In this document: piece after piece, positions 1-64,000 of the stretch
Numbering within the stretch: the stretch's first letter is position 1
Layout of the letters: each line of letters starts with the position of its first letter
From: Chloranthus sessilifolius
Lineage: Eukaryota; Streptophyta; Magnoliopsida; Chloranthales; Chloranthaceae
Length of the DNA: 64,000 nucleotides
Assembly (NCBI GenBank): GCA_021018995.1
Contig: CM037587.1
Span: 71,133,604 to 71,197,603, forward strand
Direction: 5' to 3'
Translations under genes and position numbers: made by a program
Notes under the pieces: generated by a model
Databases searched by the model: none
Told to the model about the DNA's origin: nothing
The model's input: only the letters and a program-made list of their open reading frames with translations

Positions 1-1150
1 AATTTGATCCATCTTTGTTGCCTCATATTCAATTCCTTTTGCATAAACAAGTATTTGAGGCTCCTGTGATCCGTGAAAATCTCGAAGGTCTCACCATACA
101 GGTAATGTCTCCAAATCTTAAGCATGAAAATTACCGAGGCTAACTCTAGATCGTGCGTCGAGTAGTTCTTCTCGTACTCTTTCAACTGTCTTGACCCATA
201 GGCTATGACTTTGGCATTCTAATTCAAAACACAGCCCAAACTACCATACGACGCACCACTATAAACAGCAAAACCCCCACTACCTGATGGAATAGCCAAC
301 ATTGGAGAAGAGGTAAGCCGTTTCTTGAGTTCTTGGAAGCTCTCTTCACATTCACTAGTCCACTCAAATTTAACATTCTTCCTAGTAAGTCGGGTAAGCG
401 GTCTGGAAATCTTTGAGAATACTTCCACAAATCGTTGATAATATCCTGCTAGACTGAGGAAACTGCGAATCTCCATCACAGTCTTGGGTTGTTCCCAATC
501 TAACATTGCCTCAATCTTCACCGGATCTATAGTCATGCCTGCTTCTGACACTATGTGACCGAGAAAGCTCACTTGTTCTAGCCAAAACTCACATTTACTG
601 AGTTTGGCATATAATTGATGCTCACATAGAGTCTGCAAGGCGATGTGTAAATGATGTTCGTGTTCTTCTCTGGTTTTTGAATAAATAAGAATGTCATCTA
701 CGAACACCACTACGCACGTATCCAGGTGCTATTTGAAGACCCTATTCATGAGGTCCATGAATGAAGTTGGTGCATTCGTCAAGCTGAAAGGCATCACTAA
801 GAACTCGTAATGCCCGTATCTAGTTCTGAACACAGTCTTCTGCACATCTTCGGCCTTCATCTTTAATTGATGGTACCCGAATCTCAAATCGATCTTCGTA
901 AAGAACTTCGTACCTTGCAATTGGTCAAACAGGTCGTCGATCCTTGGTAAAGGGTATTTGTTCTTGATCGTAAGCTTTTTTAACTGATGGTAGTCGATGC
1001 AAAGTCTCATCGACCCATCCTTCTTAACAAACAAGACCAGTGCTCCCCAAGGGGATACACTTTGTCTTATGAAGCCCTTATCCAATAATTCTTATAATTG
1101 CTCCTTTAATTCTTTTAGTTTCACCAGAGCCATGCGATAGGGAGCTTTGA
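1..1150 (-). pseudogene. Tekay-like element C: RT and RNase H part of pol
   Basis: This is decayed pol of a Ty3/gypsy chromovirus, read on the minus strand. The reverse transcriptase fingers and palm lie at about 729-1085, with the family motifs [17 protein letters not shown] and LCIDYHQL. The polymerase active-site segment FVDDILIYS sits at about 680-710. The thumb and RNase H follow toward position 1, where the copy leaves the window. Its closest relative in the window is the pol of the tandem array at 49840-50460. It is the downstream part of the element whose gag and LTR lie at 32729-36628; the parts are separated by the giant inserted at 1724. It is broken by several changes. Family assignment is firm. 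Confidence 0.9.
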
Positions 1151-1394
1151 AGACTGGTTCCGTGCATGGAGCTAAGTCTATTGCAAATTCAATCTCCTGG
1201 TCATGTGGCAATCCAGGTAGCTCATCGAAAAATACGTCCTCGAACTCACAGGCAATCGAAATATCAGTGATAACATTCTTTATTTCCTTTTACTCTTGAA
1301 GGAATGCTAAATACCCTTCGCACCCATTCTTCATCATCCGCTCAGCTCGTACAGCGGAGATGATCGGCACTACCTTTCCCGTCTCACCAATAAA
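1151..1394 (-). other. Element C: linker between protease and RT
   Basis: A short stretch of element C pol joins the protease to the reverse transcriptase. Decayed homology to the same linker at 49560-49830 of the tandem-array copy is visible (for example a PGLPHDQE-like run on the minus strand). No separate gene is seen. Confidence 0.6.
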
Positions 1395-1723
1395 CTAAAA
1401 GGACGTTTGTTTTGGCAAAAGAAAAGTAACCACTTTCCATAAGCAGTCAATGCTTGCACGATAAGCGGATAGCCAATTAATGCCAAGGAGTACATCAAGT
1501 CCTTGCATGTTCAACAAAATGAGGTCCGCTATAGTCTCTTGATCCTCCACTTGAACAACGACTGATCGACAATAGGTATCTGCGGTTACTGCACTCCCCA
1601 TAGGAATGGACACGTTCAAAATAAAATCTAACTCCTCGGGTACTATTTTCAATTTCCCCACAAATTTTGGAATTATATACGAGTGGGTAGACCCTGGGTC
1701 TATCAGAAATCGAGCAACACAAC
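1395..1723 (-). pseudogene. Tekay-like element C: retropepsin-type protease
   Basis: The minus-strand reading contains FLIDPGSTHSYI, the aspartic protease active-site signature in the D-x-GS/T form, followed by the family motif LLNMQGLDVLLGINWLSAYRA. The same domain is at 49170-49560 and 60952-61270. The upstream end of the domain is cut at 1723 by the giant element; upstream sequence of the same element resumes at 32540. The start given is the limit of recognisable homology, not a start codon. Confidence 0.88.
1719..1723. repeat. Target site duplication ACAAC, left copy
   Basis: The five bases ACAAC directly before the giant's left LTR match the five bases directly after its right LTR at 32540-32544. 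A 5-bp duplication is usual for Ty3/gypsy integration, and it shows that the outer ends come from a single insertion. Confidence 0.92.
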
Positions 1724-2330
1724 TGTGCGACCATGGATCCTCTCGAACCCATCGCGATGGTGTGCTCGCTATGAATGAAAATGTAGAGTCAAAGGCTCTA
1801 GGGTAGGGGCTTCGGTTATCGATCAGGAAGGGTTTAGGCACCCGTTCAACCTGCATATAGCTGTCTCTATCTATGGCCAAAAATAAAAATAAATGGGCGG
1901 AGCTTCCCCTTGCTCGAAGGCAATACGGTCCTATCAAGCTTTGAGCCAAACCGATATTTTGGCAGCATACCAGCTTGAATCCTTGGACGGAGGAATCACC
2001 AAGAAGGTAGAGGAAGAGAGGGGTGAGCCGAAGCTCACGGGGGCCCTTGTTGCGCCGTGGAAGTCCTTTACTTTGGCGTGCTTTCGATGGCTTAAATGGA
2101 ATGAAAATGGGTTCTAATGCTAGGATTCAATAAAATAGGAAGTGTAGGGTGAGGCCAAAGGCTAGACTTTAGCTAAAGGGAGTGATCTAATGGTAGAAAT
2201 GGAGTGGAATAGGTGATCTAAGCTTGCTGGAATTCTGGAAAATAAATGGCATTTTCTCTCACTAGGGCTCTCTCTCTTAAGCTCTCTAATCTTTCAACCA
2301 AAATTTTCAACCCTTTGGGAAGAGGGGCCT

Positions 2331-2344
2331 CTCTATTTATAGAG
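2331..2344 (-). promoter_or_regulatory. TATA box of the giant's 3' LTR
   Basis: Minus-strand CTCTATAAATAGAG is a strong plant-type TATA box. The same site is in the other LTR at 31646-31659. It lies about 860 bp into the LTR, downstream of the palindromic array, as expected if the array is in U3. Confidence 0.7.
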
Positions 2345-2603
2345 AAGAGGTGGGTTAGGGGCTTACTTAAGATCTAATTGGTTTAGCAATTAGGTAATAC
2401 CCTATCTAAGGTTTTCTAGGTTTTCAAGGTCCTAGGGTTTTGGGAAACTGATTTTAATGGCGGATGATGGGGTGAGACCATAGGTGACTTAAGGGTTGCC
2501 AATAAGCTCAAAGGGGGTGCAACCAACCTCAAGACACCCACCCTAAACAAGGGGAGGGTCAAAGGGTCAAACCAGATGAAGGAATTGATGGGAATGAGTT
2601 TAA

Positions 2604-2812
2604 GGGGCGTATATATTATATACGCCCCGGTTTATGTGATGATCTCTAAAAATTAAGGGAGTTTTGGAAGATGAAGCCCGTGGTGGGTCCCACCTATCTT
2701 TGGGAGTATATATTATATCGCTTGCCCAAATTTAGCCCAAAATGTCGTATATAATATATACGCCTAACCAAAATTGGGCCAGATTTGCCGGGAGTATGTA
2801 ATACATACGCCT
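2604..2812. repeat. Palindrome array 1, in the 3' LTR
   Basis: Four AT-core palindromic sites at about 2604-2628, 2702-2720 (degenerate), 2745-2764 and 2790-2812. The first is a 25-bp palindrome with arms GGGGCGTATATA and TATATACGCCCC. The last two are separated by a spacer containing CCAAAATTGGGCCAGATTTG, which recurs in the other LTR. The unit period is about 45-48 bp. Confidence 0.9.
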
Positions 2813-3198
2813 GAGTAAAAAGGTTGTCATTTTATGTGGGACTTCAATCGGCCATAACGTTTGAACCGTAGCTCTAAATCGGGTGATTTTTGGCTTGTTG
2901 GAAAGCTGGAGAAGTTCTCTTTGCAAAGGTATATGGCTCATCCATGGTGGTGGTCTGTATAAAGTTTTGTAGCTCCTCTCCCATCAACTGCTTAGAAGGG
3001 TTTAAGTTAGGTCTGGGAAGGGAATCTAGGGTTTAGGGGTGATCTCTAAGGGTTAGGGGATGGTTTTAAAGGGTTCAGGGTGATTCCTAAAGGTCTGGGT
3101 AGGTTCCTAAGGGTTCAGGGGCACCATCAGAAGCACCGGGGTACATCTCTCCCGAAGTACAGATTGATCGGGCCTGGGGCCAAATTTGGATGTCTACA

Positions 3199-3213
3199 GA
3201 TGCCCCTCTTTGG
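3199..3213 (-). promoter_or_regulatory. Giant element: polypurine tract
   Basis: The minus strand reads CCAAAGAGGGGCATC directly before the 3' LTR start, as expected for the plus-strand priming purine tract. It fixes the minus orientation of the giant. Confidence 0.8.
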
Positions 3214-5640
3214 TATTCGATCACTAATGATTGGATGCCAAAGACAAGAGACATCCGAAGAGGTCCAAGGCACGTTTGACAGGTCTGCCTGGTTCAACTC
3301 AATTCTCAAACATTCATGGTCATGGTGAGTGTACATAAGCCCTCTCATTTTGGGATATCGTCTGTACCTCAAAGCTAACAGTCCCCAAGCGCATTACGAC
3401 ATTACTAGGCATAACTGCGATGATCACAGAAAGTGTAAGCCCGTTAGCCGGGATATTGTCCACTTCCTGAGGGAAATTATAGATTTGTGATATTTGAGTA
3501 TTAATCTGAACCAGGCAGCTCCATGAAACGGGATGATCGATCTATGCTTCGGAATTGATGCGAAGCGCATAAAGCGAAGGCCTACAAACTTGTGCCCAAT
3601 CCTGTGGGATATTGACAGCTCCACTAGATTGGCCACGGGTGCCCTTACCTAGGTAAGGCTCGGAGTCTTTGGGCGAACCCATCAACCTTGAGGTTATTTT
3701 AGCATGTTTTACCTGAGTGAAGCGAATATTGATGTCACAACACTTCTTGGGAATGCATGCCCATTTTCAGAGTAATTTTTTTTTTATGTTTCCTTTTCTG
3801 AATTTTCTTTTATTTCGAGGCCTCTAAGCAAAGCTCAAGGACCTCTGGCATCTTTATTCTTGCACAACTCTTTAAGTGGATCAAATGTCAGTTGATACGC
3901 TTTAAGAATGCGTGCGCTCTGCTGGGGATGGGTGCACCTTGGGGATGTGCTCGTTCTGGAGGCGAGGTGCTCCTAATTCACATGAACCGGAATGCCTTAA
4001 CTCGAGACAAAGCTAAAAAGGATCGGGCTAGAACCAAACATCCATCGAAAGAGATGGTCAATTCTAGCCTCCATCCCTAATGAAATCACCTCTTACTAAT
4101 TATGCATAGACAGACACCCATCAGGGGTGATAAGCAGCAAATAGGCGCGAACGAAAGCCTCGACCCTAAGGTACAATTTACAAGGACAAACGACCATCCT
4201 ACGGATACCCAGACGCAAGTGCGTACATTCAACAGGGACATCGTGCCTATACAAGGTTTTAAGCCTGTGTAAAAGGAAATAAAAGGGAATGAGCCCTTCG
4301 GTCTGTATGTTTGCACATAGTTTGGTCGGTTGTAATTTCATTTTTGACGATTATCGACAATAGACTTTCGAATGGTTCAAGTCGGGGCACTCTTGGTCAA
4401 CATCAATCCGAAGGTGGATGACTAGAGCGAGTGCATGGAAGGTGGGGTCAACCTGCACTGGATTTTTACTTTATAACAAAAGGTCGTTATTTCCTCTCTT
4501 TTTTCCTTTTTCTTTTTTCTTCTTTCATGTCAGTTCGAGACTCTAAGCATGCTCAAACTACTTTTATTTCTGCACGTATCCTTAGGCGAATCAACTTGCC
4601 ATGTTGATATACCTTAAGGACGTGTGCATTCGGTGATGGGTCCTTGGTTTGCCTGCCGGATCAGGCCTTGACTTCTGCTGGGGAAGATCATGGGCTAGGT
4701 GTATGTTCCTAGGAGTGACCGGTGATGGATAAGTTTATTTGCTTGCCGAACCAGGTGATGACTCCTGAGGATGCGTGGTCTTGGTCTTTAAACAAATTAG
4801 ACCCAATCATCTACTTTGGAAGGTGGGTTCCTAATGACCGGGGATAAACCTGACCAGTATTTTGCCTGCCGGATCAGGCGCGAGGTGTCCCTGCGTAAAA
4901 CAGGGTTCGAGAATTTTTGGGTGAACCCGATCATTCCGAATTGATTTAACACGGTGCTCGGAGTGGCGCAAATGTTCATTGCGACGCTCGTTTGGGAACT
5001 AGTGTCATATATTTTCATTTTTCTTTCTCTTTTTTTTTCTCTTTTTTTTTAATTATTTATTTATATATTATTTTCTTCTCTTTTTTTTTCTTTTTTGTTT
5101 GATTTTGTGGGCGCATTAGGTGGGTGCCTACGGATCTAGATCCATTTTTTTTTATAGCACGGTCCCTTTGGGCCAATTGAAGGGAACTCGAAGGGCCATT
5201 TAGGGATGCGTGCACAAACGCTTGACACGGTATGCGGGCTTCTAAGGGGGACCGGGCCGTGGTCCATAGCATGCAAGGGAGATCCGTCGGGCCTCAAAAT
5301 TGAAAAATGGTGGCGAGTTTAGAAGCGGCCATTTTCTCGCGATATATATATATCGCTGACCAAAATCTGATGAATGGTCGGTATATATATATCCTTTGTC
5401 CAAAAATCTGGCAGTTACAAAACTGCCCAAGCCTGAGCACAAAAGGGGCCCCCCTTTTCAAATTCTATCTTCCTCCCTCCTTCCCTCTTGAGTTCGGGAC
5501 AGCCTGCTAGGGTTTTTGCATTTGATTTGGCTTGAGTTCTATTACCGGGGGTTACGGGTGCCGATCAAGAGTGCTCACTCTTCGTCGATATTTGTTTTTC
5601 TCTTCCATTGAAGGTAATCATTACCCTTCCTTCATTTTTC
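3214..5640 (-). other. Giant element: distal 3' spacer, non-coding
   Basis: No credible gene is seen on either strand. A degenerate direct repeat is visible: the block at about 3790-3930 (TTCTTTTATTTCGAGG, CTCTAAGC, a cysteine-free T-rich run and AAGRMTGCGTGYRCTC) recurs at about 4505-4640, a spacing of roughly 720 bp. Three copies of a TGCCGGATCAGG-like word lie near 4650, 4742 and 4865. Runs of T and CT occur at 5020-5100. The spacer is typical in length for Ogre-type elements. Confidence 0.65.
5339..5395. repeat. Palindrome array 2, upstream of cargo gene 1
   Basis: A palindrome GCGATATATATATATCGC at 5339-5356 is followed by TGACCAAAATCTG and then a second AT-core site CGGTATATATATATCC. 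The linker matches the TGACCAAAATTGG linker of the LTR arrays, so this is a diverged member of the same array. It lies about 0.7 kb before the first exon-like block of cargo gene 1. Confidence 0.7.
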
Positions 5641-6098
5641 CTTTGAATCTTGATAATATTGTTGCTTGATGCTCTCTCTTTTTTTTTTTTTTTTGGTGAA
5701 ATGCTTTTTGATTTTCTTTTAAGCATATGTGATGCCTATATTCCTTTTCTCTTCTCTTTTTTTGTTTTTGTTTTGGTTGTTTTTCCTTCTCTTTTTTTTT
5801 TTGAAATGCTTGACTCGTTAGGCCTATTCATTTTATTTTATTTCTTCTCTCTTTTTTTGTTTTTGATGGATTAGTGCATTTTATTGGTGCATTTTTTTTG
5901 TTATGGGTGCATATATATATTTTTTGGTTTAGTGCATCTCTTTTTTTTTTTGGTTTTATGCATTCTCACCTTTTTTGTTTGATGGATTAGTACACACACA
6001 CATTTTTTTGGAGATTTTTTTTTGGATTAGTGCATATTTTCCTTTTTCCTTTTTTGTTGGCACACCTTTCATATGCCAATGCGTCTCATATTTTCAAG
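5641..6098 (+). repeat. T-rich degenerate repeats before cargo gene 1
   Basis: A pyrimidine-rich stretch in which GGATTAGTGCAT / GGTTTAGTGCAT words alternate with T runs about every 40-50 bp (near 5865, 5925, 5980, 6025). No protein-like reading is convincing; it lies where a promoter or leader of the antisense gene would be. Confidence 0.55.
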
Positions 6099-7717
6099 AT
6101 GTTCGGCGACGAAGGGCATGATCAGCAAGAAGGGTCGGAGATGGCCTATGGTCCCTATGGGGAACAATTCTTCGTGTCTCAGAGCTCTTCCCAGCCTTGG
6201 TATGAAATGCAAGGCGAGGCTACCCGTACCAGCCTCCTCTACTGCCAACACACCCATATGTCCAACTTTGGGATCGCCGGTCAGGTAAACAGATGAGCTC
6301 CCCCCCTTTTTTGCTTTTGTTTTCCTTTGATGTCTTCATTATACCACCTTGCCCCTATCTGACTAATGCCTTCTGTTTGCAGCCCCTACCACACATTATG
6401 TTCCGGGCCGGGGTGGCTAGTTTGACCTCCAGCGTCTCGTGCTTTATCTTCCCCCAGCGGTGAAGGACCTGCTCACCGATGCCGGTTTTGGGGATTTCAT
6501 TTCGTGCCCGTGAGGCCGTCACCTATTTGAAAGCTTCGATAGGCGTTGCCCGGGACCATGACATTTCACATGGTCGTGGCAGAGATGGCCTTTACACCTG
6601 CAGACTGGTCTATGATCATTGGGGTCCGTATTGGACGGGTGCCCGTGGTACCTACCCGTACACCGGATAGAGAGGAGGTGATTCGACTGATAGGGGCCTA
6701 CCCGACCTCTGGGAATATTCGAGGTTCTAAGGTCAAGCTGTCCTGGCTGGTTGATCAGTTTGAGCCTCATGAGTTAGTGGACCAGGGCCAGCCCGACGTG
6801 GCCATTTACCTCGAGCCTGCACGCGCACATATGCTGGCCCGCATTTCTCTGCTATTCCTCCTGGGCAAGACTCTCCTCTCAAACACCAGCGGAGGGCGAG
6901 TCTCATTGTCCCTACTCAGCCTTATGGTGAACTGGGAAACCGTACATCGGTTTGATTGGGGCGGCGCTGGCTTTGCGGTGCTCATGTCCAGCCTAAAGCG
7001 AGCCGTTCTTGGGGAGTCTAGCTCTATTGTGGGTTTCTGGCCTGCGATTGAGGTATTTTATCCTTTGGTTTTAGTTTGTCCAATTTTTCTTTTCTAGCAT
7101 ACCTATTTTTATCTGCTTGCTTTCTCATATTTGGGGTATCTTCATTTCCAATCGGGTCACCCTCTGCTTCAGTCTGAAGTTGCTACGTTCCCCCTCATGA
7201 GTAACTGGCATGTGAGCTGACGTCGGGACATAGGTATGAAGCATTTGGAGTTAGGGCTGCGCTCTCAGTTCGACCTGTTGATCTCAGAGCAGTTATAACC
7301 ATTCCCCCTTTTCTATAAATTTGATAGCTCTTTTGTGCTATGGGTTTTGACCAACTGTATGTATCCCTCCTCTATGTTCTCTTCTTTTTGCAGATCGTCC
7401 TTGACCCCTACATAGGATCTCCCTTCTGGAACCTGGCTTCAGTGGGTCCTTCTCGCCTCTTGCTAGACCGCCACATCATCTTCCTCTACGGGACCTAGAC
7501 TAGGGCCTATTATTTAGGAGAGAGAGTGGTTCATCAGTATCGTCCTCTCTTTGCTGTGCCCCAAGCTCCTCTAGCTGACGTGTTGGCTCCGGAACGCTCT
7601 ATTGATGAGCTTACTTCTCACTTCCTTCACCATGGGGTCCCTATTGATGGCCTTCTTTTACCTGGGGGGTATCAGATGTGGTACGATTCTCTGCCTTATC
7701 ATTTCCTGCTGCCCCGC
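6099..7717 (+). pseudogene. Antisense cargo gene 1, 5' part: plant mobile domain protein
   Basis: This gene runs opposite to its host retroelement. Exon-like blocks lie at 6099-6284, 6383-7052, 7173-7294 and 7394-7717, each bounded by a plausible GT or AG. The second block carries plant mobile domain (PMD, PF10536) hallmarks: the FHMVVAEMAFTPADWSMIIG segment, AHMLARISLLFLLGKTLLS and WGGAGFAVLMSSL. Known PMD proteins are plant-specific, occur in MAIL1/MAIN-like nuclear silencing factors and in many transposons, and have no proven catalytic activity. Block four ends at the CCCGC duplication of the nested element; related sequence resumes at 15822. Decay is visible. It could be transposon-borne PMD rather than a recent host capture. 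Confidence 0.75.
7713..7717. repeat. Target site duplication CCCGC, left copy
   Basis: CCCGC immediately before the LTR that starts at 7718 matches CCCGC at 15822-15826, immediately after the partner LTR. Confidence 0.92.
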
Positions 7718-9137
7718 TGTTATCGATTTCAAGTGTGCTTCCCTTATTGGTTGGTGGTGAAAGTATCAAAAACAGAATGAAACAGGGGATGAATCAGCAC
7801 AAATTGAAAATCCTAGACCTGCAAGATACAGGGTCCTTTGTAGCAAGTTTTGATAAGTAAGAGTTTGTCCCACAGGGAAACGTGATTTAAGGCTCCAAGG
7901 GAGCCGTATCTAGTAGTCCCTCTAGATCTGTCTACAGATTTGGCAGTCCTAAAAGGAGGGGAATTTGAGGTCACTTATTCTAAGTATTCTAATAACTAAA
8001 TTATAGAAAGGATTGAGAGGATGGATGGATTGTGGAAAATAATTATAAAAAGGTGAGAAATATGTTTTTGAGCCAAGATCAGAGGAGTTCTTGTAACTCA
8101 GATTTAGATATGATGTTATAGAAATCCTGTCCAGAGGCTACATTATCACCTCTGAGGAGAAAGGATCCAACCCATCTCTACTGCCATGACTCCACCCTTA
8201 GGGCTATAACCTGTCCACTTAAATGGTCACAGACTATCCCATAGGGGAGCCACTATCCAGGGATGGGTCAGAACATAACTATTAAATCATTGCAGGTACT
8301 ATTTCATCCAGGCTACCAGCTCAGGAATCCATAGGGAACCTCAACCTCTAAAGTTCCATGTGTGGGGCTAAGGCTGGAAAACCATGATAGCCCAGACACA
8401 GAACCAGCAAGCGGTTGAGTACAACCTTCGATCCAGCTGTCCATTACTTGAGAGAGGCTACAATGGTTCAGTCACCAGCCTACAATCTCTATAACCAGAT
8501 CAGATCCGGCATCTGATGGCAGATCTATACAAATATGGGGGAGTCTGCCTCTGTACAATCCCTCACCAGGCTTCTACAAGCTCAGGTGAAAAGAAGAAGG
8601 ATCCATCTTGGATCAGTGGATCAGAATCACCCTAAGGCTATAATCTGTCCACTTAAATGGTCACAGACTATCCCAGAGGTTATCCTCCTCACGGAGCCCA
8701 AGACAAAACAAGATTATCGCTGCTACCACCAGGTTCACTAGGCTACCAGCTCAAGCTCCCATGGGGATTTCAGATCTAATAGGTCCTGTGGCAGGGCTAA
8801 GGCTGGAAGACCATGATAGCCCAGACACACAGGTTACTTGGATCTGAGTGGCCCTTAAAATCAGTACTCCATTGCTTAGGCAATGGAGGATCACAAGGCA
8901 GCAGCCTTGCACAGAGCATCTCACAAATTAACAGCAATCCTACAAAGTATAAATCCTATTACAAAACTTCCATTAATCTAACTCAAATGCATATACAAAG
9001 TCATAGCCAGCAATTGTTGGACTATGGAGAGAAGAAAAGAAAAAGAAAAAGAAAAACTACTTACTACCAAAAAGAAAGAGAAAAGAAAAGCGATCTGAGA
9101 TAGGTTCCCAGATACCTAAACCTAAGCTAGGCCTGGG

Positions 9138-9145
9138 TATATATA
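9138..9145 (-). promoter_or_regulatory. TATA box in the gag-only element's 3' LTR
   Basis: TATATATA in the context GCTATATATACCCAGG on the minus strand, conserved in the partner LTR at 14763-14770. The CGCGAG word cluster lies upstream of it in element orientation. Confidence 0.6.
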
Positions 9146-9319
9146 GCAGTGGGGTGGCAGCGCATTAGGGTTAGGAAACCCTAATTTTAACGATGCCACG
9201 TGGCCTTCTACTAATCCTTGGATGCCTCAGGGCTGGTGCACGGAGATTTGAGCGTGGGAATGCGTGCCCTAATCATTGGAAGTTTCCAGAATGCCCTCAG
9301 TTGTAGAGATGGAAGTTTA

Positions 9320-10000
9320 GGTTCAGAGCCTCACTAGGTAGCTGTAGTTTCCTAGACATCTCGCGTGGTAGCTCATTGCTCTTCGCTAGGATGATTTGAC
9401 ACTGAAGTTTCAGCCGTCGCGAGGTTGCCTTGGTTTGCTCTTCAGGCAGTCGCGTGGTAGAGAGTTGAGCTCTCACTGAGTTGCAGTTCACGAGATTGAG
9501 TAGAAAACATAGTCTCAAGCGTCGCGAGGTTACAATTCAACATGGGTAGATTAGTCTTATTGGCGGCACGAGAATGTGAGCTCTTTTCTTTACTTGGACT
9601 TCGCGAGTTACCTCGCGAGGTTCTTTTGAGTTCTGACTGCGCGAGGTTCTTTGTCTCACTCAATCTTCGTGAGCTGGGCTTTGCCTTCGCCAGGATTCTT
9701 TCTTTCTTGAATGGCGCGTGAACTGCGCAAGGCGTTCTTCTTCTGAGAATTGTACCCATGGCATCGACGGCATTGCGAGAAATCTTCTGAAGCTCTCTCT
9801 CCTCAGCTGTCTTAAGCGAACTTCGTGAGATTGAGAGAGGTCTTCTTTGAACTGCGCGACACTAAGCGCTGTGTTCTACCCTTGATCTTTGTGAGAGCTG
9901 CGCGGAGTTGAGTTTTTGAAGTTCCTCAGTCATTCATCTGCGCAAGAGGTTGCTTGTAAAGCCTTGGGAAGCTCAGCTGATCTGCGCGAGGCTTCAAGGT
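9320..10000 (-). repeat. CGCGAG-word cluster in LTR U3, copy 1
   Basis: More than a dozen short words of the form TCGCGAGG, TTCGCGAG or CTGCGCGAG are dispersed at 15-60-bp spacing. Many CG steps have decayed to TG or CA compared with the partner LTR at 15030-15640, as expected from methylated cytosine loss. Confidence 0.75.
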
Positions 10001-10176
10001 GCATTCTTACTGAGGGGCATCTGGTGCCAAAGCAGGCTCCATAACAGGATTCTTGGCCTTATTTCACTGCTGATTATTTCCTGAACAAAACACTTAAGAC
10101 GAGTTTATTAAGTGGCTAAGGGTCTAATCAAAGGTTAAGTTAAGGGGTGAATAGTGGTACTTTTCTGGTCTTAACA

Positions 10177-11781
10177 CACCCCCAAACCTAATCTTTGCTA
10201 GACCCTTAGCAAAGCTACATTAAATCTACTCTAAAAATTAAATGCCACTTTCGTAGGGAGCACGGATACATTTAGCATATGTACCAAGCCTTTTAAACCC
10301 CTAGGTGATCCCTAGTGGAGGAGTGAAGTCTCCTGAGGGTTTTCAGTGAAGGCACCCCCAAACTTCTCCAATGAAATAGTTAACTAAAGTGCAATGTCTT
10401 CCAATGAGCAGTTAAGGAATCAGATTTAGTCTACTCATGAATCAGCATAAAAGAAGTTTAATTCATTGGTTGCACAGGAACTTAGACAGCATAATTCGCA
10501 TGTTAGCACAGCATTTTCAAATAATTTGTGATCACAGAAAACTGCACAAATGCATGTCAGCACTGAGCTTATCCTTATATCAGAAAATTAGGTTAAGGTC
10601 ATACATAATGCATTCAAGTTCAGACCCAAAAGAAAGCTTTACAGGGCATACTCTCATCAAGGTTTGTTGAGGGGTTCAGTTTCTCACAGGCTCAAGAGCA
10701 GTTACACCCCCCAACTAGGTTTGTAAGCATGAGCATAGGCAGAGTTCTTAGGTGCTAGCATCATTGTCCGTTTCTCAGCATAGATTGGATAATTCCTTAT
10801 ATTCACATGACAGCTCACTAAATCTTTGGATCACAAGGGCTTTTAACTGGGTTGAAATGTGGCTTATGGAGTATGGTTAAAAAGAATGGAAGGTTTGAAA
10901 AGGGTTCAAAATTGAGTGCAGGAGGTGGTTCATGACTTCACCTTCTCGAATTCAGCTCCCTTCATCTTCTTTGAGATTTTCAGATTTGAAGTGATCAGTT
11001 TCTCTTCTTGATTTTGATTTTCCAATGAAGGTTCCTCTTGACTTCTCTCTTATTCCTCTTCATTATTATTTTTTTTTATTTCTTTTTGCTGGAGTTTTCT
11101 TCTTTTTTTTTATTATTTTGTTTTTGCTTCTCAGAAATGCCACCATGTCCTCAGTTACCATTCTACTAGAATAGATGCTGCTTCTCCATTCACCTAATGC
11201 TGACCATAGCTAGTCCATCTTCAACTCTTTCTCCTTTACCTTCTGAATTCTCAGAGTGAGGGTAGGTTGAATTAGGTTCATAGGTTCAGGTTCAAGTACT
11301 CAGGTGTATTTTGAAGAAATTTAGGATTTAAAGCTCAAAGGGGTATGTACAAGGGCAGTTGCTTTAGGATTGATCTTTTTAGGCTCAAACTGTCCAAGAG
11401 AAGGCCTTGATCCTATCCTAGCTCTCATGAGTACTGTCAGTTGTTTCAACTTGGAGTTACCTAACTTCTAGTGAGCACAGAGACTCAGCCAGTCCTTAGA
11501 ACTAGAAGAAATGCCTTAGTTACTCCTCAAAAGAAAAATTTTGTAGGCCCAATTCTCACTGGTTATGGTCATCCTTTGAAATTTTAAGTATGTCCTCACC
11601 TTTTTCTCTCTCTACTGATTCACTAAGTGCAGATACACGTGTGTTTCCTTGGTGAAATTATTATAAAAATGTGGAATATTAGAAGTCTATAGTGTTCAAT
11701 GTTTGCATAAATTTTAAACTTCTTAATTTTAAGATTCTTAAGTGGACAGAGGTCCATTTCCATATTGCTTAGATGGGTCTG
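10177..11781 (-). other. Gag-only element: non-coding interior and purine tract
   Basis: Between gag and the 3' LTR no domain is recognisable. The minus strand has a G-rich tract (AGGTTTGGGGGTG) at 10177-10190 beside the LTR, a good polypurine tract. T-rich runs occur at 11060-11130. This is where pol would lie in an autonomous relative. Confidence 0.75.
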
Positions 11782-13060
11782 CTAGTGGTGCTGGAAGGTA
11801 GACCTTGGGGCATGCCCTTGATTGAACTGCTGCTGTGGCCTTTGTGGTAAAGCCCACATCTGCTGGGGCTGCATGTAGTTATCTTGCTTCCACCTCAGAT
11901 TTGGGTGGTCTCTCCATTGGTAACCAGTATTTTGGTGCTGGTATCCATATGGCTGCCTATTGTAGCCCCCAGATTGTTGCTGGCCATAAGACTGAGCAGC
12001 AGCAGCATGTTCCAACATTAATTCCATAAATTGCCCTGCAGATGGACATTCCTCCACTGTGTGCTGTGGGGACTGGCATATGAGATATGCCTCCGCCACA
12101 TGAGCAGCCCTTCTGGGTTGCATCACAGTCAACAATTTATCAAACTTCATAGAGAGGTTTGCCATCTGCAGCCATAGGTCATCGTTCCCAGACACATCAT
12201 AAATTTTTCCTTTGGATCCAGCAGCAGACCCCACCTTTGACTCAGATTCCTGATTAGTTCCTGCCAGGGATGGCTTTTGAAAAGCATTCTCACTAATCAC
12301 CTCAAACAATTCTAGCCTTCTTGTGCATGTAGGATCCACCACAGGAGGCATCGACCATATCTCTATTTTTCTCATCAATCCCATTGTAGAAGCTTTGTAC
12401 AAGCTGCCACTCAGGGATCTTGTGGTGGGGGCATTGTTTGAGCATCTCTTTAAACCTATCCCAGGACTGGTTAAAATCTTCAGTTGGGGATTGAAAAAAC
12501 GCAAGAATCTCTTTCCTCAACTGGCTAGTTTTGGTCTCAGGGAAGAACTTGGTTAAGAATCTGGTCTGCAGGTCTTTCCATGAAGCAATGCTGTTGTTGG
12601 GAAGAGTGGCTAACCAGGTACTGGCCCTATCCTTCAGAGAGAAGGGAAAGAGTCTGAGCCTAGTAGCCTCAGGTCCCAAACTAGTGATATTAAAAGTGGT
12701 GCACAAGACCAAGAACTGGTCAATATGCTTGTAAGGGTCTTCTTTGCTAAGCCCATGGAAAGCTGGCAACATCTGGATGATTGAAGTTTTTATCTCATAA
12801 TTCCCCTGAACATCAGGGAATTGAATGCTATAGGGGGAGTTGTAGTCATCCGGAGCATTCAACTCCTTGAGGGTTCTGGGGTGTTCTTCACCCATGGTTG
12901 CTGATGCAGATTTTCCTGGGGGCTCTCCTGTGGTGTGCCTGTCTCTTCTAAGTCTCCTCCCCCTTTCTATCTCAGGGTTTAGAGACTCTAAAGTAGGGCT
13001 AAGGGATCTCCTCCCTAGCATACAAGCACACCCACAGCAAGGAAAGCTTCTTACAGGCAC
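11782..13060 (-). pseudogene. Gag-only element: gag
   Basis: Minus-strand gag of the retrotransposon gag family (PF03732). The core lies at about 12390-12840 and includes the FHGLSKEDPYKHIDQFL segment, LRLFPFSLKDRASTWL and FLTKFFPETKTSQLRKEI, typical for Athila/Tat Gag. The C-terminal part (about 11785-12000) is rich in Q, Y and G with repeated GYQ and QQQ runs. No CCHC knuckle was identified. It is broken by one or a few changes. Its product would form the particle shell; with no pol in the element, particle maturation would need a partner element. Confidence 0.85.
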
Positions 13061-13344
13061 ATTACAAACAAATTTATCTAACTATTTTACAGCTATTAAA
13101 GAATACATTTAAACTATCCTAGATATTGCTGGAAAAATTATTTAAAAAGGAAGATAGACATAGCTTTAGAGTCAGAGAGTTTGCAAACAGAGGTAGCTAT
13201 GCTCCAATTGCATTCCAACTATCCTTCACTGCTGCTATCCAGATCTGCAAGAAATATTCACAATTATGTCAGCAGTATCAATTATTCACATGTATAAAAA
13301 ATACTAAGAATACAAAAACTAAGGGTCTACTATTAGATCATCTT
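13061..13344 (-). other. Gag-only element: leader
   Basis: AT-rich leader between the primer site and gag. Nothing else is recognised. Confidence 0.6.
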
Positions 13345-13362
13345 TCCCCGGCAATGGCGCCA
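13345..13362 (-). promoter_or_regulatory. Gag-only element: primer binding site
   Basis: The minus strand reads TGGCGCCATTGCCGGGGA, six bases from the LTR edge. This is one base from the classical Asp-tRNA-type primer site of Athila-like elements, and it fixes the minus orientation. Confidence 0.88.
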
Positions 13363-13368
13363 AAAACT

Positions 13369-15821
13369 TGTTGTCGATTTCAAGTGTGCTTCCCTTATTA
13401 GTTGGTGGTGAAAGTATAAAAAACAGAATGAAACAGGGGATGAATCAGCACAACTCGGAAATCCTAGACCTGCAAGATACAGGGTCCTTTATAGCAAGTT
13501 TTGATAAGTAAGAGTTTGTCCCACAGGGAAAGGTGATCTAAGGCTCCAAGGGAGCCGTCTCTAGTAGTCCCTCTAGATCTGTCTACAGATCTGGCAGTCC
13601 TAAAAGGAGGGGAGTTTGAGGTCACTTATTCTAAGTATTCTAATAACTAAATTGCAGAAAGGATTGAGAGGATGGATGGAGTGTGGAAAATAATTGTAAA
13701 AAGGTGAGAAATATGTTTTTGAGCCAAGATCAGAGGAGTTCTTGTAACTCAGATTTAGATCTGATGTTATAGAAATCACATCCGAGGCTACATTATCACC
13801 TGAGGAGAAAGGATCCAACCCATCGCCATGAATCCACCCTTAGGGGCTATAACTCACTTAAATGGTCACAGACTATCCCATAGGGAGCCACTATCCGAGG
13901 ATGGGTGAGAACATAACTATTAAATCATTGCAGTACTATTTCATCCAGGGCTACCATTTCAGAATTCATAGGAACCTCAACCTCTAAAGTTCCATGTGTG
14001 GGGCTAACGGAAAACCATGATAGCCTGCACATAGAACCGAAGCGGTTCGATTACAACCTTCGATCCATGTCCATTGCTTGAGAAAGGCTACAATGGTCCG
14101 CACTGACCTCCAATCTCTATAACGATCAGATCCAGGCATCATCGATGGCGGATCTATACAAATATGGGGAGTGCCTCAGATAATCCCTCACCAGGCTTCT
14201 ACAAGCTCAGGTGAAAAGAAGAAGGATCCATCTTGGATCGGTGGATCAGAATCACCCTAAGGCTATAATCTGTCCACTTAAATGGTCACAGACTATCCCA
14301 GAGGTTATCCTCCTCACGGAGCCCATGACAAAACAAGATTATCGCTGCTACCACCAGGTTCACCAAACTACCAGCTCAAGCTCCCATGGGGATTTCAGAT
14401 CTAGTAGGTCCTGTGGTGGGGCTAAGGCTGGAAGACCATGATAGCCCAGACACACAGGTTACTTGGATCTGAGTGGCCCTTAAAATCAGTCCTCCATTGC
14501 TTAGGCAATGGAGGATCACAAGGCAGCAGCCTTGCACAGAGCATCTCACAAATTAACAGCAATCCTACAAAGTATAAATCCTATTACAAAACTTCCATTA
14601 ATCTAACTCAAATGCATATACAAAGTCATAGCCAGCAATTGTTAGACTATGGAGAGAAGAAAAGAAAAAGAAAAAGAAAAACTACTTACTGCTAAAAAGA
14701 AAGAGAAAAAAAAAGCGATCTGAGATAGGTTCCCAGATACCTAAACCTAAGCTAGGCTTGGGTATATATAGCAGTGGGGTGGCGGCGCATTAGGGTTAGG
14801 AAACCCTAATTTTAACAATGCCACGTGGCCTTCTACTGGTCCTTAGATGCCTCGGGGCGTGTGCACAGAGATTTGAGCATGGGAATGCATGCCCTAATCA
14901 TTGGAAGTTTTCAGAATGCCCTCTGCTGAAGAGATGGAAGTTTAGGTTCCGAGCCTCACTAGGTAGCTGTAGTTTCCCAAACATCTTGCGTGGTAGCTCA
15001 TTGCTCTTCGCTAGGATGATTTGACACTAAAGCTTCAGCCGTCGCGAGGTTGCCTTGGTTTGCTCTTCAGGCAGTCGCACGGTAGAGAGTTGAGCTCTCG
15101 CTGAGTTGGAGTTCGCGAGGTTGAGTAGAAAACATAGTCTCAAGCGTCGTGAGGTTGCAATTCAAGCAGTCGCACGGTAGATTAATCTTCGCTGGGCAGC
15201 AGCGTGAGAACTACGCGAGCTCTTTTCTTTACTTGGACTTCGCGAGTTACCTCACGAGGTTCTTTTAAGTTCTGACTGCGCGAGGTTCTTTGTCTCACTC
15301 AATCTTCGCGAGTTGGGCTTTGCCTTCGCCAGGATTCTTTCTTTCTTGAATGGCGCGCGAACTGCACGAGACATTCTTCTTCTGAGAATTGTACCCCACG
15401 GTGACTACGCGACAGCTGTGCGAGAAATCTTCTGAAGCTCTCTCTCCTCAGCTATCTTAAGCGAACTTCGCGAGATTGAGAGAGGTCTGCTTTGAACTGC
15501 ACGACACTGAGTGCTGTGTTCTACCCTTGATCTGTGCGAGAGCTGCACGGAGTTGAGTTTCTAAAGCTCCTCAGTCATTCATCTGCGCGAGAGGTTGCTT
15601 ATAAAGCCTTGGGAAGCTTAGCTGATCTGTGCGAGGCTTCAAGGTGCATTCTTGCTGAGGGGCATCTGGTGCCAAAGCAGGCTCCATAACAGGATTCTTG
15701 GCCTTATTTCACTGCTGATTATTTCCTGAACAAAACACTTAAGACTAGTTTATTAAGTGGCTAAGGGTCTAATCAAAGGTTAAGTTAAGGGGTGAAAAGT
15801 GGTACTTTTCAGGTCTTAACA
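13369..15821 (-). repeat. Gag-only element: 5' LTR
   Basis: 2453 bp, partner of 7718-10176. It starts TGTTAAGACC on the minus strand at 15821 and ends at 13369. TATA box at 14763-14770. The CGCGAG cluster at 15030-15640 is better preserved than in the partner. Confidence 0.93.
15030..15640 (-). repeat. CGCGAG-word cluster in LTR U3, copy 2
   Basis: The better-preserved copy of the cluster at 9320-10000. Words include GTCGCGAGG, TTCGCGAGT, CTGCGCGAGG, CTACGCGAG and CATCTGCGCGAGAGG, placed upstream of the TATA box. Confidence 0.75.
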
Positions 15822-15826
15822 CCCGC
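15822..15826. repeat. Target site duplication CCCGC, right copy
   Basis: Matches 7713-7717 and closes the nested insertion; cargo gene 1 resumes here. Confidence 0.92.
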
Positions 15827-16645
15827 TTCGTGCCTGGTGCTAACTTTTTAGCTTTTGGCGGACTGCAATCTTAGGTAATGCCCTTTTCTCTTTTTACGTA
15901 GCAGCCTTCTTGTGATTACTCTGATTGACCTACCATTCTAAACGATAAAAATGTTTCTCTCTACAGTTTGAGCAGGGCGGCGGCTCAGATGAGGGGGATG
16001 AGGGGGCTGCTCCCTATGATGCTACAGGTGCTGGACCCTCCGACCCTTCTGGTGCTGGTGCTTCTGGCACGGCCTCAGGTGCTGGACCCTCTGACCCTTC
16101 TGGTGCAGATGCTTCTGGCAGTTCGCTTACTGTGGTCCAAGGGACCTTCAAGCGCTTGGATGATGCTTTTTTGTCGCGCGTGTGTGCCGACGTGGCCAAG
16201 AAGGCACGTATCTCTGCTGAAGCTATCCAGGTCCCACCTCCTGAGCTAATCCCTAGGGTAATCTCTACCTTGTTGCTTTGCTCTTTTTCCCTTTGAATTA
16301 TGCTGGCGGCCTGTGTGACCTACACCTCCTTTTCTTACTGGCCAGGATTATGAGTCGGCAGTGAGTCAAGCCGAATATTATCGTAACATTGTTGGGCTTA
16401 GGGAGACCGAGGTGGTGAGTGACTACTGACCCAACCCAATCATTTTCTTATTTACTTTTCGCCTGTTTCTCTACCTGATGGCCTTTGGTGTGCTCCTGCA
16501 GCGTGCTCATGAAAAGGAGTCGCGTTCTCTGCTCAGCCGTATTTCTCAGGCGTGGACTCAGGTGGGGGAGACTCGTACTTTCCAAAGCACGAGCCGGCAC
16601 CGGAAGAAGTCGAAGGGGGCTGCCCAGGACTTGTTCATTCTCTGA
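15827..16645 (+). pseudogene. Antisense cargo gene 1, 3' part
   Basis: Continuation of the PMD gene after the nested element. Exon-like blocks lie at 15827-15874, 15967-16257, 16346-16414 and 16502-16645, the last ending with a TGA. Each internal edge has a plausible GT donor or pyrimidine-tract AG acceptor (for example TGCTCCTGCAG before 16502). The 15967 block encodes an acidic and Gly/Pro/Ser/Ala-rich tail with two copies of GAGPSDPSGA. The short final blocks look like charged helical C-terminal exons. Intron-bearing structure inside a retroelement, in antisense, means these introns were not removed by copying the host RNA. Confidence 0.62.
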
Positions 16646-17038
16646 AAATTTGAAACAATGAAACAATTTAGACTTGGCTTTATTGGGGGATATGTAATAA
16701 TTTTTAAACAACAATTTTTTTGGATGGTTTATAATTTTTATGGTTTTTATGAATGTTTCATTTGGTTATCCCTTTGCTTTGATGGTTTCCCTTTTTTTTT
16801 TTTTTTGTTGGGCCAGAAACGGGCTGGCACCCCTCCAATGATGGGGTTGATCTTGCAGGTGATTCTCGGTATATAACCTACGAGTAGTGCGTCCTCTAGG
16901 GGCTTCCCATGGGTGTGCGAGTATGCCCGCCTGTGGACTACCCCGAGATGAAAGAGTGGGCTAAGCAAAAAACGTTCCTCCTTGGGGAACAAAAATGAAC
17001 CAAAGTGAGGGGAACCTTAACTTCCCTGCCCCTAACTA
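16646..17038. other. Spacer between the two cargo genes
   Basis: T-rich 3' flank of cargo gene 1 with a poly-T run near 16792. No gene is supported. Confidence 0.6.
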
Positions 17039-17200
17039 GGCGTATATATTATATACGCCAGGAAAAAATTGGGATTTTGCCTTGGCGTATGTAATACATA
17101 CACCTGGCTAAAACAACTGCCACATTACCGAGGCGTATATAATATATACGCCTGGCTAAAAAATTGAATTTTTGGCTGGGCGTATATATTATATACGCCT
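17039..17200. repeat. Palindrome array 3, upstream of cargo gene 2
   Basis: Four units at about 17039-17060, 17083-17104, 17131-17152 and 17178-17200, spaced 44-48 bp. Three carry perfect GGCGTATATA arms around an AT centre, and one has a GTATGTAATACATAC core. Linkers begin TGGCTAAAA. The array lies about 180 bp upstream of the first ATG of cargo gene 2. Confidence 0.92.
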
Positions 17201-17382
17201 CTTATAACTGATGCCCGACAGGTTCCCTATAACCCTCGCCCAACCCTCTTTGTCTTGCTGTTTACTCGAGCTTTGCCTTTTTTGCTCCTCTTTTTCCTTC
17301 TCTTTTTTTCTTTCTTTCTCCTCGATAAGCGGGTCCATCGCCCTACATTGACTGAACTTTTATAGGACATCTTTGTACGTCT

Positions 17383-18840
17383 ATGGACCCGCTTCCCGGC
17401 CCAAATTCACATACGGGGGTTGGGGTTAGTATACTTCCCTGTTTGGGCTCGGGGCCCAGTTTATTACAAAAGTGGCATGATAGCTTGGCCGAGAGCAAGC
17501 TCGCTATTCTGAATTCCCTCGGGTTGTCCCGCCTTTCCTCCCTCCTTGCTATTCCTCTGTTGCCCAACCTGCTGTAGGCGGCTTTGGCGTCGTGGGACCA
17601 CAGGGCCCATGTCTTTAGATTTAGGTCTAGGGAGCTGACCCCAACCTTGGAAGAGCTAGCCTCTATTACTGGCTTGAAGATGCATCGAGGCCTTGCCAAA
17701 GTAGTGCCCAAACCGGGGTATGCAAGGGCGGTCAACGCTGTTCTCGATTTAAAAAAGGGTGGATATGAGAAATGTTTCACCGGAGGGCCCACTAGGTGTT
17801 CGGTGAAATTCCTGAGAGAACTTTTTGGCGACTCGAGTCTCCGACAGTTGCCTATCCGAGATCCTTTCAATGTGAAGGCCTTTGCCCTTTATTTGCTATC
17901 GGAAGTTCTCTTCTTTACTGGGGGCAAGACCTTTTCTCTTGGGCTATGCGACGTTTTGACCGAATTGGAGTGGGGCCGCTCATTGGTGCACCTAGTCTTG
18001 GCTGAGATGTATCGGGGCCTGGATGCCTCGGCCTCGGGCCGGGTTGGGATTCTCAGCAGGAGCCCGCTCCTTGTTCAGATTTGGCTAGGAGAGCATTTGG
18101 CTATCATGGGGCCTGTACCGAGGCTTTGCTCGGCGAGAGGGGATGTGGCTCAGGGTTTTCTAACACGTTACTCGAGGCTGCCCCATGGGAGCATCGAAGA
18201 ACTGAACCTGTGGCTATCTGATGCGGAGTTGATCAGGCAGCTTCCCTGGTTGGATGGTACCTTTCCGATTGTCAGGGTATCACACTATTGGGGTTGACTG
18301 GTAGCACATATTATTTCCCATCTCGGGTGCTTCATCAATTCGGGTATACTCAACATGGCCGCCTTTGTGCTCTGATATTTTCTCGGGGTCTCTTGATCTC
18401 CACATAGCCAGCCTCTGGGAGACCATGTCGGCGCACATGTGCAATTCGGCGTCGTCTCTCCTGATTACGAGGTTTGGCTAGCATCTGAGGAATTACCTGC
18501 CCCTAGCCCAGTTTTGGTAGGCGTGATAGAGACGGGGCCTTGGCCATGTAAGGAGATGATTCTCCAGACTAGGATCGAGTCTCTTTCTACAGAGAGGTTG
18601 GCTTTGACCGAGGCTTTGGAGAAAGAAAGGGTCAGAGCTGAGATTGCAGAAGCGAGAGTTGCCGCAGCCGAGAGTGAGGTTCTTCGGTTGACTGGGCTTT
18701 TGACTGAGTCTCGCAGTGCAACTGACGCTTCACGGAGACGGTAAAAGAGTCTTCATGGTAGGTGGATGTCGGATCAAAATGCTCGCGAGGACTCTCTGCT
18801 TGCAGAGATCAGTGCTTTGAAGCGTGCTCCCTGCCCTTGA
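17383..18840 (+). pseudogene. Antisense cargo gene 2: DUF7745 / PMD-like protein with coiled-coil tail
   Basis: A plus-strand gene in the giant's 3' spacer, opposite to pol. The first ATG is at 17383. The main block (to about 18297) shows FRFRSRELTPTLEELASITG, FNVKAFALYLLSEVLFF and LVHLVLAEMYRGLDASASG, matching the layout of plant DUF7745 / plant-mobile-domain-like proteins: a W-D / LTPTLEE start, then a hydrophobic helix pair and a LAE-x-YR motif. A second block (about 18412-18744) gives a heptad-like coiled coil rich in E, R, A and L, and a short last block ends at a TGA at 18838-18840. Function is unknown. It is broken by a few changes. It could be a relative of cargo gene 1 or an independent acquisition. 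Confidence 0.65.
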
Positions 18841-19120
18841 CCTGTTCCTACACATACCATAGATCATTTACACGGAGGGGAGGAATGCCCCATAACAAAG
18901 ATCTCTTTTTGGGTTACTTTCTTTTTTTTTGTTATATATATACATTTTTTTTTTTTTTTTTTTACCTGTAAAGAAGGCAGCAAAATAAAAAGTGTGTCAT
19001 GTCGTTATCTTTTTGGGACGTGACACCCCGCATGTAATACTGTAAGAAATGGAATGAAATCTATACATACATATATTTTTCATTTTTTGACTTTTTCTTT
19101 CATACGTCTCGCAACGTAAG
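18841..19120. other. T-rich spacer after cargo gene 2
   Basis: Contains a TATATATACA run, a 20-base T tract near 18943-18963 and an ATACATACATATA run. No gene is supported. Confidence 0.5.
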
Positions 19121-19475
19121 GCTTTTCATGGAAAAGAAAAATCTATCATCTTTTTTTTTCAAAATTTTTTTGCCTACTGTGTAGGGCTTTTGAGGGAAAT
19201 CTCTTTTTTGAAATTTTCTCCTCCACAGTGTGGGGCTTTTTATGGAAAAGGAAAATCTATTATCTTTTTTGAAATTTTCTCCTCCATAGTGTGGGGCTTT
19301 TTTTGGGGAAGGAAAATCTATTATTTTTTTGAAATTTTCTCCTCCATAGTGTGGGGCTTTTTATGGAAAAGGGAAATCTATTATCTTTTTTGAAATTTTC
19401 TCCCTCACAGTGTGAGGTTTTTTATGGGAAAGGAAAATCTATTATCTTTTTTTTTTTGAAATTTTCTCCTTTTAG
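19121..19475 (+). repeat. 61-bp tandem repeat in the 3' spacer
   Basis: About five and a half units, period about 61 bp, each with GAAATTTTCTCCTCCATAGT, GTGGGGCTTTTTATGG and AAAATCTATTATC. The long open frame through it is an artefact of a repeat length lacking stops. Confidence 0.9.
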
Positions 19476-19770
19476 TGACGTCGATAATTACAAGGCCAAA
19501 ATAGTGGGTCCTTTTTTTGAGCATGGTCGAACCCTATTCATGAGGTACAGGCTTTTCCTTTAAACATGGGAAGGTCAGCTTCCCTGGGATTGGTCTAGTC
19601 TTCTGTCTTTCCCTTTGGTCATGCGTCAAACGCCGCGGTAGAGACGACATACTTGATCCGGATCCGATCCAATTTTAACATGAGCGGCCCGTCAAAGGGG
19701 CGAAAGGGGCTCAAGGGGTTCAAACTGAAATGGGCGGGCTAGAACAGGTCTTCTCCTAATCTCTCTCTTC
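19476..19770. other. Spacer, no gene seen
   Basis: Low-complexity T-rich start, then unique sequence with GGGGCGAAAGGGGCTCAAGG near 19700. No domain is recognised on either strand. Confidence 0.5.
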
Positions 19771-19980
19771 TTGATATTTTTTGCTCATAGCGCCCAAGAT
19801 GGGTTTTCGCTCTGCCCGTCATCCCTATTTTTACCCGTAGTGCCCTTTCGGGTTTTCACTACGTCCATGGGTTTGCTCTCTTACCCTAGGTGCCCTCGAG
19901 GGTTTTCACATGGTCCGCATGAGTTCGTTGTTTTTACCCGTGGCGCCCTTGCGGGTTTTCACCACGTCCATCTTGCTTTG
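19771..19980 (+). repeat. Roughly 65-70-bp degenerate tandem repeat
   Basis: Four units with the word pattern ACCCGTAGTGCCC, then a few bases, GGGTTTTCACTACGTCCATG and a pyrimidine linker. The first unit is the most diverged. Confidence 0.8.
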
Positions 19981-20702
19981 AACTCAAATTAATTTTTTTT
20001 TTTTTTCTTCTTTTTTTTTCAAGAACCAGAAGGCCACGACATGGACGTCGATTCCATCATAGCCGGCTGAATGAAGTTCGGCGTGGTTTGTTAACTCAGC
20101 TTGTTCTGATGCGATAGATGCTACGACCGCTTGTGGACCTTAAAGAGGGCTTTCTTCCGGGTTGTAATGTGGCCGAGGTTCAAACAGGTTGGGTTTTTCT
20201 GGGGATTTGGATCTAAGTTTTGAGTGAATTCTAGATTCGGTGACTCCTCTTTCTTTCCAAAGGCTTTTTATGCTTTCTTCTCTCTTTTTTTTTTTTAGTC
20301 TTGGTCCCCCCTTTTTTTGGGGGGCTTTTGCTTTCTTCTTCTTCTCTCTTTTTTCTTCTTTTTGGTTTAGATTTTTCCTCTTTTCTCTTTTCTCTTTTTT
20401 GGAAATTTTGGGAGGGGTATATGAAAGAAATGGTTATTGGCCCGACGTGTGTAGCAAAAAGGGTGAAGGTTTTCAGGGAATATTTCTTTTGGGCTACTTT
20501 TCTTTGAAATAATGGCCTCTTCTATGGGGTCCTTAAGCGGTCACGCATCTACTTTTTATCAAAACTTACCTTGTCTCATGACCTATGAGTAGAACCTGTA
20601 GAGGTATCCAGCGTTGATGGGCTCAGGAAAGTTGTCTCCGTCCGTGGTGGCGAGGCGAACGGCGTATCCTGGCAAAACCTCTCGGACGACGTAGGGTCCT
20701 TC
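19981..20702. other. Spacer between integrase and the repeats
   Basis: T/C-rich stretches at 19990-20025 and 20280-20400; otherwise unique. No gene is supported on either strand. Confidence 0.5.
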
Positions 20703-21624
20703 CTAATTTGGCTTAAACTTCCCTCTCGGATCGGCGTGGAGAGACGGGAAAATTTTCTTCAGCACAGTGTCTCCTACCTTCAGATCTCGACTGTAGACAC
20801 GCTTATTGTAAGCACGTGCAATTCTTCTCTGATAGATCTGGGTGTGGCACAAGGCTAGGAGTCTCTTCTTGTCAATTAAATCCAACAGCTCAAAACGGGC
20901 TCTTTCCCTCGACGGTAGATGGGATTCAAGGATACGAGGTGCCGACCTCAACGGGTAGCACGACCTCGGTTCCGTACACAAGGGAGAATGGCGTTGCCCC
21001 TGTAGCGGTACGGATAGACGTTCTATAGGCCCAAAGTGCGAAGGGTAACTGCTCACTCCAATCTCTGTAAGTGACTACCATCTTCTCTAGGATGCGGATT
21101 AGAGTTTTGTTGTGCGCTCGTTAAATGCGCGGCTTGTATGGGGATGATCGATGATGCTTGATCTGGAACTGCTCACATAAGGCCCGGATGCGCCTATTGG
21201 CGAAATTAGTGCCATTATCAGTGATGATATCTTTGGGTACACCGAATCTGCAAATGATGTTGTTCTTGATAAACTTCTCAACATGACTAGCCTTAATGCT
21301 CGTGTAGGAGGTTGCCTCTACCCACTTTGTGAAGTATTCCACAGCGACGAGGATGAACTGATGTCCGTTGGAAGCCTTAGGATTGATTTTGTCGATGACG
21401 TTGAGACCCCAGGTGGTGAACAGCCAAGGAGTGGCCATGCTATGCAAATCAATGGCCGGAGCATGTATTAGACTGGAGTGCTCTTGGCATTTGTAGCACT
21501 TCTGCACGTGCTTGCAGTAATCGGTCTCCAATGTGGTCCAAAAGTATCCTTGCCTTAGAATTTTCTCAGCAAGCAAGTGTCCACTGACGTGTGCCCCACA
21601 GACTCCTTCATGTATCTCCTTCAT
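20703..21624 (-). pseudogene. Giant element: integrase
   Basis: Minus-strand integrase. The HHCC zinc-binding region is at about 21490-21620 (HEGVCGAHVSGHLLAEKIL, then CKHVQKCYKCQ). The catalytic core follows, with FTKWVEATSYTS and GVPKDIITDNGTNF, and then SSPYKPRI near 21121. The C-terminal domain at 20703-21056 shows RVYSRDLKVGDTVLKKIFP. Such integrases insert the cDNA and make 5-bp target duplications, matching the ACAAC seen here. No chromodomain is seen, as expected for Tat elements. It is broken by a few changes. Confidence 0.88.
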
Positions 21625-22300
21625 GATCTCAACCGCCTCTCTCTCGGTTAGGAATCAAAGTAGAACATTATTGTGAGACCGTCTGTACAGGAGATCGCCG
21701 CAGATGACGTAGTTCGTTGCCAATCATTGGATGGTGGGTCTGTCTACCTTCGATGTTCCTTCTGGGATAGTTCAAGTCTCGAGGAAATTCTTGATGTCTA
21801 AGAACCAGGGTGGTTCATCATCTACCTCTGTAGGTCCCTCGATTAGGTGATAGAAAGCCGGCTCGTTCCTCTGTTCTATCATAATCGGCTTCATCACAAC
21901 TCCGTATGGAATCTCAACCATAGAGGCCAGGGTAGCCAGGGCGTCAGCAAACCGATTCCTTGCTCGTGGTACATAGGAGAAGGTGACCTCTTCAAAGCAG
22001 ACAATCAGATCCTCCAGATGCTCATGGTACGGGATCAGTTTCTCATCCTTGGTCTTCCAATCTCCGTTGGTCTGTCATATAATTAACTGTGAATCTCCAA
22101 AGACCCTGAGGTGAGTTATATTCAGATCAAGAGCTGCCTGTAAACCAGCTGTACAGGCCTCATATTCGGCCATATTCTTGGTGCATGGGAAGTTATATTT
22201 GATTGAGATGGGTACATGTGATCCTCTTGGCGAGATAAGAATGGCGCCAACTCCTTGGCCTTCAATATGCGATGCTCCATCAAAGTGCATTACCCAGGGC
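21625..22300 (-). pseudogene. Giant element: second (archaeal-type) RNase H
   Basis: At about 22075-22300 on the minus strand lies WVMHFDGASHIEGQGVGAIL, followed by NMAEYEACTAGLQAALDL and LRVFGDSQLII. These are the D, E and D elements of an archaeal/plant-type RNase H, distinct from the retroviral-type one next to RT. A tail toward 21625 links to the integrase zinc region. This second RNase H is diagnostic of the Tat clade. Confidence 0.9.
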
Positions 22301-23831
22301 TCCTTTGTTTCCTCAGTATCCTCGTCAGTAATGAACAGAATATCCTCATCGGGGAATTCAGTCCTTAGAGGCTCATAGTCCGGCAGAGGGTTCTCAGCAA
22401 GATGATCAGCGAGTGCCTGCCCCTTAATCGACTTCTGGGTGACATAGGTAATGTCAAATTCGAATAGGAGTAGTTGCCATTGTGCAGTTCGACTAGTGAG
22501 AGCAGGTTTCTCGAATAGGTACTTTAACGGATCCATCCGTGCTAGAAGTAGGACGGCTTGGGATAACAGGTAGTGTCGAAGTCTTTGAGTATCCCAAACG
22601 AGTGTCATGCATGCTTTTTCCAGATGAGAGTAGCGCGTCTCATAGTCAGTGAACTTCTTGCTTAGGTAATAGATGGCCTGCTCTCTTCTTCCTATCTCAT
22701 CATGCTGTCCTAACAGACAGCCCATGGAAAACTCTATCGTGGACAGGTACATTATCAGGGGTCTATCAAGTACAGGTGGTACCAATACCGGAGGATTTAG
22801 GAGGTAACCTTTAATCTTATTAAATGCAGCTTGGCAGTCATCATTCCACTCAACTGGTGAGTCCTTTCTCAATAGCTTGAAGATTGGTGCACATATCGGA
22901 GTTAACTGTGCAATGAACCGACTGATGTACTGGATTCTGCCTAAGAAGCCACTGACTTCCTTCTCTGTAGATGGTGATGGAATTTTCGTGATGGCCTTGA
23001 TCTTGGTCGGATCGACCTCAATCCCTCTCCTACTGACAATAAAGCACAATAGTTTTTTGGACATAGCACCGAATGCGCACTTCTGGGGATTCAATCGTAA
23101 CTTGTACTTTCTCAACCTTTCGAACAACTTCTAAAGGTTTACCAGGTGGTCACTTTGCTCTAGTGATTTAGCTATCATGTCGTCTACATACACTTCAATC
23201 TCTCTGTGCATCATGTCATGAAATAGTGCAGCTATAGCTCTCTGGTACGTTGCACCGGCATTCTTCAGCCCAAATGGCATGACTCGATAGCAAAAGGTTC
23301 CCCAGGGGGTAATGAACGCTGTCTTCTCGCGATCAACCTCTGCCATTTTAATCTAATTGTAACCCGAGAACCCGTCCATAAATGATAGCATTCCGTGCTT
23401 AGCAGTGTTATCGACCAAGATATCGATGTGGGGTAATGAAAAGTCATCCTTAGGGCTCGCCTTGTTGAGGTTTCGGAAATCAATGCACATTCGAACCTTT
23501 CCATCCTTCTTCGGTACGGGGACGATAAGGCCAGCCACTGGGGGTACTTGGATACCATGAGGAAACCCGAATCATACTCCTTAATGACCTCATCCTTCAC
23601 CTTCAACATCCACTTTGGTCGGAGACGTCTCAGCTTCTGTTTAACCGGCTTGCAATCAGGGTAGAGTGGCAACTCATGCTCAACCAGATCGGTATCCAAA
23701 CCAGACATGTCTTCATACGACCATGCGAAGACGTCTTGGTATGACCGAAGGAAGTCTATCATACCTTTCCTCTCCGCAGGGGACAGCGATGTTCTGATTT
23801 TGGTGATTCTAGGAGCCTCTCTGGTGCCCAA
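22301..23831 (-). pseudogene. Giant element: reverse transcriptase and RNase H
   Basis: The RT palm and fingers lie at about 23131-23600, with VPKKDGKVRMCIDFRNLNKA, MPFGLKNAGATYQRA and the active-site motif VYVDDMIAKS. Thumb and connection are at about 22800-23127. The retroviral-type RNase H is at about 22378-22780 (AIYYLSKKFTDYETRYSHLE, then LLFEFDITYV). It is broken by a few changes. This polymerase copies element RNA into DNA in cytoplasmic particles. Confidence 0.92.
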
Positions 23832-24254
23832 ATTAATATCCTCCGTCTCTTCGACGATCGGGGTAGGGCCATGCTCAAAATTGGCAAATTGTTTGAGGAG
23901 CTCATTGGGGAGCTCATCGATTTGACCTTCCTATCTAGACTCGCGACTCCTACCTCTTCTTGTATTTCTACAGGAAAGGGGTCGGCTTCACGTGGGACGG
24001 GTATCACGACATCAATTTTGATTTTATTAGGAATTTTAAAGGACAATATTTTTTGAATTGGTATTTTTTCTATTTTTATGGCTTTTTGCATTTTTTTGGA
24101 GGGCAGCCCCTGGCGAGGTGGATCTCTATATATACAAGGCAGAGTGGTCCAGAGGCTAACCTCACTTTTTACAGGTTGTTTTTTTTTGGAGAGTCGGTGC
24201 CATTTTCACGGTATTTGGCGGCTCCCAGGAGTTGGGGCAAAGATGCCCAGTTAC
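23832..24254 (-). other. Giant element: protease-RT junction, AT-rich
   Basis: No conserved domain is visible. The middle (about 24000-24190) is T/A-rich and unlike the flanking coding parts. Ogre elements are known to carry a spliced intron between protease and RT, and the position and composition fit that; this is inference only. Confidence 0.5.
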
Positions 24255-24788
24255 TTACCTGTGACGCTTGGCCTTTACCCTTTCTGTTGGAACGGCATCA
24301 GTAGGCTCTTGCAGTTCCTCCCTCAACATATTTACAGAGGGATCCTCTGGGACCCTGTCCTCCATGGTTAGGATGGGCCCAGAGTGGCTGGTGCTGGAGT
24401 GATGGGTGGACCGGGGGACTTCTTCCTCAAATAAGGAAAGGGTGGCTAAGTCCATCTCAAAGTCTGGGGGAATGATGTAGGGATTGGTGGGGTGGATTGG
24501 AGTAGGCTTATGTGGGGTTATCCTCCTCTCCCCATTCAGATCAATTTTTGCTACCCCGGCACTCACAAAGGTTTCACGGATGTGGGGTCGGGCGGGAGGC
24601 TCTTCTTCCAGGTTGATTCCCCTGGCCCTGGCGACTGTTGCGGCCCTTATCTTCTCTTTGGCCTCTCTGACTTCTTCATCGGGCCTATAGCCTAGGCCAA
24701 ATTTGGTTTGCCGCCCCTTGGCCCTGACGGGGTCTCTTCTTCCTTGAATCGGTGCGGGCCCAACCCCTTTCCTTTCTGGTGGCCCCAT
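24255..24788 (-). pseudogene. Giant element: protease-RT linker with G-patch-like start
   Basis: The minus strand continues from the protease with a glycine- and arginine-rich start, then KFGLGYRPDEEVREAKEKI and a charged linker. Tat-type elements often carry this KGLG/GLGY-type patch after the protease. It may bind nucleic acid; function is unproven. Confidence 0.6.
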
Positions 24789-25594
24789 TTGTGGAGCATG
24801 AACATAGCTGCATCCATTCCTCCCCCAATTTTGTCAGGAGGTTTTTCAGTTAGCCCGAGTGTAACGGCCGAGAAGTCATACTCGAATCGGTGGAGATAGG
24901 CATCATCTGTTGTGTGCGGTATGTTTAGCACTTTTGGATTTTCAATGTGTAGAGCACTCTGCTCCCTGTCTTCTCTGCTCTCACCTAAAATGGTGATGAT
25001 CTGTCCCTCTGAAATAAATCGGAGCTTTTGGTGAAGAGTCGATGGTATTGCTCCGAGCTTATGTATCCATGGCTGGCCCAACAGTAGATTGAACGTAGAC
25101 TTAATGTCCATCACCTGAAAGGGGGTGGTGAAGGTTTTTGGCCCGAGGAACAAGTCGAGGCCTACTTCTCCTATGATTTCTCTTTTGGTGTTGTCGAATC
25201 CCCTGGCGCTTGATATGGATGGTCGGAAGGTGTCGGGGTTCGCACCAATTTTGATTGCCGTCCTTAGAGGGCATGCGTTCAGTGCCGACCCGTTGTCTAT
25301 TAAGACCAACGGCACCACCAGGTTTCCTACTTCCACTTTTATATTCAGGGGTTTAGAGTGGTCATTCCCCTCGATCTGTAGGTCCGCATCCGTGAAAGAG
25401 ATGGCATTTGGGGCCAACACTTGCCCTATTATTTCTCCTACTTCATCTGGAGTTACGTGTGTGGAGACGTGTGCGTCCTTGAGTGCTCCCATTAAGGCTT
25501 GGAAGTGGAGCGGGGACGTGATTAACAAATCCCACATAGTAATATGCGCGGATGTTCTCTTGAGCTGTGTCTCCAATATGTGTTCTCTGGCCAT
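24692..25594 (-). pseudogene. Giant element: retropepsin-type protease
   Basis: The minus-strand frame contains an aspartic protease core with VPLVLIDNGSALNACPL (active-site D-x-GS form), then FLGPKTFTTPFQVMDIKSTF and LLGQPWIHKLGAIPSTLHQK, the typical LGRPWIH-type flap of Tat proteases. Its end carries KWGHQKGKGLGPH, a G-patch-like stretch overlapping the linker. It would cut Gag-Pol during particle maturation. Confidence 0.9.
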
Positions 25595-25803
25595 TTTTTC
25601 AAAGGGATTTCCTGCGGCCTATTCTTTATTCTTCTCTTCTCCTCTGATGGCCCCTGATGCCTTCGACTGTGCAGAAATCTGGCCTGACCGGTAACAAATT
25701 CAACAACCTCCTCCTGGTTGCAACCAACATTCATGTCCGTCTGTTCATAGCTTAAAGGCACCTGATGCGGGTCATAGGTAGGTTTCGGGATGAGGAAAGG
25801 AGT
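25595..25803 (-). other. Giant element: protease N-terminal linker
   Basis: Short minus-strand coding remnant between the proline-rich region and protease. No domain is recognised. Confidence 0.5.
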
Positions 25804-26547
25804 TTATCGTAATTCTGGGGAGGATGGGGTTGGACACACCAGTTTCTCGGGTCCAACCAGATTGACTCCGGTAGGGGGTAGAATGGTAGTGGCGGGGATT
25901 GGCGAGGTTGGATTTGTGGGTGCGGAGGGGGCTTGTACGGGTATTACCTGGGCTTGGTAAGACCAGTGGTGATTGGGAGCGGGTGATAAGGGGATTGGGT
26001 GAGGGGTTGCTTGCTTGGGTGGCGGTGGAGTTGGATTGGGACCAAAATAATAAAGGGATGGCGGGAGTGTGACTGGGATGGAGGGATGAGGAGACGGCTG
26101 AGGTGCGGGTGGAGCGGGGTGATAGGGATATGAAGGGTTTGTATAGGGGGTGGCATGGCGGGGTGATGATGGGTTTGTGGATGAAATGGGGTAGATTGGG
26201 GATGATGGAGTTGTGCATGGAGTGGGGTGAATTGGGGATGGTGGAGTAGTGTATTGGGTGGAGATATTTGGGGGTGTGTATGGGGTAGGATAATATGGGG
26301 ATGGCGGAGTTATGTATGGTATGGGGTGATTCGGGTATGACGGGGAGGTGTATGGGGTAAATTGGGCGTGGGGTGGATATGTGTATGATTGCGGCGGGGC
26401 TATGCCCGTTTGGATTTGATAGGTGGGAGCAGGAGTAGAAATATATTGCCCTAAGTCTAAGGGCTCCTCTTGGTATGCCGGCATGGGGAAATAATCAGCC
26501 AAATACAATGGCTCGATAACCCCAATGAATGGTCCTCCTTCATTCAT
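25804..26547 (-). pseudogene. Giant element: Pro/Tyr/Thr-rich region between Gag and protease
   Basis: About 248 residues on the minus strand, dominated by P, Y, T and S in words such as YTPPNIS, TPPSPIHPTP and PYTNPSYPYHP. It is a fast-evolving disordered linker encoded by degenerate 20-40-bp repeats (GGGGATGGYGGAGT-like words on the plus strand). It carries no catalytic motif. Confidence 0.75.
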
Positions 26548-27691
26548 CCTGGGGAGTGAAAACTCCTCCTGATTACTGATATAATCTGAGGGGTCAAACT
26601 CTTCTTCCTCCTCCTCTATCCAATGGATGTTAGGCCTGGGGCCTCCTGGGTGTGGTGGCAGAGGAGCTTGATGGATGTTCTGGTTCTGCCCTTGAGAAAG
26701 CGGCGGGAGAATAATTTTTCCTGCCTCTATTAAATCTTGGATCGCGTGCTTCAGGGGGAAGCATCGGTACGTAGGGCGACCCGGTCCCTGGTGGAAATTG
26801 CAATGTAGATTTGGGTCATAGTTTCTTGGGATGGGATGGGGTGGTGGGCGAGGCTAGAGCAGATTGACCAGCCCTTTCTGTAGCAATACTGGCAGTATGA
26901 CACTTAAAGATTGCCCCAATGGCGTGAACACTCGTTCAAATCATGCTTTCATCTGCTCCTGGGTAAACGGGGCTCTTGGTCCGTTGTTTGGCCTTGGTGC
27001 TTGCTCGAAATAGCCTGGGGGTGGTTGTGTGACTGAGTACATGTCGGTGGCATTGGTATTGGCCTGGGGGTAAACAATGTTCTGTACCTCTGTCCCTGGT
27101 CTTCTTTCAATTCTTGGTTCGACAGCTTTTCGAACCCCGGTGGCCCCGCTGGCCACGTTTCTCCCTAGCCTGCCTTCTCTAATGGCATCTTCGCAACGGT
27201 TGGCATTTCTGACCAAATCAGCAAAACTAGACTGCTGCTGATATACTAAAAAATCTGCGATGACCGGGAGGGCTCCCTTGGTTATCAATTCAATCTGTTC
27301 ATCATCGGGAATCCGGTGAGTTACCTCAGCGGCCAATGCCCCCCACCTTCCCAAGTAAGCACTGAAAGCTTCATCATGTCTTTGCTTTAAACGGGCCAAA
27401 TCTGACTTCCAAGGATGTGAACCATCTTAGTGTCGGGCACGTTAGACTCTTTTGGAACACTTTGATGAGGAGTCGTTCATCTCCGCCGTACTGGCACATG
27501 TCCTCGCAGTAAGATTTTAAGTGGCCAATGGGGTTGCCAGTGCCATTATACTTATCGAATGATGGCATCTTGAATTTTTGTGGTAGGGGGACATCAGAGA
27601 ACAGACATAAGTCTAAAAAGTCTGTTGAATGCAGTTCTACTCCTCCCATCTTCATCAGCTGCTTCTGTATTTTGTCTATTTGTTCTTTCAA
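26548..27691 (-). pseudogene. Giant element: Gag core
   Basis: The minus-strand capsid-like region runs from about 27691 (KFKMPSFDKYNGTGNPIGHL, CEDMCQYGGDERLLIKVF) through RHDEAFSAYLGRWGALAAEV and SFADLVRNANRCEDAIREG. The C-terminal Tat Gag signature FHQGPGRPTYRCFPLKHAIQ lies near 26760-26815. These elements lack a classical CCHC knuckle; this C..H..C..LK motif takes its place. An acidic EEEEEEF patch follows. It is broken by a few changes. Confidence 0.88.
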
Positions 27692-29352
27692 CTGTTCTGG
27701 TTCTTTTGAGGCTGTAGCGAGGACTGCTTCCCCCTGATTTTGTTTGACCCTAGGTGTGATGATGGTGGGCCCGAGAGGGTTGAAGCTGGCAACTCCTCCA
27801 CTGTTGCGGATCTCATCCTCCTAGTACTGTTGGTCATGGTATATGTGAGGGGCGAGGTCTGCTATTTGGACTTGGGTGGTGAGGGGTTGGATGACCTGGT
27901 GGGGCCATAAGGTTTGTAGGGGATGGGAAGAGATGAATGGATGGGTGGTTGGTGGATGAATGATGTGCTGAGCCGGGTGCATATTCTGGGGGTGATGGGG
28001 ATGTGGTTGATGTGGCGGGATGTTGTGGGTTTGAGGAATGGGATGGATTGGATTTTCTGTTGGAGGCGGGATGGGGGCATAAGGGGTATAGGTGAATGAA
28101 GGGTATCGGTGGGGGGGTACGGGGTTTGTGAACGGGCCTTGATGAGCGTGGGTGGATGGGCCTTGGATTTGATGGGCTTGGGCTTGATGATGTTGGAAGG
28201 CTTGGGTTGATGGGCCTTGGGCCTGGGTGTGGGGGTTAGTATGACTTTGGGCCAATGGGCCTTGTTGGGTTTGGGCTAATGAGCCATGAGGGAGTTGGGT
28301 TTAGGTCCATGGGCCTTGGGCTTGGGCTTGGGCTGGATAGGTTTGGGTCCAAGGGCCCTAGGGGGCTTGGGCCTGGGTCTGATGGGTTTGGGTTTGGGCC
28401 CATGGGCTTTGATGGTTTTGGGCCTGGACCTGGGCTTGATGGGCTTGGGTCCATGGGCCTTGAGGATTTTGAGCCTGGGTCTGATGGGCTTGGGCCTATG
28501 GGTTTTGAGGGTCTTGGGCTTGGGCCTAGGTCTGATGGGCTTGGGCCCATGGGTTTTGAGGGTTTTGGGCTTGGGTCTGGGCTTGGGTCCATGGGCTTTG
28601 AGGATTTTGGGCCTGGGTCTGATGGGCTTTGGCCCATGGGCTTTGAGGGTTTTAGGCCTGGGTATGGGTCCATGGGCTTTGAGGATTTCGAGCCTGGGCC
28701 TAGGTCTGATGGGCTTGGGCCCATGGCTCTAGAGGTGTTTGGGCTTAGGCCCATGGATTTGTGTGGATTTGGGCCTGGAATTGAGGTGGGGGATTTTGGG
28801 AGGTATGGGCGATGGGTGGTTCGGCATGGTTAGGAGGGAATGGGGTATGGAGGTTTTGGAGATTTGGATGCAGGGTTTGAGATGTAGGGTTAGAAGGCTG
28901 TATGCACATCATTCTCATGTCCTCCATTGAGGGCATGGATTCAGGTGTGAGAGTGGAGGGTGATGGCTCACTTAAGGATGGAGGGGGTTGGGAGAAATTG
29001 GGCATGACCCGAGTATGGGGGGTATGGGTGATTGTGCTTGGGGGGTATGGATGTATGGCTATGGAAGATGGTGGGTTATTGGTCATATCCTGGGAAAAGT
29101 TGGCCATGACCTGGGTTAATGGGGAGGTATGTTGGGATGTGGATGGGCCATGTGGTGGGAATGGTATGTGAGATGAGGTGGATGGGATGTGGGATGTAGG
29201 GGGCATGGATGATGAGATGGATGGAACGTGGGAAGTAAGCGGGGGATGGGGCTTCCTATGGGAATGGGAATGGGTCTTCTCCTACATGGGAATGGGAATG
29301 GGATGGGGATGACGGTGGGGATGTATCGGCTCTTGACATGATCCACTGACAA
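27692..29352 (-). pseudogene. Giant element: proline-rich region upstream of Gag
   Basis: A run of minus-strand open segments rich in P, S, H and T. The centre (28236-28754) is built from tandem units of SKPMGPSPSDPGPK type. On the plus strand the same units are GGGCTTGGGTCCATGGGC-like, strongly G-rich. Ogre elements carry an extra ORF ahead of gag, and this region holds that position, but no conserved domain is visible. It is probably a disordered N-terminal extension or the decayed ORF1. Confidence 0.6.
28245..28760 (-). repeat. G-rich minisatellite encoding Pro-Ser-Lys repeats
   Basis: Degenerate units of about 27-57 bp built on GGGCTTGGGCC / ATGGGCTTTGAGG / TTTTGGGCCTGGGTCTGATG (plus strand). 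Strand asymmetry is extreme, and the plus strand is dense in GGG runs. Open frames exist on both strands because the unit lacks stops; only the minus reading fits the element. Confidence 0.88.
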
Positions 29353-29980
29353 GTGTTGTATCGATGTCTCGGATAAGGGCCGTATACCTTACTGGTTCTC
29401 CTCCTACGGGCCGAGTTTGAGGTTGTCGTAGTGACGGTTACACTAAAATATATTTTTTAATTGTTTTTTTGGTTTTTGGAAAATGATTTTTTTTGGTTTT
29501 TGAAGATGATTTTTTTTGTTGTGTTTTTTGTTGTTTTTTTTTTTAAGGTGGATTTTTTTGAAGATGAGGATTTTTTTTCTTTCTTTTTTTTTTCAAATGG
29601 AAATTAACTCCCCTCTACCTAGGTGAATGATGACCTGGTGCCTAGGGTCAACTCCCGTTTCGGGTGATATATGCACCTTTAGTAGGTCCCACGACGGGAT
29701 CCGACACCCTTCGGAAGAAGCGAAAGGGAACCCTTTCATTCTATTGAAGGCGAGGGAATCCATGCAAACGACCCGATCCCTCAGAGCAGATCAATGAGAA
29801 GTCGCCTTCTCTTGATCTGGCGGGGGCATGTTGGGTGTTATAAAATGTGGGAGGCTACTGCAGGCACTAATACCGCTAATCGGGGACTTGGGGTGGTGGA
29901 TTGGGCCTCAGATCGGGTTCTTTGTGACCCAAGATAGATCGGGCGATATGTTTATATGACAAAAAAGGGTAGATTTGGCC
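29353..29980 (-). other. Giant element: proximal leader, non-coding
   Basis: Leader sequence between gag and the palindrome array. T/G-rich low-complexity sequence lies at about 29445-29600. No gene is supported. Confidence 0.6.
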
Positions 29981-30098
29981 AGGCGTATATATTATATACG
30001 CCTGGCTTAAATCTGGGGGTTTTGGCCGGGCGTATATATTATATACGCCTGAGTAAATATGGAGATTTTTTGCTGGGCATATATATTATATACGCCTA
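29981..30098. repeat. Palindrome array 4, in the leader
   Basis: Three units at 29981-30002, 30028-30050 and 30075-30098, spaced 47 bp, each with GGCGTATATA-type arms (the third has one arm altered). Linkers are TGGCTTAAATCTGGGG- and TGAGTAAATATGGAG-like, matching the other arrays. Confidence 0.92.
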
Positions 30099-30926
30099 GA
30101 AAAATAGTTCTGTCGATGAAGTTTTGACAGTAAACAGCAAGCCCGAATGTGGGTCTTTGAACTGGTTTCCTGGGAGGGATGCTCCTGGGGACTACTGTGT
30201 ATGTTATCGGGTCCCTCCTTTCCGTTTCCTAGGGATACACGGCTGAATTTTAGGTTGTCTACGCTCTCACCAATGTGGGTTTTACGACTTTATCGGAATT
30301 GGCAACCCAACCGATATACCTCTGGCACAAGCACCTTCTCAGGTACTAGAAGGGGTGGTTCTTTTCAGGATCATCACCACTAGGGCTGCCGCCTTACTGG
30401 GAATAGGGTGAAATATATCTATGCCTAAACCCCCCGAAAACTACCCAAAAACGCAAAAATAAATTCAATAATGTCCCCACACTGTTGGTTCACTTTTAAT
30501 TACAAATTTTTATAGGGGAGTGAAATTAAGTCCAAAATCAGGTCGGGGATGACAAGTCTCGTGCCGCCTCAACGGGCCGGCGTTCAATGGTGAGATATGA
30601 TGACTGAAATGAAAAGTGCACGTAGGCCTGCCAAACGGCTAAGGCTCATAAATGACTGAAATTTAAATGATGTAAAAGTAAATGCGAGTGGGCCAGCCAA
30701 ACAGCTAAGGTGGCTTAAATGACAAGAATCGGAAAAATAGGAATTTAAAGGCGCACGTAGGCCCGCCAATTGGCTAAGGCACTTAAAGGACTGAATCGTA
30801 GGAGTGAGTACGTTAGTAAAAACAACAAAAATATAGAAAAAATAGCAAAAAAAAAAAAAAAAAAAAACAGCAATGGTTAGTAACAAAAAAAGAAAGGCCA
30901 ACAAGAGGAAAAGCGCTACGGTGATA
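30099..30926 (-). other. Giant element: distal leader with degenerate tandem repeats
   Basis: Between 30600 and 30800 three units of about 65-80 bp share CGCACGTAGGCCYGCCAA, YGGCTAAGG and AAATGACTGAA. A 29-base A run is at about 30838-30866. No gene is supported on either strand. Confidence 0.7.
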
Positions 30927-30944
30927 TCCCCAGCGGAGTCGCCA
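30927..30944 (-). promoter_or_regulatory. Giant element: primer binding site
   Basis: The minus strand reads TGGCGACTCCGCTGGGGA two bases from the 5' LTR edge. This is the Arg-tRNA-type primer site reported for Ogre-like elements and supports the assignment independently of the coding domains. Confidence 0.88.
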
Positions 30945-31645
30945 TCTGTGCGACCATGGATCCTCTCAAACCCGTCGAGATGGTGCACTCACTACGAATG
31001 AAAATGTAGAGTCGCCACCCGGAGCTTTTGGTGACCCGGGAAGCCTTTAAATCAATATTTTGAGCATCGAAGTGCTAAATATGACTCTGATTTACCGGTC
31101 TTTGCCAAAGGATCTAGGATAGGGGCTTCGGTTATCGATCGGGAAGGGTTTAGGCACCCGATCAACCCGCATATAGCGGTCTCTATCTATGGCCAAAAAT
31201 AAAAATAAATGGGCGGAGCTTCCCCTTGCCCGAAGGCAATACGGTCCTATCAAGCTTTGAGCCAAACCGAAATTTCGGCGGCGTAACGGCTTGAATCCTT
31301 GGACGGAGGAATCATCAAGAAGGTAGAGGAAGAGAGGGGTGAGCCAGAGCTCACGGGCCCTTGTTGCGCCGTGGAAGTCCTTCGCTTTGGCGTGCTTCCG
31401 ATGGCTTAAACGGTATGGAAATGGGTTCTAATGCTAGGATTCAATAAAATAGGAGGTGTAGGGTGAGGCCAAAGGCTAGACTTTAGCTAAAGGGAGTGAT
31501 CTAATGGTGGAAATGGATTGAAAAAGATGAACTAAGCTTGCTGGAATTCTGGAAAATAAATGGCATTTTCTCTCACTAGGGTTCTCTCTTAAGAGCTCTC
31601 TAATCTTTCACCAAAAAATCCAACCCTTTGGGAAGAGGGGGGCCT

Positions 31646-31659
31646 CTCTATTTATAGAG
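31646..31659 (-). promoter_or_regulatory. TATA box of the giant's 5' LTR
   Basis: CTCTATAAATAGAG on the minus strand, identical to 2331-2344 in the partner LTR. This is the likely core promoter for the genomic RNA. Confidence 0.72.
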
Positions 31660-31934
31660 AAGAGATGGGTTAGGGGCTTACTTAAGAGCTAATTGGTTTA
31701 GCAATTAGGTAATCCCCTATCTAAGGTTTTCTAGGTTTTCAAGGTCCTAGGGTTTTGGGAAACTGATTTTAATGGCGGATGATGGGGTGAGACCATGGGT
31801 GACTTAAGGGTTGCCAATAAGCTCAAAGGGGGTGCAACCAACCTCAAGACACCTACCCTAAAAAAAGGGGAGGGTCAAAGGGTCAAACCAGATGAAGAAA
31901 TTTCGAGCAACTGATGACAGTTACTATAGCTAAG

Positions 31935-32152
31935 CTGGGCGTATAGATTATATACGCCCAGTTTATGCACAGTGATCTCTACAAAAATTAAGGGAGTTTT
32001 GAGAAGATGAAGCCCATGGTGGGTCCCACCTATACTGGGCGTATATATTATATACACCCGGCCAAATTTTGGCCAAAAATGCCAGGCGTATATAATATAT
32101 ACGCCTGACCAAAATTGGGCCAGATTTGCCGGGCGTATGTAACACATACGCC
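31935..32152. repeat. Palindrome array 5, in the 5' LTR
   Basis: Sites at 31935-31961 (27-bp near-perfect palindrome with CTGGGCGTATA arms), about 32036-32060, 32084-32106 and 32131-32152. The last three are spaced 47-48 bp with CCAAATTTTGGCC / CCAAAATTGGGCC linkers that are themselves short palindromes. Confidence 0.92.
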
Positions 32153-32539
32153 TGAGTAAAATGGTTGTCATTTTATGTGGGACTTCAATCGGTCATAACT
32201 TTTGAACCGTAGCTCCAAATCGGGAGATTTTTGGCTTGTTGGAAAGCTAGAGAAGTTCTCTTTCCAAAGGTATATGGATCATCCATGGTGGTGGTTTGTA
32301 TAAAGTTTTGTAGCTCCTCTCCCATCAACTGCTCAGAAGGGTTTAAGTTAGGTCTGGGAAGGGAATCTAGGGTTTAGGGGTGATCTCTAAGGGTTAGGGG
32401 ATGGTTCTAAAGGGTTCAGGATAATTCCTAAAGGTCTGGGTAGGTTCCTAAGGGTTCAGGGGCGCCATCGAAAGCACCGGAGTACATCTCTCCTGAAGTA
32501 TAGATTGATCGGGCCTTGGGCCAAATTTGGGTGTCTGTA

Positions 32540-32544
32540 ACAAC
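32540..32544. repeat. Target site duplication ACAAC, right copy
   Basis: Matches 1719-1723 and marks where element C resumes. Confidence 0.92.
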
Positions 32545-32549
32545 GATCG

Positions 32550-32728
32550 CTGTCATTTTCTCAATAGAGTTGTAGTGTACCTATATGATTTAATACATAC
32601 ACTAACATTTAGACATGCATGTCATTTCTACACAATTATCTAGATGCACCTAAATCTTTTCCTATCAATGCACTTTCTTCATCTAGAAAAATAAGTAATT
32701 GAATTTAAGCATAAAAACAACATTATAC
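32550..32728 (-). other. Element C: AT-rich intron-like segment between gag and protease
   Basis: On the minus strand this 179-bp AT-rich block begins CAAG|GTATAATG and ends TGACAG. A similarly placed AT-rich GT...AG block occurs in the tandem-array family at 49039-49161 and 60821-60943, with the same CAAG|GTAT start. It is an intron candidate; no RNA evidence is available here. Confidence 0.5.
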
Positions 32729-34020
32729 CTTGAATTACGTCATTACTTGCACATGCGTCTTCAGTTGTTACTGTAAAAGCGCGGCCTTGGACGACAGGTT
32801 TCGTAGGTTGTGTCGGCCTCTACGCCGTAGCAGTAGAAATAATGGCTTCTTTTCTCATCTTGGGGCAGTCTTGTATCCTGTGGCCTAATTTCCCACATTT
32901 AAAACATCCTCCCGTGTCCCATCTATAGTCCGACATTTTATGCGGTTTGCCACAATGGGCACATTTCACTTGCTGACTTGAAGATGTCGCTCTTGAAGAT
33001 CCCTGGGTGACTAATGCCCCAGATGTCGGAGTCGGAGCAGGGCCCTCTCTGCGGAACGGTCTCGTAGGAGTAAATGTAATAGACCTCTGATAACTTGTAT
33101 AGGCTGGTCTTGAAACTGGAGTAGGTGCTGACAACCTCGGCTTTTTGTTCCCTGAGTCGTAGTCACTCACTCCCCCTAGATTTACCTTATTCATCCAATC
33201 TCGCCTCTTATTGATATCCCTCTCTGCCACGATGGCCTTCCCCATCACGCCAGCATACATTTCAAGCTCAAATATCGATACCCTTTCTTGAATATTTGGT
33301 CTCATGCCTTCTTCAAATCTATAGGCCTTCAGTTCCTCTGTGGCTACCAATTCTAGAGCAAACCTTGATAACCGCACAAACTCATTACCGTACTCCCTTA
33401 CGGTCATGCTCCCTTGTACAAGATTAGTAAAATCCTTTTTCAATTGATTTCTAACTTATTTAGGGAAATACTCCCTGTTAAATTCCCTTACAAACTCCGC
33501 CCATGCCCATTGGTCCTGTCAACCTTCCACTTCTCTCTTTCTTAATATCGACTTCCACCAAGCATCGGTGTTGCCTTCAAGTTGGAAGGAAGCCCAACCA
33601 AATTTCTCATGTTCAGGGCTCTGGAGTCTCTCTTGTAACTTCTCTATCTTTTTCAACCACTTTTCTGCTTCAAGCGGATCAGTCTGCCCTTGAAATACCA
33701 GAGGTCTCAATCTCCTTAAATCCATAAAAGATGATGGCAACAAAGCAGGAGGTGGTGGTGGTGGCTGCTGCTGATGACTGACATTATTGGCGGCTAACAA
33801 CGCTGTCTGCTCAGCCAAAAGAGCAGTCTGTTGAATCTGCTGAGTCATAGCAGCGGCTATGGTCTCCATAGCCCTAGCCATCCTGTCCATAGGCTCATCA
33901 CAATGACCCCTCTCCACCTCTGGAGGTGGTCTCTGCTCTCCTCTGGAACCCAAAGGAGTGTCATCAATACTCCTCACACTCCTCTGACGACCTCCTCTAG
34001 GCCGACCTCTACTTGTCTAA
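32729..34020 (-). pseudogene. Tekay-like element C: gag
   Basis: Minus-strand chromovirus Gag. The N-terminal part (33519-33977) has a Q/P-rich stretch and PLVFQGQTDPLEAEKWLKKI. The middle (about 33200-33443) has MTVREYGNEFVRLSRFALE and MRPNIQERVSIFELEMYAG. A CCHC zinc knuckle (CFKCGKLGHRIQDC) lies near 32870-32910, preceded by a second half-knuckle CAHCGKPHKMSDYR. It is decayed by a few changes. Gag of the same type is at 47743-48960. Confidence 0.9.
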
Positions 34021-34136
34021 TCCATTGGAATCAGTTACAATGAAATAAAGGTCTCATTAACAAATGGTCCCTAGTATCCAATAAGATCTCAAATCTCTAA
34101 ACAGTCTATGACTTGTCAAACGTCTCTAAAGCCGTT

Positions 34137-34148
34137 GCTTTGATACCA
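34137..34148 (-). promoter_or_regulatory. Element C: primer binding site
   Basis: The minus strand reads TGGTATCAAAGC next to the LTR end, the initiator-Met-tRNA-type site shared by Tekay-like elements. Confidence 0.85.
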
Positions 34149-34618
34149 ACTGTGACAGCCCAGATTTTGGCACCCCAAAACCCGCGCCGTCAGTCGGCTG
34201 GCGGTAAGGCCAAACCCCGAACGCATTACACAACATCTCATTGCACAGTGAAAACAAAGTAGAATCACGCTAACTAACCATTATAACAAAATAAAGAACT
34301 AGTACTATCCCTCAAAAGCTCAAAATGACGGTTCTAATTCCATATGAATACTTATGGGAAAAGAATCGACGAGAACCACCAATAAGGACCATTCCTTACC
34401 GAAACATGGTTCACCAAAAAGTATTAAGTTACAATTTACATTCAAATTAAGCATTCTTCACATCTTCTCAAAATACTGCTCTCTCAACCTAAGGCCAGCT
34501 ATATTTGGCATCGCACAAAGAAAACAACACTCAAGGGGAAGTTCTTCTAGATCCTCACCAGGAGATAACTCAAGATCCTCCCTCCCCAAGATCTCTATTC
34601 CAATGCCTTCACCTGAAC

Positions 34619-34664
34619 CTGTGACATTTAGTCGAGGAATGAGCTTCATCCAAGCTCAGTAGGG
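34619..34664 (-). promoter_or_regulatory. Conserved LTR branch/acceptor block, family C
   Basis: The minus strand reads CCCTACTGAGCT, a spacer, GAAGCTCATTCC, then ACTAAATGTCACAG followed by GT. The block matches 45242-45286 (D) and 47161-47206, 58940-58985 and 63680-63726 (array family), although surrounding LTR sequence does not align. Confidence 0.7.
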
Positions 34665-35514
34665 AAAACTCATAGCATGCTTATATAACATCAACATATA
34701 TCTTATAGCATAATGAAACAAAATGTGTCAAAACATATGCACAGTGTGATTATCATGAAATGAAAGGCACATACAATACTTGTTTGAAATTCATAAGACA
34801 TGCTCCCATTTTATTCCAACATATGAAAAGAAAACTTAAAGTGCTTTATTTAAAGTATTAGAATGAGGAACTATAGCCTCAAGTCCCTCGATGGAATACC
34901 CACCATTGTCGCTCATATGAACCCTTTTTCCCATATATCCAAGGTCCCAAAAAGGTGGACACTTGGCCGAACATAATTATCGTTATATGATAGGAGTCAC
35001 AAAATACAGCACAAAAGTGTACGGATTGGCCGTTGTACCGGTCGGGTATTCACATAGAATCTTAAATCGAGGTACATACATATAGCTTATCACCGTGTAA
35101 AGTGATAATTATAGCTTATATCAAAGGTCAGAACAAAATGTGAAGATCACGCACACATAAATAAATCGGAATGAATCTCGAAAGATTCTATAATACTTGC
35201 ACAATTCAGAAACGTAATGATACACATGCCTTTTCAAATTGAAGTAAACGAAATTCACAAGATTAACTCTAAATTTGTATCATAACATAACACACATACT
35301 AGTAAAGTAAATGCACATGATATCAAATGTTTCCAACCTTAAAATCTTAACCCGCACGCGCTCAATCCGCCGCTTGGGCTTGTCCTTCGTCACACAACGC
35401 CAAGTCACCTAAACATATAAAATCTATGGTTCACACATTAGAACTATGCTAAACATACTTTGACAACTTCCCTCAAATCTCATAGTCAAAACCTAACAAA
35501 ATCCCAAATCTGGC

Positions 35515-36035
35515 AATTTTGATCGATCGAATCCCTATTTCGATTGATCAAAACCCGTTTTCGATCGATCAAATCTCATTTCGATCAGTCAAACTCGTCA
35601 AAGCATATATCACCTCCCAGTTCAATCGAACGATTCTGTCTTTTTGATTGAACGAACACAAATTCGATCAGTCGAACCCTCACAGAGCCAAATAATAACA
35701 ACACAGTTCGATCGAACGAATCCTAATTTGATCGATCGAAAGCACATAATTCGATCGATCGAAACTATTTCGATCGGTCAAATTCCTTAGAAGCTAAACG
35801 ACAATTAACATAGTTCGATCGATCGAATTATAATTCGATCGATCGAGGATATTTCAATCGATCGAATCCTAACAACAAACTTTTCCAAAATCTTTGTTCT
35901 ATACGTTTCAATCGATCAAGTGTGAAATTCGATCAATCAAAACACACTTCCTTCGATCGAACGAATTTCCTCAAACTTCGAATTCTTCCTTCTCAAGTCC
36001 ATTTCAATCGATCGAACTAAATTTTGATCGGTCGA
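35515..36035 (-). repeat. TCGATCGA-word cluster in LTR C
   Basis: About twenty short words built on TTCGATCGATCGAA or TCGATCGGTCAAA, usually separated by 10-30 bp of unrelated sequence. Most are perfect or near-perfect palindromes. Confidence 0.9.
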
Positions 36036-36410
36036 AATGAACAGATTTCTTCTGTTCTTGTGTTTTTCACATTCGTTCTCTTCTCTTTCCGAAATCAAAC
36101 CATTTTCTTATGATTCTTTGATTCCAAATTAAATAAAAATCATAACTAATGCAGATTTCAAAATCTATCCCTAATTTTGTACCTTGATCCCATCCGAATC
36201 CTTGATCCTTGCTTCTAGATCGGATTAGGGTTTCACCAAGCGAACAACAGCTATTCGTCATTCCAAACCCTTCGCAGCAAGCCTCGAGAATGGATCGTTC
36301 TCCAATCCAACCGCAATCAATACCCACGATTCCTTCTCTCTCTTTTTAACTCCTTATGATCAGCTATAAATTTGGTATTGAATGCAAATTAAATAAGGCA
36401 TTTATTTCCC

Positions 36411-36420
36411 CTTTATAACC
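36411..36420 (-). promoter_or_regulatory. TATA-like box of LTR C
   Basis: GGTTATAAAG on the minus strand, about 210 bp from the LTR start, close to the TATA offset in families D and the array. Confidence 0.45.
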
Positions 36421-36628
36421 AAGCCCTGGGCTTAGGTGTGACACAACTACACCAAGGTTGGTGTACGTGTATTCACGAACTCATAACCTAACCTACTTAT
36501 ACGAAATCCAATCCGTCAGATTTGATCTATAGACATTACAAGTTCAATGACACAGTCCTCGACTTACGGATCCTTAGGCACGCATACCGAGGCATATAGT
36601 TCATAGGTCAGAACTCAGGGACGTTACA

Positions 36629-36920
36629 CATTCAGTAGGTTGGAAAGATTAATATTATCCAAATTGGGCAAGGTAAAAAAATTATGCTAGGGCCCAATAC
36701 CATCTGGGTTCTTTGGTAACTTCAATAAATAAAAATAATAGATAAATCTATATTATGCCACTTCTAACATTAATTAACGCAAAAAAAAGCTATAGAAGTG
36801 TCAAGGCATATGTGAAATTATTCAACTGTATACCAACATCAGTAAATGTAAATGATTGCAAAATTTTATTTTATTTTTTTTCCGTAAAAGAAAAACATCA
36901 GTAAAAGTGAACTCTGATAC
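36629..36920. other. AT-rich flank right of element C
   Basis: Unique AT-rich DNA beyond the LTR edge. An imperfect inverted repeat (CCACTTCT with AGAAGTGTC) lies near 36758-36806. No gene is recognised. Confidence 0.5.
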
Positions 36921-37066
36921 GTGGAATATGGCAGAATGCTCTGAATCAACAGGAAGTGTCTTTACTTTATGCTTGCATGCGAGAGTACAAATGGGCCTTC
37001 GGAGATAAGGGTCTCTTTATTTGCAAATGCTATGTCTTTTCCTGCTTCTATCGCAGCTACTGTAGG
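36921..37066 (-). pseudogene. DXR: DXR exon relic (1-deoxy-D-xylulose 5-phosphate reductoisomerase)
   Basis: The minus strand reads [25 protein letters not shown], continues [11 protein letters not shown], and then, after a frame change and a stop, gives [15 protein letters not shown] followed by GTATC. This is one exon of plant DXR (canonical [31 protein letters not shown]... ILPADSEHSAIFQ), with an acceptor-like CTCAG before it and a donor-like GT after it, at positions where plant DXR genes have introns. DXR is the plastid enzyme of the MEP isoprenoid pathway; the exon covers part of its NADPH/DXP-binding domain. Substitutions, one frameshift and one in-frame stop mark it as a pseudogene. 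No other DXR exon was found next to it. Confidence 0.88.
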
Positions 37067-38483
37067 CTGAGATATTACAGAGAACTAATTATTCAGTAAG
37101 TGAACATATAAATTTGTCATTTAATGTTATTACTTATTAAGCAAATCAAAAGGACCTCATCACCATATAACTGCATAGTAAAAGCCTAATCTATACTTTA
37201 ATGTTATACTAAAAGCCCGATCTATACTTTCGCCAACCAATTTGTCATTCAATGTTATACTAAAAGCCTGATCTATACTTTTTCCAACCAATTTGTCTAC
37301 GCTCTATTATCAACAATAACAAAATTAACTTCAAAATGGGGGAATTGGTAAATTTAGTAAAGGGTAACCAACCCGTACGCTGTTGAGATTAAACAGGTCA
37401 ATGATTCTAAAAATGGTGCCACATGGTTCACGAGATCATCATATATATCAGGTTTGGCCCTAAGATTGCAACATAGATCAAATTCAGCCATATATATAAA
37501 ATTGTGATTATTCTTGTTTTTAATGTGAGTTAAATTTCTATGTATAGTACCTCAGTCTCCCCTGTTTTATTCTTTAATGAAAGTCCCCAACTTATCACAA
37601 AAAAAGAATGACAAAACTCTTTACAAACCAGATTTGGATTAAGAGGTTACAAGCGCCCTAAAACGAACAGCCAAACCAGATTTTGATGATTGCGTGGTAG
37701 TATACATTTGTCAGGCTTTTAGCTCTTAACATATGGTGTGGGACAATTTCAATACAATCTTAGGACAAATCCATTCTAGATGACTTTCTCATGCACCACG
37801 TAACACCATGTGGCGCCAAAAGAATGATATGTGTAGTTGTGTATAGAATCAAGGACCCTTATATCAACTCTTGGTATATTAGATTAAATTCTGATGAAAA
37901 GTTTGGCCACATTTTTCTTTTGGTAACTTGGAGTGGGACATAACAACTAAACACCCACAAATTAGGTGTGATTGCCACCAAGTAAATGTTCCACCTTTAT
38001 GTCAACTTGAATCATTAAGTAAGTGATGACCTGTGGTTCAACTTCTCCTTATCACCATAGTTGTGTATGGTATTGACAAGAAGAAGACTGGCTTAATCAT
38101 ATTTGGACTAACAAATAAAATTTTCACTAAGTATAGTAAGGACTGACAAATAAAAATTTAACTATGCTACTAAGAAGTTTACTGTTCCCACTACAAACCT
38201 AACACGGTGGGATGTGATAGATGAGTTGTGAACTTTTGGAGAAGCCGGTCAAAGGCCTCCCTCTAATAAACCAGCACTATCATCTTCATTAATGTAACTA
38301 GGCAAAAATTTGTCATAGAATTGGGGGATTTGACGAGAGTCACACAAATAGAACTGGCAATGGAAAGTTAGACATGTAATTTCTTACTAATTTAATTTCC
38401 AGAAAGTATTTATCAAAAAATAGAAAGGTCCAGAAGACCCAAAAAATATAAAGGTGACACGTTATAAAAGAATACTGTGTTAC
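37067..38483. other. AT-rich DNA between the two gene relics
   Basis: No coding homology is recognised on either strand. Three degenerate copies of an approximately 53-bp unit (TGTTATACTAAAAGCC, GATCTATACTTT, CCAACCAATTTGTC) lie at about 37165-37305. The rest could be intron or intergenic DNA brought with the gene fragments. Confidence 0.55.
37165..37305. repeat. About 53-bp tandem repeat, three degenerate copies
   Basis: The shared words are TAAAAGCCYGATCTATACTTT and CCAACCAATTTGTC. Confidence 0.75.
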
Positions 38484-38680
38484 CTGTTCAGCAATGCTTG
38501 CTGCTTCAGCATAGGCATCCTAAATATTTTCAGCAAGCCTGTGTAGCAATATGTTTGAAATTCCTCGGCAACAATGAATGGGCTAGTGCCTAATGGTAGA
38601 AGTGCAATCTGCCAATAGTTTATAAAGTCAATGACAAGGCCACCAAAAAATGTGGCCATGTTATGAATATAATTTCCAAC
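38484..38680 (-). pseudogene. ABCB transporter exon relic (P-glycoprotein, ABCB6/20-like)
   Basis: The minus strand reads ACAG|VGNYIHNMATFFGGLVIDFI, then a WQIALLPLGTSPFIVA-like run, then ISNILLHRLAENI and DAYAEAASIAEQ followed by GTAACA. This matches one exon of plant full-size ABCB transporters (first transmembrane domain and intracellular loop), nearest in wording to ABCB6/ABCB20. Both splice edges look intact (ACAG acceptor, CAG|GTAACA donor). Frame changes and an in-frame stop between the recognisable segments show decay. ABCB proteins export auxin and other substrates at the plasma membrane; this relic could not make one. Confidence 0.85.
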
Positions 38681-38825
38681 CTGTTACACCGGAGCCCCTT
38701 TATTAGCAGGTAAAATCTAATAGATAATAAATGTGCATGAAACAATTATAAAACAAATGTTAAAATAGTAAAGTGAAACAAAGGATCCTCCAATGCATGG
38801 AGCATTATTCAAATCTGAGATATAT

Positions 38826-38873
38826 TTTCTCACCGAGAGCAGATTGAATGAGCAAGACATCACTTAATACTTG
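38826..38873 (-). pseudogene. ABCB transporter upstream exon relic
   Basis: The minus strand reads QVLSDVLLIQSALGEK, the segment that directly precedes VGNYIHN in plant ABCB6/20-like proteins. It lies 145 bp upstream of the exon at 38484-38680 in the correct order and orientation, so the fragment includes the intervening intron. The donor position reads AAA|ATATAT rather than GT. The upstream end is unclear because TTGAAAATGGGGTCAA is duplicated nearby (38868-38885 and 38917-38933). Confidence 0.72.
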
Positions 38874-39087
38874 ACCCCATTTTCAATTGTGCATTGGTTT
38901 TGGGCACCTTTGACCCCATTTTCAATGGTGAATATGCATCGGATCATGTCCAAATATTTTGGATTGCACCTGATCGATCTTGCCTAAGTTTCTATTGCAC
39001 CTGATCCTCGTGATGGGTGCTACATGGTGACCAGCTGATCTGGAAGGGCTGCATCTGGACGCATAGTCTCGGACCCCTCTCTCTCTC

Positions 39088-39144
<57 letters not shown>

Positions 39145-40744
39145 CCAGCATTGACTTACAAAACTTGATCTCTCCTATTACTAAAATTTTCCTGAAATTT
39201 TTAACATTACCAATTAGATAAAGTTAATTTTTTATTAACACCATCTAGACTTGAATATTAAAATTTGCTTTCAAAATTTCAAAATCCAGCAACATGAGGG
39301 CATTAAAAACAATGTCATTGTCACCAAATTTGGCACTTCATGTTATATTCACAATCGATTAAGTGATCAATTAAGAAAAATCCCAAAATTTTTAATCCAT
39401 ATTCTATACACAATCAATTAATTAATCAATTAAGAAAAATCAAACCTTGATTAAATTTAAAACACTCGATCAAAATCTCTCATTACTAAAATTTTAAACA
39501 TTAACCATACTGATTAAAAGTGAGTTAAAATTACTTATACGTATCGATGATTAATGTCAAATCAAACAAAACCAAATTGACGAACCTTGTTAATGGCAGC
39601 ACAAACGAAGTTGCATCTGAGAACAATGTGGCTGAGCAAGATGCTGAAATCTCCTCGAGATTCTTGGTTCTTCGATTGCTTGTTGAGTACATGATGAGTG
39701 ATCATCATCAGATCTACTCGAAAAGCATCAGCCTCGTGATCCATGTCTCGGCTCAATCTTCTTCCTCCCCAGCCGTCTTCTCTTTCAATGAGCTAAAAAA
39801 ATTTTGATTTTTTTGATCAACTCGAAACAATTAGAGCCCAAATGACACTGATTTCATAGATCCGACTGGGAGATTTCTAGGTATTGGAAATGAGATTTCA
39901 TAGATCTAAGGAGGATTACGAGAATCTCTATGGCTGCAATGGTAGGGGGAAGCTAGGGATTTCATTAGAGAGAAGAGAGGGAGATGGAGGCTAGGGATTT
40001 CATCCTTGCTGGTGGACCAATTGAGGTCTATTTAGAACCCTAGGCCTGAATCAGACCATAGCAAATGAAGAACAAATGGCTAGAACAAGGAGATGAGAAA
40101 TTGTAGAAGTTGTAGAAGAAGTAGAAGAAGAGGAAGAAATCAACGAAGAAGTCCACCTGTTGGTTTTGAAACCTTCAAAATCGCTACGAATACCTCCAAA
40201 TGAGTGAATAATACTCTGAACAAAACCTAATTCCCAAACCGAATGCTTCCTCACCCAATCCGTCCTCCGAATTCCTAAAGAATCCGTCAAAACCGTAAAA
40301 TCATGCAGTGATGTATCAATTCAATTACTGCGGTCTGATCGAAGATCCCAAGCCCGATGCTATGGAAAGGGATCGACACCAGAAACAATCCAACTGTAAG
40401 ATCTCCTTCTTCATCCTTGTTCAACGATCTGACTGTTCTTAACTTATCAATCTACTGTCATTTGATTTCCGCCATGAAATCTCGAGATAGAAGCCCAGAG
40501 ATCATCGAATTCAGCTTATTTTTTATGCCAAGAAATCGAGGTCGATTTGGAACCCTAGGCCTAAATTAGACGATTTGTTGAGAGAGAGGAAGAGGAGAGA
40601 GGCAAGGGTTTGAGAGAGAAAGAAAGAGATGAAGTAAGGGAGACGGTGGTTTTGTTTGCATAATAAAGGGTGAAACTTTGGAAATAGGGTCCTCCCAATA
40701 GATTTTGCACGTGATGAGGGTGAGAGTTGCACGTGATGAGGGTT
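38874..40744. other. AT-rich non-LTR DNA, no gene recognised
   Basis: Contains a TA microsatellite (39092-39140) and several short open frames without recognisable domains (for example around 39547-39807 and 40051-40290). Two related segments, TTGAGGTCTATTTAGAACCC at about 40020 and ATCGAGGTCGATTTGGAACC at about 40532, show an internal direct repeat of about 35-40 bp about 510 bp apart. It may be the interior of the transposon ending at 40870. Confidence 0.5.
39092..39140. repeat. TA microsatellite
   Basis: About 24 TA dinucleotides. Confidence 0.95.
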
Positions 40745-40870
40745 AAGTAATTAAACCACTGTTTTATTATAATAAACCACCGGTTTTGGTAGTGGATTAT
40801 TATACTACTGCTTGAGCAGTGGTTCTTTATATATTTGCAAGTGAGATTTATGTGCCATTTTCACGTAGTG
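40745..40870 (-). mobile_element. CACTA (En/Spm)-type transposon terminus
   Basis: Read on the minus strand from 40870 the sequence begins CACTACGTGAAAATGGCAC, close to the CACTACAAGAAAA consensus of plant CACTA ends. Subterminal inverted words follow (ACCACTGCTCAAGCAGTAGT and further ACCGGTGGTTTA / AAACAGTGGTTT), which is characteristic of the superfamily. The three bases outside are GTA. No matching opposite end was found in the window, so the extent is unknown; the transposon could extend left and contain the gene relics. Confidence 0.6.
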
Positions 40871-41297
40871 GTATTTCGATAAGGACCAGGAAATCTCGAG
40901 ACATTTGGGTATCCATCATCAACTAAGTAATATTTCTTTATATAGAAAAACATATATAAATTATTGGCTCTCTATTTTGAAATTTTATATATTTTAACGA
41001 CATTAAAAAACTAAAAGATATAGATGATTTATCAGTGGCCTATGAAAGGATCAGCTTTATAAAGCAAACCCTAGTGCGCTACTATCTACTGTGGAGCCTT
41101 CCCAACCAGCAAGGACTTGCTGAAATTTCAAGTTTCGGATGAATTGTAGAATCTGCATGGCATGTGTGTTGATGTACATATGGAAAAAGATGAGAGAAGC
41201 AGATCATGTGAATTTGATGAGCATGAGAGATTCTAAAATTTGGATGTACTTCGATTAGATTATCATCAAATTTTATGAAAAATTGTCATATATATGC

Positions 41298-41375
<78 letters not shown>

Positions 41376-42002
41376 CTTGGATTCAAGACAAAATATGAAA
41401 AATTGGATTAGATTTCTCAAAACACAGAGAGAAATATGAAATTCTAATTCTTGAAAAAACAGGTTTCTAACAGGGGTAGGGCAGGGGCAATTCATTGTAG
41501 ATGTTGAAGTAGCTATTGATACATCTAGGATTTATCTTCCAGCATCACTACTATCATGAAAAAACATGTTCTAGGACACAAAGGATTGACTCAAAAATTT
41601 CAATGATGGAATCAAGCTCTATTTTGACTTGGTTTAGCTTATACCACTCTGCCTAAATAATTCCTAGAGACCTTAATAATAGAATATATTCATGTAGATG
41701 AAAAAAATACCAAATCTATTTCAACAATATATAGGGCAGTTCACAGGGTGATAAAATTCTTTAGTTTCATGGCACTTGATCAATGACATGTAGTTATTTT
41801 GAGACTGTCTACTTGCTATGAATACGGACCTTGGTAATCATCCACTGTAATGCTTTCAGCACAAAGTAAGAAAATCCACAAAAAAACTGAAATAACTGAC
41901 AACAGAATTGTATCTCTTTTGTCAGCCTAGACATGAAGGGACTAAGACATTAATCTAGTAATTACAATCTAAAAGAAAAAGTGACTCAAAATCATATAAT
42001 CT
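40871..42002. other. AT-rich DNA, no gene recognised
   Basis: A TG/TA compound microsatellite lies at 41297-41371. The short open frame over it is an artefact. No transposon terminus or host exon was identified. Confidence 0.55.
41297..41371. repeat. TG/TA compound microsatellite
   Basis: About 8 TG followed by about 30 TA dinucleotides. Confidence 0.95.
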
Positions 42003-42113
42003 CAATCAAGGTTTAAGATCACAATATGAGTACTAAGACATTAATCAAGGTTTAAGATCACAGTATGGGGACTAAGACATTAATCAAGGTTTAAGATCAC
42101 AGTATAGGGACTT
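42003..42113. repeat. 39-bp tandem repeat, about three copies
   Basis: The unit contains AATCAAGGTTTAAGATCACA and GGGACTAAGACATT. Copies start near 42004, 42043 and 42082. Confidence 0.92.
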
Positions 42114-42415
42114 TCCAACTTTCATGGATTAACCAAGTTGATTCTCTATACTTGAATTATTATCATAGGACTCTCAATTTTTTAATTGTAATAGTTGAAC
42201 ATCAATGTGAGGCTAAAAAACTTTAGTTCTAGCTTAATGTCATCAGTCACTACATATCCATTTACCAACAACATAATATAAAGGAAACAACCGACCGATA
42301 TCTAAGCACCTTTTTTATTTACAAAATAATAAAAATACAAAAAAGTAAAAAAAATATTGCAAAAGGGCATTTTTGATCATTTTCAGGTTCATATCCGATA
42401 CATATTGGCCGATAT
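42114..42415. other. AT-rich flank left of LTR D
   Basis: No gene or repeat is recognised up to the LTR edge at 42416. Confidence 0.5.
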
Positions 42416-42654
42416 TGTAACATCTTGAAATTTTCGACTTAAAGAGTGTACCTCAGAATGCGTGCCCGACTTTGAATAGTGTACCTCAGGATGCATGCCC
42501 GTCTGGTCATTTGTTTGATCAAGTGAAAATCAACTTTATGAGTTAGGTTATATTAGGTTTGAGGTGAAAGGACATGTGTGTGTGTGGTGTTATATCTGTT
42601 AGTAAGGTCATATACACCTATCAATGTGTATGTGTGTTCTATACCCAAGTTTGG

Positions 42655-42667
42655 GTTATAATAAAAG
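42655..42667 (+). promoter_or_regulatory. TATA-like box of LTR D
   Basis: GTTATAATAAAAG, about 240 bp from the LTR start. Confidence 0.45.
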
Positions 42668-43074
42668 CTTAAGAGAAGCTATCCCCTTATGTTTAATGTG
42701 GGTTGTTAGGAGTTTAAGAACGGAGAGAGAGAGAGAGAGAGGTTAGTGAGAAAGAAGAGGAGATGTTTGGGAGTAAATGCAAAAGATTTGTGCATGGAAT
42801 TTGCAGATTTAAGACCGTACACGAGCTTTAAATTCCGACGAAATCGCACGTGGGATCTCGTGGAGTTGAGGCTAGGAACCCTAGCTCTAGATCCAAGCCC
42901 TTGAATCACTCATACGTTGAATTGAGGTAAGGTTTTGTTAATTGATGAAATGTGTGATGTTGTGCTTTAAATTAATGTATGGATGTTGGATTAAAAGGAG
43001 GAAAAGAAGAAAAAAATAGAGAAAAGGTTGAAAGAGAGATGTACAGCCACAAAGGATGTTTTTCTGTCAAAATC

Positions 43075-43325
43075 ATTAATTGATTTTAAAATTGATTAAT
43101 CGATTGTTATCAGAAGGTAAAATCAGGAAACTTCAGCTCGAAACCGATTAATCGAATTTAATTCGATTAATATATTTTTGAATTTCGATTAATCGATTAA
43201 TCGACTGGATACTTCTAGTGGCTGGAAAAAGGTGGAGTTTGGGAAAACTGATTAATCGATATTAAAATTGATTAATCGATTTTGGAATTTTGATTAATCG
43301 ATATTGGGATCAATTAATCGATTTT
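43075..43325 (+). repeat. ATTAATCGATT word cluster in LTR D
   Basis: About a dozen words of GATTAATCGATT type, many perfect palindromes around ATCGAT or TTAA, interspersed with short unique spacers. Confidence 0.88.
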
Positions 43326-43680
43326 GACTGTGCTTGCCGACACTATTTCGGTATTTCGACCATACCTTTTTATTTCAAACTCCGATTGACGCAATTCTTG
43401 GGCATTGGAAATATGACAACGAACTCTACAACCTTTGTGATTTAATTATTTTGTGAATCCAAAGATTTAAAGGTCAAAATTTAGGGTTGCATCAAACTCT
43501 ATATTATCATGAACTTGCCCATTTCTTCCTCATTTTTGATAAATACTTAAATAAGTCTAGGTTTTTAGTGAGTAGAGTTAATCCTTGATGCATCATTGTG
43601 TGCTTGTAATGTAGATTAAGTGTGGTGGCCATCGATAGGATTTTGCTTGGTTCCGCGTAACTTCAAGGGTTAAGGTATGG

Positions 43681-44040
43681 GAAATTTAATATCCTATTAT
43701 ATTTTTGAAATTGATTCATAAATGTCTTGATTTAATCAAATGAAAATGATAAGTGTGATTTGAAGTGTTGCCATTTAAAATCGATGCTTGAATCTAATTG
43801 AACGTGTAGGGGAAATTTAATATCCTATTGTATTTTTGAAATTGATTCATAGATGCCTTGATTTAATCAAATGAAAATGATAAGTATGATTTGAAGTGTT
43901 GCCATTTAAAATCGATGCTTGAATCTAATTGGACGTATAGGGGAACTTCAATATAAACTTAGATGTTTAACTTCGATTCATAATCTTTGATGTGTTTAGT
44001 CTTTGATGTGTCTATATGAAAAATGATAAGTTTGACTGTG
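43681..44040 (+). repeat. 131-bp tandem repeat in LTR D
   Basis: Starts at 43681, 43812 and about 43943. The first two copies are nearly identical and the third degenerates. Confidence 0.9.
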
Positions 44041-44274
44041 ATTTGAACTAGAACTTGAACTCCTTGTAAATTAGAATTTGAAACCTTTTGAGTCCGAAAT
44101 GTGAATTTTGAACTATGAACCTAAATCGAGAATTTTACTATGGTATTCAAATTAAAATTGATCTTTAAATGGTGAAGTTTAAATCTTTTGAACAATGAAT
44201 GTGAACTTTGAACCATGATTTAAGAAGTTGAACGTGAATGTAAATTTTGAAGCCTTTGAGTCTCTTAGAATGGT

Positions 44275-44600
44275 GTGAATGTACGCCCTTGGACCGCTTT
44301 TATGGGATTTACGCATACCTTTAGACTTTGTTGTGATCATGTACACCCTTGGACCACTTTGGCGGGAATTATGTACACCCTTAGACCGCTTTGACGGGAT
44401 TCATGTACACCCTTGGACCACTTTGGCGGGATTCATGTACACCCTTGGACCGCTTTGGCAGGATTCATGTATGCCCTTGGACCACTTTTGCGGGATTTAC
44501 GTACACCCTTAGACTTCGTTGTGATTATGTACACCCTTGGACCGTTTATGCGAGATTCATGTATGCTCTTGAACCGCTTTTGCGGGATTTTACGTGCTCT
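44275..44600 (+). repeat. 37-bp minisatellite in LTR D
   Basis: About nine units with CATGTACACCCTTGGACCRC and TTTGGCGGGATT; some longer units have TTAGACTTCGTTGTGAT. Open frames reading repeated YTLGPLWRDS words arise from the repeat and are not a gene. Confidence 0.93.
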
Positions 44601-44644
44601 TCGGATTATAGTTCGAGAATCAAGCCATCAATCATGAGATTAAA

Positions 44645-44775
44645 GTGGACCGCTATGGGCGGATTATGGGTATGTGGACCGTTATGGGCAGATTATGTGT
44701 AAGTGGACCGCTATGGGCGGATTATTCGTGTTGTGGGCCGATATGGGCGGAGTATAAGTACTAAGTAGGCCGCTG
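44645..44775 (+). repeat. 28-34-bp minisatellite derived from the same word
   Basis: Four units of GTGGACCGCTATGGGCGGAT. This appears to be a diverged offshoot of the GGACCGCTTTGGCGGGAT word just upstream. Confidence 0.85.
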
Positions 44776-44799
44776 GGGCAAAAATCGAATCAGTTAATG

Positions 44800-45170
44800 T
44801 GTGTGTTAAGGAAGTTTTTTGAGGCAAAGTGTTTTTATAAGAAAATGTCTTGAAATTAGTTTTAGTATGATGAGGAAGTGTTTTTATAATCAGCTTTCTG
44901 TAATCAGGAAGTGTTTTCAAAATCAGTTTTATAAAATAAGGATGTGTGTATGAAACCAGTTTTGCGTAATAAGGAAGTGGTTTGAAATCAGTTGTGTGAT
45001 AAGAAAATATATTTGAAATCAGTTTTGGTGTGTTAAAGAAATGTATTTGAAATCTATTTTGTGCAATAAAATAGTGTTTTGGATAGCAGCTTGGTGTGTT
45101 AAGAAAAAGAATTTGAAATCAGTTTTGTTTGATAAGAAAAGTGCCTTGGAAGTTATTTTCAGTTTTAATA
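44800..45170 (+). repeat. About 35-bp degenerate repeat in LTR D
   Basis: Roughly ten units with TAAGRAARTGT and TTGAAATCAGTTTT. Confidence 0.8.
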
Positions 45171-45241
45171 TGAAAATGTTTGGTTTTGGCATTAAATCTA
45201 TGTTTCCTTATGATTAGATGTGAAGTAGTATTAAATTTTCC

Positions 45242-45286
45242 TCTACTGAGCTAGGATGTAGCTCACCCTTCAACTATACATCACAG
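45242..45286 (+). promoter_or_regulatory. Conserved LTR branch/acceptor block, family D
   Basis: TCTACTGAGCT, then GATGTAGCTCACCC, then ACTATACATCACAG followed by GT. It aligns with the block in LTR C and the array LTRs. Confidence 0.72.
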
Positions 45287-45686
45287 GTATAGCTTCAATT
45301 TGGACACCGGACTTTCAGATTGGGGAATTGAGGAGTGCTATGATGTTTGGGGTCGTAGATTGAGTACTTTATGGAGTTTGGTGAGTTCGAACTTGGTGCC
45401 CTTTATACTCGTATATTGTAATATCTCAGATATTTTAGACCTGTTTTCATTTACCTTGGTAAGCGTGCCCAAAAAGGTTACAGGATAAATCTATTTTTTT
45501 TGGGTAGCTTAGGTTTGATGTGAACATTGGTCAAAGGATTTTGGCTTTGGACTTGTGGAAGTCATAGTTTTGGTAACATATACATTAAATTGTATGTTTA
45601 CGTTTAACACCGAGAAATAATGCAAGATAAGAGGATAGGATTGCAAATATAAAAAAAAAATCATGATATTTTGGGATGGGAATTAG

Positions 45687-45696
45687 TATTATAAAG
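45687..45696 (+). promoter_or_regulatory. TATA box of array LTR 1
   Basis: TATTATAAAG, 270 bp from the LTR start; the same site is at 57506-57515 in LTR 2. Confidence 0.6.
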
Positions 45697-46142
45697 AGAG
45701 AGGCATTGAGGAGAAGCTTCACTTCTCTCTCTCGTTTGATCTGGAATTTGCAACCCTTGCCTCATTTCTTTGATCTTAGATCAATTGTTATTTAGAGTTC
45801 CTCTCTCCATCCCAACCATTAATAAACCTTGTATTTAATTTCTAATCGGTTTAAGCTATTAAGGGAGCAGGAGAGGGGAGAGAGGATAATTCTGTCGATG
45901 GGTTGGGTCTTTTGCTCTTAAAGCAAGGTGGTGATGGACTGACTTGGAGCAGGCCTACTAAAACCTCAAGGTTTCATTCCGGTGCTTGAAATTGGTGCAA
46001 CGGGACCCGAAGGACTAACTTCAAGAGGTAGGCTTTTAAATCTCCTTTGAGTTAAATATTTTGAGCCTTGCTTAGAGTATAATTATGGTGAATATTGTAA
46101 AGATAAACAAACTGTGGTTGAATGAGCAAACAGGTCAGAAGA

Positions 46143-46376
46143 ATCAATTTTGAACGACAAAGACCTGGAGAAATTCGAGGGTCAAATTTCAATTCGAGGA
46201 TCGAATTTCAATTCGAGGGTCAAATTTGGAATTCGACCATCGAATTGAAAATCAAGGATCGAATTTGAGCTTTTACAGCCTTATGCATTTTTGGAAATTC
46301 AAGGGTTGAATTTTAATTCGACCATCGAAATTCAAATTCGACCATCGAATTTGAATTCGAGGGTCGAATTTTACCC
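46143..46376 (+). repeat. AATTCGA palindromic word cluster, LTR 1
   Basis: Alternating words of AATTCGAGGGTCGAATTT and AATTCGACCATCGAATTT type: inverted TTCGA / TCGAA arms around a 3-base GGG or CCA centre. Related clusters are at 57995-58150 and 54845-55015. Confidence 0.9.
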
Positions 46377-46540
46377 TGTTTCTGACCTTCAAAAATTTGT
46401 CATAATTTTTTGTTGGATAGCTTTCGGGTTTGACTTTCTGGACCTCTATTAACACTGGTAGTGTTAAATCCTTGTAGGGTTGATAGTAGAGAGTCCATTG
46501 TGAGGACTTCCTTGTGTGTTTTGGATCGCTTTGAGTTGAG

Positions 46541-47206
46541 GTAGGGGAAACCTAAACCTAATTTGCATTATATTATAAGTTTTGGTTATTTGTTGCAAGC
46601 ATTGAAATCTGAATTTTGATAAACCTGGCATGATTAAGAACTCTGAAACTTTGATATAAGAACTCAGAAATTTGAACTTCCGAGCTTCATTTACAAATGC
46701 AAACTTTGAATCAGAACTCCGAAAATCCAAAAAATGTATTAATTACATAACATACGATATGTTTAGCATTGCATTTTATTTGAGGCACATACGAACGAAA
46801 CCCTATATCCTACCAACTGTGTTGACGGTAATTCTATTTGGCACAAGTTTCCCTCATTAAGTAGGGGCTTATTGCACTTCTGAAAAAGGGTTCATGAACG
46901 ACAATGGTCAGTAGGGTTTTCCATCTGTGATATTCCCGCTCTCATGCTAGTATGTAATTTGAGAGAATATTTTAAGTTATAAATTTAAGACAAGAAGCAT
47001 GCCTAATACAGAAATTTAAAAACATCAAACTCATTGAATCAGCTTTTGGCTTTCTATTTAGAATTGAAAATTTAGTTTGCAAAGCATCTTTTAAAAACCA
47101 TATTTGATCCGATGTCTTTGAAAAACCTTTCCTTCTGATAAAATGCAATTGGATAACTTTCCTCTATTGAGCTTCGATGTTAGCACACCCCGACTATACG
47201 TCACAG
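46541..47206 (+). other. Candidate leader intron within array LTR 1
   Basis: GAG|GTAGGGG at the left and TACGTCACAG|GT at the right bound 666 bp with a branch-like CTATTGAG 38 bp or more before the acceptor. The corresponding segments are 58325-58985, 63058-63726, 42927-45286 (D) and 34619-36182 (C, minus). It is an inference from conserved edges. Confidence 0.5.
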
Positions 47207-47641
47207 GTGCTGGGACTGACTTGGGATCTGAAGATCTGGGTTTGGAGGACTTCGACTATATTCCTGAGGAGAAATTGGAGACCCCAGCAGAGGAATTCTT
47301 TCCTTGATCTAGATTTACACTTTTGGTACTTTTGTTTCTGAATTTTTTGAATATTGGGCCCTAGGCCATTGTTTTGTCTTTTGGATATCACTTGAGGAAC
47401 CATTATTAGGAACCACTATTTTAGGTGTTGGATTGGCCATCACTGGTGGTGCTTCCTGGTTCCTCAAGGTGATATATTGTTTTGAATGAGCTTTGGTTCT
47501 TGCTTATTTTTGCTATGCTTCTGTCTTGTCCTATGCTTATGCTACCGGCTTCTGTTTGTTATGGCTTATTAAGTAACCAATAAGTTGATGAACCGGCCTT
47601 TCCTATACCTTTAAGGATTGGTAAAGTCGGGTCGTCACAGT

Positions 47642-47653
47642 TGGTATCAAAGC
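47642..47653 (+). promoter_or_regulatory. Unit A primer binding site
   Basis: TGGTATCAAAGC, two bases after the LTR end, complementary to the 3' end of initiator-Met tRNA apart from one base. Confidence 0.88.
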
Positions 47654-47742
47654 GTGGCTCTAGGTTCAGAGTCTTAGGACTAAGGGATAGATTGTCTTGA
47701 CAATCAATACTAATCTATTGTTATTATTTTTTAATAATGACA

Positions 47743-49038
47743 GATCAGCATGCCTCCGCGGTTCAGAGGCAAAGGCGGAGGTAGAGAAGGACTTCGTATG
47801 GCTCGTATCGAGAAAATTGATGAGGGCATAGGCACCTCACATGGCTGAGAGAGATTCATATCTGACCCTAATGCAGATGCCTTGGGAGCTTCTAGGCCTG
47901 AGGGAGGAAATGTTGACCAGCTGTTGGCAGCCTTGGCCAACAACATGGCTCAACAGACTACGGTGATGGCTCAGCAGACAGAGCTACTGGCAGCTAGACA
48001 TCAGCCAAGAGGATTCGCCGAGTGCAGGAGGATGAGGCCTCCTACCTTCATGGATCAAACGGATCCAATGGAAGCCGAGGAATGGCTTGATGAAATGGAG
48101 AAAATTTTTGAGGTGTTACAATGTACTGATGTTGAGAAGGTACGCTGGGTGACCTTCAGGCTACTAGGTGCAGCCAGTCCTTGGTGGAAATCTGTATCCA
48201 GGATACTGGAGTAGGACTATCCCAATACTTCATGGACTTGGGCAATACATTCAACAATTAGTATTTCCCAAATATCATGCGTAACCAGTGGGAAGTCTAG
48301 TTTAAAAAGCTGGAGCAAAATGAGATGTCGGTGCGTGAGTATGGCACAGAATTTGATAGACTTGCCCGATTCACACCCTTACACGTGGCCACTGAGTTGA
48401 TGAGGGCTCAAAAATTTTAGAGGGGTTTGAGGTCGAATATTCAAGAGAGGGTGTCGATGTGGGAGATGGAAACTTATGTGGGTGTCATGGCAAAGGCTCT
48501 CATTGGAGAGGAAGACATCCAGAAACAGTATCTGAGGCGAGAGCAGGGAAATAGAAATCGGTTTGGCCAGGGACAGTCGAGTGCGTCTGAGCAGGCGAAC
48601 AAAAAGTCGAGGTTCTCTAAACCTCCTCACTATCCTATTCAGCCACCGTATTCCAAGCCGGCTGTTGCTTCAGGACCAGTATCGTGTTTCTATCAGCGGC
48701 CGCAGAGTTCTTCACCTATGCGACCTTTCAGAGCTGGGAGCACTACTGCGAGTGGAGCTTCTGTGGCTCAGGGGTCATCACCGGGACCAGCTGTTACTCC
48801 TGTTCCTACTCCAACATATACATGATGTGGGAAACCACATAAGATGGAGGATTGTCGAAGGAACACTGGGGATGCTTCAAGTGTGGACAGATTGGTCATA
48901 TGATTAAGGATTGTCTTGCGACGGATAAGGGAAAGACTACGTCAGTCTCTACGTAGAAATCGATGTGACCTACAGTTCAAGGTCGAGCCTATGCGGTGAC
49001 TGCACAGGATGCCCAAACGTCGAATGAAGTGATCCAAG
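47743..49038 (+). pseudogene. Unit A: gag
   Basis: Chromovirus Gag. The N-terminal part contains a Q-rich ALANNMAQQTTVMAQQTELL stretch and MRPPTFMDQTDPMEAEEWLD (47882-48214), and AASPWWKSV follows. The middle (48427-48600) has MRSNIQERVSMWEMETYVGV. The tail is S/P/Q-rich with a CCHC knuckle region at about 48825-48915. Order and motifs match gag of element C. Broken by several changes. Confidence 0.88.
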
Positions 49039-49161
49039 GTATCATTAAAGTTGAGATGTCAATTCTTGCATTGGTTCTATTATTTGATGTTTAAATTCAT
49101 TAAAATAAACTTTGAAAATTGGAATCATTGCATATAATTAACCAGCATTCTTAATAAAAAG
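49039..49161 (+). other. Unit A: AT-rich intron-like segment between gag and protease
   Basis: A 123-bp block with CAAG|GTATCATT at the left and AATAAAAAG|GT at the right, of much lower GC than its neighbours. It is the same length in unit B (60821-60943). Confidence 0.5.
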
Positions 49162-49830
49162 GTACCCTTATGATGAGTCGTGGAGGTGACTTGAGTAAAA
49201 TTGAAGCGCGGGTTTTGATAGACCCTGGGTCTACACACTCATTTATTACTCCTCTTTTCTCTGAGAAGTTGGGTATTACTCCCGAACCCCTTTCTTTCAT
49301 TTTAGACGTGAAGATTCCTACGGGAAGTTCAGTGAGCACAGATACAGCATGCCAGTCAGTCATCGTGATGATTGATGAGCACGAGACAGTGACCGACATG
49401 ATTACGTTGAACATGGAAGGATTCGACATAATTCTCAGGATGGATTGGTTGGCGGCATATCACGCGAGCATGGACTGTCTATGGAAGATCGTGACCTTCC
49501 AACCGCCAAAGCAAAAATCCTTTCGATTCTATAGAGTTAAATCAAAGGTTGCACTGCCTGTTTCAGCTATTAAGGTCGGGCGCATGATGAGGAATGGTTG
49601 TAGCAGATATCTTACTTACCTGCAAGATCATACAGAAAAGAAGAAAGACTTGGCTCTTATCACGATGGTCTGTGAGTATCCTGATGTCTTTCCAAAAGAC
49701 TTACTTGGATTACCACCTGATCGAGAGGTTGAGTTTGCAATCGAGCTAACGTCTGGTACAGAATCGCTGTGTAAAGCTCCACGTCGGATGGCGCCTGCGG
49801 AATTGAAAGAACTCAAGGAATAGCTACAGG
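49162..49830 (+). pseudogene. Unit A: retropepsin-type protease and linker
   Basis: VLIDPGSTHSFITPLFSEKL carries the aspartic protease signature, and LNMEGFDIILRMDWLAAYHA is the family flap region. The linker ends with PDVFPKDLLGLPPDREVEF, which leads into RT in Ty3/gypsy elements. Confidence 0.9.
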
Positions 49831-50576
49831 AGCTGTTAGATGAAGGCTTCATTCGACCAAGTGTTTCTCCTTGGGGCGCACTGATACTCTTTATGAAAAA
49901 GAAGGATGGATCGATGCGTCTGTGCATCGATTATCATCAGCTCAACAAGATGACGATCAAGAATCGTTATCCTCTTCCCCGAATAGATGACTTGTTTGAT
50001 CAATTGCAAGGTGCATAGTTCTTCTCGAATATTGATCTGAGGTCAGGCTATCACCAGCTCAAGATCAAGGCGGAAGATATATCCAAGACTGTGTTTCATA
50101 CGCGATATGGCCACTATGAGTTCTTAGTGATGCCAATTGGGTTGACAAATGCGCCTGCATCTTTTATGGACTTGATGAACCACGTGTTCAAGCCACATCT
50201 AGACAAGTCTGTGGTAGTTTTCATAGATGACATCCTCATCTATTTGAAAACCAGAGAGGAACATATGCAGCATCTACGAGTGGCTCTTCAAACACTTAGG
50301 GACCATCAACTGTATGCCAAACTCAGTAAGTGTGAGTTTTTGCTTGATCAGGTCAGTTTCTTGGGACACGTTGTCTCTGAGACTGGTGTATCAATGGATC
50401 CTACAAAGATCGATTATGTGGTGAACTGGAAACAGCCTACGACAGTTTTAGAGGTCTGAAGTTTCCTTGGTCTAGCAAGGTACTATCGGAGATTTGTCAA
50501 GAGTTTCTCAAAGATATCTGGTACGCTTACACTGCTTACAAGAAAGAATGCAAAGTTTGACTGGACAGAGCAGTGT
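49831..50576 (+). pseudogene. Unit A: reverse transcriptase
   Basis: Shows the [12 protein letters not shown] motif, [16 protein letters not shown], then [20 protein letters not shown] and the active-site segment [13 protein letters not shown], then [17 protein letters not shown] and the thumb. The foreign LTR interrupts it at 50577, near the RT / RNase H connection. Confidence 0.92.
50572..50576. repeat. Target site duplication AGTGT, left copy
   Basis: Matches 52395-52399 on the other side of the solo LTR. Confidence 0.9.
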
Positions 50577-50874
50577 TGTTAAGTAGAGAAAAATGCCAGT
50601 TTTCACCCCTTAACCTGACCTTTGTAGGACCTGTGAGCACATTAATAAACCTCTATTGAGTCTGTTTTATAAATAGAAATAAAGGATAAGAAAAATGCAT
50701 AAAACTATTCAAGAATGCCACATAAGGAAGTTTATCTCTCAGCACAGTACAGACCCAGCAATAGCACACCATTGGACCCTTAGGGCACGTGGCAACAGCT
50801 GGCAAGGCAAAGAAAAAGAAAACAGGCTGAAAACATCCTATCGAGAGGCTATCTAAAGACTTCAATATGAGCTA

Positions 50875-51080
50875 AGAGCGAAAAATAGAGGAATTCGTGT
50901 AGTTGGAAAGGTTTCGATACGATCTAAAGGCAGAGAAAGGAGGGATTCGTGTGGATTGAGGAGTTCGATAAGATCTAAGAACCTATCGAGCAGCTGAAAG
51001 AAAGGAAGAAACCATCCTATCAAAAGCCTGCCTGAGGTGTAAGGGAAACCTATCGAATGGTTTCCTGAACCTATTGAAAT
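50875..51080 (+). repeat. CTATCGA / TTCGATA word cluster in the solo LTR
   Basis: Words such as CCTATCGAGAGGC, TTTCGATACGATC, GTTCGATAAGATC, CCTATCGAGCAGC and CCTATCGAATGG at 20-40-bp spacing, upstream of the TATA-like box. The partial copy at 62600-62850 preserves more perfect words. Confidence 0.82.
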
Positions 51081-51287
51081 CGTGTGAAGAACTTCTCAGA
51101 AAATCAGCTATGCACACACTGCAACTTGGTGATCTGCTACATGCAAACCGATGCACATTGGTGACCAGCACGATGATCCAAAAGATGCCCTAGGAAATCC
51201 TAACCAACCCACATGCTCTAATAGAACTCTAACAAACTCTGAGGACCTTCTAGAAGGGAAGATTGGAGGGAAAAACTAGAGAGAAAG

Positions 51288-51297
51288 CTATATATTG
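51288..51297 (+). promoter_or_regulatory. TATA-like box of the solo LTR
   Basis: CTATATATTG about 710 bp into the LTR. Confidence 0.45.
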
Positions 51298-52394
51298 AGA
51301 TCCCCAATTGCAATTGGGGGGATCGAGATTCGGATCAAATTTTGGAGATTAGTTCTTACAGCGAAATTTCATTTTCCCTCTTTTATCTCAACTATGGTTG
51401 GCTAATTCCTTAGGAGCAACGAGGAGAGAGGTTAGATCTGCAATTGGGTAAGGTTGAGTGTTATTATGGGTTAATTGCTGCACAGACTATAGATCTAAGA
51501 GCATTTCATTATAGAGTGAGTTTTATTGCAATGTAAATGTTGTTTTATTGTTTTGATTGGATCTATAGCTCCTTTGGTTTCATTTGGTGCTCAATCGGAT
51601 TTGTGTAGAGGAGTCTATTGATCAGCTCACCCACTTAACTGGTAGACCACTTGGATACCACCTGATCTCCCTAGATCTGATATCCCAGCTCACCCACTTA
51701 AAGCTCTAAATGAAACCTTTGGTTTGGAGGAATTCCCTAGGATGATCTGTGACCATTAAAGTGGACAGATCATAGCCTTAAGAGTAGTCCAATCTCTAGT
51801 TTCAATTGGATTCTTCTACCATAAACCTTTGGATCGGATGAAGTCTATAGGATGGTTTGTGACCATTAAAGTGGACAGACCATAGCCTTAAGATCAGTTA
51901 AATCCTTTGGTTTAGAGTGGAGTCTTCTGCCCTGCAGTTGTGCTTGTAGCCAGCTGAGGGATTTGTGAGCTTTGAACCCCTGTAACATGACCAGCTCAAC
52001 CTGATTGTAGTGAGACCAATCTCCAAGCTGCTCTTCTCCATTTTCTATTTTTAAACCCTTCCACCTGCAAGATCTAGATCTCTGGACTTGATCTCAGTTA
52101 GTTTGCATTTCAAGTGTTGTTTAGTTCAAGTGACAACCCTTTTAACCTCTCCCCTTTCTTTTGGCTGATTTAGCATTAGTTAGGGTGCCATATCTCTTCC
52201 AGATCTAAAGATTTACCATATTTGGAACTCACCTCCCTGTGGACATTCCCTTCTTTTAAAACTTGCTACAAAAGGACCCTATATCTTGTAGGTCTAGGAT
52301 ATTTTAGATTTGCTGAATCTATCCTCTGTTTTACTCTGATTTTATTTTGTCTTTATTATTACACAATAAATCAGCACACTGAAATTTCCCAACA

Positions 52395-52399
52395 AGTGT
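52395..52399. repeat. Target site duplication AGTGT, right copy
   Basis: Matches 50572-50576. Confidence 0.9.
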
Positions 52400-52860
52400 G
52401 AGCAGATCTTTCAGGAGCTAAAGCGTCGATTGACTACGGCACCGATACTTGCTATACCTTTAGGCAGTGGAGGCTTTGCAGTGTACAGTGATGCTTCTTA
52501 TGGCAGATTAGGCTGTGTGCTTAATCAGAATGAACAAGTCATTGCATATGGTTCTAGGCAGTTGAAGGACCATGAAAGAAATTATACGACACATGATCTC
52601 GAGTTAGCAGGAGTTATATTCACCTTGAAGATCTGGAGATATTACCTCTACGGTGAGATATTCGATATATTCATCGATCATAAGAGCCTCAACTACCTAT
52701 TCACTCAGAAGGACTTGAATATAAGACAGCAACGATGGATGGAGTTTATGAAGGATTATGATTGCTCAATTCAGTAGCATTCAGGAAAGGCGAACGTCGT
52801 TGTGGATGCTCTTAGTAGGAGGTCTTCAGCACGGTTATCACATCTTATCAGTCGGATATA
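52400..52860 (+). pseudogene. Unit A: RNase H
   Basis: [20 protein letters not shown], then [20 protein letters not shown], then [19 protein letters not shown] and [16 protein letters not shown]: the retroviral-type RNase H of chromoviruses. It resumes right after the solo LTR. Confidence 0.92.
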
Positions 52861-54034
52861 GAGATGGAAGCTTTTGGAAGATATGGCCTTAGGCAGCTCG
52901 CGGTTTGATGTGAAAGGCTCTGGAGCATTGATGGCTACACTTGTACTACGCCCTACGCTCTTCGAGAATATCAAGAAGCTTCAGATGACGGACGATGAGC
53001 TTATGGCTATTAGGCGAGATGTGGATAGTGGAAGTAAGAAGGATTTCTCCATTAGAGCAGATGGGACCTTGTTATTTTGAGACCGAGTATGTGTACCGAC
53101 AAGTACTAAGATTCGGGACACCATTCTGGAAGAGGCTCATAAATCCATGTATGCCATATATCCTGGAAGCACCAAGATGTATCAGGACTTGAAGAAGAGT
53201 TTCTGGTGTCAAGGTTTGAAATGCGACGTCGATGAGTACGTATCACGATGCTTGGTTTGCCAGCAGGTTAAGGTTAATCATCAGAATCCAGCAGGGCTAT
53301 TACAACCTTTACCTGTACTCGAGTGGAAATGGGAAGCCATTTCGATAGACTTTATCCTGGGTTTGCCGAAAACACTAAGGAAGAAAAATGCCAACTGGGT
53401 CATTGTCGATCGGCTAACCAAGTCTGCTCATTTTTAATCGTATAATATTACCTATATAGGTAGTAGACTTGCAGAGTTATATCACAAAGAGATCGTTCGA
53501 TTGCACGGTATACCAACTAGTATTGTGTCTAACAGGGATCCGTTATTTACTTCATAGTTTTGGCAGCGGTTTCAAGAAGGAATGGGTTCTCGTCTCGACT
53601 TCAGCTCAGCATTTCACCCACAGACCAATGGCCAAACTGAGCGACTGAATCAGATCATTGAGGATATGCTAAGAGCTTGCATGTTGGATTTTTATGGGTC
53701 ATGGGACCAACACTTACCTCTCATCGAGTTCGCTTACAACAATAGCTTCTAAGCTAGCATCAGTATGGCACCGTTCAAGGCTTTATATGGGCGGCGGTGC
53801 AGGTCTCCGCTAAACTAGGAAGAAGTGGGTGAGAAGCTTATTTTAGGCCTTGAGATAGTCGAGCATACGACCGAGATAGTTTGGTTGATTCGTGAGAGAC
53901 TACGTGTAGCTCAGAGTCATCAGAAGAGCTACGCCAATCTCAAGCACGACATGTGGATTTTCAGGTATGCTTGAGTATGTTCAGGTGCACTAAAACACTT
54001 AATATGTATTCCGTGATGAAATTGTCGCTAACAA
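52861..54034 (+). pseudogene. Unit A: integrase
   Basis: The zinc-binding region at about 53147-53290 contains YPGSTKMYQDLKKSFWCQG and CLVCQQVKVNHQNPAGLLQP. The catalytic core follows, with WKWEAISIDFILGLPKTL and VDRLTKSAHF, and weaker homology to about 53950 (FHPQTNGQTER- and FAYNNSF-type words visible near 53615-53745). Broken by several changes. Confidence 0.88.
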
Positions 54035-54463
54035 TTGATTTTCAAGTCGGCGACAATGTTTTTGTCCGAATTTCGCCCACGAAAGGCATATGCGATTCGG
54101 CAAAAGAGGGAAGTGAGTCCTTGGTACGTTGAGCCTTTTGAGATATTAGGCCAAGTCGAGGAGGTTGCATACCGAGCGGCGTTACCGCTGCAATTATCTA
54201 GCATGCACAACGTCTTCCATGTGTCGATGCTGCGTCGATACATATGCGACCTGACTCACGTGCTTGATTACCAACCCATCGAGCTTCAGGATGGTTTGAC
54301 GGTGATCGAGGACCCGGTTCAGATTTTGGATCGTAAGGAGCATATCCTACGCACGAAGCGGATTCCTTTGGTTCTCATTCGATGGAGGAATCATACACCA
54401 GAGGAAGCCACCTGGGAGCGAGAAGCTGAGCTCCAAGAACAATTTTCGAGTCTATTTGCTTAA
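54035..54463 (+). pseudogene. Unit A: integrase C-terminus with chromodomain
   Basis: Contains SPWYVEPFEILGQVEEVAYR, then LSSMHNVFHVSMLRRY, then a chromodomain ending VLIRWRNHTPEEATWEREAE. The chromodomain defines chromoviruses; it is thought to direct integration to marked chromatin. Elements without it (the giant above) belong to the other plant branch. Confidence 0.92.
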
Positions 54464-55142
54464 ATTTTTTTAGGAAATTGTATCTTGAATGTATGATGAA
54501 TTGTGGATTTTGATGTACTTGTTTATATATATAAACACACTTTTAGGGTACAATCCAATGTCTACTACCAGTGTCAAATTCTGTGTGACGAATTGTATAT
54601 TTTCTACTTCAAACAGATATACAAATATTTGGAAATTATCCCTCGAGGTGGACGTTTACTTTCACCAATTGCCATATGAAACCTTGGGAGAAATAATAGT
54701 TGCCCCGATTTAATTCATGTACCCAAATATAGATTTGGCACTTGCGTAATAGTCATGTTCAGGATTTCACATAAAAATGTTCCAAAGAAGTCAATTTGGA
54801 CCCAACGCTATAGCCTGCATTTCAAAAAATTTTGAAATTTGAAGGAATTTTCCACTCGAGAAATTCGAGGGTCGAATTCCAAAAGGGAGGGTCGAATTTG
54901 CATGAACAGTGCATAGCCTGTTTGAGGTAAATTTTAAGCCTGACAAACTTTTGGGAAATTCGAGGGTCGATTTCAAATTCGACCATCGAATTTGAAATTG
55001 AGGGTCGAAATTTTCGAGATAAGTGGGGTTCTGTTTTTTGGGTTTGGCATTTCGCGCATTGCAACAGAGGCCTGCTCTAGGGTTTTTGGGGGTTCCTTTA
55101 TGTTTTCTTTAACATTTAGGCCGAAATTAGAGGGGCTTTAAC
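54464..55142 (+). other. Unit A: post-pol spacer with LTR-like leader sequence
   Basis: No gene. At about 54845-55015 it carries AATTCGAGGGTCGAATTC and ATTCGACCATCGAATTTG words like those in the LTR, with a similar CAGCCT/ATAGCCTG context. This suggests that part of an LTR leader was copied next to the extra ORF. Confidence 0.6.
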
Positions 55143-56586
55143 TTGGATTTGCAAGGGATTTGTAAGGAACTTGGATTGCTTAGCCACGGCTTCAATTGTG
55201 GACTTTCTATCGAGGTAAAACCCTCTTCCTCTCGTAGCTTGTGGTGTCATTCTTTTACAGCTTTGAGTTTTCTTTGCATAATCCAATGGGACCTAAGAAA
55301 CAAACTCCCATACGGGTCCCAACATCCAAGGGACCAGCTTCTAGAGCTGGGTCTTCAAGCCAATCAGCTTAGCCACAACCACCACCTGCATCGGTTCAGC
55401 CCCCATTGCCCCCACAGATATGTGAACGGCCAAATGAGTTTTGGAGTATTAAAGGGTTTGCTACGTAGTGGATCTTTCATCCTGAACTTTTCGATCAGCA
55501 GACCACTACTCAGTCGGCTTCCGATTATTTGGAAAAAGCCCATTTGACCTCTCTATGTCAAGCCTTTAGTGACCATTTTATCCTCGTATGGTACACTTGT
55601 TTTATCAGCGTATGCGCAAAGAAGATGGTAAGAAAATTTACACTACAATTTCGACCTGGACGATATTGTTGTGGCAATACGTTGCCCAACCTCACATTCA
55701 TCGATTATGGGTTTGGGTCCTCCCTTCCCTAAATCTGTCCCAGTCCATGAGGTTATGGCACAAATGACCCAAGGTCATCATGGGTCCGGTAAGGCTATCA
55801 CCCGTTCACAAATACCCGACTCTATGTGGATTTTAGACGTGATTTTCAAGGCAACCCTCTACCCGTTCGGACATAAATATGAGCGTCGTGGCCCCATACA
55901 GCAGATTTTATTTGCAGCTTTTAAGCAACGTTGGTTCAATGCCCCGAAAATCATCTTTAAGGGGATTATTAAGGCTCGTGAGAAGATGGACAAGAAAGTG
56001 AAGAAACCGAAGAAGAGCATCCCTTCTGCTCTCCTAATTTTGGTTATGATTGAGAATTATCGTGCGGACCCAGCGTATGAGATTCCCCCTACTGAGCCAC
56101 GATCCACGAATGGTCTCAAGATTTATAACCTTGTCAGTTGGGGTCAGACCTACAATCAAGGCTCCGAAGGGTGCGGTGGTTCCGGATGAGGATGAAGAGG
56201 ACGATGCAGAGCACGCAGCAGCAGAGCTTGACGCTCCTGCACCTGACCAACCTCTATAGACCAACGTACTCACCCTCTTAGAGTTTACTTGCCAGATGAC
56301 TTCGGTGAGCCAGCAGATTCAGGAGCTCACACAGCATACCATATCCATGCGTCGGGAGTTGAACGTTCATGGCGGGGCTCTGACGTATTTGATGCAGCAT
56401 GCGTTCCCTACCGACTATGCCACGTATATGGCTGATATCCGGGCGTCAGTTCACCACCCTTCTATGTTAGGCGCAGGTCCCATCATGCCTACAACTGAGG
56501 GTGATGACGGCACGGATGATGACGATGCTGATGGTGGGGATGATGACCAAGCTTCGGCTGGTCAGGATACTGTGGGGGAGGATTAG
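55143..56586 (+). pseudogene. Unit A: extra open region between pol and 3' LTR
   Basis: A run of plus-strand open segments unlike any Ty3/gypsy enzyme. A basic, P/S-rich start lies near 55286 (MGPKKQTPIRVPTSKGPASR). A globular part at 55671-56189 has SQIPDSMWILDVIFKATLYP, FGHKYERRGPIQQILFAAFK and KIIFKGIIKAREKM, resembling in layout the putative plant transposon protein family (PF20167, Transposase_32). The acidic tail has D/E-rich runs (56500-56586). It is on the same strand as pol. Assignment is tentative, and it is broken by a few changes. Confidence 0.5.
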
Positions 56587-57222
56587 CTCAGCCAGTGTGC
56601 ATTTATAATTCTTTTTGTTCTTTCTTATGGATTGTCTATTTTTTTATGGATTATCTAGAACCTGGTGGTTCTACTTTTGCTACACTTTATATTTTTTTGC
56701 TTGTTATTTTGGTAGATAGCTCTGTTATTTTGGTTATGGATTATCTGTTCTATGTATGCTTGCCACGTTGATCTATGGTTGCCTCCTATGGTTTATGGTT
56801 TATGCGATTATGTCTATGACTATTTTACCTTTGGGTTATGGGTCCGGGTTCTTTTCATGGCGGTGGCCTTTCGCTTTGTTTGATCTTTGTCTTGGCTTTT
56901 GGTTTTAGCAACTAGTTATGTGCTTGGCAATTTCGTTCATCTTGAAGCACGGTGAGGTTGTCTTCCGGCACGTGACACTCGGGGTGTAGCAATCCATGTA
57001 CGAATGCAATCCACTATGGCCCTTTGGGTCCACATGCAGTACATCTAGGTTACTACGGATCCCATCCCTTGACTTGCGTGCCCTGTGAGGCCATCGCACT
57101 GTGACCCATGTCACATTTTGTTTCGTCTTGTGATTTTCGGTTCTGTTACGGCTTTGTGGTTTGGATGGGTTCCATTGTAGGCTTCTTTAGTGCGTCTTTC
57201 ACATTTTTGAGGATGAAAATTC
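56587..57222 (+). other. Unit A: 3' untranslated spacer
   Basis: T/G-rich, with TTATGGATTATCT words repeated near 56622-56740. No gene is recognised. Confidence 0.6.
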
Positions 57223-57237
57223 CTAAGGAGGGGAGAA
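57223..57237 (+). promoter_or_regulatory. Unit A polypurine tract
   Basis: CTAAGGAGGGGAGAA directly before LTR 2, a form common in Tekay/Del-type elements. Confidence 0.85.
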
Positions 57238-59418
57238 TGTAATAACCCAAATATTTTGGACCTGTTTTCGTTTACCTTGGTAAGCATGCTCAGAAAAGTT
57301 GCAGGATGAATCTATTTTTTGGGGTAGCTTAGGTTTAATGTGAACTTTTATCAAAGGATTTTGGCTTTGGACTTCTGGAAGTCATAGTTTTGGTAACATA
57401 TACATTAAATTGTATGTTTGCATTTAACACCGAGAATTAATGCAAGATAAGAGGATAGGATTGTAAATATAAAAAAAAATCATGATATTTTGGGATGGGT
57501 ATTAGTATTATAAAGAGAGAGGCTTTGAGGAGAAGCTTCAATTCTCTCTCTCATTTGATCTGGAATTTGCAACCCTTGCCCCATTTCTTTGATCTTAGAT
57601 CAATTGTGATTTGGAGTTCCTCTCCCCATCCCAACCATTAATAAACCTTGTATTTAATTTCTTATTGGTTTAAGCTATTAAGGGAGAAGGATAGGAGAGA
57701 GAGGATAATTCTGGGGATGGGTTGGGTCTTTTGCTCTTAAAGCAAGGTGGTGATGGATTGACTTGGAGGTCCAGGCCTACTAAAACATCAAGGTTTCATT
57801 TCGGTGCTTGAAATTGGTGCAACGGGACCTGAAGGACTAACTTCAAGAGGTAGGCTTTTAAATCCCCTTTGAGTTAAATATTTTGAGTCTTGCTTAGAGT
57901 ATAATTATGGTGAATATTGTAAAGATAAACAAACTGTGGTTGAATGAGCAAATAGGTCAGAAGAATCAATTTTGAACAAACACAGACCTGGAGAAATTCT
58001 AAGGTCGAATTTCAATTCGAGGGTCGAATTTGGAATTTGACCATCGAATTTAAAATCATGGGTCGAATTTGGGCTTTTACAGCCTGATGCATTTTTGGAA
58101 AATCAAGGGTCGAATTTTAATTCGACCATCGAATTTGAATTCGAGGGTTGAATTTGGCCCTGTTTCTGACCTTTGAAAATTTCTCAGAATTTTTTGTTGG
58201 ATAGCTTTTGGGTTTGACTTTTTAGACCTCTATTAACACTGGTAGTGTTAAATCCTTGTAGGGTTGATAGTAGAGAGTCCATTGTGAGGACTTCCTTGTG
58301 TGTTTTGGATCGCTTTGAGTCGAGGTAGGGGAAACCTAAACCTAATTTGCATTATATTATAAGTTTTGGTTATTTGTTGCAAGCATTGAAATTTGAATTT
58401 TGATAAACCTGGCATGATTAAGAACTTCGAAACTTTGATATAAGAACTCAGAAATTCGAACTTCCGAGCATCATTTGCGAATGTGAACTTTGAATCAGAA
58501 CTCCAAAAATCCAAAAAATGTATTAATTACATAACATATGATATGTTTAGCATTGCATTTGATTTGAGGCACATACGAACAAAACCCTATATCCTACCAA
58601 CCGTGTTGACGGTAATTCTATTTGGGGCAAGTTTCCCTCATTACATAGGGGCTTGTTGCACTTCCGAAAAGGGGTTCATGAACGATGATGGTCAATAGGG
58701 TTTCCCATCGGTGATATTCCCGCTCTCATGCTATAATTTGAGAAAATATTTTTAAATTATAAATTTAAGATAAGAAGCATGCCTAATTCAGAAATTTGAA
58801 AACATCAGACTCATTGAATCAGCTTTTAGCTTTTTAGAATTGGAAATTTAGTTTGCAAAGCATCTTTTGAAAACCATATTTGATCCGATTTTGTCTTTGA
58901 AAATCCTCTACTTGTGATAAAATACAATTGGATAACTTTCCTCTATTGAGTTTTGATATTAGCTCACCCCGTCTATACGTCACAGGTGTTGGGACTGACT
59001 TGGGATCTAAAAATCTGAGTTTGGAGGACTCCGACTATATTCTTGAGGAGGAATTGGAGACCCCAGCAGAGGAATTCTTTCCTTGATCTAGATTTACACT
59101 TTTGGTACTTTTGTTTCTAAATTTTTTGAATATTGGGCCCTAGGCCATTATTTTATCTTTTGGATATCACTTGAGGAACAATCATTAGGAACCACTATTT
59201 TAGGTGTTGGATTGGCCATCACTGGTGCTTCTTCCTGGTTCCTCAGGGTGACATATTGTGTTGAATGAGCTTTTGTTCTTGCTTATTTTTGCTATGCTTC
59301 TATCTTGTCTTATGCTTATGCTGTCGGCTTCTGTTTGTTACGGCTTATTGAGTAATCAATAAGTTGATGAGCCGGCCTTTCCTATACCTTTAAGGATTGG
59401 TAAAGTCGGGTCGTCACA
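57238..59418 (+). repeat. Array family LTR 2 (shared by units A and B)
   Basis: 2181 bp, TGTAATAACCC...GGTCGTCACA. TATA box 57506-57515, AATTCGA cluster 57995-58150, acceptor block 58940-58985. It is followed directly by a primer site and a second gag, so it is both the 3' LTR of A and the 5' LTR of B. Confidence 0.93.
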
Positions 59419-59420
59419 GT

Positions 59421-59432
59421 TGGTATCAAAGC
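59421..59432 (+). promoter_or_regulatory. Unit B primer binding site
   Basis: TGGTATCAAAGC, as in unit A. Confidence 0.88.
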
Positions 59433-59517
59433 GTGGCTCTAGGTTCAGAGTCTTAGGACTAAGGGATAGATTGTCTTGACAATCAATACTGATCTATTGT
59501 TATTATTTTTCAACAAT

Positions 59518-60820
59518 GACAGATCAGCATCCCTCTGCGGTTCAGAGGCAAAGGCAGAAGGACATCGTATGGCTCGTATCGAGGAAATTGATGAGGGCGT
59601 AGGCACCTCACATGGCCGAGAAAGATTCGTATCTGGCCCTAATGCCGATCCCTTGGGAGCTGCTAGGCCTGAGGGAGGAAATGTTGACCAGCTGTTGGCA
59701 GCCTTGGCCAACAACATGGCTCAACAGACTGCGGCGATGGCTCAGCAGACAGAGCTACTGGTAGCCAGACATCAGCCAGGAGGATTCACCGAGTTCAGGA
59801 GGATGAGGCCTCCTACCTTCATGGGTTAGACGGATCCAATGAAATCTGAGGAATGGCTTTATGAAATGGAGAAAAATTTTGAGGTGTTACAGTGTACTGA
59901 TGTTGAGAAGGTACGCTGGGCAACCTTCAAGGTACTAGGTGCAGCCAGTCCTTGGTGGAAATCTATATCTAGGATACGGGAGCAGGACTACCCCAATACT
60001 CCATGGACGTGGGCAGAGTTCATGGATACGTTCAACGATTAGCATTTCTCAAAGATCGTGCCTAACCAATGGGAAGTCCAGTTTATAAAGTTGGAACATA
60101 ACGAGATGTCGGTGCGCGAGTATGGCACAGAATTTGATAGACTTGCCCGATTCGCACCCTTACACATGGCCATTGAGTTGATGAGGGCTCAGAAATTTTA
60201 GAGGATTTTGAGGCCGAATATTCAGGAGAGGGTATCGATGTGGGAGATGGAGACTTATGCGGGTGTCATGGCAAAGGCTCTCATTGGAGAGGAAGACATC
60301 CAGAAATAGTATCTGAGGCGAGAGCAGGAAAATAGAAACAGGTTTATCCAGGGACAGTCGAGTGCATTTGAGCAGGCGAACAAAAAGCTGAGGTTCTCTA
60401 AACCTCCTCACTATACTATTCAACCATTGTATTCCAAGCCGGTTGTTGCTTCAGGACCAATAGCGTCTTCCTATCAGCAACCACAGAGTTCTTCACCAGC
60501 GCGACCTTTCAGAGTTGAGAGCACTACTGCGAGTGGAGCTTTTGTGGCTCAGGGGTCATCACGGGGACCAGTTGTTACTCCTGTTCCTACTCCAGCATAT
60601 ACAGGATGTGGGAAACCACATATGACGGAGGATTGCCGAAGGAACACTGGGGGATGCTTCAGGTGTGGATAGATTGGTCATATGATCAAGGATTGTCCTT
60701 AGACGAAAAAGGGAAAGACTACGTCAGTCTCTACACAGAAATCGATGAAACCTACAGTTCAAGGTCGAGCCTATGTGGTGACTGCACAGGATACCCAAAC
60801 ATCAAATGACGTGATCCAAG
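59518..60820 (+). pseudogene. Unit B: gag
   Basis: Same motifs as unit A: ALANNMAQQTAAMAQQTELL, an EFRRMRPPTF run, LGAASPWWKS, and the C-terminal knuckle region around 60600-60700 with CGKPHMTEDCRRNTGGCFRC. Confidence 0.88.
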
Positions 60821-60943
60821 GTATCATTAAAGTTGAGATGTCAATTCTTGCATTGGTTATATTATTTGATGTTTAAATTCATTAAAATAAACTTTGAAAA
60901 TTGAAATCATTGCATATAATTAACCAGCATTCTTAATAAAAAG
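60821..60943 (+). other. Unit B: AT-rich intron-like segment
   Basis: 123 bp, CAAG|GTATCATT to AATAAAAAG|GT, as in unit A. Confidence 0.5.
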
Positions 60944-61610
60944 GTACCCTTATGATGAGTCGTGGAGGTGACTTGAGTAAAATTGAAGCGCGAGTTTTGA
61001 TAGACCATGGGTCTACACACTCGTTTATTACTCCTCTTTTCTCTGAGAAGTTGGGTATTACTCTCGAACCCCTTGCTTTTATTTTAGATGTGAAGATTCC
61101 TACGGGAAGTTCAGTGAGCACAGATACAACATGTCAGTCAGTCATCGTGATGATTGATGAGCACGAGATAGTGACCGACATGATTACGTTGAACATGGAA
61201 GGATTCGACATAATTCTCAGGATGGATTGGTTGGCGGCATATCATGCGAGCGTGGACTGTCTATGAAAGATCGTGACCATCCGACCGCTAAAGCGAAAAT
61301 CCTTTCGATTCTGTGGAGTTAAATCGAAGGTTGCACCGCTTATTTCAGCTATTACAGTCGAGCGCATGATGAGGAATGGTTGTAGCGGATATCTTGCTTA
61401 CCTGCAAGGTCATACAGAAAAGAAGAAAGACTTGGCTCTTATCACGGTGGTCTACAAGTATCCTGATGTCTTTCCAGAAGACTTACCTGGATTACCACCT
61501 GATCGAGAGATTGAGTTTGCAATCGAGCTAGCGCCGGGTACAGAATCGTTGTCTAAAGCTCCATATCGGATGGTGCGTGCGAAATTGAAAGAACTCAAGG
61601 AACAGTGATA
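60944..61610 (+). pseudogene. Unit B: protease and linker
   Basis: Contains STHSFITPLFSEKLGI and LNMEGFDIILRMDWLAAYHA, then PDVFPEDLPGLPPDREIEFA. Collinear with 49162-49830. Confidence 0.88.
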
Positions 61611-62353
61611 GGAGCTATTAGATAAAGGCTTTATTCGACCGAGTGTTTCTCCTTGGGGCGCACTGGTACTCTTTGTGAAAAAGAACGATGGATCGATGCG
61701 TCTGTGCATCGATTATCGTCAGCTCAACAAGATGATGATCAAGAATCGTTATCCTCTTCCCCTGATAGATGACTTGTTTGATCAATTGCAAGGTGTAAAG
61801 TTCTTCTCGAAGATTGATCTGAGGTCAGGCTATCACCAGCTTAAGATCAAGGCGGAAGATATATACAAGACTACGTTTCGTATGTGATATGGCCACAACG
61901 AGTTCTTAGTGATACAATTTGGGTTGACAAATGCACCTGCATCTTTTATGGACCTGATGAACCGCGTGTTCAAGCAACATCTAGACAAGTCTATGGTGGT
62001 TTTTATAGATGACATCCTCATCTATTCAAAAACCATAGAGGAGCATATGCAGCATCTACGAGTGGCTCTTCAAACACTCAGGGACCATTAGCTGTATGCC
62101 AAACTTAGTAAGTGTGAGTTTTGGCTTGATCAGGTCAGTTTCTTGGGACACATTGTCTCTGAGACTGGTGTATTTGTGGATCCTACAAAGATCGATTCTG
62201 TGGTGAACTGGGAATAGCCTACGACAGTTATAGAGGTCCGAAGTTTCCTTGGTCTGGCAGGGTACTATCGAAGATTTGTCAAGGGTTTCTTGAAGATATC
62301 TAGTCCGCTTACACAGCTTACAAGAAAGAATGCAAAGTTCGACTGGACAGAGC
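61611..62353 (+). pseudogene. Unit B: reverse transcriptase
   Basis: Contains [20 protein letters not shown], then [19 protein letters not shown] and the active-site segment [13 protein letters not shown]. It stops at the foreign LTR near the RNase H connection. Confidence 0.9.
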
Positions 62354-62900
62354 AATGTTGTTAAGTAGTGATAAATGCTAGTTTTCACCCCTTAACCTGA
62401 TCTTTGTAGGACCTGTGAGCACATTAATAAACCTCTGTTGAGTCTGTTTTGTAGATAGCAATAAAAGATAGGAAAAATACATAAAACCATTCAAGAATGC
62501 CATATAAGGAATTTATCTCTCAGCACAGTACAAACCCAGTAAAAGCACACCATTGGACCCTTGGGGCGCGTGACAATAGTAGGGCAAGGCGAAGGAAGTG
62601 AAAATAGGCTGAAAATATCCTATCGAGAGGCTATCTGAAGGCTGAGAGCGAAAAATGGAAGAATTCGTGCAGTTGGAAAGGTTTCGATAGGATCTGAAGG
62701 CAGAGAAAGGAGGGAATCATGTGGATTGAGGAGTTCGATAGGATCCAAGAACCTATCGAGCAGCTAAAAGAAAGGAAGAAACCATCCTATCGAAAGCCTG
62801 CCTGAGGTGTAAGGGGAACCTATCGAATGGTTTCCTGAACCTATCGAAATCATGTGAAGAACTTCTCAAAAAATCAGCTATGCACACGTTGCAACTTGGT
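62354..62900 (+). mobile_element. Partial foreign LTR in unit B
   Basis: Begins TGTTAAGTAG and aligns with the first 550 bp or so of the solo LTR at 50577. It occupies the equivalent pol site (preceded by AATGT, compared with AGTGT in A). At about 62900 it abuts array-family LTR sequence directly. Confidence 0.88.
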
Positions 62901-64000
62901 GACCTTTGAAAATTTGTTAGAATTTTTTGTCGGATAGCTTTCAGGTTTGACTTTTTAGACCTCTATTAACACTTGTAGTGTTAAATCCTTGTAGGGTTGA
63001 TAGTAGAGAGTCCATTGTTAGGACTTCCTTGTGTGTTTTGGATCACTTTGAGTCTATGTAGGAGAAACCTAAACCTAATTTGCATTATATTATAAATTTT
63101 GGTTATTTATTGCAAGCATTGAAATCTGAATTTTGATATACCTGGCATGATTAAGAACTCTGAAACTTTGATATAAGAACTCTAAAATTTAAACTTCCGA
63201 GATTCATTTGCGAATGTGAACTTTGAATCAGAACTCCGAAAATCCGAAAATGTATTAATTACATAACATAAGATATGTTTAGCATTGCATTTGATTTGAG
63301 GTACATACGAACGAAACCCTAGATCCTACCAATCGTGTTGACGGTAATTCTATTTGGCCCAAGTTTCCCTCATTACGTAGTGGCTTGTTGCACTTCCGAA
63401 AAAGGGTTCATGAACGACGATGGTCAGTAGGGTTTCCCATCGGTGATATTCCTGCTCTAGTTCTAGTATATAATTTGAGAAAATATTTTTAAGTTATAAA
63501 TTTAAGACAAGAAGCATGCCTAATTCAGAAATTTGAAAATATCAGACTCATTGAATAAGCTTTTGGCTTTCTATTTAGAATTGGAAATTTAGTTTGCAAA
63601 GCATCTTTTGAAAACCATATTTGATCTGATTTTGTCTTTGAAAAACCTTTACTTGCGATAAAATGCAATTGGATAACTTTCCTCTATTGAGCTTCAATAT
63701 TAGCTCACCCTAACAATACATTACAGGTGCTGGGACTGACTTGGGATCTGAAGATCTGGATTTGGAGGACTCTGACTATATTCCTGTGGAGGAATTAGAG
63801 ACCCCAGCATAAGAATTCTTTCCTTGATCTAGATTTACACTTTTGGTACTTTTGTTTCTGAATTTTTTGAATATTGGGCCCTAGGCTATTGTTTTATCTT
63901 TTGGATATCTCTTAAGGAACCATCATTAGGAACCACTATTTTAGGTGTTGGATTGGCCGTCACTGGTGGTTCTTCCTGGTTCCTCAGGGTGATATATTGT
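62901..64000 (+). repeat. Array family LTR 3, partial
   Basis: Aligns with 46384-47480 of LTR 1 and 58163-59260 of LTR 2, including the donor-like site at 63058 and the acceptor block at 63680-63726. It continues past the window edge, so a third unit may follow. Confidence 0.9.

Follow-up and report, generated by a model that had tools for sequence, protein, structure and literature searches.

The VANDAL/VANC system of Arabidopsis is the closest working analogy to the repeat arrays described here. VANDAL elements carry tandem motifs in non-coding regions that are bound by the element-encoded VANC protein (PMC5735166, PMC10398659); the VANC21 motif is the 9-mer YAGTATTAY, and VANC contains DUF1985 (PMC5735166). 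Among LTR retrotransposons, 57% of Ogre elements have ORFs that encode a plant mobile domain (PMD; Neumann et al. 2019, PMC6317226), and two PMD clades are encoded by Gypsy elements alone (Ikeda et al. 2017), so that PMD cargo is ordinary for the lineage. Retand elements (PMC11963269) and Grande, with its gene23 (PMC7264820), carry both antisense genes and tandem repeats in the interval from pol to the 3' LTR, and in Grande an upstream promoter drives transcription of the antisense gene (PMC7264820). Regulatory roles are suggested for the Retand antisense proteins (Vicient 2025), and PMDs captured by MULE elements are speculated to serve anti-silencing (Ikeda et al. 2017). The host PMD proteins MAIN and MAIL1 act in transposon silencing, and an Arabidopsis promoter motif has been linked to genes that need them, with no proof of binding in the portion available (PMC7156037).

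The window analysed here is a stretch of 64,000 nucleotides from Chloranthus sessilifolius, in which a minus-strand Ty3/gypsy Tat element of the Ogre type, flanked by the target site duplication (TSD) ACAAC, spans positions 1724-32539 (Table 1); what follows concerns this one copy of one element. It is inserted in another minus-strand gypsy element, between the gag/zinc-knuckle and protease parts of the latter, and its two LTRs differ by a p-distance of 0.075. The primer binding site, putatively tRNA-Arg-like, and the polypurine tract are located where they would be expected in a retroelement. In the ORF at 22078-23130 (minus strand), a match to the Pfam family RT_RNaseH (E 9.8e-21) is followed by one to RVT_3 (E 2.9e-7), so that the RT RNase H is joined by an additional RNase H-like domain, as in Tat elements of the Ogre clade; the stretch 21124-21654 (minus strand) matches rve (E 1.6e-14) and Integrase_H2C2 (E 1.2e-6), placing integrase after RNase H as in Ty3/gypsy elements. 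The gag, protease and RT pieces were assigned by eye, a Pfam scan of them having given no match, and comparison of the RNase H protein with viral contigs yielded one pattern match and no relative. The order of RNase H and integrase, the LTRs with their TSD and the PMD ORFs all fit the preliminary description, in which a Tat/Ogre element on the minus strand carries antisense genes. The element is large, has a second RNase H, a putatively tRNA-Arg-like primer site and extra ORFs, and in these respects resembles the Ogre/Tat elements with PMD ORFs described in PMC6317226.

Table 1. Positions in the window of the element's structural parts, antisense genes, TATA boxes and palindrome arrays.
Feature	Positions	Strand	Remarks
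3' LTR	1724-3198	-	1475 bp; TSD ACAAC at 1719-1723
Polypurine tract AAAGAGGGGCATC	3199-3211	-	adjoins 3' LTR
Nested LTR element in antisense gene B	7718-15821	-	TSD CCCGC; 92% identity between its LTRs; minus-strand gag
gag-pol region, broken pieces	20706-29281	-	Pfam matches for RNase H/RVT_3 and integrase only
Primer binding site TGGCGACTCCGCTGGGGA	30927-30944	-	2 bp from LTR
5' LTR	30947-32539	-	1593 bp; TSD ACAAC follows
Sense TATA box CTATAAATAG	31648-31657	-	5' LTR; counterpart at 2333-2342 in 3' LTR
Candidate antisense TATAAA	32299-32304	+	5' LTR; putative function
Antisense gene B, first part	6099-7717	+	plant mobile domain in 6543-7094; cut by nested element
Antisense gene A	17383-18741	+	plant mobile domain PF10536 in 17578-18294; start codon by eye
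3' LTR array	2606-2811	.	units 2606, 2703, 2744, 2791; more decayed
Gene B array, diverged	5339-5395	.	palindrome GCGATATATATATATCGC, linker TGACCAAAATCTG, second TATA run; before antisense gene B
Gene A array	17039-17199	.	units 17039, 17084, 17132, 17179; before antisense gene A
Leader array	29982-30096	.	units 29982, 30029, 30076; 47-bp steps
5' LTR array	31938-32152	.	units 31938, 32038, 32085, 32132

Both antisense genes exceed the Pfam cut-off for the plant mobile domain (34.9 bits), gene A with 36.6 bits (E 3.9e-9) and gene B with 48.4 bits (E 9.9e-13), which sets them apart from VANC and from the Retand antisense ORFs, which encode TRP28. The reading frame of gene A is interrupted by a stop at 17575, and further stops come after 18294, due either to decay or to introns; the start codon and intron-like gaps of gene B were seen by eye. 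The PMD region of gene B (6543-7094) also has a weak match to DUF1985 (E 0.0013, 19.1 bits), the domain contained in VANC, but lies below the cut-off of 35.1; DUF287 is absent from its domain matches. A BLASTP comparison of the two PMD domains gave a best E of 0.35; they are not recent copies of each other, and recent gene duplication was accordingly rejected as the source of the shared arrays. The gene B domain had no match among PDB sequences, and the structure of the gene A domain predicted without an alignment (mean pLDDT 36.3) was too poor for use.

The 21-mer GGCGTATATA-W-TATATACGCC was scanned over the whole window with up to seven mismatches, one strand being enough because the pattern is self-reverse-complementary; it may also be written GGCGTATATA-N-TATATACGCC. 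The central A or T marks orientation only, and both orientations occur. Fifteen of the 20 matches are core units, two are duplicates of such units shifted by 2 bp, and the remaining three (33067, 36589 and 44295, each with seven mismatches) lie outside the arrays. The core units, of which seven have no mismatch, four have one, three have three and one has six, fall in four arrays, one in each LTR, one in the leader and one ahead of antisense gene A. Their centres are spaced at 97, 41 and 47 bp in the 3' LTR, 45, 48 and 47 bp before gene A, 47 and 47 bp in the leader, and 100, 47 and 47 bp in the 5' LTR. All five arrays of the preliminary description were thus found in place, and its spacing of three or four units at 44-48 bp mostly holds, but the first unit of each LTR stands about 100 bp from the next. 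The fifth array, before gene B, is connected to the family and to the LTR units by the linker TGACCAAAAT, but it holds a single perfect 18-bp palindrome whose core, GCGATATATATATATCGC, is unlike that of the family, and its second TATA run is not palindromic.

Within the window the arrays are confined to this one element. The other 41 kb contain no match to the 21-mer with six or fewer mismatches, by which the motif was rejected as a general repeat of the region, and the nested element contains no unit with seven or fewer. The arrays of gene A and the leader were also considered as stray pieces of LTR, a possibility rejected because the match to the LTR ends at about the array edges. The exact 21-mer had no match in viral contigs and none in bacterial and archaeal genome contigs, collections other than those of plants. 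The element as a whole is rich in strong palindromes: 11 occur in 1724-32700 with the nested element included, whereas 40 first-order Markov sequences averaged 0.475 and never held more than 2, and ten of the 11 are in arrays (one in the 3' LTR, one before gene B, three before gene A, two in the leader and three in the 5' LTR), the other, at 14490 in the nested element, being unrelated. Sets of 500 local Markov sequences for each array had means of 0.004-0.034 and reached the real count twice for the 3' LTR, five times for gene B and never for gene A, the leader or the 5' LTR. The remainder of the window, 32701-64000, is enriched as well, with 12 strong palindromes where 20 Markov sequences averaged 0.4 and held at most 4; two of the 12 are TA runs, the other ten are unrelated in sequence, and all count against the uniqueness of the element's excess.

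The linkers, roughly TGGCYAAAA...TTTTGGCYG, are themselves imperfect dyads: with the copies of the left LTR left out, the summed score of seven linkers is 17, compared with a best score of -18 in 300 letter shuffles, and five of the seven are symmetric individually (below 0.05), the other two being equalled by 0.17 and 0.23 of shuffles. Dyads of two kinds thus alternate along the array. Each LTR also has a perfect GTGGGTCCCAC dyad, resembling a TCP site, between its first and second units; in the 5' LTR it is 24 bp away from the centre of the second unit. Two were found compared with 0.02 expected, but as LTR copies they amount to one independent case. The half TCP-type site GGNCCCAC, with 13 matches where 5.45 are expected (two of 100 shuffles reach 13), was set aside, only five of the 13 being in the LTR arrays or the leader. 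The ratio of observed to expected CpG is 2.15 in the cores, a value that partly follows from the definition of the motif, compared with 0.54 in linkers, 0.67 in other non-coding sequence and 0.60 in the whole element.

Cores are kept far better than linkers. With the left LTR and the diverged gene B array left out, identity between arrays is 93% for cores (40 pairs; lowest 81%), a figure inflated by the choice of units for core likeness, and 56% for linkers (16 pairs), whose relatedness, already remarked in the preliminary description, is borne out by a shuffled baseline of 38%. Differences between the two LTRs affect 7 of the 83 aligned core sites, 17 of 131 sites elsewhere in the arrays and 86 of the remaining 1257 LTR sites; since the cores have diverged after insertion as fast as the LTRs elsewhere, their conservation predates insertion, and it points to constraint or homogenisation in the active lineage rather than in the present copy. 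The suggestion that the palindrome itself is maintained receives moderate support: the two arms agree in 123 of 143 cells compared with 117 expected (p 0.005; 13 offsets in 11 units, left LTR left out), and offset 3 covaries clearly (11 of 11, p 0.02), but offsets 11-13 together do not reach significance (p 0.11), and the seven core differences between the LTRs include no compensating changes. The change at offset 3, seen in unit 4 of the LTR and in unit 2 of the gene A array, may have one origin, as a single event copied between the arrays.

All of the arrays are near predicted promoters or gene starts, and the three internal ones are non-coding. Those of the LTRs lie 265-496 bp upstream of the minus-strand TATA box (31656 and 2341), the near edge being 265-282 bp away (282 bp in the 5' LTR), and the claim that they precede the TATA box agrees with the presence of CTATAAATAG downstream of both. 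Plant retrotransposons such as Tnt1 and Tto1 likewise have U3 enhancer repeats, short and in tandem, ahead of the TATA box of the LTR; those repeats lie within the LTR, whereas the present module also occurs in the leader and before the antisense genes. On its other side the 5' LTR array is 147 bp from the candidate antisense TATAAA, with a pyrimidine-rich stretch starting 15 bp from the first base of this box (32299), and the 3' LTR has a corresponding TATAAA at 2958, which would face the antisense genes, so that each LTR array has a sense TATA box on one side and a candidate antisense TATA box on the other. From the end of the array to the ATG the distance is 184 bp for gene A and about 704 bp for gene B, in agreement with the distances of about 0.2 and 0.7 kb given previously; the leader array precedes the first minus-strand ORF, which has no sure start codon, by 701 bp measured to the outer edge of that ORF, and is located within the predicted transcribed leader, some 1.56 kb downstream from the sense TATA box. 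Random placement would put all three internal arrays in non-coding sequence with P 0.058, which is weak evidence by itself, as 39% of the internal region is non-coding on a rough map; it would put one array in each of three 704-bp upstream windows with P 0.000265, the windows having been set post hoc.

The symmetric cores, their regular repetition, their promoter-side placement and the better preservation of core than linker suggest that the arrays are clustered cis-regulatory sites for a dimeric, sequence-specific DNA-binding protein serving the transcription units of the element, a reading of the sequence to which a probability of roughly 0.55 is assigned. The protein would bind as a symmetric dimer, or as a stack of dimers with a period of about 47 bp, close to 4.5 turns of the helix, and one factor, either an element-encoded PMD protein or a host factor, could be common to the sense LTR promoter, the likely antisense LTR promoter and both antisense PMD genes. 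Were it a PMD protein of the element, a matter of speculation, the result would be a self-regulating or anti-silencing circuit like that of VANC. The likeness to VANDAL consists of tandem short motifs in non-coding regions and an accessory protein gene of the element's own; the difference is that VANDAL is a DNA transposon whose VANC21 motif is a 9-mer, whereas this is an LTR element with a 21-bp palindrome as a candidate target. By this analogy, a retrotransposon regulon in which the antisense-encoded PMD protein binds the arrays of the LTRs and leader, as well as those next to its own promoters, and thereby coordinates or unsilences the element, may be entertained as a doubtful extension with a modest chance of being correct. 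The binding-site reading has its own difficulties: the leader array is far from the sense TATA box, the gene B array is diverged, two of the seven linkers are not symmetric alone, offsets 11-13 show no significant agreement, and tandem repeats without known function are common in Retand elements (PMC11963269). A portable cassette serving each transcription unit, as first proposed, is a fair inference from the placement of the arrays except for the one inside the predicted transcribed leader, and the overall interpretation in the preliminary description is partly supported.

The main alternative, unlikely but with an appreciable share of the probability, is that the arrays are neutral or selfish tandem repeats, a palindromic unit having been amplified by slippage and spread to other non-coding parts in the course of reverse transcription, through template switching or conversion. 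Of the Retand elements with recent activity, about half have tandem arrays between pol and the 3' LTR (PMC11963269), and two otherwise different satellites of Silene latifolia are described as having only a palindrome in common, which indicates that palindromes can spread within repeats; the homology of linkers across arrays also speaks for such repeats, and the non-coding share of the internal region leaves non-coding placement by itself weak as evidence. Against this alternative, the arrays extend beyond the region for which the Retand repeats are described (PMC11963269, available portion) into the LTRs and leader, their cores are much better kept than their linkers with arm agreement above chance, and every array precedes a predicted promoter or gene start.

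It is improbable that the TATATA centres are TATA boxes forming core promoters made bidirectional by palindromy. TATAWAW is present on one or both strands in most units, and a pyrimidine-rich stretch follows the second TATA run of the gene B array at a distance of about 75 bp, but the LTR has a separate TATA box at the distance given above, and TBP needs no GGCG/CGCC arms, linker dyads or 47-bp repetition. Least probable of all are hairpins (cruciforms, small-RNA precursors, or dimerisation or packaging signals in the genomic RNA): several units have perfect arms of 10-14 bp and all arrays would be included in the predicted genomic RNA, but one-base centres allow no proper loop, 21-29 bp is short for a Dicer substrate, the arrays are in several distant places, and the three single-arm changes (17084, 30076 and 32038), all CG to CA as expected from methylation decay, are uninformative about pairing. 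The cruciform and small-RNA functions put forward in the preliminary description found no support in this sequence analysis.

Antisense PMD genes and tandem repeats are already known in Tat elements, and the shared palindromic module was not found in the portions of the literature searched: the Ogre/Tat PMD study (PMC6317226) has no palindromic module common to LTR, leader and antisense genes in its available portion; the Retand survey (PMC11963269) mentions palindromes there only in the title of one reference; neither it nor PMC10794571, PMC3212565, PMC12477314 or PMC9033089 describes, in the portions available, such arrays in an LTR element; and a literature search with the letters of the motif gave no title on a plant transposable element among those listed. 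The regulatory or anti-silencing roles proposed for Tat antisense genes come, in the portions available, without a named target in the element. The palindromic site, conserved and shared by the LTRs, the leader and the two antisense genes, offers a concrete candidate for that target; judged from its sequence, it looks like a built-in control site that a protein of the element or of the host could bind. Such a candidate makes the role of the Tat antisense genes testable, and the answer bears on the origin of the MAIN/MAIL1 silencing pathway. If true, the PMD regulon would be a retroelement counterpart of VANC, arrived at through a different domain and a different motif.

The Ogre element, a minus-strand Ty3/gypsy retroelement of the Tat group, has inserted into a second minus-strand gypsy element, splitting it into two parts (1-1723 and 32540-34016), with the TSD ACAAC. 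As in Ogre-type elements in general, a G-patch-like sequence recognised by eye follows the protease-like part (24258-24833 and 24695-25618, minus strand), these stretches being without a Pfam match. Between gene A, one of the two antisense plant-mobile-domain genes within the Ogre element, and the end of pol lies a distinct tandem repeat with a 61-bp unit (19120-19470), unrelated to the palindromes. There are hints of conversion or recombination among copies of the Ogre element's family.

Coding features of other gypsy sequences in the window
Location	Feature	Position	Strand
Split element, right of Ogre element	gag/zinc knuckle	32823-33455	-
Split element, left of Ogre element	protease + RT/RNase H	1398-, 222-728	-
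5.7-kb repeat region	gypsy protease and RNase H	49158-49820, 52370-52774	

In the right part of the window, two 5.7-kb copies (45417-51135 and 57238-62905) lie 11.8 kb apart with 91% identity, and 62900-64000 is a third, partial copy; this repeat may be a product of tandem or unequal recombination.
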